A stretch of 64,000 nucleotides of DNA. Origin: an uncultured Bacteroidales bacterium. GTDB lineage: Bacteria > Bacteroidota > Bacteroidia > Bacteroidales > P3. Positions 1 to 64,000 of this stretch are shown here, piece by piece (the first letter of the stretch is position 1; the number at the start of each line of letters is the position of its first letter). The stretch lies in the NCBI GenBank assembly GCA_944321735.1, contig CALUMK010000004.1:1-64000 (forward strand), written 5' to 3'. The translations under genes and the position numbers were made by a program. Under the pieces are notes generated by a model. That model worked only from the letters and a program-made list of their open reading frames with translations, was not told the origin of the DNA and did no database searches.

Positions 1-4
1 TTAC

Positions 5-46
5 TTTTGCGAGGTGACGGGGGCTAGCCCCCGTCACCTCGCAAAA
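5..46. repeat. Perfect 42-bp palindrome at the window edge
   Basis: Bases 5-25 are the exact reverse complement of bases 26-46, with CT|AG at the centre and no spacer. The arms run from TTTTGCGAGG to CCTCGCAAAA. It lies just beyond the premature end of hsdS. It may be a hairpin of a mobile-element end or recombination site, or a fold-back assembly artefact at a contig end. The sequence alone does not decide. Confidence 0.85.
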
Positions 47-67
47 CCAGCCTTGACACAGTTTAGT

Positions 68-908
68 TTACGCCCCCCCAATTACTGAAAATTCACCTTG
101 TGCGTAGGATGCTGTTCCTACACCAGAACCGTCTTTGATTATCAGTATCGCATCACCTTTCATTTGCGGCATATCAGTATATCCGATCAAGCCGTTTGCG
201 CCAAACACTTTATACAATCCGCTGTGTGAAACTTCACTCTCTTGAAGCGTTGAACTGTGGCACTCTAAACATTGAGCGATAGTAGTATTAGGCTCTCCTT
301 TGGTTGTTAGTAAAATTGTAATCCCTTTAATTAAGGATTGCAGTTTCTCAATGATTTTGTTTTGAGTGGCAATGCGCTCATCCAACAAAGAAATAAACTT
401 TGCCAGTTTATCTTGTTCTTCACTGTTCGCAAAATAGAATGGGATGTTCTTTACGATGTCAGCAGATAAGTTACCTTGACCACCTTGCAAATATGTTTGG
501 AGCAGTCTTTCAACATGCTTATTCCAAACTGATTCTATAAATTTCTTGTTTTGTTTAGTCCGAATACAAAGTATTGCTTGATTTATAGCTCCTTTGATTT
601 TACTTATGGCAATATCTCCACTTGTGGCTCCATATAACGCTAATAGCAAGTCGCCAGTTTCCACCAATTTTGCAGCAGAGTTACTAAGGCCAGCTTCGGT
701 TATGAATAATTCAGTATAGTCTTTATGTAATTCTCCTGAACGTATAAACGGAATATTTCCATTGTAATATTCTTTTTTTGAAGAAGACGGAGTACCACCT
801 GAATAGAACGAGCAAACTTCTGATAGCTTGTGCCTTTTCCATTCTCCCGTAAACTCCGGGAATCGCAGAGCCGGAACGTTTCAGTTTTTGTTCCTCGTGG
901 TCGAACAT
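68..908 (-). pseudogene. hsdS: Type I restriction specificity subunit HsdS, frameshifted and truncated
   Basis: HsdS is the DNA-recognition subunit of type I restriction-modification enzymes. It carries two target-recognition domains separated by helical spacers. The ATG at 906-908 follows an AGGAAAGG ribosome site and gives MFDHEEQKL. The family start VPALRFPEFTGEW is read in another frame, and deleting one base of the AAA run (minus strand, plus positions 879-881) would join the two. From there the frame is open through the first recognition domain, the helical spacer (EEQDKLAKFISLLDERIA, about plus 360-425) and the start of the second domain. It stops at 68 right after GEFSVIGG, where relatives continue for roughly another 100 residues. 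The product is about 280 residues instead of about 400. The gene is therefore broken at both ends, unless the frameshift is a sequencing error or the 3' half is supplied by DNA inversion. The divergent recombinase next door fits a shuffling hsdS locus. Confidence 0.8.
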
Positions 909-956
909 AAAAAAATTACCTTTCCTCAATGTTTAATCAACTCAATTTATGACATT

Positions 957-1883
957 ATGACACCAAAGACCATCAGAGAAATTGCAGCGGCTTGGAAAGA
1001 GTACAAGCGGCCTTATGTAAAACAATCCACCATGGCAGCATACGTGCTGATACTGGAAAATCACATCCTGCCCCATTTCGGAGAAAGCCAGTCGCTCCGA
1101 GAGCAGGCCGTACAGGCTTTTGTCCTGCAAAAGATAGAAAAAGGCTTGAGTGTCAAAACCGTCAAGGACATTCTGATTGTCCTTAAAATGGTAATGAAAT
1201 TCGGAGTAAAAAATGAATGGATGACTTACTATGAATGGGATATAAAGTACCCCACGACCTCAGCAAACAAGGAATTGGAAGTGCTGTCTGTCGTCAATCA
1301 CAGAAAGATTCTAAACTACATTCAAAGCCATTTCACCTTCACCGGGCTAGGGATTTATATCAGCCTTAGTACAGGGTTGCGCATCGGCGAAATTTGCGCT
1401 TTGAAATGGAGCGACATCAATGTTACCGACGGCACGATAACAGTCAGTCGCACCATTGAACGCATCTATATCATTGAGGGAGAGAAGAAACACACAGAAC
1501 TTGTCATCAACACGCCCAAGACCAAGAACTCCTGCCGGGAAATCCCCATGAGCAAAGACCTGCTTGCCATGATTAAACCGCTGAAAAAGGTGGTCAATGA
1601 AGACTTCTATATGCTTACCAACGATGAACGCCCCACAGAGCCGCGCACCTACCGCAATTATTACAACAACTTGATGGCGAAACTCGGCATCCCAAAATTG
1701 AAATACCATGGCCTGCGCCACAGCTTCGCCACCCGTTGCATCGAAGCCGGATGCGACTATAAAACTGTCAGTGTATTGCTGGGCCACTCCAACATTTCCA
1801 CCACGCTCAATCTTTACGTCCATCCAAACATGGAACAGAAGAAGCGATGCATTTCCAAAATGCTCAAAACCTTAGGAAAATGA
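957..1883 (+). CDS. Tyrosine site-specific recombinase (integrase family)
   Basis: A 308-residue phage-integrase-family recombinase. The N-terminal SAM-like core-binding domain covers about residues 5-90 (MTPKTIREIAAAWKEYKR). The catalytic domain carries the expected residues: Arg in STGLRIGEICALKW, then HGLRH with the downstream histidine in LLGHSNISTT and the nucleophile Tyr in NLYVH. Length and residues suggest an active enzyme. I chose the ATG at 957; the longer open frame from 828 overlaps hsdS and its extra residues do not look like the family. It is transcribed away from hsdS, with only 48 bp between the two starts. In Bacteroidales this arrangement usually means the recombinase inverts hsdS segments. 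No partner hsdS copy is visible here because the window begins at hsdS. It could also be the integrase of a decayed element. Confidence 0.85.
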   Translation: MTPKTIREIAAAWKEYKRPYVKQSTMAAYVLILENHILPHFGESQSLREQAVQAFVLQKIEKGLSVKTVKDILIVLKMVMKFGVKNEWMTYYEWDIKYPTTSANKELEVLSVVNHRKILNYIQSHFTFTGLGIYISLSTGLRIGEICALKWSDINVTDGTITVSRTIERIYIIEGEKKHTELVINTPKTKNSCREIPMSKDLLAMIKPLKKVVNEDFYMLTNDERPTEPRTYRNYYNNLMAKLGIPKLKYHGLRHSFATRCIEAGCDYKTVSVLLGHSNISTTLNLYVHPNMEQKKRCISKMLKTLGK

Positions 1884-2059
1884 CCCAGGAAGCCACGAGG
1901 GCGACCCCAAAACTGCCACCTTCGGGAGGGAGACCCCGCAGGACGCATTCTGACAGGGTTTATCTATAAGGAAAACGGCTTTGGGAGCACCCTCTTGGTC
2001 CTTTATTTCTCATACACCAGCCAACAAGTCCGATAAACCGACCTGCCTTATCCCAACCT

Positions 2060-3124
2060 CTACCGCTTGTTGAAAGCCTGCCAGCCCTGCGCGGTCAACG
2101 GAATCATCGTCCCGTTCTCCGGCACCATGTAATTGCCCTGCGCGGCTTCCACCATATGGCCGATAATCCGGATTTCCGGCACATCCTTGATTTTCTCGTA
2201 ATCCTTCTGCGAGATAGTGAACAGCAATTCGTAATCCTCTCCGCCGCTCAAAGCTGCCACCTCCGGCAGGATATTGAAAATCTCCAGCGCCTTGCAAGTC
2301 TCGGCATCGACCGGTATCTTGCTCTGATACAACATACAGCCACAAGAAGACTCCTTGCTCAGATGCAGGATTTCCGAAGCCAGACCGTCCGAAATGTCAA
2401 TCATCGAAGTCGGCTTCACATCCAAGCGAGCCAGCAAATCCACGATGTCGGTACGAGGCTCGGGTTTCAACTGGCGTTCCAGCACATACGAGAAATCCTT
2501 GAAGTCGGGCTGCACATTGGGATTAGCCAGAAACTCCCGTTTCTCGCGCTCCAGCAGGAGCAATCCGGCGTATGCGCCGCCCAAATCGCCCGACACGCAG
2601 AGCAAATCGTTCTCCTTGGCGCCACTCCGGTAGCAAACCTTCTCCGGCAAAGCCGAACCCAAGACCGTGACCGAAATGCACAAGCCGGACACGCTCGATG
2701 TGGTATCGCCCCCCACCAAATCCACGCCGTAGCGGTCGCAGCAGAGCCGCATCCCGGCGTAAAGTTCCTCCAAGGCCTCCAACGAATAACGGTTGGAAAC
2801 GGCAATGCCCACCAAAACCTGCAAAGGCTTGGCATTCATGGCCGCGATATCCGAAAGATTCACCGCGATAGCCTTATAACCAAGATGCTTCAACGGACAA
2901 TAGGTCATATCGAAATGAATCCCCTCGATCAGCAAGTCTTTCGACACCAACTGCACATGGCCTTCCGGCACTTTCAGCACCGCGGCATCATCGCCCACCG
3001 CTTTCAAGGTTGACTGAGGATTATGTATCGGCAAATCCTGCGTCAAACGATCAATCAAACCGAATTCGCCCAAATTCTCCAATTCCGTGCGGCGCACACC
3101 GCCCTTATCTTCAAATTCTTCCAT
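2060..3124 (-). CDS. thiL: Thiamine-monophosphate kinase
   Basis: ThiL phosphorylates thiamine monophosphate to the active cofactor thiamine diphosphate with ATP, the last step of thiamine synthesis, in the cytoplasm. The 354-residue product has the AIRS/PurM-like fold order: GEFGLIDRL near the N-terminus, the metal and nucleotide motif AVGDDAAVL, SKDLLIEGIHFD, NLSDIAAMNAKP, the Gly-rich VGGDTTSS, MIDISDGLASEILHL and the C-terminal LSGGEDYELLFT. These are the family landmarks and the length is slightly above the usual 320-340. The ATG at 3124 is preferred over a TTG three codons upstream. No other thiamine gene is adjacent. Confidence 0.95.
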   Translation of the reverse strand: MEEFEDKGGVRRTELENLGEFGLIDRLTQDLPIHNPQSTLKAVGDDAAVLKVPEGHVQLVSKDLLIEGIHFDMTYCPLKHLGYKAIAVNLSDIAAMNAKPLQVLVGIAVSNRYSLEALEELYAGMRLCCDRYGVDLVGGDTTSSVSGLCISVTVLGSALPEKVCYRSGAKENDLLCVSGDLGGAYAGLLLLEREKREFLANPNVQPDFKDFSYVLERQLKPEPRTDIVDLLARLDVKPTSMIDISDGLASEILHLSKESSCGCMLYQSKIPVDAETCKALEIFNILPEVAALSGGEDYELLFTISQKDYEKIKDVPEIRIIGHMVEAAQGNYMVPENGTMIPLTAQGWQAFNKR

Positions 3125-3180
3125 ATAGAACAAACTTTATATGCAAAAACATCTCGCTTCCATCACATGCAACAAAGCCC

Positions 3181-3216
3181 TCACTTGCGGGGTCACTTGC
3201 AGGGTCACTTGCGGGG
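3181..3216. repeat. Three 12-bp tandem repeats
   Basis: TCACTTGCGGGG, TCACTTGCAGGG and TCACTTGCGGGG stand in direct tandem in the gap between thiL and the exporter small subunit. One base differs in the middle copy. No role is evident; slippage-type expansion is possible. Confidence 0.9.
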
Positions 3217-3225
3217 TCAAAAAAA

Positions 3226-3720
3226 TTACCGCTTCTTCCGGTTCCGGGTCAGCGTGATAGCCTTACGGGAAAACATGAACATAGGCATGGAAGCCCCCAC
3301 CGTCATGCAAAGTATAACCGTCACAGTCACAATCACATTCAAGAAGAAATCGTTCAGATACACCGAAGCCAGGGTCGATTCGCCCAGATTCTGCATGAAC
3401 AGGATTATCGAGAACACAGCCTTGTAGGCATACATCCCCGGCACCATCGGCAGCAAAGCCGGAATATATAATGTGGTCATCGGGCTATGGATCATCTTGC
3501 CCAACCAAAGGCTTCCGAAACCAATCAGCATGGAGGCCAACAGGGTTGCCGTAGCAATATCCAGCCCCCCGCCTTGCATCAGGACATAACGCAAGGCATA
3601 ACCGCTCGCAGCCAGAACCGCAATCACAGGAAAAGAGCGGCGCGAAGGATTGGAAACAGCCCCGAACCCCATCGCAGCCACCGCCGCGCAAACAGCCCGA
3701 ATCAAGGTTTCTTCTATCAT
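3226..3720 (-). CDS. yjjB: Threonine/serine exporter family, small subunit (YjjB-like)
   Basis: A 164-residue membrane protein that matches the small half (DUF3815/ThrE_2) of the ThrE family, which in the split form pairs with a larger YjjP-like subunit. In Enterobacteria YjjPB exports succinate; in Corynebacterium the fused ThrE exports threonine and serine, so the substrate here is uncertain. Four or five hydrophobic segments are visible, with the typical HSPMTTLYIPALLPMVPGM in the middle. The start at MIEETLIR overlaps the end of the large-subunit gene by 4 bp (ATGA), which indicates translational coupling. A longer upstream reading is less likely because of that overlap. Confidence 0.85.
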   Translation of the reverse strand: MIEETLIRAVCAAVAAMGFGAVSNPSRRSFPVIAVLAASGYALRYVLMQGGGLDIATATLLASMLIGFGSLWLGKMIHSPMTTLYIPALLPMVPGMYAYKAVFSIILFMQNLGESTLASVYLNDFFLNVIVTVTVILCMTVGASMPMFMFSRKAITLTRNRKKR

Positions 3721-4487
3721 AGCAATCCTTTCTGGAAAATCACCATCGAAATGGACAGCCCTACCGCAAGGCAAAGCACAATCAGCACCGCCCGCATCAG
3801 ACGCGCGAAACCAATCAACGTATGATTTTCCAATATATCGATCACGCCCGTAATCATCGGCACGCCCGGCACCATAAACAACACGCTGGTAGCCACCGCA
3901 ATATTGGCATCCACCGAATCAAAGAACACCGAAAGCGAAGCCAAGGCGGAAGAGACGAACGAAACGAGCAGAACCGCCAAGAAGTGATCTATCCTGTTCT
4001 TCTTCAAAAACCGCAAAAAACGAAAACCGATGAACGTAGTCACAAAAACCACCGCCATCGCCCCCAAATTGCCTTCGAACAAACGGCAGAAACAAGCGTT
4101 GGCCAAAGAAACCATGAAAGTCACAATCCAGGAATTGAGACGAGGCCGCGCCAACAAAGCCTCGTATTCAGCCCTCAGTTCGCCAATCGTGGTAGGATTG
4201 TCGTGCGCCCGCCAACTGAGGGCGCTCAGCTCGGCATTCAACTCGAAGCTGACCGGCACCTGCGGAATGACCACCACCTCGGTACACATCTCATCCTCCT
4301 CCTGGTCAATCAGCGTCAAGATAATACTGGAAGCAAAGACGGTCATCTTGATATCGAGGCCGAAAGACTCGCAGATACGCTTGGAATTGCGAATCACACG
4401 GGTGCAATGCACGCCCGAACCGAGCAAGACCGATGCATAATCGGCTATGAAAACCGTTATCTCCTTTAATTTTTGCGAATTATGCAT
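3717..4487 (-). CDS. yjjP: Threonine/serine exporter family, large subunit (YjjP-like)
   Basis: A 256-residue protein of the ThrE_1/DUF1212 family. The soluble N-terminal part (residues 1-110) carries the family motif GSGVHCTRVIRNSKRICE and the VPVSFELNAELSALSW stretch. It is followed by about five membrane segments including FMVPGVPMITGVIDI, the signature re-entrant loop. It forms a two-gene operon with the small subunit directly downstream. It is the first gene after tRNA-His on the same strand. I see no regulatory site. Confidence 0.87.
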   Translation of the reverse strand: MHNSQKLKEITVFIADYASVLLGSGVHCTRVIRNSKRICESFGLDIKMTVFASSIILTLIDQEEDEMCTEVVVIPQVPVSFELNAELSALSWRAHDNPTTIGELRAEYEALLARPRLNSWIVTFMVSLANACFCRLFEGNLGAMAVVFVTTFIGFRFLRFLKKNRIDHFLAVLLVSFVSSALASLSVFFDSVDANIAVATSVLFMVPGVPMITGVIDILENHTLIGFARLMRAVLIVLCLAVGLSISMVIFQKGLL

Positions 4488-4677
4488 CTGTTTTTCCTTT
4501 TAATGATCCGCTCCCGGCATCACGGACAGCAAAAACAAGCAACCGCCGCTTATCCGGACAAAACCTCTGCCACAAGGTCGAATCCGCCCGGACAGCCAAG
4601 ACATGCAACATCTTTCCAATCCCCACAGCCTCCATCACGCACGCTCCGTGAAGACACCAAATCCTACCGGACAGGAT

Positions 4678-4707
4678 AAAAAAAAGACCGCGAGATTCCT
4701 CACGGCC
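4678..4707 (-). terminator. Rho-independent terminator after tRNA-His
   Basis: On the minus strand the 9-bp stem GGCCGTGAG/CTCGCGGTC (with G-U pairs) and loop GAAT are followed by eight T. It lies 5 bp after the tRNA 3' end. Confidence 0.85.
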
Positions 4708-4712
4708 TTCGG

Positions 4713-4787
4713 GGTGCAGGGTGGGGTTCGAACCCACGACCCTCGGAACCACAATCCGATGCTCTGACCAACTGAGCTACATGCACC
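4713..4787 (-). tRNA. tRNA-His (GTG)
   Basis: The minus strand folds as a cloverleaf. It has the D arm GCTCAGTTGGTCAGAGC, an anticodon stem with loop TTGTGGT (anticodon GTG, histidine) and the T arm GTGGG-TTCGAAC-CCCAC. The extra 5' G(-1) opposite C73, specific to tRNA-His, is present. The acceptor stem GTGCATG/CCTGCAC has one T-C mismatch at pair 6-67. The 3' CCA is not encoded. Confidence 0.95.
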
Positions 4788-4872
4788 ATTTCCCTTGTCA
4801 AGAGCGAAGCTCCCAAACAGGCCTGCAAAGATACAACAAAATTTCTTTATTTGCAAAACCGAATCCGCAGAC

Positions 4873-6888
4873 TCACTTTTTATACCAAAAGAAGCAGGCA
4901 GTCTGACGGTCGCGGGCAGCAGAATCGCGTTCCACATAGACCGGATCCAAGGTATAAGGGTCCAGACCGGTATAATACATCTCGGTAGCCAAAGTCATCG
5001 GCGTGGGCGTAAAGAGCTGCACCTGCTCCAGATGATAGCCCAAATGCCGGGTCTTGCGTTCCAATTCCTTCATATCCTGCAAACGGCAGCCCGGATGCGC
5101 CGAAATGAAATAGGGAATCAATTGCTGGTTCTTGCCGATTTTCCGGCAATAGGCATCAAAGAAAGCCTTGAATTGCTCGAACTGGGAGAACGGCATCTTC
5201 CGCATCTTGTCCAGAACCGGCTTTTCCGTATGCTCCGGCGCCACTTTCAAACGCCCGGAAACCCCATGCCGAATCACCCATTCTATATATTCGCGAACAT
5301 GGTTGGAAGAAGCGCCCCGACCGGAAGACACACCGCTCTTGGACCCCGAGAACAGATAAGGAACAATCATATCGTAACGGATTCCGCTCCCGATATAGGC
5401 ATGTTTGATACCTGGCATAGCCGCCACTTTCCTGTAAAGATTCAAAAGACGACCATGGTCATGATTCAGATTAGGACAAATGGAAGGATGAATGCATGAA
5501 GGCCGCTTGCAAGCCAGACACTTACGAAAATCTTTGCCATGCATTCCGTACATATTGGCGCTCGGCCCACCCAAGTCACTCAGATTGCCCTTGAAATAGG
5601 GCATCCGCATCACTTGCTTTATCTCATTCAAGACGGATTCTTCGCTCCGACTCTGCACCTGCTTGCCTTGATGTGCCGAAATCGTACAGAACGAACAGCC
5701 CCCAAAACAGCCTCTGTGCAGGTTTATTGAATTTTGAATCATGACAAAAGCGGGAATCTCCCCCCGATTCTTATAGCGAGGATGCGGCAAACGAGTATAA
5801 GGCAAGTCGAATACTTTATCGATTTCATGGCAATCCAACTCAATCGGATAGGGCGGATTCACCACCACATAGCCCGCGCCAACCCTTTGAACAATCCGTC
5901 CGCAACAAATCTGATTGGAAGCCGTCTCCACCAAAGCGAAATTCCGCGCCTGCGCTTTTTTATCTTTCAAACACTCCTCATGAGCCTGAAGATGTATGTC
6001 TTTATATTTTTGAACCAAACGGGCAGATGGGTCGCCCGCTTCACTCAAATCCTCCTCAACACCATTCCCCTTCCCCCGCTCAACCCAAATTTTATCGAAA
6101 ACCCCAGCGTTCTCCTTCCAAAACGATTCCGCTTCCGGCACATCTTTGCACACATACGAAACCTGGGGAACCGAACGGCAAACCTCGACCCGTCTCTCAA
6201 GCCCCTCCTCCCGCTCCATCCGCCGGGCTATTTCCAAAACCGGCTTCTCGCCCATCCCATAGACCAACAAATCTGCCCCGCTCTCCACCAAAAAAGACGG
6301 GCGCAAGCCATCCTGCCAGTAATCATAATGCGTCACCCGCCGCATCGATGCCTCGATTCCGCCAATGACCACCGGCACATCGGGATAAATTTCCTTGAGA
6401 ATTTTAGAATAGACAATCGTCGGGTAATCAGGTCTGAACCCCGCCTTTCCGCCCGGCGTGTAGGCATCGTTGCTCCTGAGCCGCTTCCGCGCCGTGTAAT
6501 GGTTCACCATCGAGTCCATGCTCCCGGCCGAAATCCCGAAGAAAAGCCTCGGCCGCCCTAACTTCCTGAAATCCCGAAGGTCGTCCTTCCAATTAGGCTG
6601 CGGCAGAATCGCCACCTTGTAACCGGCGTGTTCCAAATACCGCCCTATGACCGCAATCCCGAACGAAGGATGATCCACATAGGCATCCCCGCTCAGCAAA
6701 ATAATGTCGGCCTGCTCCCAGCCACGCTTCTCCATCTCCTTCTTGGAAATGGGCAACCACGCAGTAATCGGCAGGCTGTCAGGGTCGATCACGTCCGGCT
6801 GTCCCGTATGGAACGAAGGCTTTCCTTCTATAGGCATACCTTCAAAGTCCACAGTCGCCGACCTCTTTGGAATATCCGGATTCTTCAT
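4873..6888 (-). CDS. ygiQ: YgiQ-family radical SAM protein
   Basis: A 671-residue YgiQ (UPF0313) protein. The N-terminal B12-binding-like region contains LPISKKEMEKRGWEQADIIL and GDAYVDHPSFG, which are family hallmarks. The radical SAM core follows, with the [4Fe-4S] cluster motif in NLHRGCFGGCSFCTISAHQG (CxxxCxxC). Further conserved parts are GGPSANMYGMHG, the cysteine set CLACKRPSCIHPSICPN, KVAPEHTE and ISAHPGC. The enzymatic reaction of YgiQ is not known. The ATG at 6888 is chosen; a TTG 15 bases upstream is possible. It stands alone, with tRNA-His downstream on the same strand. Confidence 0.93.
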   Translation of the reverse strand: MKNPDIPKRSATVDFEGMPIEGKPSFHTGQPDVIDPDSLPITAWLPISKKEMEKRGWEQADIILLSGDAYVDHPSFGIAVIGRYLEHAGYKVAILPQPNWKDDLRDFRKLGRPRLFFGISAGSMDSMVNHYTARKRLRSNDAYTPGGKAGFRPDYPTIVYSKILKEIYPDVPVVIGGIEASMRRVTHYDYWQDGLRPSFLVESGADLLVYGMGEKPVLEIARRMEREEGLERRVEVCRSVPQVSYVCKDVPEAESFWKENAGVFDKIWVERGKGNGVEEDLSEAGDPSARLVQKYKDIHLQAHEECLKDKKAQARNFALVETASNQICCGRIVQRVGAGYVVVNPPYPIELDCHEIDKVFDLPYTRLPHPRYKNRGEIPAFVMIQNSINLHRGCFGGCSFCTISAHQGKQVQSRSEESVLNEIKQVMRMPYFKGNLSDLGGPSANMYGMHGKDFRKCLACKRPSCIHPSICPNLNHDHGRLLNLYRKVAAMPGIKHAYIGSGIRYDMIVPYLFSGSKSGVSSGRGASSNHVREYIEWVIRHGVSGRLKVAPEHTEKPVLDKMRKMPFSQFEQFKAFFDAYCRKIGKNQQLIPYFISAHPGCRLQDMKELERKTRHLGYHLEQVQLFTPTPMTLATEMYYTGLDPYTLDPVYVERDSAARDRQTACFFWYKK

Positions 6889-6943
6889 CTTCTTGCAATT
6901 CAAAGCTCCATTCGAGGCGCGAAATTAAAAACATTTTTTTTGC

Positions 6944-6951
6944 TATCTTCG
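6944..6951 (+). promoter_or_regulatory. Possible Bacteroidota -7 box (TATCTTCG)
   Basis: TATCTTCG resembles the TAnnTTTG -7 element with one mismatch, but there is no TTTG at the right distance upstream. If used, it would give the lipoprotein gene at 7189 a leader of about 230 nt. That leader contains the 14-bp sequence CACCGGCAACAAGG twice (7045-7058 and 7116-7129). Confidence 0.25.
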
Positions 6952-7188
6952 CCCCCTCCTTGAATCTTCAAAATTGTTGTCGCCACAGGCACCATAGCCC
7001 TAACAGACAGGCTGCAAGCCGAACCTTGCCGCGGGGTTTGCTCTCACCGGCAACAAGGACCTGATTCCGGGCAAAACAGCCGCCCCAGCAATAGTTCCTG
7101 CTATCGGCCTGTTTGCACCGGCAACAAGGCAAGGATTCCGGAAGCCAAACCAAAATTTTCAACCTTCAACCCAAACCTTTCATCATTC

Positions 7189-8418
7189 ATGAAAACATCC
7201 TTTTTCCCGCATGGGATCCTTTCCCTCTTCGTATGCGCCACCCTGCTGCTGGCCTCCGCCTGCAACAAACCCGGAGAAAAAAGACCGGATCCCGTTCGCC
7301 TCGATGCCACAGAAACAGCCAACTGCTATATTGTCGAACAGGCCGGCCTCTACAGCTTCAACGCCCAAATCCGAGGCAACGGCAAAACCGTGGCCGGTAT
7401 CGACATCCCACCCAGCATCAACCCCGCAGATGCCCGTCTGCTATGGCAAAGCCAGAAAGGATTCATCGACACCCTCTACCTCCAAGAAGGGAACATCGTG
7501 TTCCGCAACTCGTCCGGTGCAGCCGGCAACGCCCTCATCGCCGCCACCGACCCGGACGGACACATCCTCTGGAGCTGGCATATCTGGAATCCCGGCATCG
7601 AAATCCAGGAACTGAAATCGCAGAAGGGAGAAACATTCATGAGCATCAACCTCGGAGCACTTGCCGACGACCCGGAAAATCCGCAAAGCTACGGGCTTCT
7701 CTATCAATGGGGGCGCAAGGATCCTTTCCCGGGATCTCCCACGCTAACCGGCACAACATCCACCCTGCCCGCTCCCGTCTATGACTTAGACGGCCAAGAA
7801 GTCGCCATCGGGCATTCTTCCTATACTTCGCTCGATGCCAACACCTTGCAATATGCCATTGAAAACCCGACCACCTGCATTTCGAACATGGCCCAGTTTT
7901 CCCATTCCCGCGACTGGCTCGCGGAAGGCAGCGACAAACTCTGGGGAAATGCGCCTCAAGAAGACGGTTTTACCGGCAAAACCATGTTCGACCCCAGTCC
8001 GGCTGGCTGGCGGCTTCCCGACCCGGAATCCTTCGCATTCTTTACCCGCAACGAAGGTTATTGCTGGACGTTGGAAGACTTCCGGGTAGAAGACCGGGAC
8101 GGGAACGGCAGCATCGGCCTGGAAGACTACTTGAACGGCTGGTGGTTCTATTTGGATTCTGCCCGGAACGTATCGAGCTGGTTCCCGGCCGCTGCCCGCT
8201 ACGATGGCTCGTACGCGATGCTGATGGGCAGCGTATCCGGCCTTTGGGGCTCGTACTGGAGCAATGCCGCTTACCCCAACGCCATCACCACCGGCACCGC
8301 GCAGGCAGCCCTTTCTTTCAGCATCAAGGATCAGAACGGCAACGAAATGATCACCGTCTCTCCTGTCGGCAGCGCAGCCAAAGCCGATGCCTATTCCATC
8401 CGCTGCATGAAAGAATAG
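7189..8418 (+). CDS. Secreted lipoprotein, fimbrillin/FISUMP-like
   Basis: A 409-residue lipoprotein with a signal peptide ending in the lipobox LLASAC (Cys24), so it is probably anchored in the outer membrane. The segment ETANCYIVEQAGLYSFNAQI matches the N-terminal strand pair seen in many Bacteroidales surface proteins (family form: ANSYIV, then GTYTF). The rest contains LLYQWGRKDPFP, DPSPAGWRLPDPESF and a C-terminal AYSIRCMKE, the usual layout of FISUMP/major-paralogous-domain proteins of Bacteroidota. It is a single gene on the plus strand, convergent with the DUF4836 lipoprotein (29 bp between stops). Ligand and function are unknown. Confidence 0.7.
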   Translation: MKTSFFPHGILSLFVCATLLLASACNKPGEKRPDPVRLDATETANCYIVEQAGLYSFNAQIRGNGKTVAGIDIPPSINPADARLLWQSQKGFIDTLYLQEGNIVFRNSSGAAGNALIAATDPDGHILWSWHIWNPGIEIQELKSQKGETFMSINLGALADDPENPQSYGLLYQWGRKDPFPGSPTLTGTTSTLPAPVYDLDGQEVAIGHSSYTSLDANTLQYAIENPTTCISNMAQFSHSRDWLAEGSDKLWGNAPQEDGFTGKTMFDPSPAGWRLPDPESFAFFTRNEGYCWTLEDFRVEDRDGNGSIGLEDYLNGWWFYLDSARNVSSWFPAAARYDGSYAMLMGSVSGLWGSYWSNAAYPNAITTGTAQAALSFSIKDQNGNEMITVSPVGSAAKADAYSIRCMKE

Positions 8419-8447
8419 GAGGCCGGATATAGGATTCCAACAGAGGG

Positions 8448-9956
8448 CTATGCCGCTTGTTCTTCCATCAAATAATCCACCAGCAAGGCCAAAGGATTGT
8501 CCGAATCCGTATGGACAATCAAACGATACCGCCCCAATTCATTGGAAAACAATTCAACATAACTAATACCCAAGCGCTGCAACACGTCCAGAACCAACTC
8601 CAAGTCTTGTTGCGGCACAGCATTGCCAGACAATATATTGGATAGCAAATCGGCCGCCATCAGCCCTTGCAGAACCTTAGCATCCAATCCCATATAAAAA
8701 TACGCGCCCTCTGCCGACTCTGCCCAGGGATATTTGTCCATAAGCGTCTTGCCGCGTTCTGCCGTCGGCAAGGATTCGGACAGGCTTGCCCACAAGCAAC
8801 CGTCTTCCCAACCGTAATACAAGGGGAACATCTCTTGCTGTAGCAGATACCGGTTTGAACCAACGGCCTTGCCCCCTAAACTTTCATGAAGAGCATCCAA
8901 AGAACGGGCATCCGGAGCTTCGGCCTTAAAGACAATCTGAGGCAAGAAATGCGTCCAGGCCACGCTCAACAAACAATCCCCATCTATTGCTTCAAAAACA
9001 GGAAGCCATTCATCCATTTCCTCCTCATTCCTCATGGGAACCTCACGTTCAATGCGGTCCGCTAACAGCCCCCCATCCATATTCCAACTGACAAACGCCA
9101 TGGCAGATCCATCCAAGGAGGGCAAAAGACCTCCTGTAGCCGTCCCCACACCCTCGTACAAGGATTCCATCCATCCTTTGGTTTCCGAATCCATCGGGAG
9201 GCATGACCACTGGATTCCCATGGAATTTTCTTCAAAATCCAAACCAGCATACACATAGAGTTTATCCAATGGAATCTGATCCGCGTCCGAAACGGGCAAT
9301 AAAGCCGGCATATCCGAATCTTCTGCTACAGACATTGGCACCAGCATCCCGGCATCGTCCCCGGAAGGCAAGGATTGGAAAAGTTCCGTTGCAGAAAAAC
9401 TCTCCGAGGCGGGTTGCTGCAGGAGTGGCAAGACGCTTTCTTTCGCTACCGTTTGGTCGGACACAAAAAACGCCCCCTTGGCATCATCAAACACCAATAA
9501 GCCGTCCGGGTGTTCAGCCCATACATACCCGTCGGATTCTTCAAATTTGTCAAAGAGGCCGCTTTGCTCCAGCAGGGTTTGAAGGCGACGAGCATCCTTC
9601 ATGGCAAAAATCCCACATGCAGCATAGTCCTCAGCCTCTTGCGGGGCATACACATAGACATTTTGATGGAAATCGATTCCCGAAATCTCCGGGTTCTTCA
9701 AAAGAAAACGCATAATCTGCTGCGTGCCGGGCATCTCTCCCATGGCTTCGTCCAGCAGAGCCTGCACTTGCGAATTATCCCAAAGTTGACTCTCTTCTAA
9801 CAGGGACTCCACATTGACCGACAGCAAGGCATCTACTTTTCCTGGCAACAAAGCCGTGTAAAGGGGTTCGTCGTTCCTGGAACAGGACGTGTTCAGCGTA
9901 ATCCCGATCGAAGCCAGGAAAACGCTTGCTCCTAAAATCAGCTTACTTTTTTTCAT
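8448..9956 (-). CDS. DUF4836-family lipoprotein
   Basis: A 502-residue protein. The N-terminal signal peptide ends in the lipobox NTSC (Cys25). The following LLPGKVDALLSVNVESLLEE, FLLKNPEISGIDF and YVYAPQ blocks are the opening of DUF4836 proteins, which occur in Bacteroidota and have no known activity. The rest has repeated ligand-like alpha/beta segments without a recognisable active site. It is downstream of, and on the same strand as, the phosphorylation cluster, but a 248-bp gap separates them, so it is probably a separate unit. The minus-strand box TAAATTTG at 10060-10067 could be its -7 element. Confidence 0.7.
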   Translation of the reverse strand: MKKSKLILGASVFLASIGITLNTSCSRNDEPLYTALLPGKVDALLSVNVESLLEESQLWDNSQVQALLDEAMGEMPGTQQIMRFLLKNPEISGIDFHQNVYVYAPQEAEDYAACGIFAMKDARRLQTLLEQSGLFDKFEESDGYVWAEHPDGLLVFDDAKGAFFVSDQTVAKESVLPLLQQPASESFSATELFQSLPSGDDAGMLVPMSVAEDSDMPALLPVSDADQIPLDKLYVYAGLDFEENSMGIQWSCLPMDSETKGWMESLYEGVGTATGGLLPSLDGSAMAFVSWNMDGGLLADRIEREVPMRNEEEMDEWLPVFEAIDGDCLLSVAWTHFLPQIVFKAEAPDARSLDALHESLGGKAVGSNRYLLQQEMFPLYYGWEDGCLWASLSESLPTAERGKTLMDKYPWAESAEGAYFYMGLDAKVLQGLMAADLLSNILSGNAVPQQDLELVLDVLQRLGISYVELFSNELGRYRLIVHTDSDNPLALLVDYLMEEQAA

Positions 9957-10204
9957 AGCATGATGTTTTTATTATAAGCCTTTTTATTATGAGCCACCAA
10001 TCCATCAGCCTTTCGCTTCTATACCAAATCCTCCCGATGGTAGAATGTTGCTCGGATTGCAAATTTAAGCAATTACGGCTTGCACCCGCATTGCAAGACA
10101 TCGTAGCCGGGCTTGTTGCACAGGAAACACGCATGATTCATCGAAACTACGGCAATCGCATAAAAGCTTTTCTTCTTATCTTTCTTGATATTGCATACCT
10201 CTCC

Positions 10205-11557
10205 TTACATCATAACGGAGTACAACGATTCACCATCCGTAATCAAATAGGTTCCACTATCCGTATATTTCACAATACGTGGAATATAATCCAATTCTTT
10301 CAATTTCTCCTCCACATTAGATGGAATTCCCTCATAATAAACGCCATTTTTACAGCACACAACAATACCTTTCTTCGTTGTGCATACAGACAAAATCATA
10401 CCGAATTTCTCATTAGCCGCCTCCATGACCTCCAAATCAAAATCCGTTGATGCAGCATAGTGTTCCTCCGTCACAATAGCCCAGCCGCCAGATTCATTAA
10501 TCGACACCGAATAAATCTCCTCTCCATTGTTCACATATTCCTTAATCTTCTCCGAAAGGGCTGAAGGCGTTACATGGTAACAGGAATTCCCTCCATAAAC
10601 AATGCACCAATAGGTATTGTCATTGGTAATGGTCACATCTTTAATGCGGAGTTTTTCCGCATTGATCTCTTGCAGTTTTTCAGACAGAGAAGAAGGTATA
10701 CCTATAGATGAATATCCGTTCCCTCCATATACAACTATCCCTGTACCCGTTTCTGTCAACGCTCCGGTACGGCATGCTTTCCATTCTTTCACCGCATCCA
10801 CCAATGAGGACAAGCCTTGTGCTTTATCCACATAATCAACAGAAGTACCATATAAAGAAAGACCACGAGAGGCGATGCCTGTTGTAGATTCCCTATGCAA
10901 CGAAAACGTTTTGGAAAAAAGGCGATTCCCATTATGCCATACCTCGTACCTGTATTCTCCTGGAGAAAAAATACTTCTTGTATTATTCCCCAAAGGAAAC
11001 ATAACCTCTGTATGATTTTGCCCCGGCTTAACCCAAATATAGTCATCATCGTGTTCTCCGACCAAAGCCCCATCCGAGTCGTACAATTTCGTCTCAAAAA
11101 ACACTTTCCGTCTTTCTGATACAAGTCCGTTATAGTAGATTTTAGGAGTCAAATATCTCATGTCGGATGCATACAAACGCGTCCCATAACCATCAAGCGT
11201 AACAACGGAAGTGTCCACCAAATGCATATTGGAAAAGAGCACATCGACAATTTCAATGTATCCTTTATTGGCAAGCTGCTGTTGGAGTTCTGATTCGCGC
11301 CGCTTACGCTCAGCCTCAGCTTGACGGCGTGCCGCTTCCTGCTGGGCAGTCCGACATTTGCTTATCCAAGAATCCAAGTCGTTCGAGGCCGGTTTGTCGG
11401 GACAGAAACCTGCCGCCTCGAAGAACTCCTTAGCCTTGCTGTACTGGCCTTTATTGTAAGCAGCCACTCCTTGGGATCGAGTATCCGAATAACACCCCTG
11501 TCCAAACAAAGGACAAGCAAAAAAGAGACCAAGCAAAATCACAAACAAGCACCTCAT
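10205..11557 (-). CDS. Secreted protein with the cluster's shared N-terminal module and C-terminal repeats
   Basis: A 450-residue exported protein and the last gene of the phosphorylation cluster. The signal peptide is followed by GCYSDTRSQGVAAYNKGQYSKAKEFF, a short TPR-like helix pair with paired cysteines. Then come a basic/Gln-rich coiled stretch (about 80-105) and a beta-rich module (GYIEIVDVLF, LYASDMRYLTPKIYYNGL, PGEYRYEVW). All three parts also open the next gene upstream. The last ~180 residues hold three to four imperfect repeats of the form VYGGN-x-Y-x-IPSxLxEKLxE, followed by hydrophobic strands. This resembles WG/propeller-type repeats but I cannot assign a family. The ATG at 11557 is preferred over a TTG three codons earlier. 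It is probably periplasmic or on the cell surface. Confidence 0.7.
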   Translation of the reverse strand: MRCLFVILLGLFFACPLFGQGCYSDTRSQGVAAYNKGQYSKAKEFFEAAGFCPDKPASNDLDSWISKCRTAQQEAARRQAEAERKRRESELQQQLANKGYIEIVDVLFSNMHLVDTSVVTLDGYGTRLYASDMRYLTPKIYYNGLVSERRKVFFETKLYDSDGALVGEHDDDYIWVKPGQNHTEVMFPLGNNTRSIFSPGEYRYEVWHNGNRLFSKTFSLHRESTTGIASRGLSLYGTSVDYVDKAQGLSSLVDAVKEWKACRTGALTETGTGIVVYGGNGYSSIGIPSSLSEKLQEINAEKLRIKDVTITNDNTYWCIVYGGNSCYHVTPSALSEKIKEYVNNGEEIYSVSINESGGWAIVTEEHYAASTDFDLEVMEAANEKFGMILSVCTTKKGIVVCCKNGVYYEGIPSNVEEKLKELDYIPRIVKYTDSGTYLITDGESLYSVMM

Positions 11558-11618
11558 AACAAACAAATTAAAATTTTAAAATCCACAATATCCCATAAAG
11601 ACTTCCGCCAAACAACCA

Positions 11619-13751
11619 CTACAAGAATGCGAAGGCCGCACCACACGTCCCAATCACCAAAGGAATACCAATACCCACGCTAAAAGTAGGCACTATCCGG
11701 CTTCCTGAAATCTGGCATCCAAACGCAAAATCCCACAGACTGAGAGCCGTTCCCCCCCGCCATGCAAAACGCAACCCCATATCTCCGGCAAACTCCATGT
11801 CCAACATAGCTGGCCCGGCATAAACCTGCAAATCCAAAGCCGAGATATCCGTCGTCAAACGGAACAAAGGCGCCACCGATGCAGACCAACCACCATCAAA
11901 ACCTACCAAGAACGAGGTATAAAACCCTAAATGCGTCTTGATCCAAGAATAGCTCCCACCAAGAAAAATCTCTCCATTGTCAAAATCATACCCTCCAAGA
12001 ACATCCAAAAAATGCCTTGAAAATTCTTTTTCGTACATTCCCATGGCAAAAGCCACCGGAAACAAGCTAACCCCCGCCGTCGGGATAACCGCATCCTTGG
12101 AGAACTGGCATCCCAATGACAGGCTCGCCCACGAGAAATCCCCAAAATTCGCATCATCAAAATTCATTCTCAAGCCAGCCTCGCCCATAAGATGCCACCT
12201 TTCATTCTTAAAAATCGGATCTGCAACCCCCGTATTCCAATCATACCTGACAACAGGAGCCGCGTACAATTGAAAATCTATAAACCTCCACCCCTCAGTC
12301 AATCGAAGCAAAGGACCTATGCTGAACGTAATATCACTATGCCCCAAGCCGTACATCAAGGACGTATGCAAGCCCATATGCGCCCTGACATACCCGTAAT
12401 TGAACCCAGCATAATGACGCGACACCAAATCATCACCAAAATTAAAACCGTAGCCATATTTCGGTTCAAAGAAATGTGCAGCGCAATTTTCTTCCCGGCT
12501 TATCCATCGGTCTTTCTTCAATTGAAAGAACGCATACGAAACTTGATCCCTGGTTATCCGAACCGATTTTGGAGACACGTATTTATAACCGTCTTTCTCT
12601 GCACGAACCGTATATGATCCCGGAGGCAAGTTATACCGCAGAGGCGTATGCCCGATAAATTGCGTTGTCGAGGAGGAACTTGAAATCGAGATGCCAACCA
12701 TCGGCACATTGGCCGAAACCGAAAGCGTGCCAAAAGCTTCCTCCTGCGAAACATCTATCCTCACGTCATCGTTCTTGGTTTCCACCCAGAAAAAATCCTT
12801 CCTTGCATTGCCGGCGTTCCCGTTGCACCGCAAGGTAAAGGTGTTCGATGTCTTGTTTTCTACGGAACAGAACGAAGGAACGCCCAAAAGCCTCCAATCT
12901 TCGGCATCAGTAGAGACAGCAAAAGTCTTGCTTCCTCCGTCACCGGAAAAAGAAACGGACAGGTTGCTCTTTCCATCCACCGTCAAATACGTAGATTCAT
13001 CCGGCCTTTTATACAATGAGACATATTGTGTATAGAGCTTGCGCCCTCCATACCATACCTCGTACCGGTATCGCCCTGGCCGAAAAACACTCTCGTGGCG
13101 ATTCCCTACCGGATACATTACCGCCGTATTATCACCCGGCTTCACAAAAATATAATCATCATCAAACTCCATCAAAAGATCACCCTCTCGATCATACAAC
13201 CTAGCAAAAAAATCAATCCGCCTCTCTTCCGGAACCAGCCCGTTATAATAAATCTTCGGCGCCAGATAGCGCATATCGGAAGCATACAAGGTCTCCCCAT
13301 AATCATCCAACACGTTCCAATTGCTGTCCAGATTGGCAAAAACAATATCCGTCACTTCAATGTATCCCCTTTCTTCCGATTGACGCCAAGCTTCTGACAG
13401 ACGGGACTGCTCTTCTTGTTGCCGTCGTTCTTCCTCTTCTCTCTGCCGCTGTTCCCGGTCCTCTTTTTGCCGATACTCCAAATCCAAACGCTCCTTTTCT
13501 GCGGCTTCCTGCCGTCTCGCGCTTGCCTCGATAGCAGACAGGCATTTTCGAATCCACTCATCCAAATCATGGTCTATCGGCTTGTCCGGACAACCATTCA
13601 GTGCCGCTTCAAAATACTCTTTCGCCTTAGAGTATTGGCCGTTGTTATAGGCAGAAACTCCTTGCGCACGAGTAGATTCATAACAATTTTGCCCCATCAG
13701 ACCGCATATTCCGGCCAACAAGAAAAACAAAAAAACAACAATCCTTTTCAT
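11619..13751 (-). CDS. Outer-membrane protein: TPR-like module, BACON, PEGA and beta-barrel
   Basis: A 710-residue protein. The signal peptide and NCYESTRAQGVSAYNNGQYSKAK module are followed by a Glu/Arg/Gln coiled stretch (about 80-125) and the same GYIEVTDIVF/LYASDMRYLAPKIYYNGL beta module as in the neighbour at 10205. Residues about 265-345 are BACON-like (FSGDGGSKTFAVSTDAEDW, then IDVSQEEA). Residues about 348-415 are PEGA-like (GISISSSSSTTQFIGHTPL, LPPGSYTVRAEKDGY). The last ~290 residues alternate amphipathic strands and end in an aromatic-poor strand, consistent with an outer-membrane barrel. A GTG one codon upstream is an alternative start. It is likely to form the outer-membrane end of the system. 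No enzymatic motif is seen. Confidence 0.75.
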   Translation of the reverse strand: MKRIVVFLFFLLAGICGLMGQNCYESTRAQGVSAYNNGQYSKAKEYFEAALNGCPDKPIDHDLDEWIRKCLSAIEASARRQEAAEKERLDLEYRQKEDREQRQREEEERRQQEEQSRLSEAWRQSEERGYIEVTDIVFANLDSNWNVLDDYGETLYASDMRYLAPKIYYNGLVPEERRIDFFARLYDREGDLLMEFDDDYIFVKPGDNTAVMYPVGNRHESVFRPGRYRYEVWYGGRKLYTQYVSLYKRPDESTYLTVDGKSNLSVSFSGDGGSKTFAVSTDAEDWRLLGVPSFCSVENKTSNTFTLRCNGNAGNARKDFFWVETKNDDVRIDVSQEEAFGTLSVSANVPMVGISISSSSSTTQFIGHTPLRYNLPPGSYTVRAEKDGYKYVSPKSVRITRDQVSYAFFQLKKDRWISREENCAAHFFEPKYGYGFNFGDDLVSRHYAGFNYGYVRAHMGLHTSLMYGLGHSDITFSIGPLLRLTEGWRFIDFQLYAAPVVRYDWNTGVADPIFKNERWHLMGEAGLRMNFDDANFGDFSWASLSLGCQFSKDAVIPTAGVSLFPVAFAMGMYEKEFSRHFLDVLGGYDFDNGEIFLGGSYSWIKTHLGFYTSFLVGFDGGWSASVAPLFRLTTDISALDLQVYAGPAMLDMEFAGDMGLRFAWRGGTALSLWDFAFGCQISGSRIVPTFSVGIGIPLVIGTCGAAFAFL

Positions 13752-13890
13752 CACAAAACTCTCTTTTCAAGCACTTCTAAACACAACAGCACACACTGCT
13801 GAAGCCATAACGGGGACAAAAGCATCCTTCGCACTCCTTGCCTGAAAGATTTCAAGCAGTGTCCTGACAGGATGCATTTCCCTTTCCGAA

Positions 13891-15687
13891 TTACCGATAC
13901 CGATAATAAGTCAAAGCGGATTTGTCTCCCGACAAGGCTTTTGCCAAACGCGCGTAATTGGCCGCATTCGTCTCATTACCGATACGCTCCTGAGCCTTGG
14001 CTGCTGCCGTCCATTCCTCGGCGGCTTTCTTAGATTTAGCCTGCAAAATCGCATTCAAAGACAAGCTCCTGTCAAAATCATCGTTAAACTCGCCATACTT
14101 ATCTTCATACTCCCGGATGTCCTCCATCAGAATCCTTGCTTCTACCAACTTTACCGGTTCGGAGGCACTTCCTTCTTCAACAAGATTCTTGCATTCCGAG
14201 ATGAGCCGCGAATATTCCGGATAATCGGATAACGAAGCACGGGTCAGCCCCGTAGGAAGAACGGCCAGCATAACAAAGACAACCCCGGCCAAAGAATACA
14301 TGACCCGCAACCGTTTCCAATCCATCCCTGGCTCCATCGCTTTCCATGCCGAAATCCCATTCTTCTTAATTTGCAAAATGGCCAGCAAAACCAAGGAAGA
14401 AACAACCGGATTAATCCAAGAATACCACGAAAAAGCACCTATAATCGATACCATCAATGTCCCCACAATAAGAGAGAACAAAATCACCCAATAACCAAGC
14501 CGCAAACGCTTCCACAACATCAAGCAGCCCGTAAGCTGCAGCACGCCGAACAAGGCAGCAATCTTGACAGCATGATAAATCCCCATATTGGAGGGCATCC
14601 AAAACAGGCCATCTCCGTCCGGCCTACCCAAAAACTCCACAATCGACTGAATCAACGCCAAGCTATTCGTCACAATCATCAGCCAAATCCAAAAACGGAC
14701 AAAACCATGCCGTTTGACCGGTTCATCAATCCTAGTCGCCGTAGGCTTCCCATTCAAATTTCCGTTGGGCACCGTCTGCTGCGCAGCGGCATTATCCAAG
14801 CCGCCCCCATTCTTCCTTGTTCCGCTCGCAGAAACACCTTTACCAGAAACATTGCCCTTGACCCAAGGACACGGAACAGTCCGCCCTTTTATTCTGGCAT
14901 CCGCATACTCATGCAATTGCATCGCCGTGGGTCTATCCCATGTGTCCTTTTCCAGACAAGCCCGAACCAAAGCATTCAAATCCTTGGAGAAACCATCCGG
15001 CAAATCAGGCATCTCCGCCCCACGCAGCAACATGCCGCCGCCTTGACCCATAAACGGCAATTCTCCAACCAGCAATTCATACAAAGTGACACCCAAAGCC
15101 CAAATATCAGTTGCCTTGACCGCCTCCGGATGTCCTGTAAACATCTCCGGCCCCATGTAAGCAAACGTTCCGCCCGAAGACTCGGCCACTTGCCTCCGCG
15201 TGGAGTTCCTCCGCAAAGTGCTACGCATCTTCATGCTGATACCGAAATCCGTAATCACAAAATCCCCTTCGGCATTCTGCAAGATATTATCCGGCTTGAT
15301 ATCCCGATGCAAAACATCCCGTTCATGCAAATAAGACAAGCCCGAAGACACATCGCGGATAAACTTCCATGCCATTTGTTCATCCATTCTCCCCACCAAA
15401 TCGGCCGAAGGCAAAGGACAATACGGCATGGCCAAATAGGGTCGTCTTTCACATATATCAAAGTGATTAGATTTCAACAAGTTGGGATGATTCAAGCCGA
15501 ATGTGGTCTTATATTCGGCCTTGAATTCATCTATACCCCTCTCGTCCAAAGAAATATAAACCTTCAAAGCCAGCTCCATATCCAACTGCTCGTCACGCAC
15601 CAGCCAGACTTCCCCAAAAGAACCGCTACCAACCTCCTTCAAAAGGCGATAACGATTTGCAAATAATTCGTTTACTTGTAATTCCAT
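13891..15687 (-). CDS. Ser/Thr protein kinase with polytopic membrane C-terminus
   Basis: A 598-residue Hanks-type kinase. The kinase domain covers residues 1-275, with glycine loop GSGSFGEV, the lysine in ALKVY, catalytic HRDIKPDN, DFG and the GPE version of the APE motif. The activation segment holds MRSTLRRNSTRR, as in the receptor kinases of this cluster. After a linker there are about five hydrophobic segments (residues about 330-490) and a C-terminal helical part of about 100 residues (SDYPEYSRLISECKNLVEE onwards) that should be periplasmic. It lacks the formylglycine-enzyme domain of its paralogues. The ATG at 15687 gives the MELQVNELFANRYRLL start shared with them. It follows the FHA-DUF805 gene by 97 bp on the same strand. 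Confidence 0.9.
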   Translation of the reverse strand: MELQVNELFANRYRLLKEVGSGSFGEVWLVRDEQLDMELALKVYISLDERGIDEFKAEYKTTFGLNHPNLLKSNHFDICERRPYLAMPYCPLPSADLVGRMDEQMAWKFIRDVSSGLSYLHERDVLHRDIKPDNILQNAEGDFVITDFGISMKMRSTLRRNSTRRQVAESSGGTFAYMGPEMFTGHPEAVKATDIWALGVTLYELLVGELPFMGQGGGMLLRGAEMPDLPDGFSKDLNALVRACLEKDTWDRPTAMQLHEYADARIKGRTVPCPWVKGNVSGKGVSASGTRKNGGGLDNAAAQQTVPNGNLNGKPTATRIDEPVKRHGFVRFWIWLMIVTNSLALIQSIVEFLGRPDGDGLFWMPSNMGIYHAVKIAALFGVLQLTGCLMLWKRLRLGYWVILFSLIVGTLMVSIIGAFSWYSWINPVVSSLVLLAILQIKKNGISAWKAMEPGMDWKRLRVMYSLAGVVFVMLAVLPTGLTRASLSDYPEYSRLISECKNLVEEGSASEPVKLVEARILMEDIREYEDKYGEFNDDFDRSLSLNAILQAKSKKAAEEWTAAAKAQERIGNETNAANYARLAKALSGDKSALTYYRYR

Positions 15688-15784
15688 CTCAAAAAATTTA
15701 TAAACCAACCAAAACTCCAAGCACCCCAAACGGGATTTGCAGATTCTCCTTTTGCATCTCCCGTCTCCGAGCTTCCTATAAAAA

Positions 15785-16504
15785 CTATCGTGTCCCCTTC
15801 AGCAGCTTGGGATTTTTCCCGTAACGATTCGTTCCCGGTTCGCTATCCTGGCAGAACCATACTATCATCAAAATCCAACCCACCAAAGGAATCACGCTCA
15901 ACAAGTAAAACCAACCACTCCGCCCTGTATCATGCAAACGGCGAACCGCCAACGCCAAACCCGGAATCAAAACAGCCAAACTCCATACCCAACCTAAATA
16001 AGGAATCCACACCACCAAAACATTCAGCAAGGCAAACCACCAAAACTCACTCCGCCTAGCACGCCCCGAAAATGTAGCATAGTTTGAAAAGACGTTCGAG
16101 ATAGCCTTGCCAAAGGAAAGCGGATTCGTGTCCATAACCGACTCACATTCCCCATAACCTTCATTTCTGCCACTCTTGACTGCACCTTGAACCTGATTGG
16201 GATTCCATCCGTGCGACATTGGACGAGTCTGGTTCATCCGTACTGTTTTTGGAATCCCTGTTCCTCCCACAATCGCCCAATCCAAGCGTTCTCCCCCTGG
16301 AAATACGACCTCATCGTTCCGGGAAATCCTGACTTGACCATTCCGGACAGTTTTCCCTTTCACCAATGTCCCGTTGGTGCTATGGTCCACATACAAGAAA
16401 GAGCCATCATTTTCTTCATACAGTGTGGCATGATGCCCGCTCACTTCCGGATTAGCCACCACAATGTCGTTATCCGAGGCTCTTCCTATTCTTATCTGTT
16501 TCAT
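15785..16504 (-). CDS. FHA domain fused to DUF805 membrane domain
   Basis: A 239-residue protein. The N-terminal FHA domain (residues 1-80) binds phosphothreonine peptides and shows IGRASDNDIVV, VSGHHATLY and STNGTLVKG. Residues about 125-239 are a DUF805 membrane domain (FSGRARRSEFWWFALL, RRLHDTGRSGWFYLL, DSEPGTNRYGKNP) with three or four membrane segments. The fusion places a phospho-reader at the inner membrane. The gene starts 5 bp after the PP2C stop, so the two are surely co-transcribed, with the kinase gene following. The partner phosphoprotein is unknown; activation-loop threonines of the neighbouring kinases are obvious candidates. Confidence 0.9.
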   Translation of the reverse strand: MKQIRIGRASDNDIVVANPEVSGHHATLYEENDGSFLYVDHSTNGTLVKGKTVRNGQVRISRNDEVVFPGGERLDWAIVGGTGIPKTVRMNQTRPMSHGWNPNQVQGAVKSGRNEGYGECESVMDTNPLSFGKAISNVFSNYATFSGRARRSEFWWFALLNVLVVWIPYLGWVWSLAVLIPGLALAVRRLHDTGRSGWFYLLSVIPLVGWILMIVWFCQDSEPGTNRYGKNPKLLKGTR

Positions 16505-16509
16505 CTCGT

Positions 16510-18291
16510 TTATTCTTTGTTATTAACAGTATCGCTAATTAAGGTATCACCATTCACAGGAGCGCTTGTCTGCCGCAATACCGGCTTTCCCGGTTCTTCC
16601 GATTCCGGAATCCGAACCAATTTATCCGTTGCTTGCCCATCTCCGTTGCCGAAAGATGAAGATCCTTTACCGCCCAACAAGGGCTTCTTCTCTTCACTTG
16701 GAAGTACTCGGAGATTCGCAAGAGAATCAACAAGCACTTTTTTGTCTTCCTTTTTGCTTGTTCCAGACGAAAAACCGTCCCGGAAATTTTCCCAATCTCT
16801 CCTCTTTTGATCCAGTTCCTCCAGCGTCTTGCACTTCCACAAAGCATCCTTCAATCCGTTCAAACCCTCTTTCTGCCTGTCATTCAACGCCTTTTCATCA
16901 TAGAAAACATCCATTTCCTGACACAGCACATCCAAAAAGGCCTTGAACTGCTCCGCTTGCGATACCGCATCGTCGCCATTGAAAACCGTATTCCGTACAG
17001 AATCCATCAGCCTGTTCACAAAAACCATGAAACCGGTCCCGGCATCGCGCCGCAACCCATCCAACCGTTCCAAAGCCTCGACCTGCATGGCAACTGCATC
17101 TTTCAAATCCGCCACCAACAACGAATCCAACCCATCGGACTGCAACACTTTGCTCACAGAATCACAATAAAAGGTCAAACCATTTTCCGAAGCCAGCTTA
17201 CGGACATCCTCCAATTCCGACCGCCATTGTTCCTGCGCTGCATCACCTGCAAGGAACTTGGCTTTCACAAACCATCCCAGAGCAAACACGACCACTATAG
17301 CCGCCACAATCGCCGCTACACGCCGCAAAGTCCGTTTCCTGACCTTGAAACTGATAACGCTCGGCTGAGCCGCACCATTTCCCGGTATATCGGTCTTAGA
17401 CACAGGCTCTTGAAACACCTTGTATTCCATTTCTTCCGGAGGGCAAGTCTCGCCTTCCGTTATCTCGCAAAGGATTGCCGTCACGTTGTCGTACCAGTCG
17501 GCATTCTCCGCCGCCTGCCACAACGCCTCCCGACAAGCCCGCATCGAAGAACGGTTCTGCGCCATAATCTCCGACATTTCCCTGTCGCGCAGCACCCCGC
17601 TCAAACCATCGCTGCACAACATCAGTATATCTCCCTTATAGACAGGAAAAGTCAAACTGTCGGCCACCGCTTTCTTTTCAGGATCGCCAAGGCTGCGCGT
17701 GATAATGTTCCCATACGGGCTGTCGAACGCCTGGTCTGGAGTCAAGATACCGGCATCCACCTGTTCCTGCACATACGAATGATCCTTTGAAACCTGCCTC
17801 AAGCCCGAAGGCCCGCGAAACAAGTAAGCCCGGCTATCGCCGCACCAAGTCACCGACAATTGGCCATGGCAGAGCCACGCCAGAATCAAGGTGCTGCCCA
17901 TCCCTTCACACTCCTTGTTTTTCTTGGCAAATGTCTTGATAGCTGTATCCGATTCCTCCACCACCTTTTCCATGAATGCCTCGCGAGCCTTGGCCGTCTT
18001 GATTTCCACCTTGGAAATATTCTCGCTTGCAAAGCAACGCTCCACCGTATCGATAGCAATCTTCGAGGCCACTTCCCCGGCGTTCATTCCTCCCATGCCG
18101 TCAGCTACCACCATCAGCATCCCTTTTTCCGACAACGCCACCACCTTATCCGCTTCAAATTCGCCTTGCGTGGCATTTCCCAAATCGGCATCGACAAACA
18201 GATTGTCCTCGTTGCCCTTGTTGGGCGCATCATTGTTCCACTTTCCTGCCGGATCCGTGTAGGCAGTAAGCCTGAATTGGATTCGTTTCAT
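16510..18291 (-). CDS. PP2C-type Ser/Thr phosphatase with transmembrane and helical C-terminus
   Basis: A 593-residue protein. Residues 1-270 are a PP2C/SpoIIE-like phosphatase with the metal-binding aspartates in GNEDNLFVD, VVADGMGGMNAGEVAS, LMLCSDGLSG and YDNVTAIL, plus GMGSTLI and WCGDSRAYLF. It should remove phosphate from Ser/Thr set by the neighbouring kinases. One membrane segment follows at about 335-355 (AAIVAAIVVVFALGWFV), then a mostly helical, charged tail of about 230 residues that would lie in the periplasm. PP2C with a long extracytoplasmic tail is unusual and suggests a second sensing or scaffold role. It is upstream of FHA-DUF805 with 5 bp between. Confidence 0.93.
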   Translation of the reverse strand: MKRIQFRLTAYTDPAGKWNNDAPNKGNEDNLFVDADLGNATQGEFEADKVVALSEKGMLMVVADGMGGMNAGEVASKIAIDTVERCFASENISKVEIKTAKAREAFMEKVVEESDTAIKTFAKKNKECEGMGSTLILAWLCHGQLSVTWCGDSRAYLFRGPSGLRQVSKDHSYVQEQVDAGILTPDQAFDSPYGNIITRSLGDPEKKAVADSLTFPVYKGDILMLCSDGLSGVLRDREMSEIMAQNRSSMRACREALWQAAENADWYDNVTAILCEITEGETCPPEEMEYKVFQEPVSKTDIPGNGAAQPSVISFKVRKRTLRRVAAIVAAIVVVFALGWFVKAKFLAGDAAQEQWRSELEDVRKLASENGLTFYCDSVSKVLQSDGLDSLLVADLKDAVAMQVEALERLDGLRRDAGTGFMVFVNRLMDSVRNTVFNGDDAVSQAEQFKAFLDVLCQEMDVFYDEKALNDRQKEGLNGLKDALWKCKTLEELDQKRRDWENFRDGFSSGTSKKEDKKVLVDSLANLRVLPSEEKKPLLGGKGSSSFGNGDGQATDKLVRIPESEEPGKPVLRQTSAPVNGDTLISDTVNNKE

Positions 18292-18446
18292 ATCCTTTTT
18301 GTTTAAAATCGTTCAACCTTTATCGCGCATCGCCTAATCAGCGCAACCCTTTCTCTTTCAACATTCCTCCGGCTAAATACAGAAACCGACCCGACCGGAT
18401 GCCTCGTTCCACCCCCTAAAAGACATTCCGGCCATAGTCGATTCCC

Positions 18447-19337
18447 TTATAAGCCTTCTTGTCTTTCTTTTCTCTTTTCTTTTTTCTTTTTACCAGTATC
18501 CTGCACCTCCGTTGTCGATTCCGTGGCGGGTTCATCCTCCTTTATCGGTGTCAGCAAAACAGGTTCTGCCTCTTTTTCCTCTTTCTGGAACGATGCCAAA
18601 CGCAACAAGACCCACTGCTCTCCCATCTTCACCACAGGCCCGACCAAACGGAACTCCACCGCCCCCACGCCGGTCACCACAGGGTTCAGATACACAGCGC
18701 CAAGAATATCCTGCTTGGAACGAAGCCCCGGAATAACACAAGTATCGGCATCCGGGCCTATCTCCATGCTACGACGGTAAATAACCAGATTCAACTCAGT
18801 CGAATCCAAACCGATGGATGGCTGAGCGGCCAGCCAGACCAGCCAGCCGTCCTTCTTGCCGTCTTTCGTATCCAAGACAAAACCATGGCCGTTGAACAAA
18901 CTGTCTTCGGCTTGATACCAGTCATTTCCCGGCAGAGCTTCTTTCTTCTGCGGATGCAAAGGCTTGGCCTCGACCCAACGGACATCGTCCACAGACCGTT
19001 GGAAAGCCGCCGACAATGCTCCCTTGTACTGCGCGGCATACGGTTCATAGGCAGCATCTTCCGTCCAAGGTTCCAGCAAAGCCTGCGGGGCAACATAGCC
19101 GCCGTCTATCAATACGCAGAAGCCGGACGCATTGCTGAAATAGGGCAATTCGCCCACTGCGAAGCGTCCCCCGGCGGAATCTTCCAGCAGGTAATCCTGG
19201 CGGTAAAGCAGAATCCCTTCTTTTACCGCATCCTCAACAAGTTGCTGGGATGCCGACTGTACAACAGTCTGTGCTTGCAATGGGATGGCCAAACCGGCCA
19301 ACACGCTTGCTATAGAAAACACTTTTTTCATATCCAT
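18447..19337 (-). CDS. Exported protein of unknown family in the phosphorylation cluster
   Basis: A 296-residue protein with a signal peptide (MKKVFSIASVLAGLAIPLQAQ) and no cysteine lipobox, so periplasmic or secreted. The body is alpha/beta with no motif I recognise. The C-terminus is a highly charged tail (KKKKEKRKERQEG). The start codon lies immediately after the stop of the FHA-protease gene (0 bp), so the two are coupled. It may be a substrate, inhibitor or partner of the periplasmic protease domain encoded just upstream; that is inference. Confidence 0.6.
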   Translation of the reverse strand: MDMKKVFSIASVLAGLAIPLQAQTVVQSASQQLVEDAVKEGILLYRQDYLLEDSAGGRFAVGELPYFSNASGFCVLIDGGYVAPQALLEPWTEDAAYEPYAAQYKGALSAAFQRSVDDVRWVEAKPLHPQKKEALPGNDWYQAEDSLFNGHGFVLDTKDGKKDGWLVWLAAQPSIGLDSTELNLVIYRRSMEIGPDADTCVIPGLRSKQDILGAVYLNPVVTGVGAVEFRLVGPVVKMGEQWVLLRLASFQKEEKEAEPVLLTPIKEDEPATESTTEVQDTGKKKKEKRKERQEGL

Positions 19338-20912
19338 TTAGTTTTCAGGAATTACAGCAATAGGAACAAAACGCCCTTTATCACCCGTTCTACCCGAAAC
19401 AATACCTACCACTACGGGGCCATCCTCTGTCAAAGCAAAGACCGGCCCTCCCGAATTTCCGCCTTCGGTATTGTTATTCGAGGCCATGATAGTCCCATTG
19501 ACATCCAAGCCGTTCTGCGAAGTCATGGCTTCCGACAAAATGGGTTTGCCTTCTCCTCGTCCCGAAGGATGCCCCAAAATCAATAATTTCGTGCCTTGAC
19601 TCAATTCAGTGGAAGCCGCCCTGTCCGCTTTCAACCCTCCCTGCAAATTTGTCTGTACATAGGCATAATCCGTATAATCCAGGGGACCTTGACAAAGCTG
19701 CGAGCCAGCTTTCCAAAGCAGAACCTCTTCCACGGCATCATACGATAAAACCATATCATCCTGCATGGTGTAAACCTTATGATGCTCCTCTCCGACCACC
19801 ATGTCTTTGCTGGTAAATTCGAAACTCATAGTAGGCGACACAGCACGATAATAATGCACAATATCAACGCCAGCCATTGTCGATGCGTTCAGCCATATAT
19901 GGTAGGCTACGATCCTAGCATAGTCAGGGTCGCTCAACATACGTTCAGGATTACTAAACCCCACATTACCATCTTCTACATAGTAGAAATTCGAATAGAA
20001 ATCACTGACTACATGCTGGGCGGTGACAAATTTCCCATCATCCAACAGGAATCCCGTTCCGAAACCTCCAGACTCAAACATTTCACCGTTCACTGATAAC
20101 GCGTACTCTTGAATTAAAAAAACATAGGGATGGCAGGAACTTAAATCATAACCCGATACAACCGTCTCCTGTACATTCTTTAACGCTTGTTCCGCCGCTA
20201 CAGCCCTACGCTCGGCTCTTGCCGCTTGACTCATCGCATCGCCCAACAGGTTTTGTATCGAATCCATCCTGGCTTGATTTTTCCGATTTTTAGCAATTAG
20301 ATCGTCTATTGCCTTTTTGCCTTGCGCTACAAGTATGGCGTATTCCTTTATCTCATTCCCTTGCTTGTGAATCCAGATACCGCCGCCAAGGCAACACAGC
20401 ACCAGCAAGCATCCCAAAGCGGCCAAGGCATTCTTGTAAGGACGTAAAGCCTGCTTGCGGAAAAGGTTCAGACGCGCGGTCAAGCCAATGCTGCTCACCT
20501 TGCCCTTTTCGCCATCGGGAACAATGAAACCCAATTTAGGCCCGTTGGTAGAGAGCTGTATCTCGTCCCCGTTTTGCAGATACCACTCCTTCTCCACCCT
20601 GCGCCCGTTCAGATAGGTGGAATTGGTCTGCGACAGCTGCACCAATTTCCAGTTATCCCCATCCTTCACAATGGCCGCATGACGGCGGCTCACCGTCGTG
20701 AACGATTCATCAAAACGCACCTGGCATTTCGGGTCGCGGCCGATTTCTATCTGGTCCACGATGATCCGCTGCGCTTCGCCCGCCTTGTGATACTTGCTCG
20801 AAACCTTATGTACGAGCATGTAATACCGGCGGCCTTCGCCGCCGAAAACCGACTTCATGCCCGCCCCGACCGATCCGGAAAGCGAGCGCCTGTACGTTGT
20901 TGGCTGTGTCAT
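19338..20912 (-). CDS. FHA domain - transmembrane - trypsin-like serine protease
   Basis: A 524-residue fusion. The FHA domain covers residues about 30-130 (QIEIGRDPKCQVRFDE, TVSRRHAAIV, TNSTYLNGRRV). One membrane segment follows at about 160-180 (ALAALGCLLVLCCLGGGIWI), then a helical stalk (about 185-250) and a chymotrypsin-fold domain (about 265-524). The catalytic triad is visible: His in FVTAQHVV, Asp in DYTDYAYVQTNL and Ser in GGNSGGPVFA. The FHA part would be cytoplasmic and the protease periplasmic, so phosphopeptide binding inside could control proteolysis outside. It lies 6 bp after the MotA/ExbB-like gene and 0 bp before the exported protein gene. Confidence 0.9.
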   Translation of the reverse strand: MTQPTTYRRSLSGSVGAGMKSVFGGEGRRYYMLVHKVSSKYHKAGEAQRIIVDQIEIGRDPKCQVRFDESFTTVSRRHAAIVKDGDNWKLVQLSQTNSTYLNGRRVEKEWYLQNGDEIQLSTNGPKLGFIVPDGEKGKVSSIGLTARLNLFRKQALRPYKNALAALGCLLVLCCLGGGIWIHKQGNEIKEYAILVAQGKKAIDDLIAKNRKNQARMDSIQNLLGDAMSQAARAERRAVAAEQALKNVQETVVSGYDLSSCHPYVFLIQEYALSVNGEMFESGGFGTGFLLDDGKFVTAQHVVSDFYSNFYYVEDGNVGFSNPERMLSDPDYARIVAYHIWLNASTMAGVDIVHYYRAVSPTMSFEFTSKDMVVGEEHHKVYTMQDDMVLSYDAVEEVLLWKAGSQLCQGPLDYTDYAYVQTNLQGGLKADRAASTELSQGTKLLILGHPSGRGEGKPILSEAMTSQNGLDVNGTIMASNNNTEGGNSGGPVFALTEDGPVVVGIVSGRTGDKGRFVPIAVIPEN

Positions 20913-20918
20913 ATCCCT

Positions 20919-21656
20919 TTATTTATAAAATCTATTTATCAAATTATCAATTACATAATTACTCATCCGCACAAACAGCCTGTCCTGTTGCTTGTGCAGG
21001 TCGTGAATCAGGTACATCAGCACGATGCTCAATACCAAAGCCACCAAAGTGGTATCGAAGGCCACCGCCAGCATATCGGTCACCTTCTTGATGCCTTCAG
21101 GCGTGGATGCCTGGTTGGCGAAGCCCAAAGAAGCAGCGATACCGAGGACGGTACCGATAAAACCTACCGAGGGAATGGCCCAAGCCGTATAATTGATATA
21201 CGCCTGTTCACTCTCGAACTCCTCGCTGTACAGTTTCACCTCTGGCTCGGTCAGAGACAACACCTCGGACGAGGACTTGCCCAAACGATACTTGGTGCAG
21301 GCCTTGACAATCAAATCCGTCAGCAAGAACCTCTGCGAACGTCCCAAACGCTGCATATTCAGCTTTATCTGATTGGCATCCTCGTAGGAAACGATGTAAT
21401 TCTCCGTTTCGGGCAGCAAATGCGCCTCGAAGGCATCTCCCTCATAGGCAAGCCGTCTTTTGAGTTCAAGCACTTCCAAAATCCCGAAAAAGAACAGGAA
21501 ATAGGTGACACCCTGTATCAAACCTTCGGGCATCGTGCCTCCCATCATGACCAAAATCCTATGAGGGTTTTCTCCCGGCGTAAGCCAAACCAATATCCCC
21601 ATCAGCAAAACGGCCAAAACCAAACTGACCAAAAGCCTGACTCCTCGGTTTTTCAT
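20919..21656 (-). CDS. MotA/TolQ/ExbB-family proton channel subunit
   Basis: A 245-residue inner-membrane protein with hydrophobic segments at about 9-27, 44-60, 158-180 and 198-217. The third carries the family signature AIPSVGFIGTVLGIAASLGF and the fourth the AFDTTLVALVLSIVLMYLIH block. A ~95-residue cytoplasmic loop lies between segments 2 and 3, as in MotA/ExbB. Such proteins form pentamers around a dimer of an ExbD/MotB-like partner and use the proton motive force. The gene at 29155-30054 in the same cluster has a suitable N-terminus to be that partner. It is clearly not GldL or a flagellar MotA by context. It lies 6 bp upstream of the FHA-protease gene. Confidence 0.85.
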   Translation of the reverse strand: MKNRGVRLLVSLVLAVLLMGILVWLTPGENPHRILVMMGGTMPEGLIQGVTYFLFFFGILEVLELKRRLAYEGDAFEAHLLPETENYIVSYEDANQIKLNMQRLGRSQRFLLTDLIVKACTKYRLGKSSSEVLSLTEPEVKLYSEEFESEQAYINYTAWAIPSVGFIGTVLGIAASLGFANQASTPEGIKKVTDMLAVAFDTTLVALVLSIVLMYLIHDLHKQQDRLFVRMSNYVIDNLINRFYK

Positions 21657-21793
21657 TCTCTCTCTTTTATTGTAGTTATACTATATAATCCTTGGCATCT
21701 CCATCAGACCGTGGCTTTGGCGGCTTGCTCCGCTGGCCGCTCGCCCTTGACTCGCCGGGGCAGTACGGCAAGGACGGGATGCCGTGCAGCAAG

Positions 21794-23794
21794 CTAAGGG
21801 GCAAGGACCAAGCGCAGCCCAAAATCGTTGCGCCGGCCGCCAGAGTCGCACCAGTCCCGGTACGAGACCCGGTAGAGATTCTCAATGTGGAGGAAGCCGC
21901 CCCCGCGCAACACGCGGCGGACCCCGCCGCTGGACGGCCCTGTCGGGTTCGTCTGGCTCGAACTGCCATAACTTCCATACCAGTCATTGCACCACTCCAA
22001 TACGTTCCCACTCATGTCGTAAAGCCCCAGCTCGTTAGGGGATTTCCTCCCCACCGGATGCGACTCGCTTCCGCTATTACCGCCACACCATGCCACGTTC
22101 CCCAAAGAGTTGCTCCCGCTGTACTTGTACCCCCGGCTCTTCTTCCCGCCCCGCGCCGCATACTCCCACTCCGCTTCCGTCGGCAAACGGAAATTTAGCC
22201 CCGTCCTCGCGTTCAGCTTCCGGATGAACTCCTGACAATCTTTCCAGCTCACCATCTCCACCGGATAATCGTTCCCGGCCTTGTTGTAGCTTGGATTCTC
22301 ACCCATCACCTCCGCCCACAAGCCTTGCGTCACCTCGTACTTCCCGATATGGAAACTTGAGAGCGTCACGCTATGCGTTGGCTTTGCATCACTAGCAGCA
22401 TCGCTGCCTTGCTCCGCCGTGCCGCCCATCGTGAACGTGCCGCCCTCCACATAGACCATCTCGAACTCCACATCGCCCACCCGGATTATCCAATTCGAAG
22501 CGGATCGCCGCCGGGCTTCCGCTTCCCGCCGCGCCTTCTCCTGCGCCTCCCTGCGGGCCGCCGCTTCGCGTGCCTTTCTCTGTTCCTCGGCTTGCCGGCG
22601 TTCCTCCGCTTCGCGTGCTTGCCGCTGGGCTTCCGCCTCGGCATTGGCTATGCTGTCCTGACGAACCTTTTCCGCCCAAGCAATCCGTTCCCTTTCCTCC
22701 TGTTCCGCCCGTCTCTGATTGTTCTGCTGCACCGATACACCCGCAACACCTGCCACCAACAACAAGGCTAACACTATGGCTATCCACATCGTTTTCTTCC
22801 TGCCTTTGCCCTCCTTCGCCTCCGGCACTGTTCCCTCGGACTTCCCTTGCCCCGCCGCCATCGGCACGGTCTGTCCCTTGCCGCTTCGAGGAACCGCTTG
22901 CTTCCCCATTCCTTTATCCCCGCCTTCCTTGCTTATCGGGTTTCCTGTCTGGCCGCCCTTGCCTTGATTTTTCCAGGGCATCGCCGGATTCTCGCCCCTC
23001 AGCTTGGCCTCCGCGTATGAATGCAGCTGCTCCGCCGTCGGACGCTCCCACGGGGCTTCTGCCAAACAGGCTCGAAGCAATCCCTTCAACTCTGCTGAAA
23101 AATCCCCGTGGACTTCCGGTATCTCGGCTCCCCGCAACAGCATTCCGCCCCCCTGCCCAAAGAATGGCAGCTCCCCGCACAAGAGTTCAAACAGCGATAC
23201 GCCCATCGCCCAAATGTCGGTAGCCTTCACCGCTTCCGGGTTGGAAGAAAACATCTCCGGTCCCATGTAAGGATAGGATCCTCCCACGTCGGCATCCATC
23301 TTCCGTGTCGAATTCCTCCGCAAGGTGCTACGCATCTTGACGCTGATACCGAAGTCGGTAATCACAAAGTCCCCTTCTTCGCTCTCCAGTATGTTATCCG
23401 GTTTGATGTCCCGATGGATGATGTCTTTAGAATGCAAATACGCCAAGCCCCCAGCCACGTCCCGGACGAACCGCCAGGCGGTCGGCTCATCCATCTTCCC
23501 CACCAAATCCGTTGTAGAAACCGGGCAATAAGGCATAGCCAGATACGGACGATTCTTATAAACATCAAAATAGTTCGACTTCAACAAGTTGGGATGGTTC
23601 AGGGCGTAGGTAGTCTTGTACTCCCCCTTGAACTCCTCTATTCCCCGCTCGTCCAAGGCGATATACACCTTCAACGCCAGCTCCAAGTCTAATTGCTCGT
23701 CCCGCACCCTCCATACTTCCCCGAAACTTCCCCGGCCCACTTTCTTGATCAGCCGGTATCGGTTCGCAAATATCTCGCCTGCTTGCAATTCCAT
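21794..23794 (-). CDS. Receptor-like Ser/Thr kinase with formylglycine-enzyme-fold ectodomain (copy 1)
   Basis: A 666-residue protein. The kinase domain (1-275) has glycine loop GRGSFGEV (20-27), Lys42, HRDIKPDN (127-134), DFG (147-149) and the Ser/Thr-rich loop RSTLRRNSTR (155-164). A Gly/Lys/Pro-rich linker leads to one membrane segment (about 335-355). A charged Ala/Glu/Arg coiled stalk (about 357-437) and an FGE-sulfatase/SUMF1-fold domain (about 440-666: FEMVYVEGGTFTMGG, KYEVTQGLW, LPTEAEWEYAARGG, ELGLYDMSGNVLEW, RVLRGG, GLRLV) follow. The paired catalytic cysteines of true formylglycine enzymes are absent, so a binding role is likelier than catalysis. Codons for the last 40 residues vary against copies 2 and 3 in a DGR-like way. 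The topology puts the kinase in the cytoplasm and the variable domain in the periplasm. Confidence 0.92.
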   Translation of the reverse strand: MELQAGEIFANRYRLIKKVGRGSFGEVWRVRDEQLDLELALKVYIALDERGIEEFKGEYKTTYALNHPNLLKSNYFDVYKNRPYLAMPYCPVSTTDLVGKMDEPTAWRFVRDVAGGLAYLHSKDIIHRDIKPDNILESEEGDFVITDFGISVKMRSTLRRNSTRKMDADVGGSYPYMGPEMFSSNPEAVKATDIWAMGVSLFELLCGELPFFGQGGGMLLRGAEIPEVHGDFSAELKGLLRACLAEAPWERPTAEQLHSYAEAKLRGENPAMPWKNQGKGGQTGNPISKEGGDKGMGKQAVPRSGKGQTVPMAAGQGKSEGTVPEAKEGKGRKKTMWIAIVLALLLVAGVAGVSVQQNNQRRAEQEERERIAWAEKVRQDSIANAEAEAQRQAREAEERRQAEEQRKAREAAARREAQEKARREAEARRRSASNWIIRVGDVEFEMVYVEGGTFTMGGTAEQGSDAASDAKPTHSVTLSSFHIGKYEVTQGLWAEVMGENPSYNKAGNDYPVEMVSWKDCQEFIRKLNARTGLNFRLPTEAEWEYAARGGKKSRGYKYSGSNSLGNVAWCGGNSGSESHPVGRKSPNELGLYDMSGNVLEWCNDWYGSYGSSSQTNPTGPSSGGVRRVLRGGGFLHIENLYRVSYRDWCDSGGRRNDFGLRLVLAP
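21797..21916 (-). other. Variable-region-like 3' end of receptor kinase copy 1
   Basis: It covers RVLRGG to the last proline. Compared with the copies at 23980-24099 and 27131-27247, invariant blocks (RVLRGG, CRV or YRV, GLRLVLAP) alternate with variable codons. Most variable codons keep C as third base while bases 1 and 2 change, as expected if AAC template codons were mutagenised at adenines. About 75 bp of non-coding DNA after the stop are also nearly identical to the copy 2 flank. Confidence 0.55.
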
Positions 23795-23847
23795 TGTTTT
23801 TCCTCTTTATCTTATCCTATCTTTCAATCCGTGGTACAACTTGTTAT

Positions 23848-23885
23848 TTACATTTCCAGGACCAAGCGCAGCCCATTAAAGTAAT
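23848..23885 (-). pseudogene. Orphan 3' end of a receptor-kinase gene
   Basis: The minus strand reads NYFNGLRLVLEM and a TAA stop (23848-23850), the C-terminus of a further kinase-FGE gene, with no gene body attached. It abuts the conserved 3' flank of copy 2 and precedes the start of copy 1 by about 50 bp. It is best explained as a remnant left when a new copy replaced or was inserted into an older one. Confidence 0.6.
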
Positions 23886-23976
23886 TCTGGCTGTCTTGGG
23901 CGGCGGCTTGCTCCGCTGGCCGCTCGCCCTTGGCCCGCCGGGGCAGTACGGCAAGGACGGGATGCCGTGCAGCAAA

Positions 23977-25857
23977 CTAAGGGGCAAGAACCAACCGCAA
24001 CCCGTAAAGGTCGTTCCGGTAGCCAGGGCCGTAGTTGAACCGGTAAGAGACCCGGCAGCTCATCGCAAAGCCGTTGAAGCAGCCCCCGCGCAACACGCGG
24101 TCGGAACCGCCGGACGGCCCTGCCGGATCCGTCTGGCTCGAACTGCCATAACTCCCATACCTGTCCTGACACCATTCCCACACATTCCCGCTCATGTCGT
24201 AAAGTCCCAGCTCGTTCGGGGATTTCCTCCCCACCGGATGCGTTTCGCCTCCGCTATTGGCTTCATACCAAGCCACGTTCCCCAAAGAGTTGCTCCCGCT
24301 GTACTTGTAACCTCTGCTCTTCCTACCGCCCCGCGCCGCGTACTCCCACTCCGCTTCCGTCGGCAAGCGGAAATTTAACCCCGTCCTCGCGTTCAGCTTC
24401 CGGACGAACTTCTGGCAATCCTCCCAGCTCACCTTTTCCACTGGATAATCGTCCCCAGCCTTATTGAGACTTGGATTGCTACCCATCACCTCCCTCCACA
24501 AGCCCTGCGTCACCTCGTACTTCCCGATATGGAAACTGGAAAGCGTCACGCTATGTACCGGGCGTTCGTCCTCGTAGGCATCACTACCTTGCTCCGATGT
24601 GGCACCCATCATGAACGTGCCACCCGCCACATATACCATCTCGAACTCCACATCCCCCACCCGGATTGTCTGGTTCGAGGTGGCTCTCCGCTGGGCTTCC
24701 GCCTCGGCATTGGCTATGCTGTCCTGACGAACCTTTTCTGCAAAGGCTATTCGTTCCTTTTCCTCCTGTTCCGCCCGTCTCTGCTTGCCCTGCTGCACCG
24801 ATACACCTACAACACCTGCCACCAACAACAAGGCTAACGCTATGGCTATCCACATCGTTTTCTTCCTCCCTTTGCCCTCCTTCGCCTCCGGAACTGTCCC
24901 CCCGGACTTCCCTTGCCCCGCCGCCATCGGCACGGTCTGCCCCTTGCCGCTTCGAGGAACCGTTTGCTTCCCCATTCCTTTATCCCCGCCTTCCTTGCCT
25001 ACCGGAATCCCGGCCTCGCCCTTGCCTTGATTTTTCCAGGGCATCGCCGGATTCTCGCCCCTCAGCTTGGCCTCCGCGTATGAATGCAGCTGCTCCGCCG
25101 TCGGACGCTCCCACGGGGCTTCTGCCAAACAGGCTCGAAGCAATCCCTTCAACTCTGCTGAAAAATCCCCGTGGACTTCCGGTATCTCGGCTCCCCGCAA
25201 CAGCATTCCGCCCCCCTGCCCAAAGAATGGCAGCTCCCCGCACAAGAGTTCAAACAGCGATACGCCCATCGCCCAAATGTCGGTAGCCTTCACCGCTTCC
25301 GGGTTGGAAGAAAACATCTCCGGTCCCATGTAAGGATAGGATCCTCCCACGTCGGCATCCATCTTCCGTGTCGAATTCCTCCGCAAGGTGCTACGCATCT
25401 TGACGCTGATACCGAAGTCGGTAATCACAAAATCCCCTTCTTCGCTTTCCAGTATGTTATCCGGCTTGATGTCCCGATGGATGATGTCTTTGGAATGCAG
25501 GTACGCCAAGCCCCCCGACACGTCCCGGACGAATCGCCAGGCGGTCGGCTCGTCCATCTTCCCCACCAAATCCGCTGTAGGAACCGGACAATAGGGCATA
25601 GCCAGATACGGACGACTCTCATAGACATCAAAATAGTTCGACTTCAACAAGTTGGGGTGGTTCAAGGCGTAGGTGGTCTTGTACTCAGTCTTGAAGTCCT
25701 CTATTCCCCGCTCGTCCAAGGCGATATACACCTTCAACGCCATCTCCAAGTCCAATCGTTCGTCCCGCACCCTCCATACTTCTCCGAAACTGCCCCGGCC
25801 CACTTTCTTGATCAGCCGGTATCGGTTCGCGAATAGTTCGCCTGCCTGCATTTCCAT
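23977..25857 (-). CDS. Receptor-like Ser/Thr kinase with formylglycine-enzyme-fold ectodomain (copy 2)
   Basis: A 626-residue paralogue of copy 1 with the same order: kinase (1-275, with GRGSFGEV, HRDIKPDN, DFGIS), Gly/Lys-rich linker, membrane segment (about 334-354), stalk and FGE-fold domain (about 398-626). The stalk is about 40 residues shorter, because the Arg/Glu/Ala repeat block of copies 1 and 3 is missing. Its DNA is almost identical to copy 1 from about codon 115 to codon 285, then diverges, which points to gene conversion. The ectodomain ends RVLRGGCFNGFAMSC...GYRNDLYGLRLVLAP. It has two cysteines there, but not at the spacing of the formylglycine-enzyme active site. It is followed after 182 bp by copy 1. 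Confidence 0.92.
   Translation of the reverse strand: MEMQAGELFANRYRLIKKVGRGSFGEVWRVRDERLDLEMALKVYIALDERGIEDFKTEYKTTYALNHPNLLKSNYFDVYESRPYLAMPYCPVPTADLVGKMDEPTAWRFVRDVSGGLAYLHSKDIIHRDIKPDNILESEEGDFVITDFGISVKMRSTLRRNSTRKMDADVGGSYPYMGPEMFSSNPEAVKATDIWAMGVSLFELLCGELPFFGQGGGMLLRGAEIPEVHGDFSAELKGLLRACLAEAPWERPTAEQLHSYAEAKLRGENPAMPWKNQGKGEAGIPVGKEGGDKGMGKQTVPRSGKGQTVPMAAGQGKSGGTVPEAKEGKGRKKTMWIAIALALLLVAGVVGVSVQQGKQRRAEQEEKERIAFAEKVRQDSIANAEAEAQRRATSNQTIRVGDVEFEMVYVAGGTFMMGATSEQGSDAYEDERPVHSVTLSSFHIGKYEVTQGLWREVMGSNPSLNKAGDDYPVEKVSWEDCQKFVRKLNARTGLNFRLPTEAEWEYAARGGRKSRGYKYSGSNSLGNVAWYEANSGGETHPVGRKSPNELGLYDMSGNVWEWCQDRYGSYGSSSQTDPAGPSGGSDRVLRGGCFNGFAMSCRVSYRFNYGPGYRNDLYGLRLVLAP
23980..24099 (-). 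other. Variable-region-like 3' end of receptor kinase copy 2
   Basis: Same 40-codon layout as copy 1. Variable codons such as AAC, GGC, AGC, TTC, TAC and GAC sit at the aligned positions, with invariant CGGGTC, CGG and GGC codons between them. Confidence 0.55.
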
Positions 25858-25894
25858 TGTTTCTTCTCTTTATCCTTGTCCTACGTCTAAAGCA

Positions 25895-25944
25895 TCAAAG
25901 CTCAAGTGCCAAGCGCAATCCGCTGTCGACACCCTTCTCAATCC
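25895..25944 (-). pseudogene. Second orphan 3' end of a receptor-kinase gene
   Basis: The minus strand reads IEKGVDSGLRLALEL and a TGA stop (25895-25897). GLRLALEL matches the GLRLVL terminus of the FGE-fold kinases, but the rest of the gene is gone. It sits 37 bp before the start of copy 2, the same relative position as the orphan end before copy 1. Confidence 0.5.
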
Positions 25945-25973
25945 ATTGAGTCCCCACCAAACACTACCAACTC

Positions 25974-26684
25974 CTATTCCTCTGAATCATCAGACATAGT
26001 GTTCACTATCAAGGCGTTTCTTATCACGGAATCCCAGTGTTGCAGCCCTTCTTGAGACTCCAAAATCCCTTCCCAAGTATCCAAAAACCAACACACTCTA
26101 CCTGAGCTTCCTTCTGGCACGGAAACCGAGGAAGGTGCTGTGCTGAATTCATACCACGGCAATTCCGTAACTTCTTGAAAGGAATATGGATTCAACACAT
26201 AAAAATCCGGATTCGGATATTCATGCAGTTCTATACTTCCATAAATCACGGCATACATATACAAGGTATCCGAAGTGGCGTTATGTACGTAATTAGAAGA
26301 AAACCGCAGCCGTTCTTTTTCCGGCAACCCGAACCCGCCATCATACGAACCCACAATTTTGTGTCTTTCACTGCGGTACATAGAAGAGCGATAACTTTCC
26401 CCCTCTTCCACCACGAGAACCTCGGGTACAGGTATACACATGAAAAATAATCCCACCAAAAAGCCGCCCAGTATCGAAAGGATAATCCACCTGGTCCGTA
26501 GAGCCCTGCGACTTAACGCCTTCTTACCATATGAATCCCTACGATCCAAATCAGACCTTTCCTCCACCCCTGTCCATCGTTCGTCCGGCATCCTCTTCCT
26601 TCCCCAACACCAGAAAAGCAAGAATGAGCCAAAACAAAAAAGCAACAATCCGGTCAGAAACAACATTCCATCACCGATTTCCAT
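25974..26684 (-). CDS. Two-pass membrane protein of unknown family
   Basis: A 236-residue protein with membrane segments at about 7-27 (MLFLTGLLLFCFGSFLLFWCW) and about 67-87 (WIILSILGGFLVGLFFMCIPV), joined by a basic cytoplasmic loop rich in Arg/Ser. The ~145-residue C-terminal domain is probably periplasmic and beta-rich (SDTLYMYAVIYGSIEL, SGRVCWFLDTWEGIL). I do not recognise it. It starts 8 bp after the zinc-ribbon membrane protein gene, so the two form a pair within the cluster, between receptor kinases 3 and 2. Confidence 0.65.
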   Translation of the reverse strand: MEIGDGMLFLTGLLLFCFGSFLLFWCWGRKRMPDERWTGVEERSDLDRRDSYGKKALSRRALRTRWIILSILGGFLVGLFFMCIPVPEVLVVEEGESYRSSMYRSERHKIVGSYDGGFGLPEKERLRFSSNYVHNATSDTLYMYAVIYGSIELHEYPNPDFYVLNPYSFQEVTELPWYEFSTAPSSVSVPEGSSGRVCWFLDTWEGILESQEGLQHWDSVIRNALIVNTMSDDSEE

Positions 26685-26692
26685 ACTTACAA

Positions 26693-27004
26693 TTATTTAT
26701 CTGTTATCATTATTTTTATCAATCGCACAAGCCAAATCAAGAAGTAAATCCCACCTACAGTGATTGCACCCACATAAATCGCATTATCACTGGCTATCGT
26801 GGCCACTACACCAAGAATCAAAAGGGCAAAAGAGACCAAAGTACCCCTCACGGCTTTGCCGAGGCTATTGCTTTCCTTGGCTGCTTCCGGCTTTACAGTC
26901 GGCTGCCTTGGGGGATAATCAACCTGTTTTCCCAATGACGCACCACATTTTTCGCAAGTCACCCTGCCTTCCGGATTTCTCCACCCGCAATTCGAACAAA
27001 CCAT
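26693..27004 (-). CDS. Small zinc-ribbon membrane protein
   Basis: A 103-residue protein. Residues 1-25 are a zinc ribbon of the form CSNCGWRNPEGRVTCEKCG (two CxxC knuckles). A Pro/Lys linker and two membrane segments at about 52-70 and 75-95 follow. The ribbon is closely similar to the first ribbon of the FHA protein at 31377-32210 (CKNCGWENASGNARCEKC), so the two proteins in this cluster share an ancestor. The role is unknown; such ribbons often mediate protein contacts. Confidence 0.75.
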   Translation of the reverse strand: MVCSNCGWRNPEGRVTCEKCGASLGKQVDYPPRQPTVKPEAAKESNSLGKAVRGTLVSFALLILGVVATIASDNAIYVGAITVGGIYFLIWLVRLIKIMITDK

Positions 27005-27127
27005 AGCGCTATTCTTTTTTAGTTAGCATTTCATTTTGCCCATACAGTACAACCCAACATCAAGTATGGAGACCGCCACCCTTGGCTCGCCGAACCCAGC
27101 ACGGCGGACGGATGCCCGTACGGTAAA

Positions 27128-29134
27128 CTAAGGGGCAAGCACCAAGCGCAGCCCGTTGACGTTCCGGTAGCCGGGGTCGCTGCGGCTCCGGTTCGAGACC
27201 CGGCAGAGCCCCGCATTGAGGATAAAGCTGCCGCCCCGCAAGACGCGGTCGGCTCCGCTAGCAGGACCCGACGGGTTCCGCTGCGACGAACTGCTATACC
27301 TGCCGTACCAGTCATAGCACCATTCGTACACGTTCCCGCTCATGTCATAAAGCCCCAACTCGTTCGCCTGCTTCTGCCCCACCGGGTGCGTTCGGTTCCC
27401 GCTGTTCCCCTCATACCACGCCACGCTCCCCAAGTCGTAGGTGCTCCCGCTGTACTTGTAGCCCCGGCTCTTTTGTCCGCCCCGCGCCGCGTATTCCCAT
27501 TCCGCCTCGGTCGGCAAACGGAAGTTCAAGCCCGTCCTGCTGTTCAGCCACTCGATGAACCGCTGGCAGTCCTCCCAGCTCACCATCTCCACCGGATAGT
27601 TGTCCCCCGCCTTGTTATAGCTCGGATTCTCGCCCATCACTTCCTTCCACAAGCCCTGCGTCACTTCGTACTTCCCGATATGGAAATCGGACAAGGTCAC
27701 GCTGTGGACCGGCTTTTCATCGTCATAGGCATCGCTCCCCTGCTCCGCCGTCGCCCCCATCTGGAATGTCCCGCCCTGCACGTACACCATCTCAAACGAG
27801 ACATTCCCGACCCGGATAGTCCGGTTCGAGGTGGCTCTCCGCCGAGCTTCCGCCTCCCGTTGCTGCCGTGCCTTCTCCTGCTCCTCCCTGCGGGCCGCCT
27901 CTTCGCGTGCCTTTCTCTGTTCCTCGGCTTGCCGACGTTCCTCCGCTTCGCGTGCTTGCCGCTGGGCTTCAGCTTCAGCATTGGCGATGCTGTCCTGACG
28001 GGCTTTTTCTGCAAAGGCTATTCGTTCTCTTTCCTCCTGTTCCGCCCGTCTCTGATTGTTCTGCTGCACCGATATGCCCGCAACACCTACCACCAACAAC
28101 AAGGCTAACGCTATGGCTATCCACATCGTTTTCTTCCTGCCTTTGCCCTCCTTAGCCTCCGGCACTGTTCCCCCGGCCTTCCCTTGCTCCTCCGCCATCG
28201 GCACGGTCTGCCCCTTGCCGCTTTGAGGAACCGTTTGCTTCCCCATCCCTTTATCCCCGCCTTCCTTGCTTGCCGGGTTTCCTGTCTGGCCGCCCTTGCC
28301 TTGATTTTTCCAGGGCATCGCCGGATTCTCGCCCCTCAGCTTGGCCTCCGCGTATGAATGCATCTGCTCCGCTGTCGGTCGCTCCCACGAATCCCTTGCC
28401 ATGCAGGCTTCCAACACCCCCTGCAAATCGTTCCCGTAACCCTCCGGTATCTCCGGCGTCTCCGCCCCGTGTAGCTGCATCACGCCCCCTTGACCCATGA
28501 ACGGAAGCTCCCCGCTCAACAACTCGTACAGGGTCGCTCCCAACGCCCATATGTCTGTCGCCTTCACCGCTTCCGGCTTCTTCCCGAACAGCTCAGGTCC
28601 CATGTAGCCTATCGTACCTGCCATCTCCCCCTGCTGCATCTGCCGGGTCGAGTTCCGCCGCAACGTGCTACGCATCTTCAGGCTCACCCCGAAGTCCGTT
28701 ATCAGGAATGTCCCATCCTCCCCAATCAGCACGTTGTCCGGCTTGATGTCCCGGTGGACGATGTCCTTCTCGTGCAGATACGCCAAGCCCCCCGACACGT
28801 CCCGGACGAACCGCCAAGCCGTTGTCTCGTCCAGATTCTCTATCAGGTCCACCGTCGAAGACGGGCAGTATGGCATCACCAAATAAGGCCGTTTCTCATA
28901 CACATCAAAGTAGGTGGCATGGAGCAGGTTGGGGTGGTTCAGGGCATAAGTGGTCTTGTACTCCCCCTTGAACTCCTCTATTCCCCGCTCGTCCAAGGCG
29001 ATATACACTTTCAACGCCAGCTCCAAGTCTAACTGCTCGTCCCGCACCAGCCATACCTCCCCGAAACTTCCCCGGCCCACCTCTCTGATCAGCCGGTATC
29101 GGTTCGCAAAGATCTCGCCTGCTTGCAATTCCAT
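27128..29134 (-). CDS. Receptor-like Ser/Thr kinase with formylglycine-enzyme-fold ectodomain (copy 3)
   Basis: A 668-residue paralogue of copies 1 and 2. The kinase domain (1-275) is more diverged (ATYFDVYEKRPYLVMPYCPS, FGVSLKMRSTLRRNSTRQ) but keeps GRGSFGEV, HRDIKPDN and DFG. From about codon 270 through the linker, membrane segment (about 335-355) and stalk it is nearly identical to copy 1. The FGE-fold ectodomain (about 438-668) again lacks the paired catalytic cysteines and ends RVLRGGSFILNAGLC...GYRNVNGLRLVLAP. The ATG at 29134, 6 bases after an AAAGGTG ribosome site, is preferred over a GTG two codons earlier. It begins 20 bp after the coiled-coil motor-partner gene. Confidence 0.92.
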   Translation of the reverse strand: MELQAGEIFANRYRLIREVGRGSFGEVWLVRDEQLDLELALKVYIALDERGIEEFKGEYKTTYALNHPNLLHATYFDVYEKRPYLVMPYCPSSTVDLIENLDETTAWRFVRDVSGGLAYLHEKDIVHRDIKPDNVLIGEDGTFLITDFGVSLKMRSTLRRNSTRQMQQGEMAGTIGYMGPELFGKKPEAVKATDIWALGATLYELLSGELPFMGQGGVMQLHGAETPEIPEGYGNDLQGVLEACMARDSWERPTAEQMHSYAEAKLRGENPAMPWKNQGKGGQTGNPASKEGGDKGMGKQTVPQSGKGQTVPMAEEQGKAGGTVPEAKEGKGRKKTMWIAIALALLLVVGVAGISVQQNNQRRAEQEERERIAFAEKARQDSIANAEAEAQRQAREAEERRQAEEQRKAREEAARREEQEKARQQREAEARRRATSNRTIRVGNVSFEMVYVQGGTFQMGATAEQGSDAYDDEKPVHSVTLSDFHIGKYEVTQGLWKEVMGENPSYNKAGDNYPVEMVSWEDCQRFIEWLNSRTGLNFRLPTEAEWEYAARGGQKSRGYKYSGSTYDLGSVAWYEGNSGNRTHPVGQKQANELGLYDMSGNVYEWCYDWYGRYSSSSQRNPSGPASGADRVLRGGSFILNAGLCRVSNRSRSDPGYRNVNGLRLVLAP
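27131..27247 (-). other. Variable-region-like 3' end of receptor kinase copy 3
   Basis: 39 codons aligned with the ends of copies 1 and 2. This copy keeps the most AAC/AAT codons (for example AAT, AAC, AAC, AAC) at variable positions, so it may be nearest to a hypothetical adenine-rich template. Confidence 0.55.
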
Positions 29135-29154
29135 AATCACCTTTATTTACCATT

Positions 29155-30054
29155 TCATTTCACCACTCGACCTTCGCCCCATTGCGGTTCCCGGTGTGGC
29201 AACATCTCAAAACCGTAATCCGTAAGACGGAACGTCACAACGCAACGTGTTCCCGTTCCCGATAACGCCACAGGCCCTATTTCATGACGCTGCTCATCGG
29301 GTTTGCCCGGATGAAAAATCATGACCACTTTGACATTGGCCCTGAAGGATTTCGATCCCTCATAAATATTGACCCACAAAGTGTATTCTTCCGGATAGAT
29401 CCGGGGCACGTAAAACAGCTCGAACCGTTCCTTGTCGTCATCCACCCGTTCCCGCACATCCTCCCCTAAAATTCCCCAGGGTTTGGAAGGATACATTCTC
29501 CAACAATGTTCTGCGTCCTGCCCGAATTTCTGCACTCCCATATCCACATCTACATCGAGTTCCTCCCAGCGGCACAGAATTCCAAACTGAGCAAACACAC
29601 CCAAAGTCTTTTCCACCGTGTTGGCTGTTCGCTCGGCATCTTCTTTCTCTTTCAGTTTGGCTTTGGCTGCACCCAATTGTTCCCGCAGGCGTTCCAATTC
29701 GGTCTGCTGCTCTGCCACCGTGGCCTCCAATGCCGCATTCCGTGATTGAACGGAAGCAATATCGTCCTCTAACTGATTTATCCGCACTTGCAAATCCGCT
29801 ACATCCTGCCTGAGTTCATCCAATTCCTCATCTATTGACTGTAGAACATCCTTGGGTACGCTATTCTCTATTCGCTCCACTATCTGGTCAATATCCAAAG
29901 CCAGCTTTTCTATTTCCTGGGCTTTATGTATCAAATCGGCATCAGCCTGCGACATCTTGGGCACAATGATGAACAGAATGATTACTGCCCCCAAGGCTCC
30001 GGAAAGCAAGTCGAGGAAGGAAGTCCCGAAGATATTGATACCTGCCCGGCGCAT
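29155..30054 (-). CDS. Single-pass coiled-coil protein, candidate MotB/ExbD-like motor partner
   Basis: A 299-residue protein. The N-terminal segment FGTSFLDLLSGALGAVIILF (about 9-28) is a membrane helix with an aspartate near its cytoplasmic end, the layout of MotB/ExbD/TolR/ZorB proton-channel partners. A long coiled coil (about 35-145) and a C-terminal beta-rich domain (about 160-299) follow; no OmpA peptidoglycan-binding motif is seen. A MotA/ExbB-type protein is encoded in the same cluster at 20919-21656. The gene starts 1 bp after the kinase-FHA stop, so the two are coupled. The assignment as motor partner rests on the helix pattern and on context. Confidence 0.65.
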   Translation of the reverse strand: MRRAGINIFGTSFLDLLSGALGAVIILFIIVPKMSQADADLIHKAQEIEKLALDIDQIVERIENSVPKDVLQSIDEELDELRQDVADLQVRINQLEDDIASVQSRNAALEATVAEQQTELERLREQLGAAKAKLKEKEDAERTANTVEKTLGVFAQFGILCRWEELDVDVDMGVQKFGQDAEHCWRMYPSKPWGILGEDVRERVDDDKERFELFYVPRIYPEEYTLWVNIYEGSKSFRANVKVVMIFHPGKPDEQRHEIGPVALSGTGTRCVVTFRLTDYGFEMLPHREPQWGEGRVVK

Positions 30055-30055
30055 T

Positions 30056-31330
30056 TCAGTATCCCTCCACCCTGAGTTTCACATCGCCTATAGAAATAAT
30101 GTCGCCCGGATAAATCGGCATCCCCATCTCGTCCACTTCGGACGAATTGACATACGTGCCATTGAGCGACTTTTTCCAGCCCGAGCCTTTCTGGAACTGG
30201 CCATCCCGGATATACCAGCCTCCCGTCTCGGTGTCCTGTTCCAAAGTGCAGTGGCAACGGGAAATGTAACAGTCATTGTCCCTAATGGCAATGGAGTTCT
30301 GAACGGACTCGTCATAACGACCCAAGGTGACTATACGCCGGTATCCGGACAAGAAATCATTCAGTTTGTACGTCTTGCCGTATTCCTCGCCTTGCATCAC
30401 ACGCAACAAGACTCCATTGCAAATAGTATAAATAGCGGAACGCATAAAGCTGTCTTCAGGTTTCCGCTCCCTCTGCGGCAACATCTGCAATACCTGCTCT
30501 GTGTTCTGTATCCGTGTCTTGAAATCGGGAACCAGACAGCCTTCAATTATCGGGGTCCAGATTGATTTAGAATCCCGGCGCTTCAAAGCGGAACAATCCC
30601 AGCGGCCATTCTTGCCGTTTTCCAAATAACGACCCAGCGTGGCTTCGGTCAGTTCGCCAAAAGGCAATGTCCCTACAATCATCTCGTACATCATCACTCC
30701 GAACGAGAAAATGTCGGTAGTAGGCAATACGGTAGCCCTGCCGCCACGAGGCGGGTTGACTTGTTCGGGCGGCATATAAGGATAGGTGCCGAATATCTGG
30801 GTGGGTTTGCCAAGCCATCCTCGCTCGGTCATCCGTTTGTTCTGGTCGCCGGAGATACCGAAATCGGTCAGGACTGCGGTATTGTCGGAACGCAACAGCA
30901 CGTTTTCCGGCTTCAAATCCCGATGAACCTTGCCGTGGCTATGCAAGTCGCGCAATCCGCAAAGCACGTCCGATGCCACTGTCACGTAATCAATATTACC
31001 CGATGCCACATACGAACGCAGATCCCCATTAGGGCAAAACTCCATCAGCATATAGGGATTGCCATAGACCTGGCCATAGGTATAGGAATGGACCAAGTAG
31101 TTGCTTTGAATCCTTGCCGTCTCAAACTCCATGACAAACCGGTCTGTAAGGTTTTTGCAGGCTTCTGGCGGAACAGTCCAAAGTTTGAGCAATTTGAGGG
31201 CGCATACCCGATTTTCGGTATCCCTTACCTTATAGACCGAACCGAATGTACCCTCTCCCAAAGCTTTTTCGACGAGGTATTTTCCGTCTATGGCATCGCC
31301 TCTATGAAATTCACACCTTTCGTACACCAT
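30056..31330 (-). CDS. Ser/Thr protein kinase with C-terminal FHA domain
   Basis: A 424-residue soluble protein. The kinase domain (about 10-275) has GEGTFGSV, the lysine in ALKLL, VHRDLKPEN, DFGIS and PPEQ; it is of a different subgroup from the other kinases of the cluster. The FHA domain (about 320-424) shows TLGRYDESVQNSIAI, ISRCHCTLEQ and LNGTYVNSSEV. No membrane segment is seen, so it is probably a cytoplasmic relay whose FHA domain binds phosphorylated partners or its own kinase domain. It follows the zinc-ribbon FHA gene by 46 bp and precedes the coiled-coil gene by 1 bp. Confidence 0.93.
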   Translation of the reverse strand: MVYERCEFHRGDAIDGKYLVEKALGEGTFGSVYKVRDTENRVCALKLLKLWTVPPEACKNLTDRFVMEFETARIQSNYLVHSYTYGQVYGNPYMLMEFCPNGDLRSYVASGNIDYVTVASDVLCGLRDLHSHGKVHRDLKPENVLLRSDNTAVLTDFGISGDQNKRMTERGWLGKPTQIFGTYPYMPPEQVNPPRGGRATVLPTTDIFSFGVMMYEMIVGTLPFGELTEATLGRYLENGKNGRWDCSALKRRDSKSIWTPIIEGCLVPDFKTRIQNTEQVLQMLPQRERKPEDSFMRSAIYTICNGVLLRVMQGEEYGKTYKLNDFLSGYRRIVTLGRYDESVQNSIAIRDNDCYISRCHCTLEQDTETGGWYIRDGQFQKGSGWKKSLNGTYVNSSEVDEMGMPIYPGDIISIGDVKLRVEGY

Positions 31331-31376
31331 GGATGTTGTTTCTTTGCTTAGAGAATATTACCGCCCAAGACCATAA

Positions 31377-32210
31377 TCAGGCATTGAATTCAAACCTGCG
31401 GTTTCCCAGGATGATGGTATCGCCCGATTGCAGCTTTATCTTGTTTTTGGCATGAACATAAGTAGTTTGCTGTGCGCTCTTGTCAATGATATACCACTCC
31501 CCATTCTCGCATATCAATTCTGCCTGCTGCTGGGATGTGATTGTCTGATTATTGGGATCCGTATTGGCCCGATTGAGAATGATATTGTTGCCGGAATAGG
31601 ACAAAGGATTGAATTGGATATCCTCCTTTTCCCAGGCTATCGGTCGGAGGGTACAAAACTTATTTTCCCCTTGTGGCGTCGCCCAAGGATTGACAGTTCC
31701 CATACGTTTAGGGGTTCCGCAAACAGGACAGAAACGGGCTCCCTTAGGGATAGGCTGACCGCATTGACGGCATTTTTCTCCTTCTGCCGCATGGGGAGAT
31801 GGAGAAGACGGGACAAGGTCGGCTCTAGAATCAAACCGAAACGCTGATTTATTTCCTGAAGAGGATTGCATTTCCGCACCGCAGTTGGGGCAATGTTTGC
31901 TCTGCGGAGCAAGCATGTATCCGCATTGCGGGCAAGAAACCAGACTACTGCCGGAAGACTTGCCGACTTGAGAGGATTGAGAGGAAGGTCTCGCCCCCGA
32001 TTCAGCATGACTCGGCTCAACAGGAGAGCTTCCAAAGAATTGCGCCTCTGAAACTGTGGCATGCAAATTGACTTCGCCCCCCCCGGCTGAGCCAGAGTGA
32101 CCCGCCCGATAATCATTTTCTTCAATCATTGATCCCATTAACGGAGCATTGCATTTTTCACAACGGGCATTGCCGGAAGCATTCTCCCAGCCACAGTTCT
32201 TGCATCTCAT
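31377..32210 (-). CDS. Triple zinc-ribbon protein with C-terminal FHA-like domain
   Basis: A 277-residue protein and the first gene of the phosphorylation cluster. Three zinc ribbons are visible: CKNCGWENASGNARCEKC at the start, CPQCGYMLAPQSKHCPNCG at about 95, and CRQCGQPIPKGARFCPVCG at about 150. The C-terminal ~85 residues are a degenerate FHA domain (ILNRANTDPNNQTITSQQQA, WYIIDKSAQQTTYVHAKNKI, GDTIILGNRRFEF). The IGR arginine is retained but the SxxH motif is altered, so phosphothreonine binding may be lost. The ATG at 32210 puts the first CxxC at residue 3; a longer reading upstream is unlikely. Confidence 0.8.
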   Translation of the reverse strand: MRCKNCGWENASGNARCEKCNAPLMGSMIEENDYRAGHSGSAGGGEVNLHATVSEAQFFGSSPVEPSHAESGARPSSQSSQVGKSSGSSLVSCPQCGYMLAPQSKHCPNCGAEMQSSSGNKSAFRFDSRADLVPSSPSPHAAEGEKCRQCGQPIPKGARFCPVCGTPKRMGTVNPWATPQGENKFCTLRPIAWEKEDIQFNPLSYSGNNIILNRANTDPNNQTITSQQQAELICENGEWYIIDKSAQQTTYVHAKNKIKLQSGDTIILGNRRFEFNA

Positions 32211-32267
32211 AAATACACAATTATTTAATTTTCGATAAATATATTTCCTGTTTTTATTGACAAAAAA

Positions 32268-32535
32268 TTGCACGTCTCTTGGCAAGAGACCTGCAAGGAT
32301 TTTGCAAAAATATGATTTTTTTGGATATGCTAATATAGGCTTTTTGATGCAGCCAATAGGATTGCATTATCTCTGCATTGATAATCAGGCGCATTTTCCC
32401 GGGGCGGAGGAAGTTTGGATACTATCCGTTAATTTTCTGTGAAAAGTAAGTCTTATTTTATGATTATTTTTAGAGAATTGATTATTAAGATATTAATTGC
32501 TTTTTCATTGCAGGTCTCTTGCCAAGAAACCTGCA
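32268..32535. repeat. Inverted repeats bounding a ~210-bp segment (possible invertible promoter)
   Basis: TTGCAGGTCTCTTGCCAAGA occurs on the plus strand at 32508-32527 and, perfectly inverted, at 32277-32296. Each copy also lies in its own imperfect palindrome of about 28 bases. The segment between is AT-rich and carries a promoter-like box. Size and layout resemble Bacteroidales invertible promoters. An alternative for the left copy is a hairpin followed by six T on the minus strand (TGCAATTTTTTG), that is, an attenuator 58 bases before the first gene. Confidence 0.55.
32305..32312 (-). promoter_or_regulatory. -7 box TATTTTTG pointing to the phosphorylation cluster
   Basis: On the minus strand TATTTTTG fits the Bacteroidota -7 consensus TAnnTTTG exactly. 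It would start transcription just before or inside the left inverted repeat, toward the gene at 32210. No clear TTTG lies 19-21 bases upstream, so support is partial. Confidence 0.4.
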
Positions 32536-32876
32536 CCTCCCAACAGAAATATCTCTAAGGCCGAATTAAAACGGAATCTTGCTATAAAAGAATTGAAGAT
32601 CTAAAAAGACACGCAAGACAATTTCTTCTCTCAAAAAAACTCTATTCACCAGCATTGCCACGATAGTCCGAAAAGCGAAACTCGCTCGACCATCGCTTAA
32701 CTTGTCTTGAACAAGAAATACTATGCAAATGCAACTATCTTAGAAACCGGCAATTCCCGCTTCAGTCGACCCAGTTGCCCGGACTATGACATCCATAAAC
32801 GCACCTAATTTCTTTAGATTCAAAGCATTTCAATCCCTCTCTGTATTCTACCCCATTCCCATAGCGGTGCGTTTTT

Positions 32877-33812
32877 TTAGAGTTTCTCGATTGCCTCGAC
32901 AGAGAGACCGGTAACTTGGGCTATCTTTTCCGCCTCGATGCCTATCTCTTTCATTGTTTTGGCATTGCGCAGATTGGCTTTTTCTATTCCTTCCTCCAAG
33001 CCTTCTTGCCGTCCCTCTATGCGCCCTTTTTCGATGCCTTCGGCCAAGCCTTCCTTTTTCCCGTCAAAGTGTCCTTCCTCATAGCCGCTGGTCACCGTGT
33101 CGTGCAGCCGAGCCATGTCGTCCAAGTGCTGGTAGTAGGCGTTCCGCTCAGCCTCGCTCATTCGGTCGATGCGCAGCAGCTCGCGCACCTTGTCCAATCC
33201 CGGGGCGGAGGCGTTCTCGGGCAGCGTCCCCGTCTTGAAATAATAAATCCATTCCTCGATGGGGCTTTTGGCCACCTTGTCGAAGTCGTTGACCTTGAGG
33301 ATATAGTATTCGGGGAAGAGCTGGCTGACGGTATCGACCTCGAATTTTTCCTTCTGGAAAGGATTCAATTCCAAAACATCCCCATTGTGGATGCCGCGGA
33401 ACTCGGTCTTGCCGTGATAGACGTAGTCGGAGCCTTTTCCGAGGGCGAAATAAACGATGTTGACGCTATAGACCTTGCTGACATGCTCGTAGTTCTCGCC
33501 TTTGTTGATGTAATCGCACAGGACCTTGGAAGTGCCGAAGATCATGCGCTGGAAGTAGGCGGTCTCGGTGTTGTTCTGGACCTCGATGATGACCTTGGCC
33601 TTGTCGTCCATCAAGGCGAGCAAGTCCACGCGGTTGGCCTTGTCGTCCTCTCGTTCGCGGTTGCCCTCGCTTTCCAAGAGGCCTTGGATTTTGACGGTTT
33701 TGCCAAAGAGGGAGGAGAGGAAGCCTTCCAGGACATCGAAATTGGCCTTGTTGCGCAGCAGGCGCTTCATCGCCCAGTCAAAACGGATGTAGTTTTCGGT
33801 TCTCTTTTCCAT
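32877..33812 (-). CDS. PD-(D/E)XK nuclease family protein (Rpn/transposase-like, PDDEXK_2)
   Basis: A 311-residue protein of the Rpn/YhgA-related family of PD-(D/E)XK nucleases, often annotated as a family transposase. The N-terminus FDWAMKRLLRNKANFDVLEGFLSSLFG is the family start. The nuclease core is visible as NRVDLLALMDD followed by AKVIIEVQNN (D...ExQ), with the FQRMIFGTSKVL helix after it. The C-terminus is a run of Glu-Gly/Lys repeats (EGLAEGIEKGRIEGRQEGLE) typical of this family, and a final short helix. Such genes are often multicopy and may promote recombination. It is a single gene, probably unrelated in function to the cluster. Confidence 0.88.
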   Translation of the reverse strand: MEKRTENYIRFDWAMKRLLRNKANFDVLEGFLSSLFGKTVKIQGLLESEGNREREDDKANRVDLLALMDDKAKVIIEVQNNTETAYFQRMIFGTSKVLCDYINKGENYEHVSKVYSVNIVYFALGKGSDYVYHGKTEFRGIHNGDVLELNPFQKEKFEVDTVSQLFPEYYILKVNDFDKVAKSPIEEWIYYFKTGTLPENASAPGLDKVRELLRIDRMSEAERNAYYQHLDDMARLHDTVTSGYEEGHFDGKKEGLAEGIEKGRIEGRQEGLEEGIEKANLRNAKTMKEIGIEAEKIAQVTGLSVEAIEKL

Positions 33813-33876
33813 GGCGGTGCGGGTTTGCGTGAATAATACGGCTTCTGTGCTTTTCAGCCAATCCTATGCAGAGGCA

Positions 33877-33925
33877 GCTTCGAACCGGGTTGAACGCGGG
33901 TACGAACCCGAGGGTTCTCCGAAGC
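33877..33925. repeat. Nested inverted repeat upstream of the Rpn-like gene
   Basis: GCTTCG at 33877-33882 pairs with CGAAGC at 33920-33925. Inside, GGGTT (about 33887-33891) pairs with AACCC (about 33905-33909). A branched or long hairpin is possible. No T-run follows, so it is not an obvious terminator. Confidence 0.5.
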
Positions 33926-34025
33926 CGACTTCAACATCGATTCGAGGCAAAAGTAAGCACAAAATCCGTAACCCGCTAATTTTTAACAATTTTTAATAGA
34001 ATCCAGCAAAACCTAAACATCCACT

Positions 34026-34760
34026 TTACTCCTCAATCGCGAACCGGACCAGCACGGAATACGTATTGGTAATCGAGCGGAATCCATCGAAAGCCGCCGC
34101 CTCGGAAAGCATCACATTGCTACGCTTGGCCAAGCCGTAGCCATCCGTGCCACCCTCTTCCACAATACGAAGCACCCCGCCTAATTTCTTGCCCAAAGCC
34201 TCCACCATATAGGCAGCCTTGCACTTAGCCGCTTTCAAAGCCGCAATCTTTCCCTGCCGGTGATAGGTCTCCATATCATCGCTCTCCAGCTCTCCGATAT
34301 ACATCGTGTTGATGCCCCTCGTATCCAGATGCTTGATAATCTTATCAATCTGCTGAAAATCATGCAAGGTGATATCGAAACGTTTGGACACTAAGAAATC
34401 CCGGCCTTCCTGACGCCAATAATCGCCCACCTCCTGCGTCAGGATATTCGCATCGGCAATCCCGGCCTTTTCCAACGATTTCCGCAGGTCTTTCTCAATC
34501 CGTTTCAACGGAACTTTGGTCCGATACTCCTCCGGTTTGGAATGCCCGTCGAACTCCTCGGCAAAATATTCCCGGATTTCGATGATATAATGAATCCTGT
34601 CGGGCACAATCTCCATCTCGGCCGTCCCGACAACCTCGATATAACGGGACGCTTCCTGAGCCTGCAACGAGCCAAAGGCCAACACACAAAACCCTAAAAA
34701 AGACAAAATCAAAACCCTCGCACCGCATTGCCCGGCACAACGAAACAAATCAACTTTCAT
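34026..34760 (-). CDS. SIMPL-domain (DUF541) periplasmic protein
   Basis: A 244-residue exported protein. The signal peptide (VLILSFLGFCVLAFGSLQAQ) is followed by RYIEVVGTAEMEIVPDRIHY, the opening strand pair of SIMPL/DUF541 proteins, and a C-terminal ARG-like strand (SNTYSVLVRFAIEE here, with ITNTYSVLVRF). Members are periplasmic or outer-membrane proteins of unknown biochemical role, some linked to oxidative stress. The ATG at 34760 places the signal peptide correctly; the open frame extends upstream without a plausible start. It is a single gene. Confidence 0.85.
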   Translation of the reverse strand: MKVDLFRCAGQCGARVLILSFLGFCVLAFGSLQAQEASRYIEVVGTAEMEIVPDRIHYIIEIREYFAEEFDGHSKPEEYRTKVPLKRIEKDLRKSLEKAGIADANILTQEVGDYWRQEGRDFLVSKRFDITLHDFQQIDKIIKHLDTRGINTMYIGELESDDMETYHRQGKIAALKAAKCKAAYMVEALGKKLGGVLRIVEEGGTDGYGLAKRSNVMLSEAAAFDGFRSITNTYSVLVRFAIEE

Positions 34761-35072
34761 AATACCATCATATTTTAAAAAGGAACTACAAACATAGACA
34801 AAAGTCGAGGACAACGCAAAACAACCCTGTACGAATCCACACGCAGCCGTATAGGCATCAAAAGCAAGTCTCGGAATCTCCAATGCCCAACGAAGCCTAT
34901 ATCAAAAAAAAGAGGGCGTATCGCAAGATACACCCTCAAAAACTAAAACATTAAAAACAGATGCCGATACAAGATGGGAAACGCCCCTCCTTTGCTCCAT
35001 CCCGCACCACCGCAAAGCAGCCCGAAAACAAAGCCAAAATAACAACAAGGAGCTGATTCCCGTAGGTCAATC
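34761..35072. other. 312-bp intergenic region with the rpmA terminator
   Basis: Between rpmA and the SIMPL gene. Apart from the hairpin at 34904-34937 I see no gene or clear promoter. Confidence 0.7.
34904..34937 (-). terminator. Rho-independent terminator downstream of rpmA
   Basis: Minus strand: stem GAGGGTGTATC/GATACGCCCTC with loop TTGC, followed by eight T. It lies about 135 bp after the rpmA stop. Confidence 0.85.
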
Positions 35073-35336
35073 CTAGCTTTCGGCCGGAATAACCGAAACG
35101 TAAGGACGGCCAGTCAAACGGTTGCGCTTGAAAGTCACAACACCGTCAACCAAAGCAAAGAGCGTATGATCCTTGCCCAGACCTACATTCTGTCCCGGAT
35201 GGTACTTGGTACCCCGTTGACGTACAATAATATTGCCCGCAGTAGCCACTTGACCACCGAAAAGTTTCACACCCAAGCGTTTGCTTTCTGATTCACGACC
35301 GTTATCGGAACTACCGACGCCTTTCTTATGTGCCAT
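35073..35336 (-). CDS. rpmA: 50S ribosomal protein L27
   Basis: An 87-residue L27 with the family start [20 protein letters not shown], followed by [21 protein letters not shown] and the [11 protein letters not shown] motif. It sits near the peptidyl transferase centre of the large subunit. There is no N-terminal extension of the kind cleaved in Firmicutes. It lies downstream of rplU, the usual pair, with 71 bp between. Confidence 0.98.
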
Positions 35337-35407
35337 TGTTCTATTCCTTTAAAAGTTATTACTCCGTTAGTGGCGATGCCGCCTCCCCGGCGGCAACCCG
35401 CGCAAGA

Positions 35408-35716
35408 TTAGGCAATCTTTTCAATCTGGATTTGGGTCAAAGAAGCCCGGAAACCCGTGCGCTTCTGATAACCTTTCCTTCTCTTCTTCTTGAAGATGAT
35501 TACCTTGTCGCCTTTCACATGACCAAGGACTTTCGCAGTTACCTTGGAACCTTCCAAAGTAGGCATACCTACTTCAACCTGACCGTCGTTGTCCTTCAAC
35601 AGAACCTTGTTGAACTCAACACTGTCTCCTTCATTAGCTGCTAACCGGTTCACGATAACCTTCTGGTTTTCCTCAACCTTGAACTGCTGACCGGCTATAT
35701 CAACAATAGCGTACAT
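35408..35716 (-). CDS. rplU: 50S ribosomal protein L21
   Basis: A 102-residue L21 (MYAIVDIAGQQFKVEENQKV; KVLGHVKGDKVIIFKKKRRKGYQKRTGFR split over the C-terminal half). It binds 23S rRNA in the large subunit. The ATG at 35716 is the family start. A -7 box TATCTTTG lies about 30 bases upstream. Confidence 0.98.
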   Translation of the reverse strand: MYAIVDIAGQQFKVEENQKVIVNRLAANEGDSVEFNKVLLKDNDGQVEVGMPTLEGSKVTAKVLGHVKGDKVIIFKKKRRKGYQKRTGFRASLTQIQIEKIA

Positions 35717-35745
35717 ATCTTTAAGTATTTTCTCAAACAGGGGCG

Positions 35746-35753
35746 CAAAGATA
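35746..35753 (-). promoter_or_regulatory. -7 box of the rplU-rpmA promoter
   Basis: Minus-strand TATCTTTG matches TAnnTTTG exactly, 29 bases before the rplU ATG. The -33 region has only TTTAGG about 19-21 bases upstream instead of TTTG. Confidence 0.65.
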
Positions 35754-35952
35754 GGCAAGTTTTTTGAATTGTCCTAAATTTTCTACCCCTATTTTACAAC
35801 AAACAAGATAACAAAATACAAATCATTAAATTAAGTTATCAACGCCTGTTCATACTATGTTGACAACTCGCCCGATTTCTTCCGTCAGATTCCTACTTAC
35901 AACCACCCAAGCATCAATACTTGCCGCCAACAAACAATCCCCGCAAGCCGAC

Positions 35953-38900
35953 TTACCGGGCTTTCTCTTCCACCGCCGCCGAATCCTCCCCGCGAGGCAC
36001 CACCGGGAAATCCACCCGGCGGATCACCCGTCTTTCCCGATTCATCCAGCCCTCGAACTGGTTCACAATCTGCCGTCCCAGATCCAAACGCGCGCTATCC
36101 ACCGCTTTGACAGCAGCCGGCGTGAACGAATCCTTGTACAAGACCTTGCCCAAGCCGATCTTCATCTTGTCCATATTGCCCCGCACGTTCACACCCAAAC
36201 GGAACGGCAGCGGCGATTTCAAAACCGAGATATGGTAATCGAAATTCATCGCCAGGTCCTGATGCCCGCCAACCGCCACCTTGTAACGGTCGATTTCTAT
36301 CATGAACGGATATACCGTCACTTCCCCGTCCTGTACCGTTACCACCGCCGAGATACTGTCAATCATGTTCCTTTCCTTGTTCTTGAACATCAACAGCTTG
36401 GAAATCTCCGCAAAAGTCTCCCCGTCCAACAGCACCAACTGCTCGCCATGCAAGCGCAAAGCCGCCGTCAACGAAGGCAATACAATAGTCATCGTTGAAT
36501 CCAAGCGGGAAGAAATCTCCGTCTGCACGTCCACCGTGCCTTGGAACGAACGTAACATAGGCAATGTCGAATCCAAGGAAGGTATGAACTCGATCAGCTT
36601 TTCTATCTGGATGTCATGGATATCCAAGTCGAAACCAGCGTCCGCCTGCTTGGGCGAGGGCGTGGTATACACCATGCTCAGTTTCATCGAAGCCCCCATC
36701 GCCTCCAAATCCAATTCCCGCAAATTCACCGCCCGATTCCGCAGCACGGCATCCCCCTTGATATTCTCAAACAGCATCTTGTCGTAAATCACCTTCTTGG
36801 CATCCAGCTTCAGCTCCAGATCCAGCTTGTCCGGCACCAAGAACAAAGCGATATCCTCCATCAAGGTATCCTGCACGGAAGCCGTCTCCACGGCATCGTC
36901 CAAGGCATCCTGCGCCGCTTCCTCCGCCGCCGTCATCTCGTTCAGGTTCTGCAAGGAAGTATCCACCGGCTTGGAAATCGAGTTAATCAGCTGGTTGCAG
37001 TCCAGCATCTTCGACTTCAGCGTAATATCCGCCTTCAGCGTCTCGCCCATGTAAAAGACCTTGAACAGCTTCTTGAACGAACCTTTGATGGTGAGCTGCG
37101 AACGCCCCATCCGGAGATTGGCTCGCTGAATATCCACATTGCCCCCGTCCACCTTGGCTTTCAAACGGTTGAACCTCAACGGCTGCGCGAAATCGGGCAC
37201 AATGAACACCGCCCGGCGGAAATCCACATTGGCCTTCGGATACCAGATGGAATCCTTCAGATGCGTCAAATCCACATGCACCGTCCCTTTACGCAGCTTG
37301 GCTTCCGCCTGTCCCGAACGGGCATAAATCGTATCCGTCTCGAAATCGAACAAAGCATAGGCCCGCTTGGGATTCTTGGGATGCGGCTTCAAGGTCGCCT
37401 TGGCCTCGGTATGCGTATTGAAGAAAAACAAGGTATCGGCCAGCTTGGCAAACACTTTCTTGAACTTGATGTCCGCCGTCAACAAGGCAACATGCCCCGA
37501 ATCCTTGGGCGGCACCGTCAAGGCGCGGACCCGCAAGGTATCCATATACGCCTTTATATGTTTCCCGTTCCACAACAGCTTATGAATCGTGAAATTGGCG
37601 CCAAGGTAACGGTCTCCCTGAAACTTGAATGTGGCATTGGCCTTGGAATAGAAATCCTTAGCCGTATCGTTCAAGTAAATACGATCCAGACCCAAAGTCC
37701 CCTTCATCTGGATCTTCCCGTAATTCTCGTTCCGGATATCCTCCAGCTTGAAATGCCCCTTCAAATCGGCTTCCAGGACCCCGCCCATCGCCACGCCCGG
37801 CTGCAAGGGGAAAATCTTATGCAGCACCGACAAGTCCACATTCGTGTTCGTGGACAGGCTCACCACTGGTTCTGTGAGCAGATGCTCCACCTTGCACGAG
37901 GCCAGCACATCCACATCCATCGCCTTGAGCCGGAAAATCTTCAGATCGGCATAGGAGTCCTTGCGCTTGCTCATATCCACAAAGGCATCGAAGTCGGCCG
38001 TCAGCGTGTCTATCCCATATGGCATCCCCGCGTAATGCGCCGAACCGTTCTTGATCCGAATTTTCAGCGAAGCCTCCGGCATCTTCCCCTTCCCGTAAAT
38101 CCCGTGCAGTTTGCCGCCCAGAGAGACCTCCCCTTCGGCATCCACGTCGCTCTTGGCCAGCACGGACTCCGGAATCATCGAAAGCACATCCTTGAGCGAG
38201 GGCGTCCTCAGGCCGAAGCCCAAATCCATCGCGATGCCGTGCTGCGCCGTGTCCACGCGGAAGTTGCCTCTGGCGGCGAAACCGATATCGTTCACCTTCA
38301 CCACCGCCTTGTTCAAATGGCAGACCAAGGAATCCCGGTTGATATCCAGATTGGTCTTGATGCCCAACGAAACCTTGTTGACCAAAAGCTCGTCGTCCTG
38401 CCAGAAAAGCACATTGTCGTTGCTGAAATCCAGTTTCAAGCGCGACACCGGCTTGGAAAGGCTCAAGCGAGCCCGCAAGTCCGCGCCTTCTACCCGGCCA
38501 TAGACCCGGTTGGACCGATCATCGAAATAGACATAGGCATCGTTCAGAATCAAGGAACGTACATGGATGCCCCGGATTACCGGCGAAGCGGCCGTATCAG
38601 ACACGACCGTATCAGAAGCCGCCGAATCGGCATCCGCCCCATTCACCGTATCGGAAAGCACCGAATCCGCCATCAAAGCTGCGGAATCCGCCCCGGCCAT
38701 CGAAGCCGCCATCAGCAAGGAATCGCTTTCCCCGGCATCGCTCTCTTTGAAAATATCGTAGTTCGAAACCCCGTTCTTGTCCGTAAACAAGTACATGCGG
38801 GCGCTGTCTATCGTGATATTGCGCACCACGACCCGCTGGCGCGCCAGATACGCCCCAAGGTTCGCCTTGACCCGGCAATCCTTGAAACTAATCAGCGTAT

Positions 38901-39351
38901 CGGTCTTGTCGAAACAGGAATCCTTCAAGGCATGGGAGACCACCAGGCCGTCCTTCACATCCAAAGCCACGCGGGGGTAAGTGGAAAAAAACGTCAGTTC
39001 CACGCTGCCTATCTTCACCTCGGCATCCAGATAATCGCTGGCAATCCTCTCCACCACCGGCGTCACCTTTTCCGGCGTGAAGATGAAATTAATCAGAAAG
39101 GCCACGATGCCCGTCAACAGCAGGATTAACGAAAAGAAGGTAATCAGGCATATCTTGACAATCCGCCAGGCTTTCTTTTTCTTCTTGCGGGCTTTATGAC
39201 TATCCGGCAAATCCGAAGACTCCGATTCGGATGAATTGACGGGTCCGGATTCCGGTTTAACCGGTTCGGCTTCCTCAACAGCCGTTTCCGAACGTCCTCC
39301 TGCTTCGCCAGGCAAAAGCGTATTCTGTTCATTCATATCCTGTTCCTGCAT
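35953..39351 (-). CDS. AsmA-like envelope protein
   Basis: A 1132-residue protein. A Ser/Glu/Pro-rich cytoplasmic N-terminus and basic KARKKKKKAWRIVK stretch lead to one membrane segment at about 68-90 (CLITFFSLILLLTGIVAFLI). It is followed by NFIFTPEKVTPVVERIASDYLDAEVKIGSVEL, split here as the typical AsmA opening. The remainder is repetitive beta structure with amphipathic strands, and ends in an AsmA_2-like region (about 800-1100: LSMVYTTPSPKQADAGFDLD, MDKMKIGLGKVLYKDSF). AsmA-like proteins act as lipid-transfer bridges between inner and outer membrane. A Ser/Ala/Asp-rich insertion lies around residues 205-265. It is a single gene with no operon partner. Confidence 0.85.
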   Translation of the reverse strand: MQEQDMNEQNTLLPGEAGGRSETAVEEAEPVKPESGPVNSSESESSDLPDSHKARKKKKKAWRIVKICLITFFSLILLLTGIVAFLINFIFTPEKVTPVVERIASDYLDAEVKIGSVELTFFSTYPRVALDVKDGLVVSHALKDSCFDKTDTLISFKDCRVKANLGAYLARQRVVVRNITIDSARMYLFTDKNGVSNYDIFKESDAGESDSLLMAASMAGADSAALMADSVLSDTVNGADADSAASDTVVSDTAASPVIRGIHVRSLILNDAYVYFDDRSNRVYGRVEGADLRARLSLSKPVSRLKLDFSNDNVLFWQDDELLVNKVSLGIKTNLDINRDSLVCHLNKAVVKVNDIGFAARGNFRVDTAQHGIAMDLGFGLRTPSLKDVLSMIPESVLAKSDVDAEGEVSLGGKLHGIYGKGKMPEASLKIRIKNGSAHYAGMPYGIDTLTADFDAFVDMSKRKDSYADLKIFRLKAMDVDVLASCKVEHLLTEPVVSLSTNTNVDLSVLHKIFPLQPGVAMGGVLEADLKGHFKLEDIRNENYGKIQMKGTLGLDRIYLNDTAKDFYSKANATFKFQGDRYLGANFTIHKLLWNGKHIKAYMDTLRVRALTVPPKDSGHVALLTADIKFKKVFAKLADTLFFFNTHTEAKATLKPHPKNPKRAYALFDFETDTIYARSGQAEAKLRKGTVHVDLTHLKDSIWYPKANVDFRRAVFIVPDFAQPLRFNRLKAKVDGGNVDIQRANLRMGRSQLTIKGSFKKLFKVFYMGETLKADITLKSKMLDCNQLINSISKPVDTSLQNLNEMTAAEEAAQDALDDAVETASVQDTLMEDIALFLVPDKLDLELKLDAKKVIYDKMLFENIKGDAVLRNRAVNLRELDLEAMGASMKLSMVYTTPSPKQADAGFDLDIHDIQIEKLIEFIPSLDSTLPMLRSFQGTVDVQTEISSRLDSTMTIVLPSLTAALRLHGEQLVLLDGETFAEISKLLMFKNKERNMIDSISAVVTVQDGEVTVYPFMIEIDRYKVAVGGHQDLAMNFDYHISVLKSPLPFRLGVNVRGNMDKMKIGLGKVLYKDSFTPAAVKAVDSARLDLGRQIVNQFEGWMNRERRVIRRVDFPVVPRGEDSAAVEEKAR

Positions 39352-39422
39352 GACAATAGAATTGTTTTCCAGAACGGCAAAATTAGGGCATATTTCTTAA
39401 AAATCGCATCCAGCCCGCCAAA

Positions 39423-41057
39423 TCATAACTGCTTCCTCATCCGAGCGATAGGAATCCCCAAGCCTTCCCTGTACTTGGCCACCGTCCGCCGGGCCAGCAC
39501 GAAACCCTGCTGGCGCAAAGCCGACTCCAGTTCATCGTCGGTCAGAGGCGAGCGCTTGTCCTCCTTGTCCACCAGCTGCTGCAAGGCCGCTTTGACCCGG
39601 GAAGTGGAAATTTCCTCGCCCTCTTCGTTTTCCGTGGACTGCGAGAAGAACTCCTTGACCAAAAAGGTGCCGAAATGGGTCTGGATGTATTTGTTATTGA
39701 TTACCCGCGAAACCGTGGAAATATCCATGCCCACTTTCTCGGCGATATCCTTCAGCCGCATCGGCTTCAACTTGGCAATATCCCCTTCCAAAAAATAATC
39801 GTGCTGGTAGTCCACCACGGCCTGCATGATACGCAGCATCGTGCTCTTCCGCTGCCGGATCATTTCCATGAACCAACGAGCCGAATCTATCTTCTGCATC
39901 ACGAATTGCGCCGCCTCCCGAGTCTTGCGGTGCTTGACGCTTTCTTGCATAGAGGCTGCTGCTCCGTCACTCCCTGCCTGCAAATTACCCGCCGTACCGC
40001 TTTGCTGCTGCGCTCCGTACTCCTCCAACATCTGCTCGTAAGCCGGGCTTACTTTCAGGTTAGGGTCGTTCTTGGCATTCAACGACAAAACCAATTGGCC
40101 ATCTTCGTTGGTCAGATAAAAATCCGGTATCAGGGTAGGAGCTTCGGGCGATGCCGATTCCGACCCGCTCTGTCCCGGCTTGGGATTCAAGCTCCGAATC
40201 AAATCCATCGCCTCTTTCAATGCATCCTCATCCACTTTCAAGCGCTCGGCTATTCTCCCGTATTGCCGACGTGCAAACTCATCAAAGCACTTATCCAACA
40301 CCCTGTAAGCCAACTGCATGATATCCATCTCCTCCGCACTGGCTTGCCGTTCCCGAGCATCCGCCATCCCGTTCCGGAGCTGAATCATCAAACATTCCCG
40401 CAAATCCCTGCCTCCAATGCCCCAAGGCTCCATGCTTTGCACCATCTTCAAGACTTCTTCCACCTGCTGCGGGCTCACCATCAAATTGAGCGTGAAAGCC
40501 ATATCATTGACCATAGCATCCACGGAACGTTGCAGATACCCATCTCCGTCTATATTCCCTATAATCACCTCGCCTATCTGCCGCTGCACCGGACTCAACG
40601 GCAACATGCCCAACTCGCTGCGCAACTGTTCCTGGAAACCTTGCTTGAAACGTACCGGATTCTCGTATTCCTCATCCGGGTCACGATAATTACCGGCTTT
40701 GAGCTTGTAGGCATAATCATCCTTGTCCCGGTCGATGTAATCGTTCACATCATATTCATCCTGAGCCCTATCCGAAGCCTCGGAATCCGAAACCGAATCG
40801 ATCCGGGAGTCCGAAGCACTGTCATCGTCATTCGAATGAACCTCATCCGGCCCGTCCTTCAACTGACTGATGGACAATTCATCCTGCTGCTTTCCCTCGT
40901 CCCCTTCCTCCAAAGCCGGATTGCTCTGCAGCTCATCCTTGATCCGCTGCTCCAGATCCATCGTAGTCACCTGCATCAACTTCAACAGCTGTACTTGCTG
41001 AGGCGAAAGCCTCTGCATCATTTTCTGGGAAAGGTTCTGCTTTAAATTCAATGCCAT
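39423..41057 (-). CDS. rpoN: RNA polymerase sigma-54 factor
   Basis: A 544-residue RpoN. Region I is at the start (LKQNLSQKMMQRLSPQQVQL, then LLKLMQ). An acidic region II (about 45-110) is followed by the core-binding domain (about 120-330) and the helix-turn-helix DNA-binding part (DIAEKVGMDISTVSRVINNK). The RpoN box that reads the -24 promoter element, RRTVAKYREG, is near the C-terminus. The start at MALNLKQN is the family start; a longer upstream reading is unlikely. Sigma-54 needs an AAA+ activator; none is in the window. Confidence 0.97.
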   Translation of the reverse strand: MALNLKQNLSQKMMQRLSPQQVQLLKLMQVTTMDLEQRIKDELQSNPALEEGDEGKQQDELSISQLKDGPDEVHSNDDDSASDSRIDSVSDSEASDRAQDEYDVNDYIDRDKDDYAYKLKAGNYRDPDEEYENPVRFKQGFQEQLRSELGMLPLSPVQRQIGEVIIGNIDGDGYLQRSVDAMVNDMAFTLNLMVSPQQVEEVLKMVQSMEPWGIGGRDLRECLMIQLRNGMADARERQASAEEMDIMQLAYRVLDKCFDEFARRQYGRIAERLKVDEDALKEAMDLIRSLNPKPGQSGSESASPEAPTLIPDFYLTNEDGQLVLSLNAKNDPNLKVSPAYEQMLEEYGAQQQSGTAGNLQAGSDGAAASMQESVKHRKTREAAQFVMQKIDSARWFMEMIRQRKSTMLRIMQAVVDYQHDYFLEGDIAKLKPMRLKDIAEKVGMDISTVSRVINNKYIQTHFGTFLVKEFFSQSTENEEGEEISTSRVKAALQQLVDKEDKRSPLTDDELESALRQQGFVLARRTVAKYREGLGIPIARMRKQL

Positions 41058-41193
41058 AAATGATACTTTAAGCAACTCCTGCTTCCAGCAAAGCCTCCCG
41101 ACCGCCTCTCAAGACATCAGGAGCATCCCCCATAGAAGCCGCATCAAATTGTCAAAACTCCGCGAATGTACAAAAAGCTTGGCATATCCGCCC

Positions 41194-42591
41194 CTATCCG
41201 CGCGGTTCCGTCCCTATCCTCCTTTGCCGCGACAACACGGCAATCAGCCCATAAATGCCCCAAGGGTAGACAAAACCATAGACCCCGTTCATGAACATAT
41301 CCGTCATGCAGACCAATAGCAAGCCCAAGCCCCATATCCACCATAAAACATCCCGGCTCCGGCACAAATAAAGGAAGGCTTTGCCGAGAAACCACAGGAA
41401 AAGCAACAGCCCCAACACGCCATGAGAAACCCATAAAGCCAAGAACTGGTTATGCGGGTGGGTATAGACTTCCGGGTAATCAGGATACAACTGATGGAAC
41501 TTTTCCGAAAAAACTTTCCGGCTGTCGGTACCGATGCCAATCCAAGGATTTTCCCGAATCAAGCTGAAAGCGGTGTTCCAGCAATACAAGCGAGGCAAAG
41601 CCGAACGGTCATCGAACACTTCGCCTCCTTTCTCCTTGCCAGCCAGGGTCTGCAAAGACTCCATTGATTTCTTGACCCGGTTCGTCACCCCTTTGCCCAT
41701 CACGGCCAATGCGCTGCCGCCTATCAACACGGTAACCGCAAGCAAACCCAGCGCCTTCCCATATTGCCTGTGAACCAAGGTTTGCACTCCTAAAATCAGG
41801 AAAGTGCAGCAAAAGAGGATCTGTCCTATCTTGGAATTGGACGTCAACAAGACAAGACCCAGAAAGGCCATCGCGAACCATCCGGCAAAACATCGCTTGG
41901 GCGACTGGAAAAAGACATCGCCCCGAATCCAGGCCATCCCCGTCAATGCAAACGCGAAATTCAGCAGCAAGGCCTCATAGGTTGTATGTATCAGTTCCTT
42001 GCCGGCCATATAGGGCCCTTGGTACGACAGGAACTGGTTCAAGGCCACCTTCCAGCCCCGCTGGTGATAGGGAATCAAATCCGGATTCGAGAAGAACACC
42101 TCCGTCATGATGCCTGTCTTCACCAAGCATTCCAGCAGGCAACCCGCCACGAAACAGACAGCGAACCACCTTAGACGCTTGGCCGTGAAGAAGACCGGCT
42201 TCATGCCTAAGAACAACAAGGGGTACAGGATTATTGAAAGATTGCGCCCGCAGGTCCGCCAAGCGTCCGCCTTATCCTCCGCATACGACACGCCGATTAA
42301 AAGCAACAGGTACAACAGGAGCAAGGGAAGAAAGGAAGCCACGTCCCGCCATCCTATTCTCCCTCCTTTGGGCAAAAGGACGGCATGAGCCACCGAAATA
42401 CCCACGCAAACGCCTAACAAGTAAGAATAGACGTGCCAAGGCAGCCAGAAAAACCCCACTAACAAACAAATGGCTATCACCTGCAAGACAACGAACAGTC
42501 CTCTGAAAAAGCGGATATAAACATTCCTTCCCGTTTCCGGGAAAGCGTCCTGCGCCAGGATTCCTTCCCACAGCACTGTCCTCAACTTCAT
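41194..42591 (-). CDS. O-antigen ligase/polymerase family membrane protein
   Basis: A 465-residue protein with about ten membrane segments and the large periplasmic loop of the WaaL/Wzy_C family. The loop has RLYCWNTAFSLIRENPWIGI, a GTDS stretch and the signature YTHPHNQFLALWVSHG, where the His/Asn motif is characteristic. It probably joins or polymerises lipid-linked glycans at the periplasmic face of the inner membrane. Ligase and polymerase cannot be told apart by reading. It overlaps the upstream polymerase-like gene by 4 bp. Confidence 0.83.
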   Translation of the reverse strand: MKLRTVLWEGILAQDAFPETGRNVYIRFFRGLFVVLQVIAICLLVGFFWLPWHVYSYLLGVCVGISVAHAVLLPKGGRIGWRDVASFLPLLLLYLLLLIGVSYAEDKADAWRTCGRNLSIILYPLLFLGMKPVFFTAKRLRWFAVCFVAGCLLECLVKTGIMTEVFFSNPDLIPYHQRGWKVALNQFLSYQGPYMAGKELIHTTYEALLLNFAFALTGMAWIRGDVFFQSPKRCFAGWFAMAFLGLVLLTSNSKIGQILFCCTFLILGVQTLVHRQYGKALGLLAVTVLIGGSALAVMGKGVTNRVKKSMESLQTLAGKEKGGEVFDDRSALPRLYCWNTAFSLIRENPWIGIGTDSRKVFSEKFHQLYPDYPEVYTHPHNQFLALWVSHGVLGLLLFLWFLGKAFLYLCRSRDVLWWIWGLGLLLVCMTDMFMNGVYGFVYPWGIYGLIAVLSRQRRIGTEPRG

Positions 42592-43901
42592 CTCGCACCG
42601 GATTTAAGGGATGACGGGCGATAGCCAGGCGGCAACAGCCGGGGCTGCCGGCTCCGGTTCTCCGCCCAAAAGCAGATTTCGGCCAGCATGGCAAGGAAAA
42701 TGGGTACCGTAATGAAACTCAGAAGCTTCAAATAAAATTCGAACCACCCCATAAATAAAAATCCACAAATCCATGCCAGCCAGACTAAAGCAAACAGATT
42801 TGCCCGCTGACGTGCCACAAAAAACAACATGCTCACCAAACAAGAAAACAGGAAAACAAAAATAGCAGCATGCCAAGGCCCGATAAAAACATATAATGAT
42901 CCCATGAATGTCCTGACATTGGTCCCGGCATCCAAAGAAGTCGTCTTGACAAACCTGTCATTGATTTGGTCCACCACCGGCTTCCCTGTCAACACATTAG
43001 CGATATTGATGAACGAAGTATATATCTTATCCGGATCCCTCTCTTCCATTATTCCTTTTGCCATATCCTCGCTAAATCCATAGACACCCGCTACCAGATA
43101 GGTGACAAAATGCCTCTGGATATACCGGGCGGTCATGCTCGCGTATTCCGAACGGGTTACATTGTACTGCTTGGTAGCCCAGTCCGCCCTGACAAGGAAC
43201 ATCGAAACCCAATAGGAAGCAAAGAAAAAGACAAAGCCGAACACGGCCACACCCAGCACCATCTTCAACTTCAAATGCATCCGTTTCATCAAAAGACGCA
43301 AAATCAAGGCACTGACTATAGGAATAATCATCCAGCCCTTAACCATACACAAAAAAGCCACTACCAAAAATCCTAATATATATAGCGCATACTTTTTATG
43401 ATGCTTGTCGATCAAGAACATCCAGATAATGCCCAATATCATCATCACCGTGGACAAATGCCCGAACAGGCCGTTCCCGGAGAATTTGGACCCGAAGGCA
43501 TCGCTCCCGATAGGGGCCGAATAGGTCAGGATCAGGAAAACCGTCCAGAAAAAGAACAGCACCAGGATGATCTGGGTCACTTTCCCCAAAACCTGCCGGG
43601 TAGCTTCCGGGACCTCCACCTGCGGCAGATCCTTCCCACGGGTCGCTGCCGAAAACAATATCCCGAAAAAGAAACTGGGAATAAAGAAAAGCGCGATGCC
43701 GACCACCCAGACCCAGACGCTCGGATAATAAAATGGAACAAAACCCATTTTCCCGTCAATTCCCATGCAGAAAGCCAGCACCACGGCATAGGGCACCATC
43801 AAACAGTTCAAGGGGGTATAGGGAGTCCGCCATAGCTTTCTTTCTATCAAAGCCATAAGCAGCACCTCCACATACAATACTATGACCGGAAGAATTTCCA
43901 T
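42588..43901 (-). CDS. Polysaccharide polymerase-like membrane protein (Wzy-like, first)
   Basis: A 437-residue protein with about twelve membrane segments. The layout (ALIERKLWRTPYTPLNCLMVPYAV at the start, RYIQRHFVTYLVAGVYGFSEDMA and DAGTNVRTFMGSLYVFIGPW in loops) is shared with the next gene upstream at 43949-45238, although overall identity is low. This is the pattern of Wzy/oligosaccharide repeat-unit polymerases of Bacteroidota. It overlaps the ligase-like gene by 4 bp, so the two are translationally coupled. Confidence 0.7.
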   Translation of the reverse strand: MEILPVIVLYVEVLLMALIERKLWRTPYTPLNCLMVPYAVVLAFCMGIDGKMGFVPFYYPSVWVWVVGIALFFIPSFFFGILFSAATRGKDLPQVEVPEATRQVLGKVTQIILVLFFFWTVFLILTYSAPIGSDAFGSKFSGNGLFGHLSTVMMILGIIWMFLIDKHHKKYALYILGFLVVAFLCMVKGWMIIPIVSALILRLLMKRMHLKLKMVLGVAVFGFVFFFASYWVSMFLVRADWATKQYNVTRSEYASMTARYIQRHFVTYLVAGVYGFSEDMAKGIMEERDPDKIYTSFINIANVLTGKPVVDQINDRFVKTTSLDAGTNVRTFMGSLYVFIGPWHAAIFVFLFSCLVSMLFFVARQRANLFALVWLAWICGFLFMGWFEFYLKLLSFITVPIFLAMLAEICFWAENRSRQPRLLPPGYRPSSLKSGAR

Positions 43902-43931
43902 ATTCCTTATCTCCTAATTCCTTGAACGCGC

Positions 43932-43971
43932 AAAAGTACGGACTCTTTTCAAAAAGTACGGACTCTTTTCA
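43932..43971. repeat. Perfect 20-bp tandem duplication
   Basis: AAAAGTACGGACTCTTTTCA is present twice in direct tandem, 43932-43951 and 43952-43971. The stop codon of the polymerase-like gene at 43949 lies at the junction, so the upstream copy adds the gene's last residues (VRTF) and its stop. Confidence 0.9.
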
Positions 43972-45238
43972 AATAGAACCGATCCACCAAGCCTGCCGCT
44001 AATATCCAAAATGGGACTTCCCATGTGGCTAGCAACTGCACATAGGAATTGAACCATCCCATGCATAAAATCACCAAAACCCAAGCATAAACACACAAGA
44101 AGACCAAACCGCCATAACGTCTCCACAGCCACAACGTCAAGTAACCCAAAATTCCGCACAAAAAGGACATCCAAACCAAACCGCCCTTCCCCATATAAAC
44201 GAACAAAGTTCCGAAAAAGGTCCGCACATTGGTGTAATTCAAGCCCGTATGCAAAAAATCAGGACTATATCCGGAAACCAACTCTTGCCCGGTCAATGTA
44301 TACCAGATATTATAAAAAGGTGTCAATACATAATGCGGATCTATCGTTTCTATGACCCCTTGCTGCATATCCAGGCTCAAGCCCAATGTACCCGATGTGA
44401 CATAATGAACCAAAAGGCCAAAAATTTCCTTCAACTGCCCGCCAAAAGTCGGATCCGAAAACATGGAATCTCCCGCCAGATATATCACGATATAACTTAG
44501 AAAAAAAACAGCTATCCCTCCCAATCCCATCCACAACACATACGTCCATTTGAATTTACGTCCGGAAATAAAACGTGCCAACAACCCAGCCAGAACCGGA
44601 AGAATAATCCAATTTTTGACTTGATGAATCAAAGTCAGCATCAACAGCAACAGGAACACAATCCAAAGCCAATGATTCTTGTTAGAAAACACCCACTTTG
44701 AATCATTCAACGGATTCTCGAAACAGGCTTCGAAAAATATCATGAAAGACAAGGCAAGGAGCAAAAGATGCCCCCAAACACCATGACTTGCAAACAGATC
44801 CCCGAAACACTCCGACCCAACAGCACACGACAAATCTTTATCAAACATCAATACTACAAGACGTGCAAACAATATCAAAAAAACAAGAAAAGCAAATGGC
44901 AACCGCCAGGTCAACGTCGGACTCACAGACTCAATCAAAGCCGTTCCATACAAGCGGCCGGGATAGGGCTTCAATTTGCGGGAACAGCCGTAAAAGACCA
45001 CGCTGGCCAACAAGAACATGGGCAGACCGGCAATCCAGGGCAGCAGGCTGGGATAATAGAAAGACACTAAACCGAAATGGCCGGACACTAAAATCGTAAA
45101 CAAAACGACGACCAAGTAAGGCACGGACAAAAAGAAATACGGGGTATAAAACTTCCCCCATAACTTCTTATCGAGCCAGCACCCGCCAAGCACTTCGAAA
45201 ACCAACATCAAAACATACCAAAAACCAGCCATTTCCAT
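43949..45238 (-). CDS. Polysaccharide polymerase-like membrane protein (Wzy-like, second)
   Basis: A 429-residue paralogue of the 42588-43901 product, with about twelve membrane segments. Shared landmarks are the N-terminal WLDKKLWGKFYTPYFFLSVP, the loop TSGTLGLSLDMQQGV and LNYTNVRTFFGTLFVYMGKG. It lies 47 bp upstream of the first copy on the same strand. The C-terminus is affected by a 20-bp tandem duplication that supplies the last four residues. Two polymerase-like genes plus a ligase-like gene in a row are more than one glycan needs, so one may have a different linkage role. Confidence 0.7.
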   Translation of the reverse strand: MEMAGFWYVLMLVFEVLGGCWLDKKLWGKFYTPYFFLSVPYLVVVLFTILVSGHFGLVSFYYPSLLPWIAGLPMFLLASVVFYGCSRKLKPYPGRLYGTALIESVSPTLTWRLPFAFLVFLILFARLVVLMFDKDLSCAVGSECFGDLFASHGVWGHLLLLALSFMIFFEACFENPLNDSKWVFSNKNHWLWIVFLLLLMLTLIHQVKNWIILPVLAGLLARFISGRKFKWTYVLWMGLGGIAVFFLSYIVIYLAGDSMFSDPTFGGQLKEIFGLLVHYVTSGTLGLSLDMQQGVIETIDPHYVLTPFYNIWYTLTGQELVSGYSPDFLHTGLNYTNVRTFFGTLFVYMGKGGLVWMSFLCGILGYLTLWLWRRYGGLVFLCVYAWVLVILCMGWFNSYVQLLATWEVPFWILAAGLVDRFYLKRVRTF

Positions 45239-45339
45239 TGTTCTTTATGTCCGCAAGCCCACCTCCGTAAATACCCGGCTTGCAAGCAAAGAGACATTCC
45301 TACGCTCTTTGCCGCATTTCTCCGTTCTTTTTGCCCCAT

Positions 45340-46389
45340 CTACAATATATAAGGTTTCAATACAGGCCAAACGGCATCCGAGGTGTACTGCCGCCCCGCC
45401 TGATAAGCCTTCTTCCGCATCGAAAGCAACAAATCGGGATTCTCCTGCAATTTCCGGATGCAGCTGACATAGGCATCGGCTTCTTCCGGATCCAAAGGTA
45501 TCAAAAAACCGGTTTCTCCGTCTTTCACATATTCAGCATTATGTTTCCAGACCGAAACTGCCACCGGTATTCCAGCAAGATAGGCTTCCACGATAGCCCC
45601 TGGAAAACCCTCACCGGGATAAAAGGTAGGCAACAGCAGCAAATCGTAACCCGCCAATGTTTCCACCACCTTTTCCGGCATCAAAGAACCTTTGAACCGA
45701 GCCTGCGGGCAGTTATCCAGCAGAGCTTGGAAACGTTCCTTGTAATCGGCCTCCACCTGCCCGTAAAAGTCCACCGTGACCGTTCCCGGACGAATCCCGT
45801 TCAAGCTCTCGACCACCTTGAAAACCGTCTCCACTCCCTTTTCCTTGAAAATCCGAGACATGAAGACAAGACGGAAGCCTCCTTCCGGCTTGGCAGGCGA
45901 GGAAAAGTCCGGCTTGAAATGGCATATCCGGAAATTGGGCAGACGCCGCACATTCGACATCTTGAAATCGGATTCCAAGGCCTGTATCACATCCTCGTTC
46001 TCAGGGAAAACAGCCTTGATCCGGGACAGCCCCGGAACCAGTCCCGGATGCTCCTTCAAAAAGGCATCCAGCCAGCCGCCTATCACCAAATACAGAATAT
46101 CGAAACCTAGCAAGCAGGATAAACGGTACAGAATCGGAAAAAACTTTTCCAAATTGTTCTGTGCCGGCAGATAGACTACAGTCCGGCATCGCAGCAGTTT
46201 GCACAACAACCCCAAAATTTTCCATCGGCCTTTTTTCAAGACTTCCGTATCGAAAGAATCCAGCTTGTAGCCCGATGAGGGCAATTCTTCCTGCAACATG
46301 GCATAGACCGATCGGGTTTTCACCGTCTGCCCGTCCAACTTGCCAGTCTCCCGGCCGAAATACCCAAGAACCAGAATCTTCTTTGCCAT
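45340..46389 (-). CDS. Glycosyltransferase family 1 (GT4-type)
   Basis: A 349-residue GT-B-fold transferase. The N-terminus MAKKILVLGYFGRETGKLDG is the acceptor-domain strand and loop. The donor domain has RLVFMSRIFKEKGVETVFKV and LLPTFYPGEGFPGAIVEAYLAG, the E-x7-E motif of GT4 enzymes. It transfers a sugar from a nucleotide donor in the cytoplasm; donor and acceptor are not predictable. The ATG at 46389 is preferred because the upstream extension is outside the family alignment. It is divergent from the acyltransferase gene, with a 97-bp gap. Confidence 0.87.
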   Translation of the reverse strand: MAKKILVLGYFGRETGKLDGQTVKTRSVYAMLQEELPSSGYKLDSFDTEVLKKGRWKILGLLCKLLRCRTVVYLPAQNNLEKFFPILYRLSCLLGFDILYLVIGGWLDAFLKEHPGLVPGLSRIKAVFPENEDVIQALESDFKMSNVRRLPNFRICHFKPDFSSPAKPEGGFRLVFMSRIFKEKGVETVFKVVESLNGIRPGTVTVDFYGQVEADYKERFQALLDNCPQARFKGSLMPEKVVETLAGYDLLLLPTFYPGEGFPGAIVEAYLAGIPVAVSVWKHNAEYVKDGETGFLIPLDPEEADAYVSCIRKLQENPDLLLSMRKKAYQAGRQYTSDAVWPVLKPYIL

Positions 46390-46437
46390 AGTCCATACAA
46401 AGCTCCAAAACAGCAAAAATACGGCTTTTATACCAAT

Positions 46438-46468
46438 TTTGCCCAAAACACCAGTTGCACTATATTTG
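46438..46468 (+). promoter_or_regulatory. Consensus Bacteroidota promoter of the acyltransferase gene
   Basis: TTTG at 46438-46441, a 19-base spacer and TATATTTG at 46461-46468 match the TTTG-N19-TAnnTTTG consensus exactly. It drives the plus-strand gene at 46487, giving a very short leader. Confidence 0.85.
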
Positions 46469-46486
46469 TATCCCTATTTTGCATCT

Positions 46487-47041
46487 ATGGAAAACCAGAA
46501 ACCCAAAGAGACTTTCCTGAGCAGGCTCTACCGCAAGCGGCATCCCGGAGAAGAACCTCCTTACTATTACTACTATTCTTTGGGGACGATTCTCGCCAAG
46601 CCCGTCCGAAAGTGGTTCTCGGCCGTATTCATCCCATCCGTCCCTTTCGCCAGCCTCCGGATCGTATTCTACCGCTGGTGTGGATATAAAATCGGGAAGA
46701 ACGTCTTCATTGGCATGCGCTGCTACCTCGATGACATGTGCGCCAATCTCATTGAAATCGAGGACAATGTAATCATTTCCTACGGAGTGTTCTTTGCCTG
46801 CCACGGCCGGAATCAGGGGCACAATCCCATCCATATCAAAGAAGGCGCTTATATAGGCATGAACTGCTCGCTGATTGCCCGTCAGGAAGAAGGCTTGGTC
46901 ATCGGCAAAAACGCGGTCATCGGCGCTTGCAGCATGGTCAACAAGTCCATCCCCGACAATGCCACCGCGGTAGGGACGCCGGCCAAGGTCATCGCCACTG
47001 CCCCTTCCGCAGCCGCCCTGGGGAACGAACCAAAAGCATAG
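46487..47041 (+). CDS. Hexapeptide-repeat acyltransferase (LbH family)
   Basis: A 184-residue left-handed beta-helix protein with the typical hexapeptide rhythm (GKNVFIGMRCYL, IEDNVIISYGVFF, IKEGAYIGMNCSLIA, IGKNAVIGACSMV) and the terminal VGTPAKVI motif of acetyltransferases. It probably O-acetylates a sugar during surface glycan synthesis. The His in FACHGRN is the likely catalytic base. It is the only plus-strand gene of the glycan region. The start at 46487 is 19 bases after the -7 box. Confidence 0.87.
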   Translation: MENQKPKETFLSRLYRKRHPGEEPPYYYYYSLGTILAKPVRKWFSAVFIPSVPFASLRIVFYRWCGYKIGKNVFIGMRCYLDDMCANLIEIEDNVIISYGVFFACHGRNQGHNPIHIKEGAYIGMNCSLIARQEEGLVIGKNAVIGACSMVNKSIPDNATAVGTPAKVIATAPSAAALGNEPKA

Positions 47042-47086
47042 AATCCAATAGAATCCAGAGGAGCCGTCTTCACCCGACCCCATCCT

Positions 47087-48196
47087 TCATCGGATATATT
47101 CCAAGAAAATCTCCTTCGAAACGCCTTCCATCCGCCCGGCCTCTTTCCCTATATTCCTCGCCAAGCTGCAAGCCGTGCCCCATGAAGCTCCGATACGATG
47201 GAGCACCACAGCCACATAAGGCAGATACAGGAATTTCCAAAGAACGTATTTCAGCCCCATGCCCCAATGCTGGCGTACATCGATGAATCGGCACAAATAA
47301 AAAATCCGCGCCCTTCCGAGCCGTTTCAGCCCGCCCTGGGTCGCCCCTTGGTTATGGAAAATGACCGAGGACAACACGCAAGCCATTTTCCTGCCTTCGG
47401 CCTGCATCCTGAGAGAGAAATCGAAATCCTCTTCCCCAAAGAAGAAGCGTTCGGTGAACACATGGGGGAAACGCCCTTCCGGCATCGGCCTCCCCATCCA
47501 GGCATCCGGGTTTCCCAACAATTCCCGTTTGAAAAACAAGGCGCAGCCGGTAATCAGATTGATGGAAATGAAATCCTTTTCCTTGATTCGCGAATAGTCC
47601 TGTTTCAGGTAATGGTACTTTCGGAAACCCCAACGAACCCTGCCCCCGCAATTCCATATCTGCCGGGAAGGCTTTCCGTAACGAATCTGGGGCGTCAAAA
47701 CCGCATATTCCGGATGCGAGGCTGCAAATTCTTCCAAGCGAAAAAGGAAATCGGGTTCCACTTCCGTATCGTTGTTCAACAGAAGGTAATAGGCCGGAGA
47801 CCTCATACGAGAGGCATCTGCCGGCTTTGCTGCCGAGCCTTCCGCCAAGACATCTGCGGCTGCTTCCGGATTGCTGCCTGCAAAATATCTTTCCAGCAAC
47901 TCTATGCCCAAGTTGTTCCCCTTGGCAAAACCGTAATTTTCCGAAAGGCGGTACAAAATGCCGCAAGTAGGTCTTGGCTCCGAAACCAAGGATTCGCCCT
48001 CCTGGAGTTCCACAAAGGCTTCGCCTTGCTTGCCCAACCAAGACTTTATCTTTTCCACCGAATTATCGGACGAGCCGTTGTCCACCACCATCCACAAAAA
48101 GGGGCATTGCCCCGATTGCCGTGCGCGAAACAAAGAGGCCAGGCACTGCATCGTATCCTTGGCCCCATTCCAGTTCAATATGATGATGGCTGTCAT
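47087..48196 (-). CDS. Glycosyltransferase family 2
   Basis: A 369-residue GT-A-fold enzyme. MTAIIILNWNGAKDTMQCLA is the nucleotide-binding start, VVDNGSSDNS the first aspartate motif, and LLNNDTEVEPDFL the DXD-equivalent metal site. GEEDFDFSLRMQAEG is the ED motif with the catalytic acid. This is the rhamnosyltransferase-like subgroup. Several short low-complexity insertions (for example the Ala-rich stretch around residue 115) are present. The ATG at 48196 is the family start. It is convergent with the acyltransferase gene, 45 bp apart. Confidence 0.88.
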   Translation of the reverse strand: MTAIIILNWNGAKDTMQCLASLFRARQSGQCPFLWMVVDNGSSDNSVEKIKSWLGKQGEAFVELQEGESLVSEPRPTCGILYRLSENYGFAKGNNLGIELLERYFAGSNPEAAADVLAEGSAAKPADASRMRSPAYYLLLNNDTEVEPDFLFRLEEFAASHPEYAVLTPQIRYGKPSRQIWNCGGRVRWGFRKYHYLKQDYSRIKEKDFISINLITGCALFFKRELLGNPDAWMGRPMPEGRFPHVFTERFFFGEEDFDFSLRMQAEGRKMACVLSSVIFHNQGATQGGLKRLGRARIFYLCRFIDVRQHWGMGLKYVLWKFLYLPYVAVVLHRIGASWGTACSLARNIGKEAGRMEGVSKEIFLEYIR

Positions 48197-48330
48197 TTGA
48201 TTCTTTGATTTAACAATACTCGCCTTCAAAGGGTCGTTACACCCTTTCCCCTGTTCGCGTCGCGAAAATAAGGAAAAAAAAGCCTTGCCCGCAAAAGGAT
48301 GAAAACCGGACATCGTGGAAGGGGACGTTC

Positions 48331-49596
48331 CTATGCGCGAAGCCGGACTTTCCTACAGAGAAAGAAACAACAAAGCAACAGTAACAGCACTTCCGACAGC
48401 AACATTCCCCATGCCCCTGCCAATATGCCCAAGGAAGGTGCTGTCAGCAACATCCAAAGCACATTGCCGACACCGACCAAGACCACGCTATAGAAAAAGG
48501 CTCTTTCCATATCCATATTGACCATGCCGACAATGCCCAGCAGATAATTCAGGCTGCCGAAAAACAATACCGGGCTCATGATTACCAGCAAAGTATCGGC
48601 TTCTGAAAACTCAGGACCGCAAAGCAAACGAACCAGCCAGTCGGCACAAAGAATGACCACCATCGTGACTATGGCGAAAAGAGGTAGCGTGTACTTGACC
48701 ACCCGCCCCAATATCTGCAAGTTCTCCTTGGGAGTCTTCCCCACAAAACTATGCCCTAAATGCGGGAACAAGGCCTGGGAAACCGGCGAGATGACCGCGC
48801 GGAATCCGGTAATGATCTTTTCGGCCGCCGTATATACCCCCAAAGCGGCATCACCCACAAAGAAATTGAGGATGAAAATATTGGCCCTCCGGTACAAGGT
48901 CATGCCCAAAGTAGAGCCGAACACGGCGGCGCCCGAACGGAACTGTTCCTTGACCTCCGCCCAAGCCGGCAAGGCAAGACGGATGCCAAACTGACGCTTG
49001 GCAATAAGCAGACTGGCAATCCCGCCAATGACATATCCCATCCCGTCCAGCAAAGGAAGGTAAACATAATGCTCCGGCTTCCGGATCAAAACAAAGACAA
49101 GCACCAAAAAGACACTCTTGCCCAACACATTGACAAAAGTCAGGTACCGCATCTTCTCCATCCCTTGGAAGAACCAGACCGCCGTGAAGGTATTGCCCAA
49201 AATCAAGCTCATCCCGCTCAGAAGCATCCAGCGCTGAGTCGAAGAGGGCAACAACCAGAGAGAAAGAAGCATGAAGAAAACCAAGCAAGCCAGAAAAAGC
49301 AGAAGGCGGCAAGCAAGGACCGCGTTATAGACCCGGTTCACATAAGCCATGTTGTCCCTATGCTGGGCAATCTGCTTGACCGCTGAGAAATCGAAACCGT
49401 AATTATTGACAATCAACGCATACTGAACCAAAATATAAATAAAGCCATAAATCCCGTAATTGGCCGGGCCGACCACCCGCAGGATATAAGGCAATGTGAG
49501 CAAAGGAAACAGCAAGACCACTCCGTTCAGAACGGAAAGGGAGAAAAAACTCTCCACTACCGACCTATGCCTCTCGACCATCTTTCTCAGCCGCAT
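48331..49596 (-). CDS. Oligosaccharide flippase (Wzx/MATE-like)
   Basis: A 421-residue protein with 12-14 membrane segments, starting with SVVESFFSLSVLNGVVLLFP and LTLPYILRVVGPANYGIYGF, the opening of the polysaccharide-biosynthesis (Wzx) family. It flips lipid-linked glycan units across the inner membrane. With the polymerase- and ligase-like genes it completes a Wzy-dependent surface-glycan set, although the genes are not one operon. The ATG at 49596 is chosen; the frame is open further upstream, into the sufB leader region. Confidence 0.88.
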   Translation of the reverse strand: MRLRKMVERHRSVVESFFSLSVLNGVVLLFPLLTLPYILRVVGPANYGIYGFIYILVQYALIVNNYGFDFSAVKQIAQHRDNMAYVNRVYNAVLACRLLLFLACLVFFMLLSLWLLPSSTQRWMLLSGMSLILGNTFTAVWFFQGMEKMRYLTFVNVLGKSVFLVLVFVLIRKPEHYVYLPLLDGMGYVIGGIASLLIAKRQFGIRLALPAWAEVKEQFRSGAAVFGSTLGMTLYRRANIFILNFFVGDAALGVYTAAEKIITGFRAVISPVSQALFPHLGHSFVGKTPKENLQILGRVVKYTLPLFAIVTMVVILCADWLVRLLCGPEFSEADTLLVIMSPVLFFGSLNYLLGIVGMVNMDMERAFFYSVVLVGVGNVLWMLLTAPSLGILAGAWGMLLSEVLLLLLCCFFLCRKVRLRA

Positions 49597-49803
49597 ATCT
49601 CCTGCATTGTATGCTAAATCAGCAAAGTTAACAATAATGCGGCAATAGGGCTTCGATGTCATTAAAATTAGTAATTTCGCAGATTCGAGACAATCCAACC
49701 TCCTCTTGGCAGGAGGCCGCAAGCGACCGGCCTTCGGATATCCCGACAGAACCCGGCACTGCCAAAAACGGAAGATGTCTTTCACCAACAAACAAGCCGC
49801 ACC

Positions 49804-51285
49804 GTGGAAAACAAAAATTCGGAACGCCCTTCAGAAAAGAAGCTCGAAGAGCAGGAAAAGATATTGGAAGAAATCACCAAGAGCGATTACGAATGGGGCT
49901 TCGAGACCAAAATCGCGATAGAGACCTTGGAGAAAGGCCTCAACGAGGAAGTGATACGCCAGATTTCCAAGCTCAAAGGCGAACCGGACTACATGCTGCA
50001 GTTCCGGCTCGACGCCTACAAGCGCTGGAAAGCCATGAAGGAACCCCATTGGGCGCATTTCGACTACGCGCCCATCGACTACCAGGACATCATCTATTAC
50101 GCCGCGCCCAAAAGCGAGCGAGAGAAAGCCCTGGACAACATCGACCCTGAACTTCTGGAAACCTTCAAGAAATTAGGCATCGAACTGGACGAGAGCAAGG
50201 AACTGCCCAAAGTGGCGGTGGATGCCATCATGGACTCGGTATCGGTCAAGACCATGTATTCCGAGGAACTTTCCAAGCAAGGCATCATCTTCTGCTCCAT
50301 CAGCGAGGCCATCAAGAACCATCCCGACCTGGTCAAGAAATACTTGGGTTCGGTAGTGCCTTCGGGCGACAACTTCTTTGCCGCACTCAACTCGGCCGTG
50401 TTCAGCGACGGCAGTTTCGTCTATATCCCCAAAGGGGTGCGATGCCCGATGGAGCTTTCGTCCTACTTCCGAATCAACGCCAAGGAAAGCGGGCAGTTCG
50501 AACGGACCTTGATTGTAGCCGACGAAGGGGCTTACGTGAGCTATATGGAAGGCTGCACCGCCCCGATGCGGGACAAGAACCAGCTTCATGCCGCCGTGGT
50601 GGAAATCGTGGTGCTCAAGGACGCGGAAGTCAAGTATTCCACGGTACAGAACTGGTATCCCGGCGACAAGGACGGCAAAGGTGGCATTTACAACTTCGTG
50701 ACCAAACGCGGCATCTGCAAGGGTTCGCGGGCCAAGCTTTCTTGGACCCAGGTCGAAACCGGGAGCGCGATTACCTGGAAATACCCCTCCATCATCCTCA
50801 AAGGAGACAACACCACCGGCGAGTTCTACTCGGTCGCCGTCACGAACAACCGCCAGCAGGCCGACACCGGCACCAAAGTGATCCATATCGGCAAGGATAC
50901 CAAGAGTACCATCGTGTCCAAAGGGGTCTCGGCCGGTGCCAGCCAGAATTCCTACCGGGGTCTGGTCAAGGTGATGCCGAACGCCAACGGGGCGCACAAC
51001 TTCTCGCGCTGCGATTCCCTGCTGATGGGCAACCGCTGCGGGGCGCATACCTGGCCCGACATCCAGTGCCAGAACGACAACGCGATAATCGAACACGAAG
51101 CCACCACGTCCAAGATTTCGGAAGAAAAGCTGTTCTACTGCCAGCAGCGCGGCCTCTCGGCCGAAAGCGCGGTGAGCCTGATTGTGAACGGCTACGCCAA
51201 GGACGTGCTGAACCAGCTACCGATGGAGTTCGCCGCGGAGGCGCAGAAGTTGTTGGCGTTGAGTCTTGAGGGCAGCGTTGGATAA
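49804..51285 (+). CDS. sufB: Fe-S cluster assembly protein SufB
   Basis: A 493-residue SufB. The N-terminal half contains [20 protein letters not shown] and the SufBD core contains [20 protein letters not shown] and [20 protein letters not shown]. The conserved active region [12 protein letters not shown] and [20 protein letters not shown] is present. SufB is the scaffold on which the cluster is built, with SufC2D. The start is GTG at 49804; no in-frame ATG gives the family N-terminus. It begins a sufB-sufC-sufD operon. A weak -7-like TAATTTCG lies at 49672-49679. Confidence 0.97.
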
Positions 51286-51311
51286 TAGCTTATTTGAAAA
51301 AAACAAACACC

Positions 51312-52070
51312 ATGTTATTAGAAATAAAAGACTTGCACGCCTCAATCAATGGCAAGGAGATATTGAAAGGAGTGAACCTGAACGTGGACAAAGGCGAAAT
51401 CCACGCTATCATGGGCCCTAACGGAAACGGAAAGAGCACCTTGGCCTCGGTCATCGCCGGCAAGGAAATGTTCCATGTGGATTCCGGCGAAGTCCTGTAC
51501 AAAGGCAAGAACCTCTTCGACCTCAACGTGGAAGAACGCGCCTGCGAGGGCATCTTCCTCGGCTTCCAGTACCCGGTGGAAATCCCCGGCGTGAGCATTG
51601 CCTCCTTCATGCGCGCCGCCATCAACGAACAGCGCAAATACAAGGGTTTGGATGCCATGGATCCCTTCGAATTCATGAAATACATGGAAGAAAAGCAAGC
51701 CTTGGTAGGCATGACCGACCGCTTAGCCAACCGAAGCGTCAACGAAGGCTTCTCCGGAGGGGAAAAGAAGAAAAACGAGATTTTCCAGATGGCCATGCTG
51801 CAACCCACCTTGGCGATTCTCGACGAAACCGATTCCGGCTTGGACATCGATGCCCTGCGCATCGTGGCCGGCGGGGTCAACAAATTGGCCAGCAAGGACA
51901 ACGCGATTGTGGTGATTACCCACTACCAGAGGCTTCTGGATTATATCGTCCCGGATTTCGTCCATGTGCTGGCCGACGGAAAAATCGTCAAGACCGGGGA
52001 CAAGAACCTGGCCAAAGAACTGGAGGCCAAAGGTTACGACTGGATCAAGCAGCACGAAGGGCTGGAATAG
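51312..52070 (+). CDS. sufC: Fe-S cluster assembly ATPase SufC
   Basis: A 252-residue ABC-type ATPase. Walker A is GPNGNGKST, the signature is [11 protein letters not shown], Walker B is [12 protein letters not shown] and the H-loop histidine is in [10 protein letters not shown]. It powers the SufBC2D scaffold; unlike transporter ATPases it has no membrane partner. The ATG at 51312 matches the family start. It is 26 bp after sufB and 15 bp before sufD. Confidence 0.98.
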
Positions 52071-52085
52071 GATTAAACAAGCACC

Positions 52086-53576
52086 ATGCAAACACTGAAA
52101 GACACCATACAAGGCTGGGCGAAGGAGATTGCCCGGCGCAGGCAGTTGAATCCCGACAAGGCAGGCTTCGGCAAGGAGATGCAAGGAATCGCCGACAAGG
52201 CTTTGCACTGTTTCCTGCAACTTCCCGACCCGATGTTCGATGCCAAGGCCAGGCTCGGCATGTTCGGCGAAAAGGTCTCCTTATGGAAAGAAATGGGTTC
52301 GGCCGACTTCCTGAAACGGCAGCTGCCCGATGCCTGCGCCCTCTTTCCCGAGACGTTCCGCTGCGACATCCAAAGCCTCGACGTGCATCAGGTTTCTCTG
52401 TACAACGGCTGCGTCTGCGGTCCGAAAGGCAAGAACCTTTTAGATCCTTCCTGCGATGCCGAATTGGGGGACAAAGCTTGCGTGTGCCGCCTGAGCGACT
52501 TGGCCGAAAACGAGCAGAACCGCGCCCGCTTGCAGGCCTTTTTCGACGAAGCGCAAGGAGGACTTTGCTCCCGGCAAACTCCGGAGAAAGTAAAAACGAC
52601 CGCCGATTTCGCCCAAGGCGGGCGGGATGCCGAAATGGAACAGTCCAAATGGCTCAACCGCGCCCTCTGCGAGGAAACCTTGGTGATTTACCTGCCGCAG
52701 GACTGCCAATTAGACAAGCCCTTGCAAATCATCAGCCTCTGCCATAGCGAGAACCCCGCTTTCGTGCTGAACCATGTCTGGGTCCTGCTCGAAAAAGGAG
52801 CCAGACTGAGCTTGGTGGAATGCACCGACAGCAACCCCGATGCCGAGGTCATGGCGCACTCGCTGACCGAAATCCGACTAGAAGAGGATGCGAACCTGGA
52901 ATACATCCAGCTCCAGAACGTAGGCGACCGCTGCAAGATCTTCCATGATTTCAACATCCAGCAGGCCCAATCCTCTGTGCTGGCCTCCTATAACCTGACC
53001 TTGAATGGCGGCCTGACCCGCAACCGTATAGAAGTGAACCTCAACCAAGCCGAGGCTCATGCCGATTTATTGGGTCTCTATCTACAGGATCACGAACAGA
53101 TGGCCAGCAACCAGATCAAGGTGAACCACCTGGCACCCAAGACCTACAGCCGCGAACTTTTCAAGGGCGTGGTGGACGATTCGGCCTCCACTTTCTTCAA
53201 AGGCCATGTCTTTGTCAGCTCCGATGCCGACCAGACCGAAGCCTACCAAAGCAACCGCAACCTGCTGATTTCGCCCAAGGCGCAGGCGCACGCCAAGCCG
53301 TATCTGGAAATCTATGCCGACGATGTGCAATGCAACCACGGGGTTACTGTGGGCCAGTTGGACGAAGACGCGCTGTTCTACATGCGCTGCCGGGGGATAC
53401 CGACCGACACGGCCCGCCGCCTCTTGATGCGGGCTTACGCCGACGAGATACTGAAACCTATCAGCGTGGACTCCTTGCGGGAATGGATGACCTTCTTAGT
53501 CAAGAAACGTTTCAGCGGCCAGCTGCAAGCCTGCGAGCAATGCGTCCTAGCCTGCCCGGAGAAGAAGACGTTCTAA
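52086..53576 (+). CDS. sufD: Fe-S cluster assembly protein SufD
   Basis: A 496-residue SufD, longer than the usual ~430-450. The conserved C-terminal SufBD part has YNLTLNGGLTRNRIEVNL, HEQMASNQIKVNHLAP, FFKGHVFVSSDADQTEAYQS and DVQCNHGVTVGQLDEDALFYMRCRGI. The N-terminal ~150 residues are less conserved and include an insertion rich in Cys and Glu. It forms the scaffold with SufB and SufC. A sufS cysteine desulfurase does not follow; the next gene is convergent. Confidence 0.95.
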   Translation: MQTLKDTIQGWAKEIARRRQLNPDKAGFGKEMQGIADKALHCFLQLPDPMFDAKARLGMFGEKVSLWKEMGSADFLKRQLPDACALFPETFRCDIQSLDVHQVSLYNGCVCGPKGKNLLDPSCDAELGDKACVCRLSDLAENEQNRARLQAFFDEAQGGLCSRQTPEKVKTTADFAQGGRDAEMEQSKWLNRALCEETLVIYLPQDCQLDKPLQIISLCHSENPAFVLNHVWVLLEKGARLSLVECTDSNPDAEVMAHSLTEIRLEEDANLEYIQLQNVGDRCKIFHDFNIQQAQSSVLASYNLTLNGGLTRNRIEVNLNQAEAHADLLGLYLQDHEQMASNQIKVNHLAPKTYSRELFKGVVDDSASTFFKGHVFVSSDADQTEAYQSNRNLLISPKAQAHAKPYLEIYADDVQCNHGVTVGQLDEDALFYMRCRGIPTDTARRLLMRAYADEILKPISVDSLREWMTFLVKKRFSGQLQACEQCVLACPEKKTF

Positions 53577-53618
53577 CCGATTAATACAATCTTGCCTATT
53601 GTCCAAGGCGCGTATCTC

Positions 53619-56600
53619 CTAGAAGTCGGTGCTCAGCGAGAAATAGAACACCGGCTTCTTGTGCACGATGCCGTTTTCCACGCCCCAGGCCACGTCCCCC
53701 CGGAGAAAATACCCGAAAAGCTGCATCCGCAAACCTACGCCAAAACCACCCACGAAAGGATTGGCATTCTTGTCCAAGACCACCGTCAGCTTGCCGTCCT
53801 CGATGGTCTGTTTGTAAAAAAGATTATCCTTTGACCAAGGATTCCAACCGCTCCAAGCGCTGCCCACATCGCCAAACAGCACCAATTGCAGATGACGCAA
53901 GAAAGACGATTGCACCGGCTGCGGGGAAATCACTTGCACAAAAGGAATCCGAATCTCGCTGTTAATGACGGCAAACGTATTGCCATTCCGGATATTCTGC
54001 GTAAAACCCCGCATGTTGGTAGCCAAGGTCTGATAAGCATAGTTCTGGTTCGGGTCGGTTTGCACGTCCTGATTGAAACGAGCCCCAATCCAACTGTCCA
54101 CTCCTCCCATGTAATAAACTAACTTCTGCTGCCCGAACGAGGTGGAAAACGCAATCCGGTTCGCCCAAATCATCGTCTTGTACAAACGCCTGTAATCCCG
54201 GAAATCCACCCCCACTACGAACAGGTTCTGAAGATTGTTCAAAACCCCTTGGTAATATTCCGCCCATACCTTGCCCCTTGTCCCGAAATAGATATTCTGG
54301 GTAATAAACCTACTGTGGTCGTACACCCATTCCGCCTTCAAGCCCACCCTCAGCTCATGATAGGTCTCCGTCATCAAGGACGGATAATCTATCGCCTGCT
54401 GTATCGATCGGTCGTATCGGCCGAAAACCGTCCCTCGAATCATAGACACCGGCGTCAAAGGATATTTCATCACATAATGGGCATCATACGTATTTTGCTT
54501 ATAAGGATAGCCCATATCATCGCTGGCATTCAGGTTTACCATGTGCAGTATAATCTGATGCCCCAAACGGCGTTCCAAATACTCGTAACTGAACAGATAC
54601 TCGGTGCTTGAAAAATCCAAGGAGAAACCAAAACCGCCTATAATCCTATGGTTTTCCATCAAATCCGACATCGAAATCTGAGTCAGACCGCTTGTCCCAG
54701 GATTCAGGTAAATAGGCGATTGGCTATTGGTAAACTGTTGATAGAAAGAACTCAAATAATCAAAACTCAATTGTGTGGTAGCCGAATTGATAAAATATTC
54801 CACTTGATACGTATTCTGACGGGGAGGTAGCAAAGGATTCTCTTCCTCCAGACTATCGCCTCCCTCCAACGACTGCATAAACCAAGCCCGGGCTGCCGAA
54901 TCGGACATTGCCACTACATCCGTCGAATCCGAACGGCTCCACATCATCCTGTAGTTATGCCAAGCCTGAGACAAGGGCGCCGACATCGACTTCAAGGACA
55001 CATGAGCCGAAGATGAATCCTGTCCGCCGACAGCCTTTTCCAAAGAACCGTCCGGCACCAAGCCTTGGGAAAACAGCTCCGAATCCCCTGATACCAAATT
55101 TTCCTCATGCCATAAACCAGCCCGTTTCAGCAACCAAATATCGTATTCGGTCAAATGACGAAAATCCTTCGCTTCCGCATTCCTCAGCTGCGGCATCGTC
55201 TGCGCCAAACGCCGCTCCGCCAATTCCCTGGCAACCAAGCTCGTATCAGAGGCTATCGCACGGGCAAGGCTGTCCTGGTACGCCTCACGAGCCAATCTTT
55301 TCTTTTCCCGATCCCACAATTCTTTCTTGAAACGGGACGGACGAACTTTCCGGTCTTTTCCTTGCACAGCATGGTTTTCTATCAAAGCCCGGGACAAATC
55401 CTCTTCTTTTGACAAACCCGAAGCTTCCCTCAAAACCAACTCTCCAGTTCCTACCGATGGCACGACTCGTTCCAAAAGGTCTATTCCCATCCAATACCGC
55501 CCTTTGTCGGTCACTTGCTGCCTTATCTGGGCATATTCCCCCCGTTGAGCCGAAGCATCGAACGAGACCATTCCCGGATCCAAATCGGTTATTACCCCGC
55601 TCTCAAAAGTAGAACGGTAATGTATTGCCGTATCGATATGCGAGATTGTCCTACCCATCTGCCCCAAAGCCATATTCGTCTGCCCGTACTTGTTGCTCGT
55701 GAAAAGCAAACGACCGTCTTCCAAAACCCGAGGAGAACGCAATAATGTCCGCGCATCCTCCTCCGTCATGGCAAACAAAGCCTTTCCTCCCTTTTCCAAA
55801 TCGTAAGCATAAAGATTCCGACCCGGCTTCATCGATGGAGCCACCAAAAACCTCTCGTTTTTCCGAATCGTGTCATCAGGACGATTCGATGTGAAAATCA
55901 AATAATTCGTCCCAGGCACAAAAACCGGGTCGTCATCATCATACAAATCGAAAGTGATTCTCTCCCTGGTTCCAGTCCCCAAACGGAACAGGTAAATGTC
56001 AGGATACCCGTTGCTCGTAGCCGCCAATGCAACCGATCGGCCATTCGGGGAAAATGAAAAACTGCTGACCTTGTCAAAAGCGTCCAAAGGATATGAACGG
56101 GTATGCCGATTAATCCTTCCCCGTTTTGCACGCCCACGCCGATTTTTCTCTATATCATACAGATACAGCACCGTATGCCCTTCGTCTTCACAAATCACCC
56201 CCAAACGTTCTCCGTCCGGATGAAAACACAACAAAGGGAATGAATAATCCGGATTATCATTGATAGCGGCACCTGTCCGATAAATGCAAAAACGCCTCGC
56301 CGGGTTCAAGGTCTGCAAATACACCTTTGCCCGCCCTAACTTATTGCTCACAAAAGCCGCCTCCTCTCCGCCCGGATTCAATACAAAACGGTCGTAAACA
56401 TGATCTACGCGATTTGTCCTTTTCAGAATATGCGTAGCAAGAACCGTATCCCTCTCGGTTTCCATCCCGTAGCGTTCCCAATAATAATTCCGCCACTGTT
56501 TCACCAAATCTTTGTACTTGACCCCAACCGCGATTTCAAAAGTCTTGTTAATCCTCCGCTCACTCGCCACAACCCGCACACAACGCGCTACGGCATCAGG

Positions 56601-57365
56601 GCCATACTTCTCTGCAATGAAATTCCAGAAACTATGACCGGCAAAACTCCCCTCTTCCCCCTCCAAAGCCGAAAAATACTTGTAGCCTCTTTTCCGAATG
56701 GATGCAGCCAGCCGTTCGTCCAGCTCCTCATCCCATGGCCGGCTGAAATACAATGCAAGCCCTCCTGTGAACCAACGAGGCAAATCCATCAGATAGGAAC
56801 TCCTGTATTGCGCCCCTACTTTCGTCCCAGTAATAGCCTGGGATAACAATATTTCAGCAATACCCCGACGTATCTGGCGCTCAAAATCCAGATAATTCCC
56901 TTCAAAATACAAGAAAACCTTGTTGTCCAGAAAACGGGTTATCCCGCCGGGATTGCCATTCGATTCCGAATTTTCATCCAAATACCCGATATTGCTCTGC
57001 TTGAAATCGGAAAGCCTGTTAAAAACAATAAAACGCAAGCCCACTTGACTCTGATATCCTATCAGATTCTCCATCTCGTCCAAGTGGTTCTGCACATAAT
57101 TCGCCGTATATAAGGCCAAATTCCTCCCTTGGGAATTGAAATAGACATCAAAACCGTCAAAACGGTAATAATACCAATAGAACTGATTGTATTGCACCCG
57201 TTTCCTGCCGAAGGTCTGGCTGCTTCCCGTATAGAACTGAGCCGATGCCGAAAAGAAAAAGAGAAAAAAGAAAAGAAATAATCCAAAGACCCTGCTTCTC
57301 GCCCTCGCGTTCCCAAAGCCCCAACTACAGCGTTCTTCCATCGGCAGCATATCGAATACTTTCAT
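53619..57365 (-). CDS. PD40 beta-propeller protein with C-terminal outer-membrane barrel
   Basis: A 1248-residue protein with a signal peptide at about 25-43 (LFLFFFLFFFSASAQ). The N-terminal ~250 residues resemble a peptidase-MA-like domain (FIVFNRLSDFKQ, FLYFEGNYLDFERQIRRGIA, PRWFTGGLALYFSRP), but no HExxH zinc motif is visible. TolB/PD40-type propeller repeats follow (about 310-600: FSFSPNGRSVALAAT, YPDIYLFRLGTGTRERIT, YLIFTSNRPDD). The last ~450 residues are barrel strands (QTLATNMRGFTQNIRNGN, FGDVGSAWSGW, GFGVGLRMQLFGYFLRGDVAW). The final part resembles BamA-family barrels. It should be in the outer membrane with the propeller in the periplasm. The function is unknown; a role in export or envelope assembly is inference. 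Confidence 0.75.
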   Translation of the reverse strand: MKVFDMLPMEERCSWGFGNARARSRVFGLFLFFFLFFFSASAQFYTGSSQTFGRKRVQYNQFYWYYYRFDGFDVYFNSQGRNLALYTANYVQNHLDEMENLIGYQSQVGLRFIVFNRLSDFKQSNIGYLDENSESNGNPGGITRFLDNKVFLYFEGNYLDFERQIRRGIAEILLSQAITGTKVGAQYRSSYLMDLPRWFTGGLALYFSRPWDEELDERLAASIRKRGYKYFSALEGEEGSFAGHSFWNFIAEKYGPDAVARCVRVVASERRINKTFEIAVGVKYKDLVKQWRNYYWERYGMETERDTVLATHILKRTNRVDHVYDRFVLNPGGEEAAFVSNKLGRAKVYLQTLNPARRFCIYRTGAAINDNPDYSFPLLCFHPDGERLGVICEDEGHTVLYLYDIEKNRRGRAKRGRINRHTRSYPLDAFDKVSSFSFSPNGRSVALAATSNGYPDIYLFRLGTGTRERITFDLYDDDDPVFVPGTNYLIFTSNRPDDTIRKNERFLVAPSMKPGRNLYAYDLEKGGKALFAMTEEDARTLLRSPRVLEDGRLLFTSNKYGQTNMALGQMGRTISHIDTAIHYRSTFESGVITDLDPGMVSFDASAQRGEYAQIRQQVTDKGRYWMGIDLLERVVPSVGTGELVLREASGLSKEEDLSRALIENHAVQGKDRKVRPSRFKKELWDREKKRLAREAYQDSLARAIASDTSLVARELAERRLAQTMPQLRNAEAKDFRHLTEYDIWLLKRAGLWHEENLVSGDSELFSQGLVPDGSLEKAVGGQDSSSAHVSLKSMSAPLSQAWHNYRMMWSRSDSTDVVAMSDSAARAWFMQSLEGGDSLEEENPLLPPRQNTYQVEYFINSATTQLSFDYLSSFYQQFTNSQSPIYLNPGTSGLTQISMSDLMENHRIIGGFGFSLDFSSTEYLFSYEYLERRLGHQIILHMVNLNASDDMGYPYKQNTYDAHYVMKYPLTPVSMIRGTVFGRYDRSIQQAIDYPSLMTETYHELRVGLKAEWVYDHSRFITQNIYFGTRGKVWAEYYQGVLNNLQNLFVVGVDFRDYRRLYKTMIWANRIAFSTSFGQQKLVYYMGGVDSWIGARFNQDVQTDPNQNYAYQTLATNMRGFTQNIRNGNTFAVINSEIRIPFVQVISPQPVQSSFLRHLQLVLFGDVGSAWSGWNPWSKDNLFYKQTIEDGKLTVVLDKNANPFVGGFGVGLRMQLFGYFLRGDVAWGVENGIVHKKPVFYFSLSTDF

Positions 57366-57494
57366 TAGGGGCCTGACTACAAACTGTTTAAATTCGCTTT
57401 CAATAAAAACTCAACAACACACCGGCTTCGTCCGCCATTCGCCCGAGCCGCGGCTCAGCCATTAAGCAACACTACCAAAAAGACATGCGAAAAT

Positions 57495-57523
57495 AGCAGA
57501 GGTGCAAAATCCGCACCCCTGCT
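57495..57523 (-). terminator. Hairpin downstream of pckA
   Basis: Minus strand: 11-bp stem AGCAGGGGTGC/GCACCTCTGCT with loop GGATTTT, followed by ATTTTC. The T-run is short, so it may be a weak terminator. Confidence 0.6.
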
Positions 57524-57545
57524 ACACTATTGCCTGTTATCACAA

Positions 57546-59177
57546 TCAAAGTTGGGGGCCGGCAGCCACAAGAGCCTTCCCTTCCTCCGTATCGGTGAAA
57601 GTCTCGAAGTTCTTGATGAACTTGGCACCCAGTTCGCGAGCCGCCTTGTCCCAGTCTTCGGGATTAGCCCAAAGGTTGCGCGGGTTCAAAATCTTGGAAT
57701 CCACGCCGTTCACCGCCTTGGGAATCGACAGGTTGAATACCGGGATGGTCTCGGTTTCGGCCTTGTCGAGCGAACCGTCCAGAATCGCGTTGATGATGGC
57801 GCGGGTGGAGGGGATATCAATACGATGGCCGACCCCGTAAGGTCCGGCAATCCAGCCGGTATTGACCAAATAAGCGGTAGAACCGTGCTGTTCCATCTTC
57901 TTCACCAATTCACGGGCATAAACCGTGGGGTGCAGCAGCAGGAAGGCCGCGCCGAAGCAGGAAGAGAAAGTAGGCGTCGGTTCCTTAATACCACGTTCGG
58001 TACCAGCCACCTTGGCAGTATAACCGCTCAAGAACTGGTACTTGGTCTGTTCAGCGTTCAAACGCGAAACCGGAGGCAGAACCCCGAAAGCATCGGCCGT
58101 CAGGAAAATCACCTTGGAAGGATGACCTCCCTTGGAAACCGGCTTCACAATGTTGTTGATGTGGTAAATAGGATACGAAACACGGGTGTTTTCGGTCTTG
58201 GAGGCATCGTCGAAATCGATTTTTCCGGTCTTGGGGTCGAACACCACGTTTTCCAGAAGGGCGTCGCGCTTGATAGCCCCGTAGATATCGGGTTCGTTTT
58301 CAGCCGACAGATGGATGCACTTGGCATAGCAGCCGCCTTCAAAGTTGAACACGCCTTCATCGTCCCAGCCGTGTTCGTCATCGCCAATCAGCTGACGGTT
58401 CGGGTCGGTGGACAAGGTAGTCTTGCCGGTTCCGGACAGGCCGAAGAAGATAGCCGTGTCGCCATCCTTGCCCATGTTGGCCGAGCAGTGCATCGAAGCC
58501 ATGCCCTTGAGCGGCAGGAAGTAGTTCATCACTGAGAAGAAGCCTTTCTTCATTTCGCCGCCGTACCAGGTACCGCCCACTACGGCACGCTTTTCATCCA
58601 GGTTGAAAGCCACATACACTTCGCTGTTCATGCCTTCGGCCTTGTAGTCGGGATAGGTGGTCTTGCAGGCGTTCAGCATCACGAAGTCGGGCTTGAAGGT
58701 CTTCAGTTCTTCCTCGGTAGGACGGATGAACATGTTCTTGGCAAAATGCGCCTGCCAAGCCACTTCGGTGACGATACGGATGCAGAGGCGGCTGTTGGGG
58801 TTGGCGCCCACATAACCATCCTGCACATACAGTTTCTTGCCAGAAAGTTCCTTGCTGCTGTTGTCGTACAGCTTCTTCCACAAAGCGGGAGTGATAGGCT
58901 TGTTGTCAGAACCTTTGCGGCCTTCCTGCGCCCACCATACATTGCCTTCCGATTCGGGATTGCGGACAATGTACTTGTCTTTGGGCGAACGGCCGGTGAA
59001 GATACCCGTATCCACCGTCATCGCGCCGGTGTCGGTAAGATAAGCGCGGGCATAGCCTTCCAATGTAGGATCGCTTTCATGCTTGAACAACTCTTCATAC
59101 GAAAGGTTGTAAAAAACATCCTTGGTGCCGGTGATACCGTAGCTTTCCAAGTCTTTGAGCACTTGTTGCTTTTCCAT
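57546..59177 (-). CDS. pckA: Phosphoenolpyruvate carboxykinase (ATP)
   Basis: A 543-residue ATP-type PEPCK, interconverting oxaloacetate + ATP and PEP + CO2. In Bacteroidales it often runs in the CO2-fixing direction toward succinate. The active-site blocks are visible: [31 protein letters not shown] with the metal Lys/His, the P-loop [12 protein letters not shown] and [23 protein letters not shown]. The ATG at 59177 gives [12 protein letters not shown] as the family start; the longer open frame upstream is not coding. It is a single gene with a candidate promoter at 59406-59436. Confidence 0.98.
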
Positions 59178-59688
59178 TGTATTTGATTTGATTTTGGTTT
59201 CTATCGGTCGATTCCGAAAGCCAGGAAGGCACATCCGCCTCTCGATTCCAAGAAAAACCTGTTGAAAACGGCTGCCATCCGCAGGGACAACGTGCCCGAA
59301 CGACCTCGGCCAATGTTTGATTCCCCGCAAAGGCACAGCCTCGGCTAGCTTCTGGTAGCCCGGAGGAAACGCGCCCGGATGCTGACCGGCCCGGAATGCC
59401 GACGGCAAATGTAAGAAACTGTTCAAACTTCTGCAATTTCACAAGCAAGTTCCTGCCAATCAATGCCCATCTGTTTCTTTGAAGCCAAAGACCTCTCTAT
59501 ACCTGTTCTGAAAATCAAGCCTGCGATAGGCCGAGCGTCAAGACATTTCCCTGCTTGAGCCTGTCCGAGGCGAAGAACCAAGCAGAGCGAGCTCATGAAC
59601 ACCTTGAAAAATTCATCAAACCGTGAATAAAGCTGCAACGCAAGCGAACAATCTACCCAAAGTCTAATGGCAAATTTGGGCTAAACGC
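59178..59688. other. 511-bp intergenic region upstream of pckA
   Basis: It holds the presumed pckA promoter and a ~230-nt leader. A 71-codon open frame on the minus strand (59423-59638) has no family match I recognise and overlaps the promoter, so I do not call it a gene. Confidence 0.6.
59406..59436 (-). promoter_or_regulatory. Candidate pckA promoter
   Basis: Minus strand: TTGC (59436-59433), a 19-base spacer and TACATTTG (59413-59406). The -7 box fits TAnnTTTG; the -33 box is TTGC instead of TTTG. Confidence 0.6.
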
Positions 59689-60594
59689 TCAGAACTTGAA
59701 CTTGATGCCAAAGTTCAAACCGTGGCTGCCGAAAGGAATCCAATCCCGCCCCGTGTAACGGATTTTCCGGATACTGGATTCAGGAGCCTCCGTCTTGCCA
59801 GTGACTCGGCTCAATCCAAGGTTGCCCCAAGAGACTTCCTCCATACGATATACGCTGAACTGCCATTCCACCATCAGGCTCACCAACGGACTCAGATGGA
59901 TGTCCATCCCCAAAGCCCCCACAAAGCCTAATTTGAAAAACTTGTCTGCGCCGGTGTAATACTCCTCGTATTCATGGGCAATCGACGACCAATGCTCGCT
60001 CACATGCCGGTTCGCATCCGGACTGACCACATTAATCACCTTAACCGATTGCTCATATTTCAATCTACCTGCCACAAAACCCAATCCGGCTTTGACATAC
60101 GGGTCAACCCGCTTAAATCCCGGCCTGATGACCATTTGCACCGAACCGAATCCTACATTTCCGCTGATTGTCCGCCCTTCTTCATAAGAATGTTCATAGC
60201 GGATTTCCCCGGGCATGCTCAAGCTGTCAAGCGGCTTGTCCACACCCGCATAACCGCCGCCATTGTTCGTACAAACATAAGCCATATACCCGCCGCCCAC
60301 TTCCAAGCCCAAGTACCGATTGAAATTATACCCGAAATCCAAACCAACCCGCAAACCTTCAGTCATCGAATACGTCCTATCGAGATAAGCTTCCGACCCT
60401 ACCGGATCGCGATTCATCTTCACCGCGCCCAACCGCCATCCATAGCCCGCATAGGCATCCACGTAGAAACGCTTGAACGGGAATTCCGGCACAGGCTTCT
60501 TCTCTCTCTTCTTGCCCGGCCTCTCCGCCGCCTCCGAACCCAATCCTAATCCGCAGAACAACAAGATAGCTACAAAATATCGTATCGCTTTCAT
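59689..60594 (-). CDS. Outer-membrane beta-barrel protein (tandem paralogue A)
   Basis: A 301-residue exported protein. The signal peptide MKAIRYFVAILLFCGLGLGS and the following EAAERPGKKREKKPVPEF are almost the same as in the next gene upstream. The body has alternating strands with aromatic girdles (FYVDAYAGYGWRLG, GLRVGLDFGYNFNRYLGLEV, DPYVKAGLGFVAGRLKYE) and a terminal Phe (GLNFGIKFKF), the OMP-type C-terminal signal. It is probably an 8- to 12-strand barrel of the OMP_b-brl group. Its function is unknown. The ATG at 60594 is the family start. Confidence 0.8.
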   Translation of the reverse strand: MKAIRYFVAILLFCGLGLGSEAAERPGKKREKKPVPEFPFKRFYVDAYAGYGWRLGAVKMNRDPVGSEAYLDRTYSMTEGLRVGLDFGYNFNRYLGLEVGGGYMAYVCTNNGGGYAGVDKPLDSLSMPGEIRYEHSYEEGRTISGNVGFGSVQMVIRPGFKRVDPYVKAGLGFVAGRLKYEQSVKVINVVSPDANRHVSEHWSSIAHEYEEYYTGADKFFKLGFVGALGMDIHLSPLVSLMVEWQFSVYRMEEVSWGNLGLSRVTGKTEAPESSIRKIRYTGRDWIPFGSHGLNFGIKFKF

Positions 60595-60737
60595 CAATCC
60601 TCCTTTTTCAATAACAATATTTCTAAATTTCACAATTTTCCCAACCTGACCTAACACCGCTTCCAAGCTTCCCTTTTGAAAATGCATCAACAACCTTAGC
60701 ATGAAGGCGGGGTTGGCAATGGGAGTATGGCAAGCTC

Positions 60738-61601
60738 TCAGAACTTGAACTTGATGCCAAAGTTCAAACCGTGGCTGTTGCCGAACACGTCCTCGTCCCC
60801 TGCAAAAATATCAGCTTCCAACTTGCCCTCTTCCCGAAACTTGCCTTCCCGCCAATTGAAACAGGATGTGGAATACATGCCGGCCTGCCATTCCAAAAAG
60901 AATGTCAGCATGGGGCTTATATAGAAATCAACGCCTAAAGCCCCCACGAATCCTAGCATGAAAAAATTTTTAGCACTTCTATATTCAGAATAATACAACA
61001 TGTTTTCATCAAGCATTGCCTCATCAATGTTATCATATAGGGACAAGGATGCCCTATGTTTCAATCGCCCAAAAATCGTTCCTATACCCACTTTCGCATA
61101 AGGATTGACACGGACAAAACCCGGACTGACCTTCATCTGAACCGACAAATACCCTCGCTGCGCATCCAATCCCAAACCTGTGACATACACAGATGCTAGC
61201 CCGTCGTTATCGCCTGGAATTCCAATCCCCCCACCCCTAGAGGCAGAGACAATTTCCACAGGAAATGCCATATATCCTCCATCCAGTTCCAATCCGACAT
61301 ACCGATTGAAATTAATCCCAAAGTTCACTCCTACGCGCAGCCCCTTTCCTACATTAGCACAATCCAATGGATTAAACATTTGAATCACAATACGATATCC
61401 ATTATTCATCAAACCATGTATCTCTTTGGTGCCCAAACGGAAGGCATACCCCACGGATATATCCGCATAGAATCTCTTGAATTCGTACTCCGGCACGGGC
61501 TTCTTCTCTTTCTTCTCCTTGCCCGGCCTCTCCGCCGCCTCCAAACCCAATCCTAATCCGCAGAACAACAAGATGCCTACAAAATATCGTATCGCTTTCA
61601 T
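60738..61601 (-). CDS. Outer-membrane beta-barrel protein (tandem paralogue B)
   Basis: A 287-residue paralogue of the downstream gene. Signal peptide, RPGKEKKEKKPVPEYEF segment, GLRVGVNFGINFNRYVGLEL strands and the C-terminus GNSHGLNFGIKFKF are shared, while the surface loops differ. It arose by tandem duplication. The upstream gene is the C10 protease on the same strand, after 66 bp and a terminator. Confidence 0.8.
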   Translation of the reverse strand: MKAIRYFVGILLFCGLGLGLEAAERPGKEKKEKKPVPEYEFKRFYADISVGYAFRLGTKEIHGLMNNGYRIVIQMFNPLDCANVGKGLRVGVNFGINFNRYVGLELDGGYMAFPVEIVSASRGGGIGIPGDNDGLASVYVTGLGLDAQRGYLSVQMKVSPGFVRVNPYAKVGIGTIFGRLKHRASLSLYDNIDEAMLDENMLYYSEYRSAKNFFMLGFVGALGVDFYISPMLTFFLEWQAGMYSTSCFNWREGKFREEGKLEADIFAGDEDVFGNSHGLNFGIKFKF

Positions 61602-61618
61602 GAATCCTCCTTTTCCTT

Positions 61619-61660
61619 AAAAAAGCCCATGAAGGACATTCATGTTGTCCTCCATAGGCT
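61619..61660 (-). terminator. Terminator downstream of the C10 protease gene
   Basis: Minus strand: stem AGCCTATGGAGGACA paired with TGTCCTTCATGGGCT (two G-T/T-G type mismatches), loop ACATGAA, followed by six T. It is 7 bp after the stop codon. Confidence 0.8.
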
Positions 61661-61667
61661 CACTATT

Positions 61668-63002
61668 CTATTTAACAATCAGTTTCTTGGTCACACTGTA
61701 ACCTTCCCACACCACACGCACCAAATACATGCCCGATGGTAAATTACTTAATGGCACAATTCCATAACTATAGGAGAATTGGGTCTGATACCACAGCCCG
61801 CCGTTCATCCCATAGACAAAAATCTCCTTGGCCTCCGGCCCGCAAGCTTCCGGCATCATCGAGATTTGCACTTCCTCGGTAGCCGGATTGGGACTCAGAT
61901 GGAACAAATCGGAATATTCATCGGTATAGGGTTCTTCATTCTGCATATCCTGCAAATCACTTTCCGTATCCGTTTCCTCCGGAGCATTCTTGGCTTGCTT
62001 CTGTTGCGCCGCCAATTCCTTGTCATAACAGGCCAAGGTCAACGTGGCTCCACCGGACACCTCGAACGGGCCGTCGATGGTCAAGGTCTGCGTAAAGGCA
62101 ATCTTGGACTGGGAATTGCCCCTCAAGGTAATATTGCCGAGCATGGCATTGCGGCAGAAGGCTCGCAGTTCCTCGTCATCCCCTTTGGCAATGTTGCGGA
62201 GTTCCGAATCGGTGGTGACATTCCAATCCGGGTAGATGTTACGGACTATCATGTTGTTTTTCCGGAAATCATGCTCCGTGTCGCCGACTTTCGGGGTCAA
62301 ATCACGTAATTCATAGAAAGCATCCCCCCTGCCTCTCCATCCCCAATTACAATAAAACTTGTCTTCTGTATCATATCCAGACACCACCCAGAAATGCTTG
62401 TCCGTACACAAATCGCATTTGTCGCCCCGATACAGAACCGGCCAGCCGTTATCCAACTGCGACTTTATCAGATCCGGCCACCATTCTCCCTCATCCCTGT
62501 CCCCACGTCTCCGTTTGTTCGATTGAGGAAAATGCATATTCCGCATCCCTTCTTCCACCTTGTTGGTAGTCGTCCATGAACCAGTGCAACAATATACTAC
62601 GCCTGCCGCATCACCACAAGCCTTTAACAAATGTGCAATATTATTCTCTTCCTGTACCGTTGAACTATTTTCCAGATAGGCAGGCATCTTTTCCCAATCA
62701 TACTGGGGTGGAAATTTCCAGTACCACATCAGCTGCCCCATTGCCACCGAGGCACAACCTATAGGTTTACGATTTGTAATGGTATCGCATTCATCTCTTG
62801 AACCAAAACACCCCGTAACAAAATCATTTCTTCCCGGAGCGAACTTATTATATTTTGGACTTGTTTTCTGTAAATTAATCGCTCCCTGCCCCCACTGCAC
62901 TTTCCCTCCTCTTGAGTCATCCGTCAGCAAATCATCCACCACCGCAGCCTTCTTGGCAACCAACGATTTCAAATTCACGGAGAGAATCCTTGTCTTTTTC
63001 AT
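61668..63002 (-). CDS. C10 family cysteine protease (streptopain-like) with T9SS sorting domain
   Basis: A 444-residue protein. The catalytic Cys is in PIGCASVAMGQLMWYW and the His in KHFWVVSGYD, followed by CNWGWRGRGDAFYEL, as in streptopain/interpain. Residues about 365-444 are a type A T9SS sorting domain (LFHLSPNPATEEVQISM, then SGMYLVRVVWEGYSVTKKLIVK split over the end), which directs secretion and surface attachment. Unexpectedly no signal peptide or long propeptide is seen at the N-terminus (MKKTRILSVNLKSLVAKKAA), and a stop lies just upstream in frame. The start may be misread, or the protein may be a decayed copy. Families of this type are virulence or self-processing proteases. Confidence 0.87.
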   Translation of the reverse strand: MKKTRILSVNLKSLVAKKAAVVDDLLTDDSRGGKVQWGQGAINLQKTSPKYNKFAPGRNDFVTGCFGSRDECDTITNRKPIGCASVAMGQLMWYWKFPPQYDWEKMPAYLENSSTVQEENNIAHLLKACGDAAGVVYCCTGSWTTTNKVEEGMRNMHFPQSNKRRRGDRDEGEWWPDLIKSQLDNGWPVLYRGDKCDLCTDKHFWVVSGYDTEDKFYCNWGWRGRGDAFYELRDLTPKVGDTEHDFRKNNMIVRNIYPDWNVTTDSELRNIAKGDDEELRAFCRNAMLGNITLRGNSQSKIAFTQTLTIDGPFEVSGGATLTLACYDKELAAQQKQAKNAPEETDTESDLQDMQNEEPYTDEYSDLFHLSPNPATEEVQISMMPEACGPEAKEIFVYGMNGGLWYQTQFSYSYGIVPLSNLPSGMYLVRVVWEGYSVTKKLIVK

Positions 63003-63105
63003 TTTCCTGTAATTTTTCTTATCAATAATTGAATTTTTATTAATGTTTCATGAAACGTCCTATCCCTATAACCTGCCTTCACTGCCGCCTCCTCATACCC
63101 TGCTG

Positions 63106-63136
63106 CAAAGTTACCCGGCCGCAAGCATGCCTGCAA
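63106..63136 (-). promoter_or_regulatory. Candidate promoter of the C10 protease gene
   Basis: Minus strand: TTGC (63136-63133), a 19-base spacer and TAACTTTG (63113-63106), matching the -7 consensus exactly. The leader would be about 100 nt. Confidence 0.6.
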
Positions 63137-63532
63137 TACCTATTCATCGGTATTTTCCCATGCTTGCCTCCCCCTGCAAAGGTATCTTTCCCATGCTTGC
63201 AACAGCATGAACCCCCTCCTAAGCTTTCATGAAGTTCATGCCGTTTCCACCCACGAAACAGGCATCGGCATCGACAAACCCCCTAAAGGCAAATTTATGA
63301 AAAAAACACCCCCAACCCAAACCAGACAGTCACTTCAACCACATTTCAGCCAAAGACATCTTTGCAATCAATAAAAAAACATCGCATTAGAAGCACCCGT
63401 TCTTTCTGAAAAAACATTTACCCTTGCCAACGACACATCCAAGGCTTCGAACCCAAAACCAGCCACAAAGAAGCACAGCCATAGCCTCGAACAAAAACCT
63501 TGAAAACAACTCTGACCCCAAAGCCCCTGATA

Positions 63533-63577
63533 CAAAAAAAAGCGACTCTGCCAGAACATATTCTAACAGGGTCGCTT
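63533..63577 (-). terminator. Rho-independent terminator of the YitT-family gene
   Basis: Minus strand: stem AGCGACCCTG paired with CAGAGTCGCT (one mismatch), a 16-base loop and then about eight T. It lies about 70 bp after the gene's stop. Confidence 0.85.
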
Positions 63578-63646
63578 CGCATAGAAGTATCCTATAAATC
63601 AGGCAATATGCCTCTCAAGCCCCTTCATTATAAAACTACCGGAACT

Positions 63647-64000
63647 CTAATCCTTAGCATCGGCTATCGTCTTCTGAAGATTCCGGAAACCTTTCCCCAA
63701 AATCTCATAAGCCGGCAAGACGGTAAGGAAAGCATTGGGATCCACTTGGTTGACCACTTCACGCAAGGTACCAATCTGAGTCTTCGGCAAGACGGTATAG
63801 ATGATATGCTTCTCGTCGCCCGAATACAAGCCCTTGCCTTGGAGGAACGTCCCGCCCCGATGCATCGTGAACAGGACGGCATCGCGCATCTCCATCGGCT
63901 TGTCGGTAATAATCAGCACCGCCTTTTCGGTACGGACCCCTTCCATGATGGTATCCACCACCCGGCCATAAACAAAAATCGTAATCCACGAGTAGAGAGG
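63647..64000 (-). CDS. YitT/DUF2179-family membrane protein, C-terminal part
   Basis: The frame enters from beyond the window's end and covers 117 residues. PLYSWITIFVYGRVVDTIME is the last membrane helix and its exit. TEKAVLIITDKPMEMRDAVL and MHRGGTFLQGKGLYSGDEKH are the C-terminal DUF2179 domain, a ferredoxin-like fold that in relatives binds a nucleotide. The family (YitT) has five or six membrane helices of unknown transport role. The frame has no internal start that would make a complete short protein. Confidence 0.9.
   Translation of the reverse strand, partial: PLYSWITIFVYGRVVDTIMEGVRTEKAVLIITDKPMEMRDAVLFTMHRGGTFLQGKGLYSGDEKHIIYTVLPKTQIGTLREVVNQVDPNAFLTVLPAYEILGKGFRNLQKTIADAKD

Follow-up and report, generated by a model that had tools for sequence, protein, structure and literature searches.

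A conserved kinase, phosphatase and FHA operon of Bacteroidota that may act as an envelope-spanning phosphothreonine signalling cassette

Genes for Ser/Thr kinases, a PP2C phosphatase and FHA proteins lie beside genes for a channel and a membrane-tethered protease in an uncultured Bacteroidales bacterium, and the locus raises the question of whether these genes form one system and, if so, what that system does. The window, that is, the whole stretch of DNA analysed, is 64,000 nucleotides long (contig CALUMK010000004.1, assembly GCA_944321735.1). The cluster within it has the following content, with membrane topology (TM-like segments) predicted by hydropathy.

10205-32210, all on the reverse strand: the cluster, 16 ORFs A to P (ORF list checked)
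10205-11566, reverse strand: A, family of B, N-terminal hydrophobic segment (hydropathy; no Pfam match)
11619-13754, reverse strand: B, N-terminal hydrophobic segment and PEGA (Pfam, hydropathy)
13891-15687, reverse strand: C, kinase with four TM-like segments (Pfam, hydropathy)
15785-16504, reverse strand: D, FHA-DUF805 membrane protein (Pfam)
16510-18291, reverse strand: E, PP2C phosphatase, one TM-like segment and a C-terminal part past it (Pfam, hydropathy)
18447-19337, reverse strand: F, secreted, 296 aa, predicted trypsin-fold pseudoprotease (model, Foldseek)
19338-20912, reverse strand: G, FHA (56-120), TM (163-181), trypsin-like protease (about 285-517) (Pfam)
20919-21656, reverse strand: H, MotA/TolQ/ExbB-family channel, 245 aa, four TM-like segments (Pfam, hydropathy)
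21794-23794, reverse strand: I, kinase-TM-FGE-sulfatase (Pfam, hydropathy)
23977-25857, reverse strand: J, kinase-TM-FGE-sulfatase (Pfam, hydropathy)
25974-26684, reverse strand: K, 236-aa membrane protein, two TM-like segments (hydropathy; no Pfam family match at E 0.001)
26693-27004, reverse strand: L, 103-aa zinc-ribbon protein, two TM-like segments (Pfam Zn_Ribbon_1, hydropathy)
27128-29134, reverse strand: M, kinase, TM, FGE-sulfatase (SUMF1-like), one TM-like segment (Pfam, hydropathy)
29155-30054, reverse strand: N, putative MotB/ExbD-like motor partner (12-row alignment, model)
30056-31330, reverse strand: O, Ser/Thr kinase with C-terminal FHA, 424 aa (Pfam)
31377-32210, reverse strand: P, zinc-ribbon/linker/zinc-ribbon/linker/degenerate FHA adaptor, 277 aa (Pfam DZR, zinc ribbon, FHA)

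As the sequence-only reading had it, the 16 genes all face one way, and Pfam recovers the five kinases (C, I, J, M and O), the one PP2C (E), the zinc-ribbon proteins (L and P), the MotA/ExbB-type channel (H, MotA_ExbB) and the membrane-tethered protease (G, Trypsin_2, with one TM-like segment); N, with a single TM and an invariant Asp15, fits the candidate motor partner. Other statements have to be narrowed. The gaps of 0-10 bp, described as many, are found at 5 of 15 junctions (0, 1, 5, 6 and 8 bp), but the 10 others measure 20-182 bp; the four FHA proteins are D, G, O and P by Pfam, but the FHA of P is degenerate. For the two supposed outer-envelope proteins, the PEGA domain of B and the N-terminal hydrophobic segments of A and B hold, and their location is a matter of likelihood: B is predicted to lie at the outer membrane, and A, which has no Pfam match and is 41% identical to B (A9 alignment), may lie in the outer envelope. 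Proteins of the A/B family accompany 47 of 80 loci, and BACON occurs in 31 of 60 proteins scanned. F is absent from the earlier naming of parts. Bacteroides-type promoter patterns gave two matches within the cluster, both inside genes (A and B).

Whether the genes keep company elsewhere was asked with the FHA-protease G alone as query, which returned 80 loci, 79 of them titled Bacteroidota. The order round G is ZnR-FHA, STK-FHA, [motor pair], FHA-protease, secreted protein, PP2C, [FHA-DUF805] and receptor STK, brackets marking optional genes. Where the FHA-protease is flanked by 4.5 kb or more upstream and 4 kb or more downstream, as in 45 loci, its same-strand neighbours include PP2C in 44, ZnR-FHA and STK in 43 each, STK-FHA in 42 and the secreted protein F in 33. 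F is uncalled in the other 12, and some F genes may have been missed because the protein diverges fast. Across all 80 loci the P family is found in 71, the FHA-DUF805 family of D in 22, N in 11, H in 11 and both motor genes in 10, so that the motor pair is an optional part of the operon; N and H adjoin in all 10 loci with both, and here a block of FGE kinases (I to M) splits them. Distance matrices of the five core families are correlated, 9 of 10 pairs exceeding all 200 permutations with shared ancestry not removed. The conserved-neighbourhood search proposed from the sequence thus finds the genes together round G rather than apart, and the 16 genes seen here are an elaborated form of a core with 6-8 genes.

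The adaptor P holds the residues on which a signalling interpretation turns, two candidate phosphothreonines identified by alignment.

32055-32057, reverse strand: P Thr52, candidate phosphothreonine 1 (K-T-V-R-E)
31695-31697, reverse strand: P Thr172, candidate phosphothreonine 2 (G-T-[VI]-N-P-[WY])

Both sit in linkers and both are Thr in 70 of 70 rows, Thr52 with Glu at +3 in 59 and Thr172 with Pro at +3 in 56. The pair T[VI] is enriched in P (166 occurrences vs 51.2 +/- 6.6 in shuffles) and S[VI], in the same comparison, is not. FHA domains usually carry a His where P has Gln (64/70 rows); P, which keeps Arg214 in 64/70 and Ser226 in 65/70, may not read phosphothreonine, since the usual His is missing. 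A general T[VI] docking code was rejected: the receptor-kinase linkers are not clearly enriched (30 vs 23.8 +/- 4.6) and the D linker has the motif in only 14/24 rows, so that the motif is not general.

The putative readers and enzymes are well conserved. In O, the likely hub kinase, in which hydropathy revealed no TM-like segment, K46, D138, N143 and D156 are each kept in at least 95% of 69 rows, and so is most of the FHA core (Gly337 69/69, Arg338 65/69, Ser357 69/69, His360 68/69, Asn390 69/69). The phosphatase E keeps D64, D228 and D268, each in at least 95% of 73 rows. G keeps its FHA core over 77 rows and its triad almost throughout (His300 74/77, Asp415 76/77, Ser487 76/77), with Thr5, near the N-terminus and outside the FHA domain, Thr in 69/77. 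Among solved sequences the FHA part of G is nearest to 'Forkhead-associated 1' and GarA and the protease part to HtrA1/DegQ (PDB sequence search). F is predicted to be a secreted pseudoprotease of trypsin fold; the model (mean pLDDT 87.9) has TEV protease, Rv3671c, DegQ, HtrA1 and DegS as best Foldseek matches at probability 1.00 and modest query TM-scores of about 0.3-0.4, the serine-loop catalytic motif is found in 0 of 59 rows, and the profile comparison of F with the protease of G is weak (probability 7%).

Among the receptor kinases, I and J are close paralogues, and the FGE C-termini of I, J and M, rich in non-synonymous differences, resemble the variable regions of a diversity-generating retroelement. 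Such an element was rejected, as the genome (94.67% complete) has 0 matches to the reverse transcriptase profile PF00078 (RVT_1) at E 0.001 and a DNA search gave six FGE-kinase genes plus 15 matches of at most 31 bases.

We propose, at about even chances, that the cluster is a cassette for phosphothreonine signalling across the envelope, sporadic among Bacteroidota. Receptor kinases, built as kinase, TM and variable outer part, would, together with the hub O, phosphorylate both invariant threonines of P. Once phosphorylated, P would be bound by the FHA domains of O and G, the transmembrane protease; the complex would thereby gather at the inner membrane, and the periplasmic protease of G would be switched. 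F might be a regulator or substrate holder for G, A and B are likely sensed or cleaved partners, and PP2C E would reset the system. In some versions, including this one, an ion-driven H/N pair would be added, and force or position could reach the periplasmic parts through its stalk. This proposal is favoured by the conserved operon with its correlated distance matrices, the invariant threonines and T[VI] enrichment of P, the retained catalytic residues of O, G and E and the FHA cores of O and G, by the resemblance of G to GarA and HtrA1/DegQ and the trypsin-like F without catalytic motif, and by the genomic distribution of kinase and FHA matches given below. It is weakened by the missing His in the FHA of P, by the T[VI] motif not being general, by the 12 of 45 loci in which F is not called, by the modest TM-scores behind the fold of F and by the weak F-G profile. 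More tentatively, and with less than even odds, the proton-driven motor, the phosphothreonine-gated transmembrane protease and the pseudoprotease could be one complex whose assembly the receptor kinases write onto the two-site adaptor.

A second copy of the operon is present in the same genome, in a sister region on contig C6. All 7 FHA matches in the genome at E <= 0.001 and all 12 Pkinase matches above the Pfam cut-off fall in the window cluster or this sister region; a 13th Pkinase match falls short of the cut-off and lies on contig C36. Two genomes of the same genus have the flanks in common at 94-97% DNA identity over kilobases, and carry between those flanks about 20 kb of other genes in one case and about 2 kb in the other.

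10099-32508, no strand: variable insert, where flank matches to same-genus genome G011 stop

Relative to the other same-genus genome, G001, the left edge is at 8430. With flanks in common and a different content in each of the three genomes, this is a variable site, and the cluster is its cargo here. The insert ends gave one 10-bp direct repeat and none longer, direct or inverted, and GC content carries no transfer signal (51.3% vs 50.6% and 50.7% in the flanks). Two loci titled as different families, L059 and L065, are 81.6% identical in DNA over 6.9 kb, which suggests recent transfer, short of proof. Plasmid or viral carriage was dropped, relatives of G being found in neither viral contigs nor plasmids and relatives of N not in plasmids.

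An alternative that we consider fairly unlikely is an immune or inter-bacterial conflict system, in which receptor kinases detect phage or a competitor at the envelope and the protease or another, unrecognised effector kills or arrests the cell. It agrees with a sporadic occurrence (10 of the 295 genomes in the order, this one included), the presence or absence at one site, where alternative cargo includes AAA proteins and a match to DO-GTPase2 below threshold, the recombinase-like genes (by eye) directly upstream in L065, L068 and L073, and the pairing of PP2C and kinase-FHA described in the accessible text on the anti-phage KKP module (PMC11341870). However, no toxin is obvious, and the viral and plasmid collections hold no relatives as stated. 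PADLOC, run with no background control on 122 of the 133 downstream and none of the 143 upstream proteins listed, matched 26 families by a single protein each, and a defence island was rejected on these single-protein matches; on 10 of the 16 cluster proteins it returned part-length kinase, protease, channel and coiled-coil matches only, the best being mad6 over the kinase part.

The optional motor raises another possibility, an unlikely one in our judgement, that the cluster is a proton-driven envelope machine of Tol-Pal/Ton/Gld type with phospho-controlled assembly, its actual output being H/N, with a quality-control role for the protease. H and N show two sequence features of the MotAB/ExbBD family, whose members assemble 5:2 and conduct ions: a MotA_ExbB channel domain (PF01618, E 1e-12; 11-row alignment) and a single-TM partner with an invariant Asp, and from these sequences are predicted to be an ion-driven MotA/MotB-like pair, H weakly matching ExbB/MotA/TolQ/PomA structures at E 0.06-0.43. 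Asp15 lies in the one TM-like segment of N and is invariant in 12/12 rows. The model of N (mean pLDDT 72.6) has a coiled-coil stalk and a C-terminal beta-sandwich tip, DUF2135-like by a weak match (E 0.078, one of seven); this domain matches the ends of reading frames of about 970-1230 aa, and the structure search gave no PDB match at E <= 0.001. The motor adjoins G in L138 and L139, the most distant relatives of G, and in two deep rows, L104 and L107, but the equally deep L106 and L114 have no called motor, motor genes are sparse (N and H each in 11/80 loci) and the remaining operon persists without them. The well-supported branches require 9 or more changes; some of the 'no motor' rows are truncated contigs.

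A T6SS-type threonine phosphorylation pathway steering a secretion apparatus elsewhere would fit the presence of kinase, PP2C and FHA proteins beside partners in the membrane and envelope, but is very improbable and largely refuted: the genome, 94.67% complete, has 0 matches to VipA/TssB (PF05591), a profile that among 14 control genomes matches E. coli only. The earlier claim that no T6SS or Ter gene is present stands as far as this one T6SS profile in the genome and the TerY-type vWA domain, which Pfam finds in none of the 16 cluster proteins; a T6SS or Ter origin was rejected on both. Chance assembly of unrelated signalling genes, plausible in that the families are individually common, is refuted by conserved order and strand, the second copy and the discrete insert.

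The phosphothreonine cassette, as we read it, looks like a self-contained, transferable Ser/Thr network with receptor kinases, a two-site adaptor, readers and an eraser. Its plausible output is a periplasmic protease, and its predictions are testable at single residues. In it the reading of phosphothreonine would be joined to regulated proteolysis in the envelope and, in the versions with H/N, to an ion-driven motor; were motor, protease and pseudoprotease indeed one complex, this new kind of envelope machine would convert a surface event into regulated proteolysis and into mechanical work on the periplasmic side.

Literature searches turned up no description of a system of such composition, as the sequence-only reading had supposed, and the likenesses to known systems are partial. 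H weakly matches Zorya ZorA (E 5.5e-6), but has 245 aa against 461-590 for the ZorA profiles. In Zorya, ZorA has a long tail and ZorB an OmpA-like domain, whereas N ends in a beta-sandwich, with no OmpA among the matches listed for it; ZorC and ZorD were not seen among the 10 of 16 cluster proteins scanned. With DegS/HtrA proteases, in which PDZ has a role, G shares a trypsin-like protease with its triad behind a single TM-like segment, but it has an FHA domain on the far side of that segment and no PDZ by Pfam. PppA is the phosphatase of the T6SS threonine phosphorylation pathway, and kinase, PP2C and FHA proteins are clustered here as they are there. The accessible text on PpkA/PppA/Fha (PMC12607579) describes a membrane kinase, an FHA scaffold and an outer-membrane partner, as here, but in our genome the sheath has no match and FHA is fused to a protease. 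GarA/OdhI, in the part of PMC2784874 available, likewise combines an FHA domain with a conserved Thr elsewhere in the protein, and the FHA of G matches GarA; here, however, the invariant Thr sites lie in the zinc-ribbon adaptor P, with one more conserved Thr near the N-terminus of G, and their phosphorylation and binding by an FHA domain are predicted. KKP is carried on prophages; for the present operon, the search of viral contigs gave no relative of G. The PfkA kinase of KKP has a cold-shock domain, for which Pfam finds no counterpart in the 16 cluster proteins, and neither a membrane protease nor an adaptor, a motor or an envelope protein is mentioned in the accessible text (PMC11341870); what KKP shares with the present cluster is a PP2C, a kinase-FHA protein (here E and O) and a second kinase in one operon.

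The cluster and the features within or beside it are as follows:

8448-9956, DUF4836 gene
10205-32210, minus strand, cluster of 16 ORFs (A to P)
21794-25857, minus strand, kinase genes I and J of the cluster
~32268-32297 and ~32555-32585, two similar palindromes upstream of P (by eye), possible regulator sites or element ends
32877-33812, PD-(D/E)XK transposase-family gene, after the palindromes
34024-34827, SIMPL gene

The composition proposed by the sequence-only reading was borne out by Pfam, which returned five kinases, a PP2C phosphatase, four FHA proteins, zinc ribbons, MotA_ExbB, Trypsin_2 and PEGA; three of the five kinases (I, J and M) carry an additional FGE-sulfatase domain at the C-terminus. 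The same reading described many gaps of 0-10 bp, and this held at 5 of 15 junctions, the remainder being wider (full range 0-182 bp). Genes I and J share identical DNA across ~100 codons of the kinase domain, and their final ~70 codons are rich in non-synonymous differences, a pattern resembling that expected after gene conversion plus divergence of a sensor end.

To survey the FHA-TM-protease, G, a 4-row alignment seeded with two peptide patterns was searched against one genome per species (84,980 species), and the best 80 of 81 related places were retained. The titles of 79 of these loci are of Bacteroidota; the other, L068, is titled as a 'Clostridia' MAG and clusters with a Bacteroidales row on the G tree. 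Three loci (L064, L107 and L104) are genomes already in the comparison (G016, G052 and G063, respectively) and so are not extra evidence. By family profiles, the 80 loci contain G in 79, the PP2C phosphatase E in 76, the kinase-FHA protein O in 73, the zinc-ribbon/FHA adaptor P in 71, the receptor kinase STK in 68 and the secreted protein F in 60, and the rarer families D (FHA-DUF805) in 22, the envelope proteins B and A in 17 and 11, and the motor proteins N and H in 11 each; since the profiles stem from 1-5 seeds, divergent members such as F were possibly missed. The proposal that G has a conserved neighbourhood was upheld in the 45 loci that retain 4.5 kb or more upstream and 4 kb or more downstream of G, where its same-strand neighbours include E in 44, P and STK in 43 each, O in 42, F in 33, D in 13, N in 6 and H in 5, and where the five commonest neighbour pairs have median gaps of 3-24 bp. 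The distance matrices of five families (P, O, G, F and E) correlate (Spearman 0.23-0.49), and 9 of 10 pairs, P-F being the exception, exceed all 200 permutations; because shared ancestry was kept in, these correlations show joint inheritance and not interaction. A secreted A/B cluster is present in 47 of 80 loci at 40% coverage, a clustering in which BACON domains (in 31 of 60 scanned proteins, window A and B being among the 60) may chain unrelated members. Split ORFs were seen for H in L065 (6954-7729) and for O and G in L111, reflecting either decay or sequencing error.

The operon is sporadic. Among the window's own genome and 60 related genomes, G matches in 8 of 61, entire in its own genome, G016 and G052 and in the FHA part only in the other five; counts that include its own genome are 10 of 295 for the order (G279 in the protease part only) and 3 of 395 for the phylum. 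Five other loci of the order (L028 to L032) carry FHA, PP2C-like and kinase-like genes in clusters of another make-up, apparently other systems. A second copy lies in the same genome on contig C6 (66637-77601) in the order P, O, D, STK, G, F, E and an A-like gene. Its proteins are 34-64% identical to those of the window by blastp, which gave no match to the motor pair; the two copies belong to separate clades of the G tree. The window cluster and the C6 region (59-95 kb) together account for all 7 FHA matches of the genome and all 12 Pkinase matches over the Pfam cut-off; a 13th Pkinase match, below the cut-off, is on contig C36. The C6 sister region (L008/L009, 58000-95000) also holds more kinase-FGE genes plus a CHAT-domain protein, and has relatives in L034 and L051 and next to the G052 cluster (L026, L027).

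Flanks common to the window and two same-genus genomes, G011 and G001, share 94-97% DNA identity across kilobase stretches on both sides, falling to 88-89% in the SIMPL gene and 83-87% in short stretches beside the right edge. Between them lie 22.4 kb in the window (10099-32508 relative to G011), ~20 kb of other genes in G011 and, in G001, ~2 kb with a single 361-aa ORF. G001 also lacks the DUF4836 gene, so that the left edge relative to that genome is 8430; the PD-(D/E)XK gene has no match in either. In the G011 insert (L187 and L190, contig C69), the 10 of 21 ORFs scanned include two AAA ATPases, which match IetA models, two FGE-domain proteins and an M48 peptidase, with sub-threshold matches to DO-GTPase2 and sigma-70. 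Either the window gained the cluster or the other genomes lost theirs; its base composition does not differ from that of the flanks. A recombinase-like family, which by eye looks like Bacteroides tyrosine recombinases, is the immediate upstream neighbour in L065, L068 and L073; in L060 it lies two genes upstream.

The motor pair is a variable part of the operon. H is a MotA_ExbB protein by Pfam, and N, its MotB/ExbD-like partner, combines one TM, in which all 12 rows keep Asp15, with a coiled coil at ~36-151 and a predicted C-terminal beta-sandwich (model pLDDT 72.6, below 50 in the TM region). This C-terminal part matches the ends of ~970-1230 aa reading frames in other Bacteroidota, and Pfam weakly suggests DUF2135 (E 0.078 in one of seven). 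Within the order, a two-sequence N profile matches 3 of 295 genomes; within the phylum, a 12-row profile matches 28 of 395, of which the window's own genome, G550, G591 and G542 align from residue 1 or 2 onward and the others in the coiled coil or C-terminal part. N, H and G occur together in its own genome, where a kinase block separates N from H, and in G052, G063, G550 and G591. G542 is a distant variant, with H-like (MotA-like), PP2C-like, FHA and N-like genes on a 5.9-kb contig (L140, C19) lacking G, its N-like match covering TM and stalk only. On the G tree, rooted at the midpoint only and with short-cut contigs scored as lacking the motor, 10 changes are needed, and well-supported branches make at least 9 of these unavoidable. 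Rows carrying the motor include the most distant ones (L138, L139) and the deep L104 and L107; in L106 and L114, which branch just as deep, it was not called. This pattern suits either an ancient module with many losses or one acquired repeatedly.

The protease and FHA parts of G are strongly conserved: the triad residues His300, Asp415 and Ser487 are kept in 74, 76 and 76 of 77 rows, and eight FHA core residues are each kept in at least 76. Searched by sequence against the PDB, the FHA domain best matches 'Forkhead-associated 1' (6c4u, 5.6e-6) and GarA (7.2e-6), and the protease HtrA1/DegQ (2e-4 to 3e-4). The start of F resembles a signal peptide by eye and was not flagged by the hydropathy cut-off. 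Its predicted model (pLDDT 87.9) matches the trypsin-fold proteases TEV protease, Rv3671c, DegQ, HtrA1 and DegS, with 19 structure matches at E <= 0.001 and probability 1.00, at query TM-scores of only ~0.3-0.4. The serine-loop motif is found in 0 of 59 F rows and [TS]A.H somewhere in 2, and profile comparison with the G protease is weak (probability 7%), with the expected stretch aligned. From these motif counts, modest TM-scores and the weak profile match, F is likely, not certainly, a trypsin-fold pseudoprotease.

Candidate phosphothreonines are found in P, where Thr52 and Thr172 are invariant in 70 of 70 rows (window included, rows below 190 aa dropped), with Glu at +3 of the former in 59 and Pro at +3 of the latter in 56; any other Ser/Thr of window P within residues 25-200 is kept in at most 25. 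A lone Thr can be slid into register by alignment programs; independently of alignment, T[VI] pairs ahead of the FHA domain number 166 versus 51.2 +/- 6.6 in 2000 shuffles (maximum 73), and S[VI] in the same region is not enriched (49 versus 61.6). Thr5 of G is kept in 69 of 77 rows. Against these candidates, however, P's own FHA domain is degenerate, and the receptor-kinase linkers have no clear T[VI] enrichment (30 versus 23.8 +/- 4.6).

With receptor kinases, a kinase-FHA hub, a two-site adaptor, an FHA-TM-protease, a pseudoprotease and a PP2C, the parts list would best fit a phosphothreonine relay that leads to regulated proteolysis on the outer side of the inner membrane. The kinases, hub and adaptor would form the relay, and the FHA-TM-protease its proteolytic output. 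The cluster may instead be an immune system. It shares a PP2C and a kinase-FHA protein with KKP, the anti-phage kinase-kinase-phosphatase module, yet lacks the cold-shock kinase of KKP (PMC11341870), and for 10 of 16 cluster proteins PADLOC gave part-length matches only. Other conflict systems having kinase, FHA and trypsin-like parts are described in PMC7159879. Among the papers searched, a set with few subscription articles and no bioRxiv preprints, none was recognised as describing the operon. The phosphothreonine relay is proposed by analogy with the GarA/OdhI switch (PMC2784874), and its putative proteolytic output by analogy with anchored HtrA proteases.
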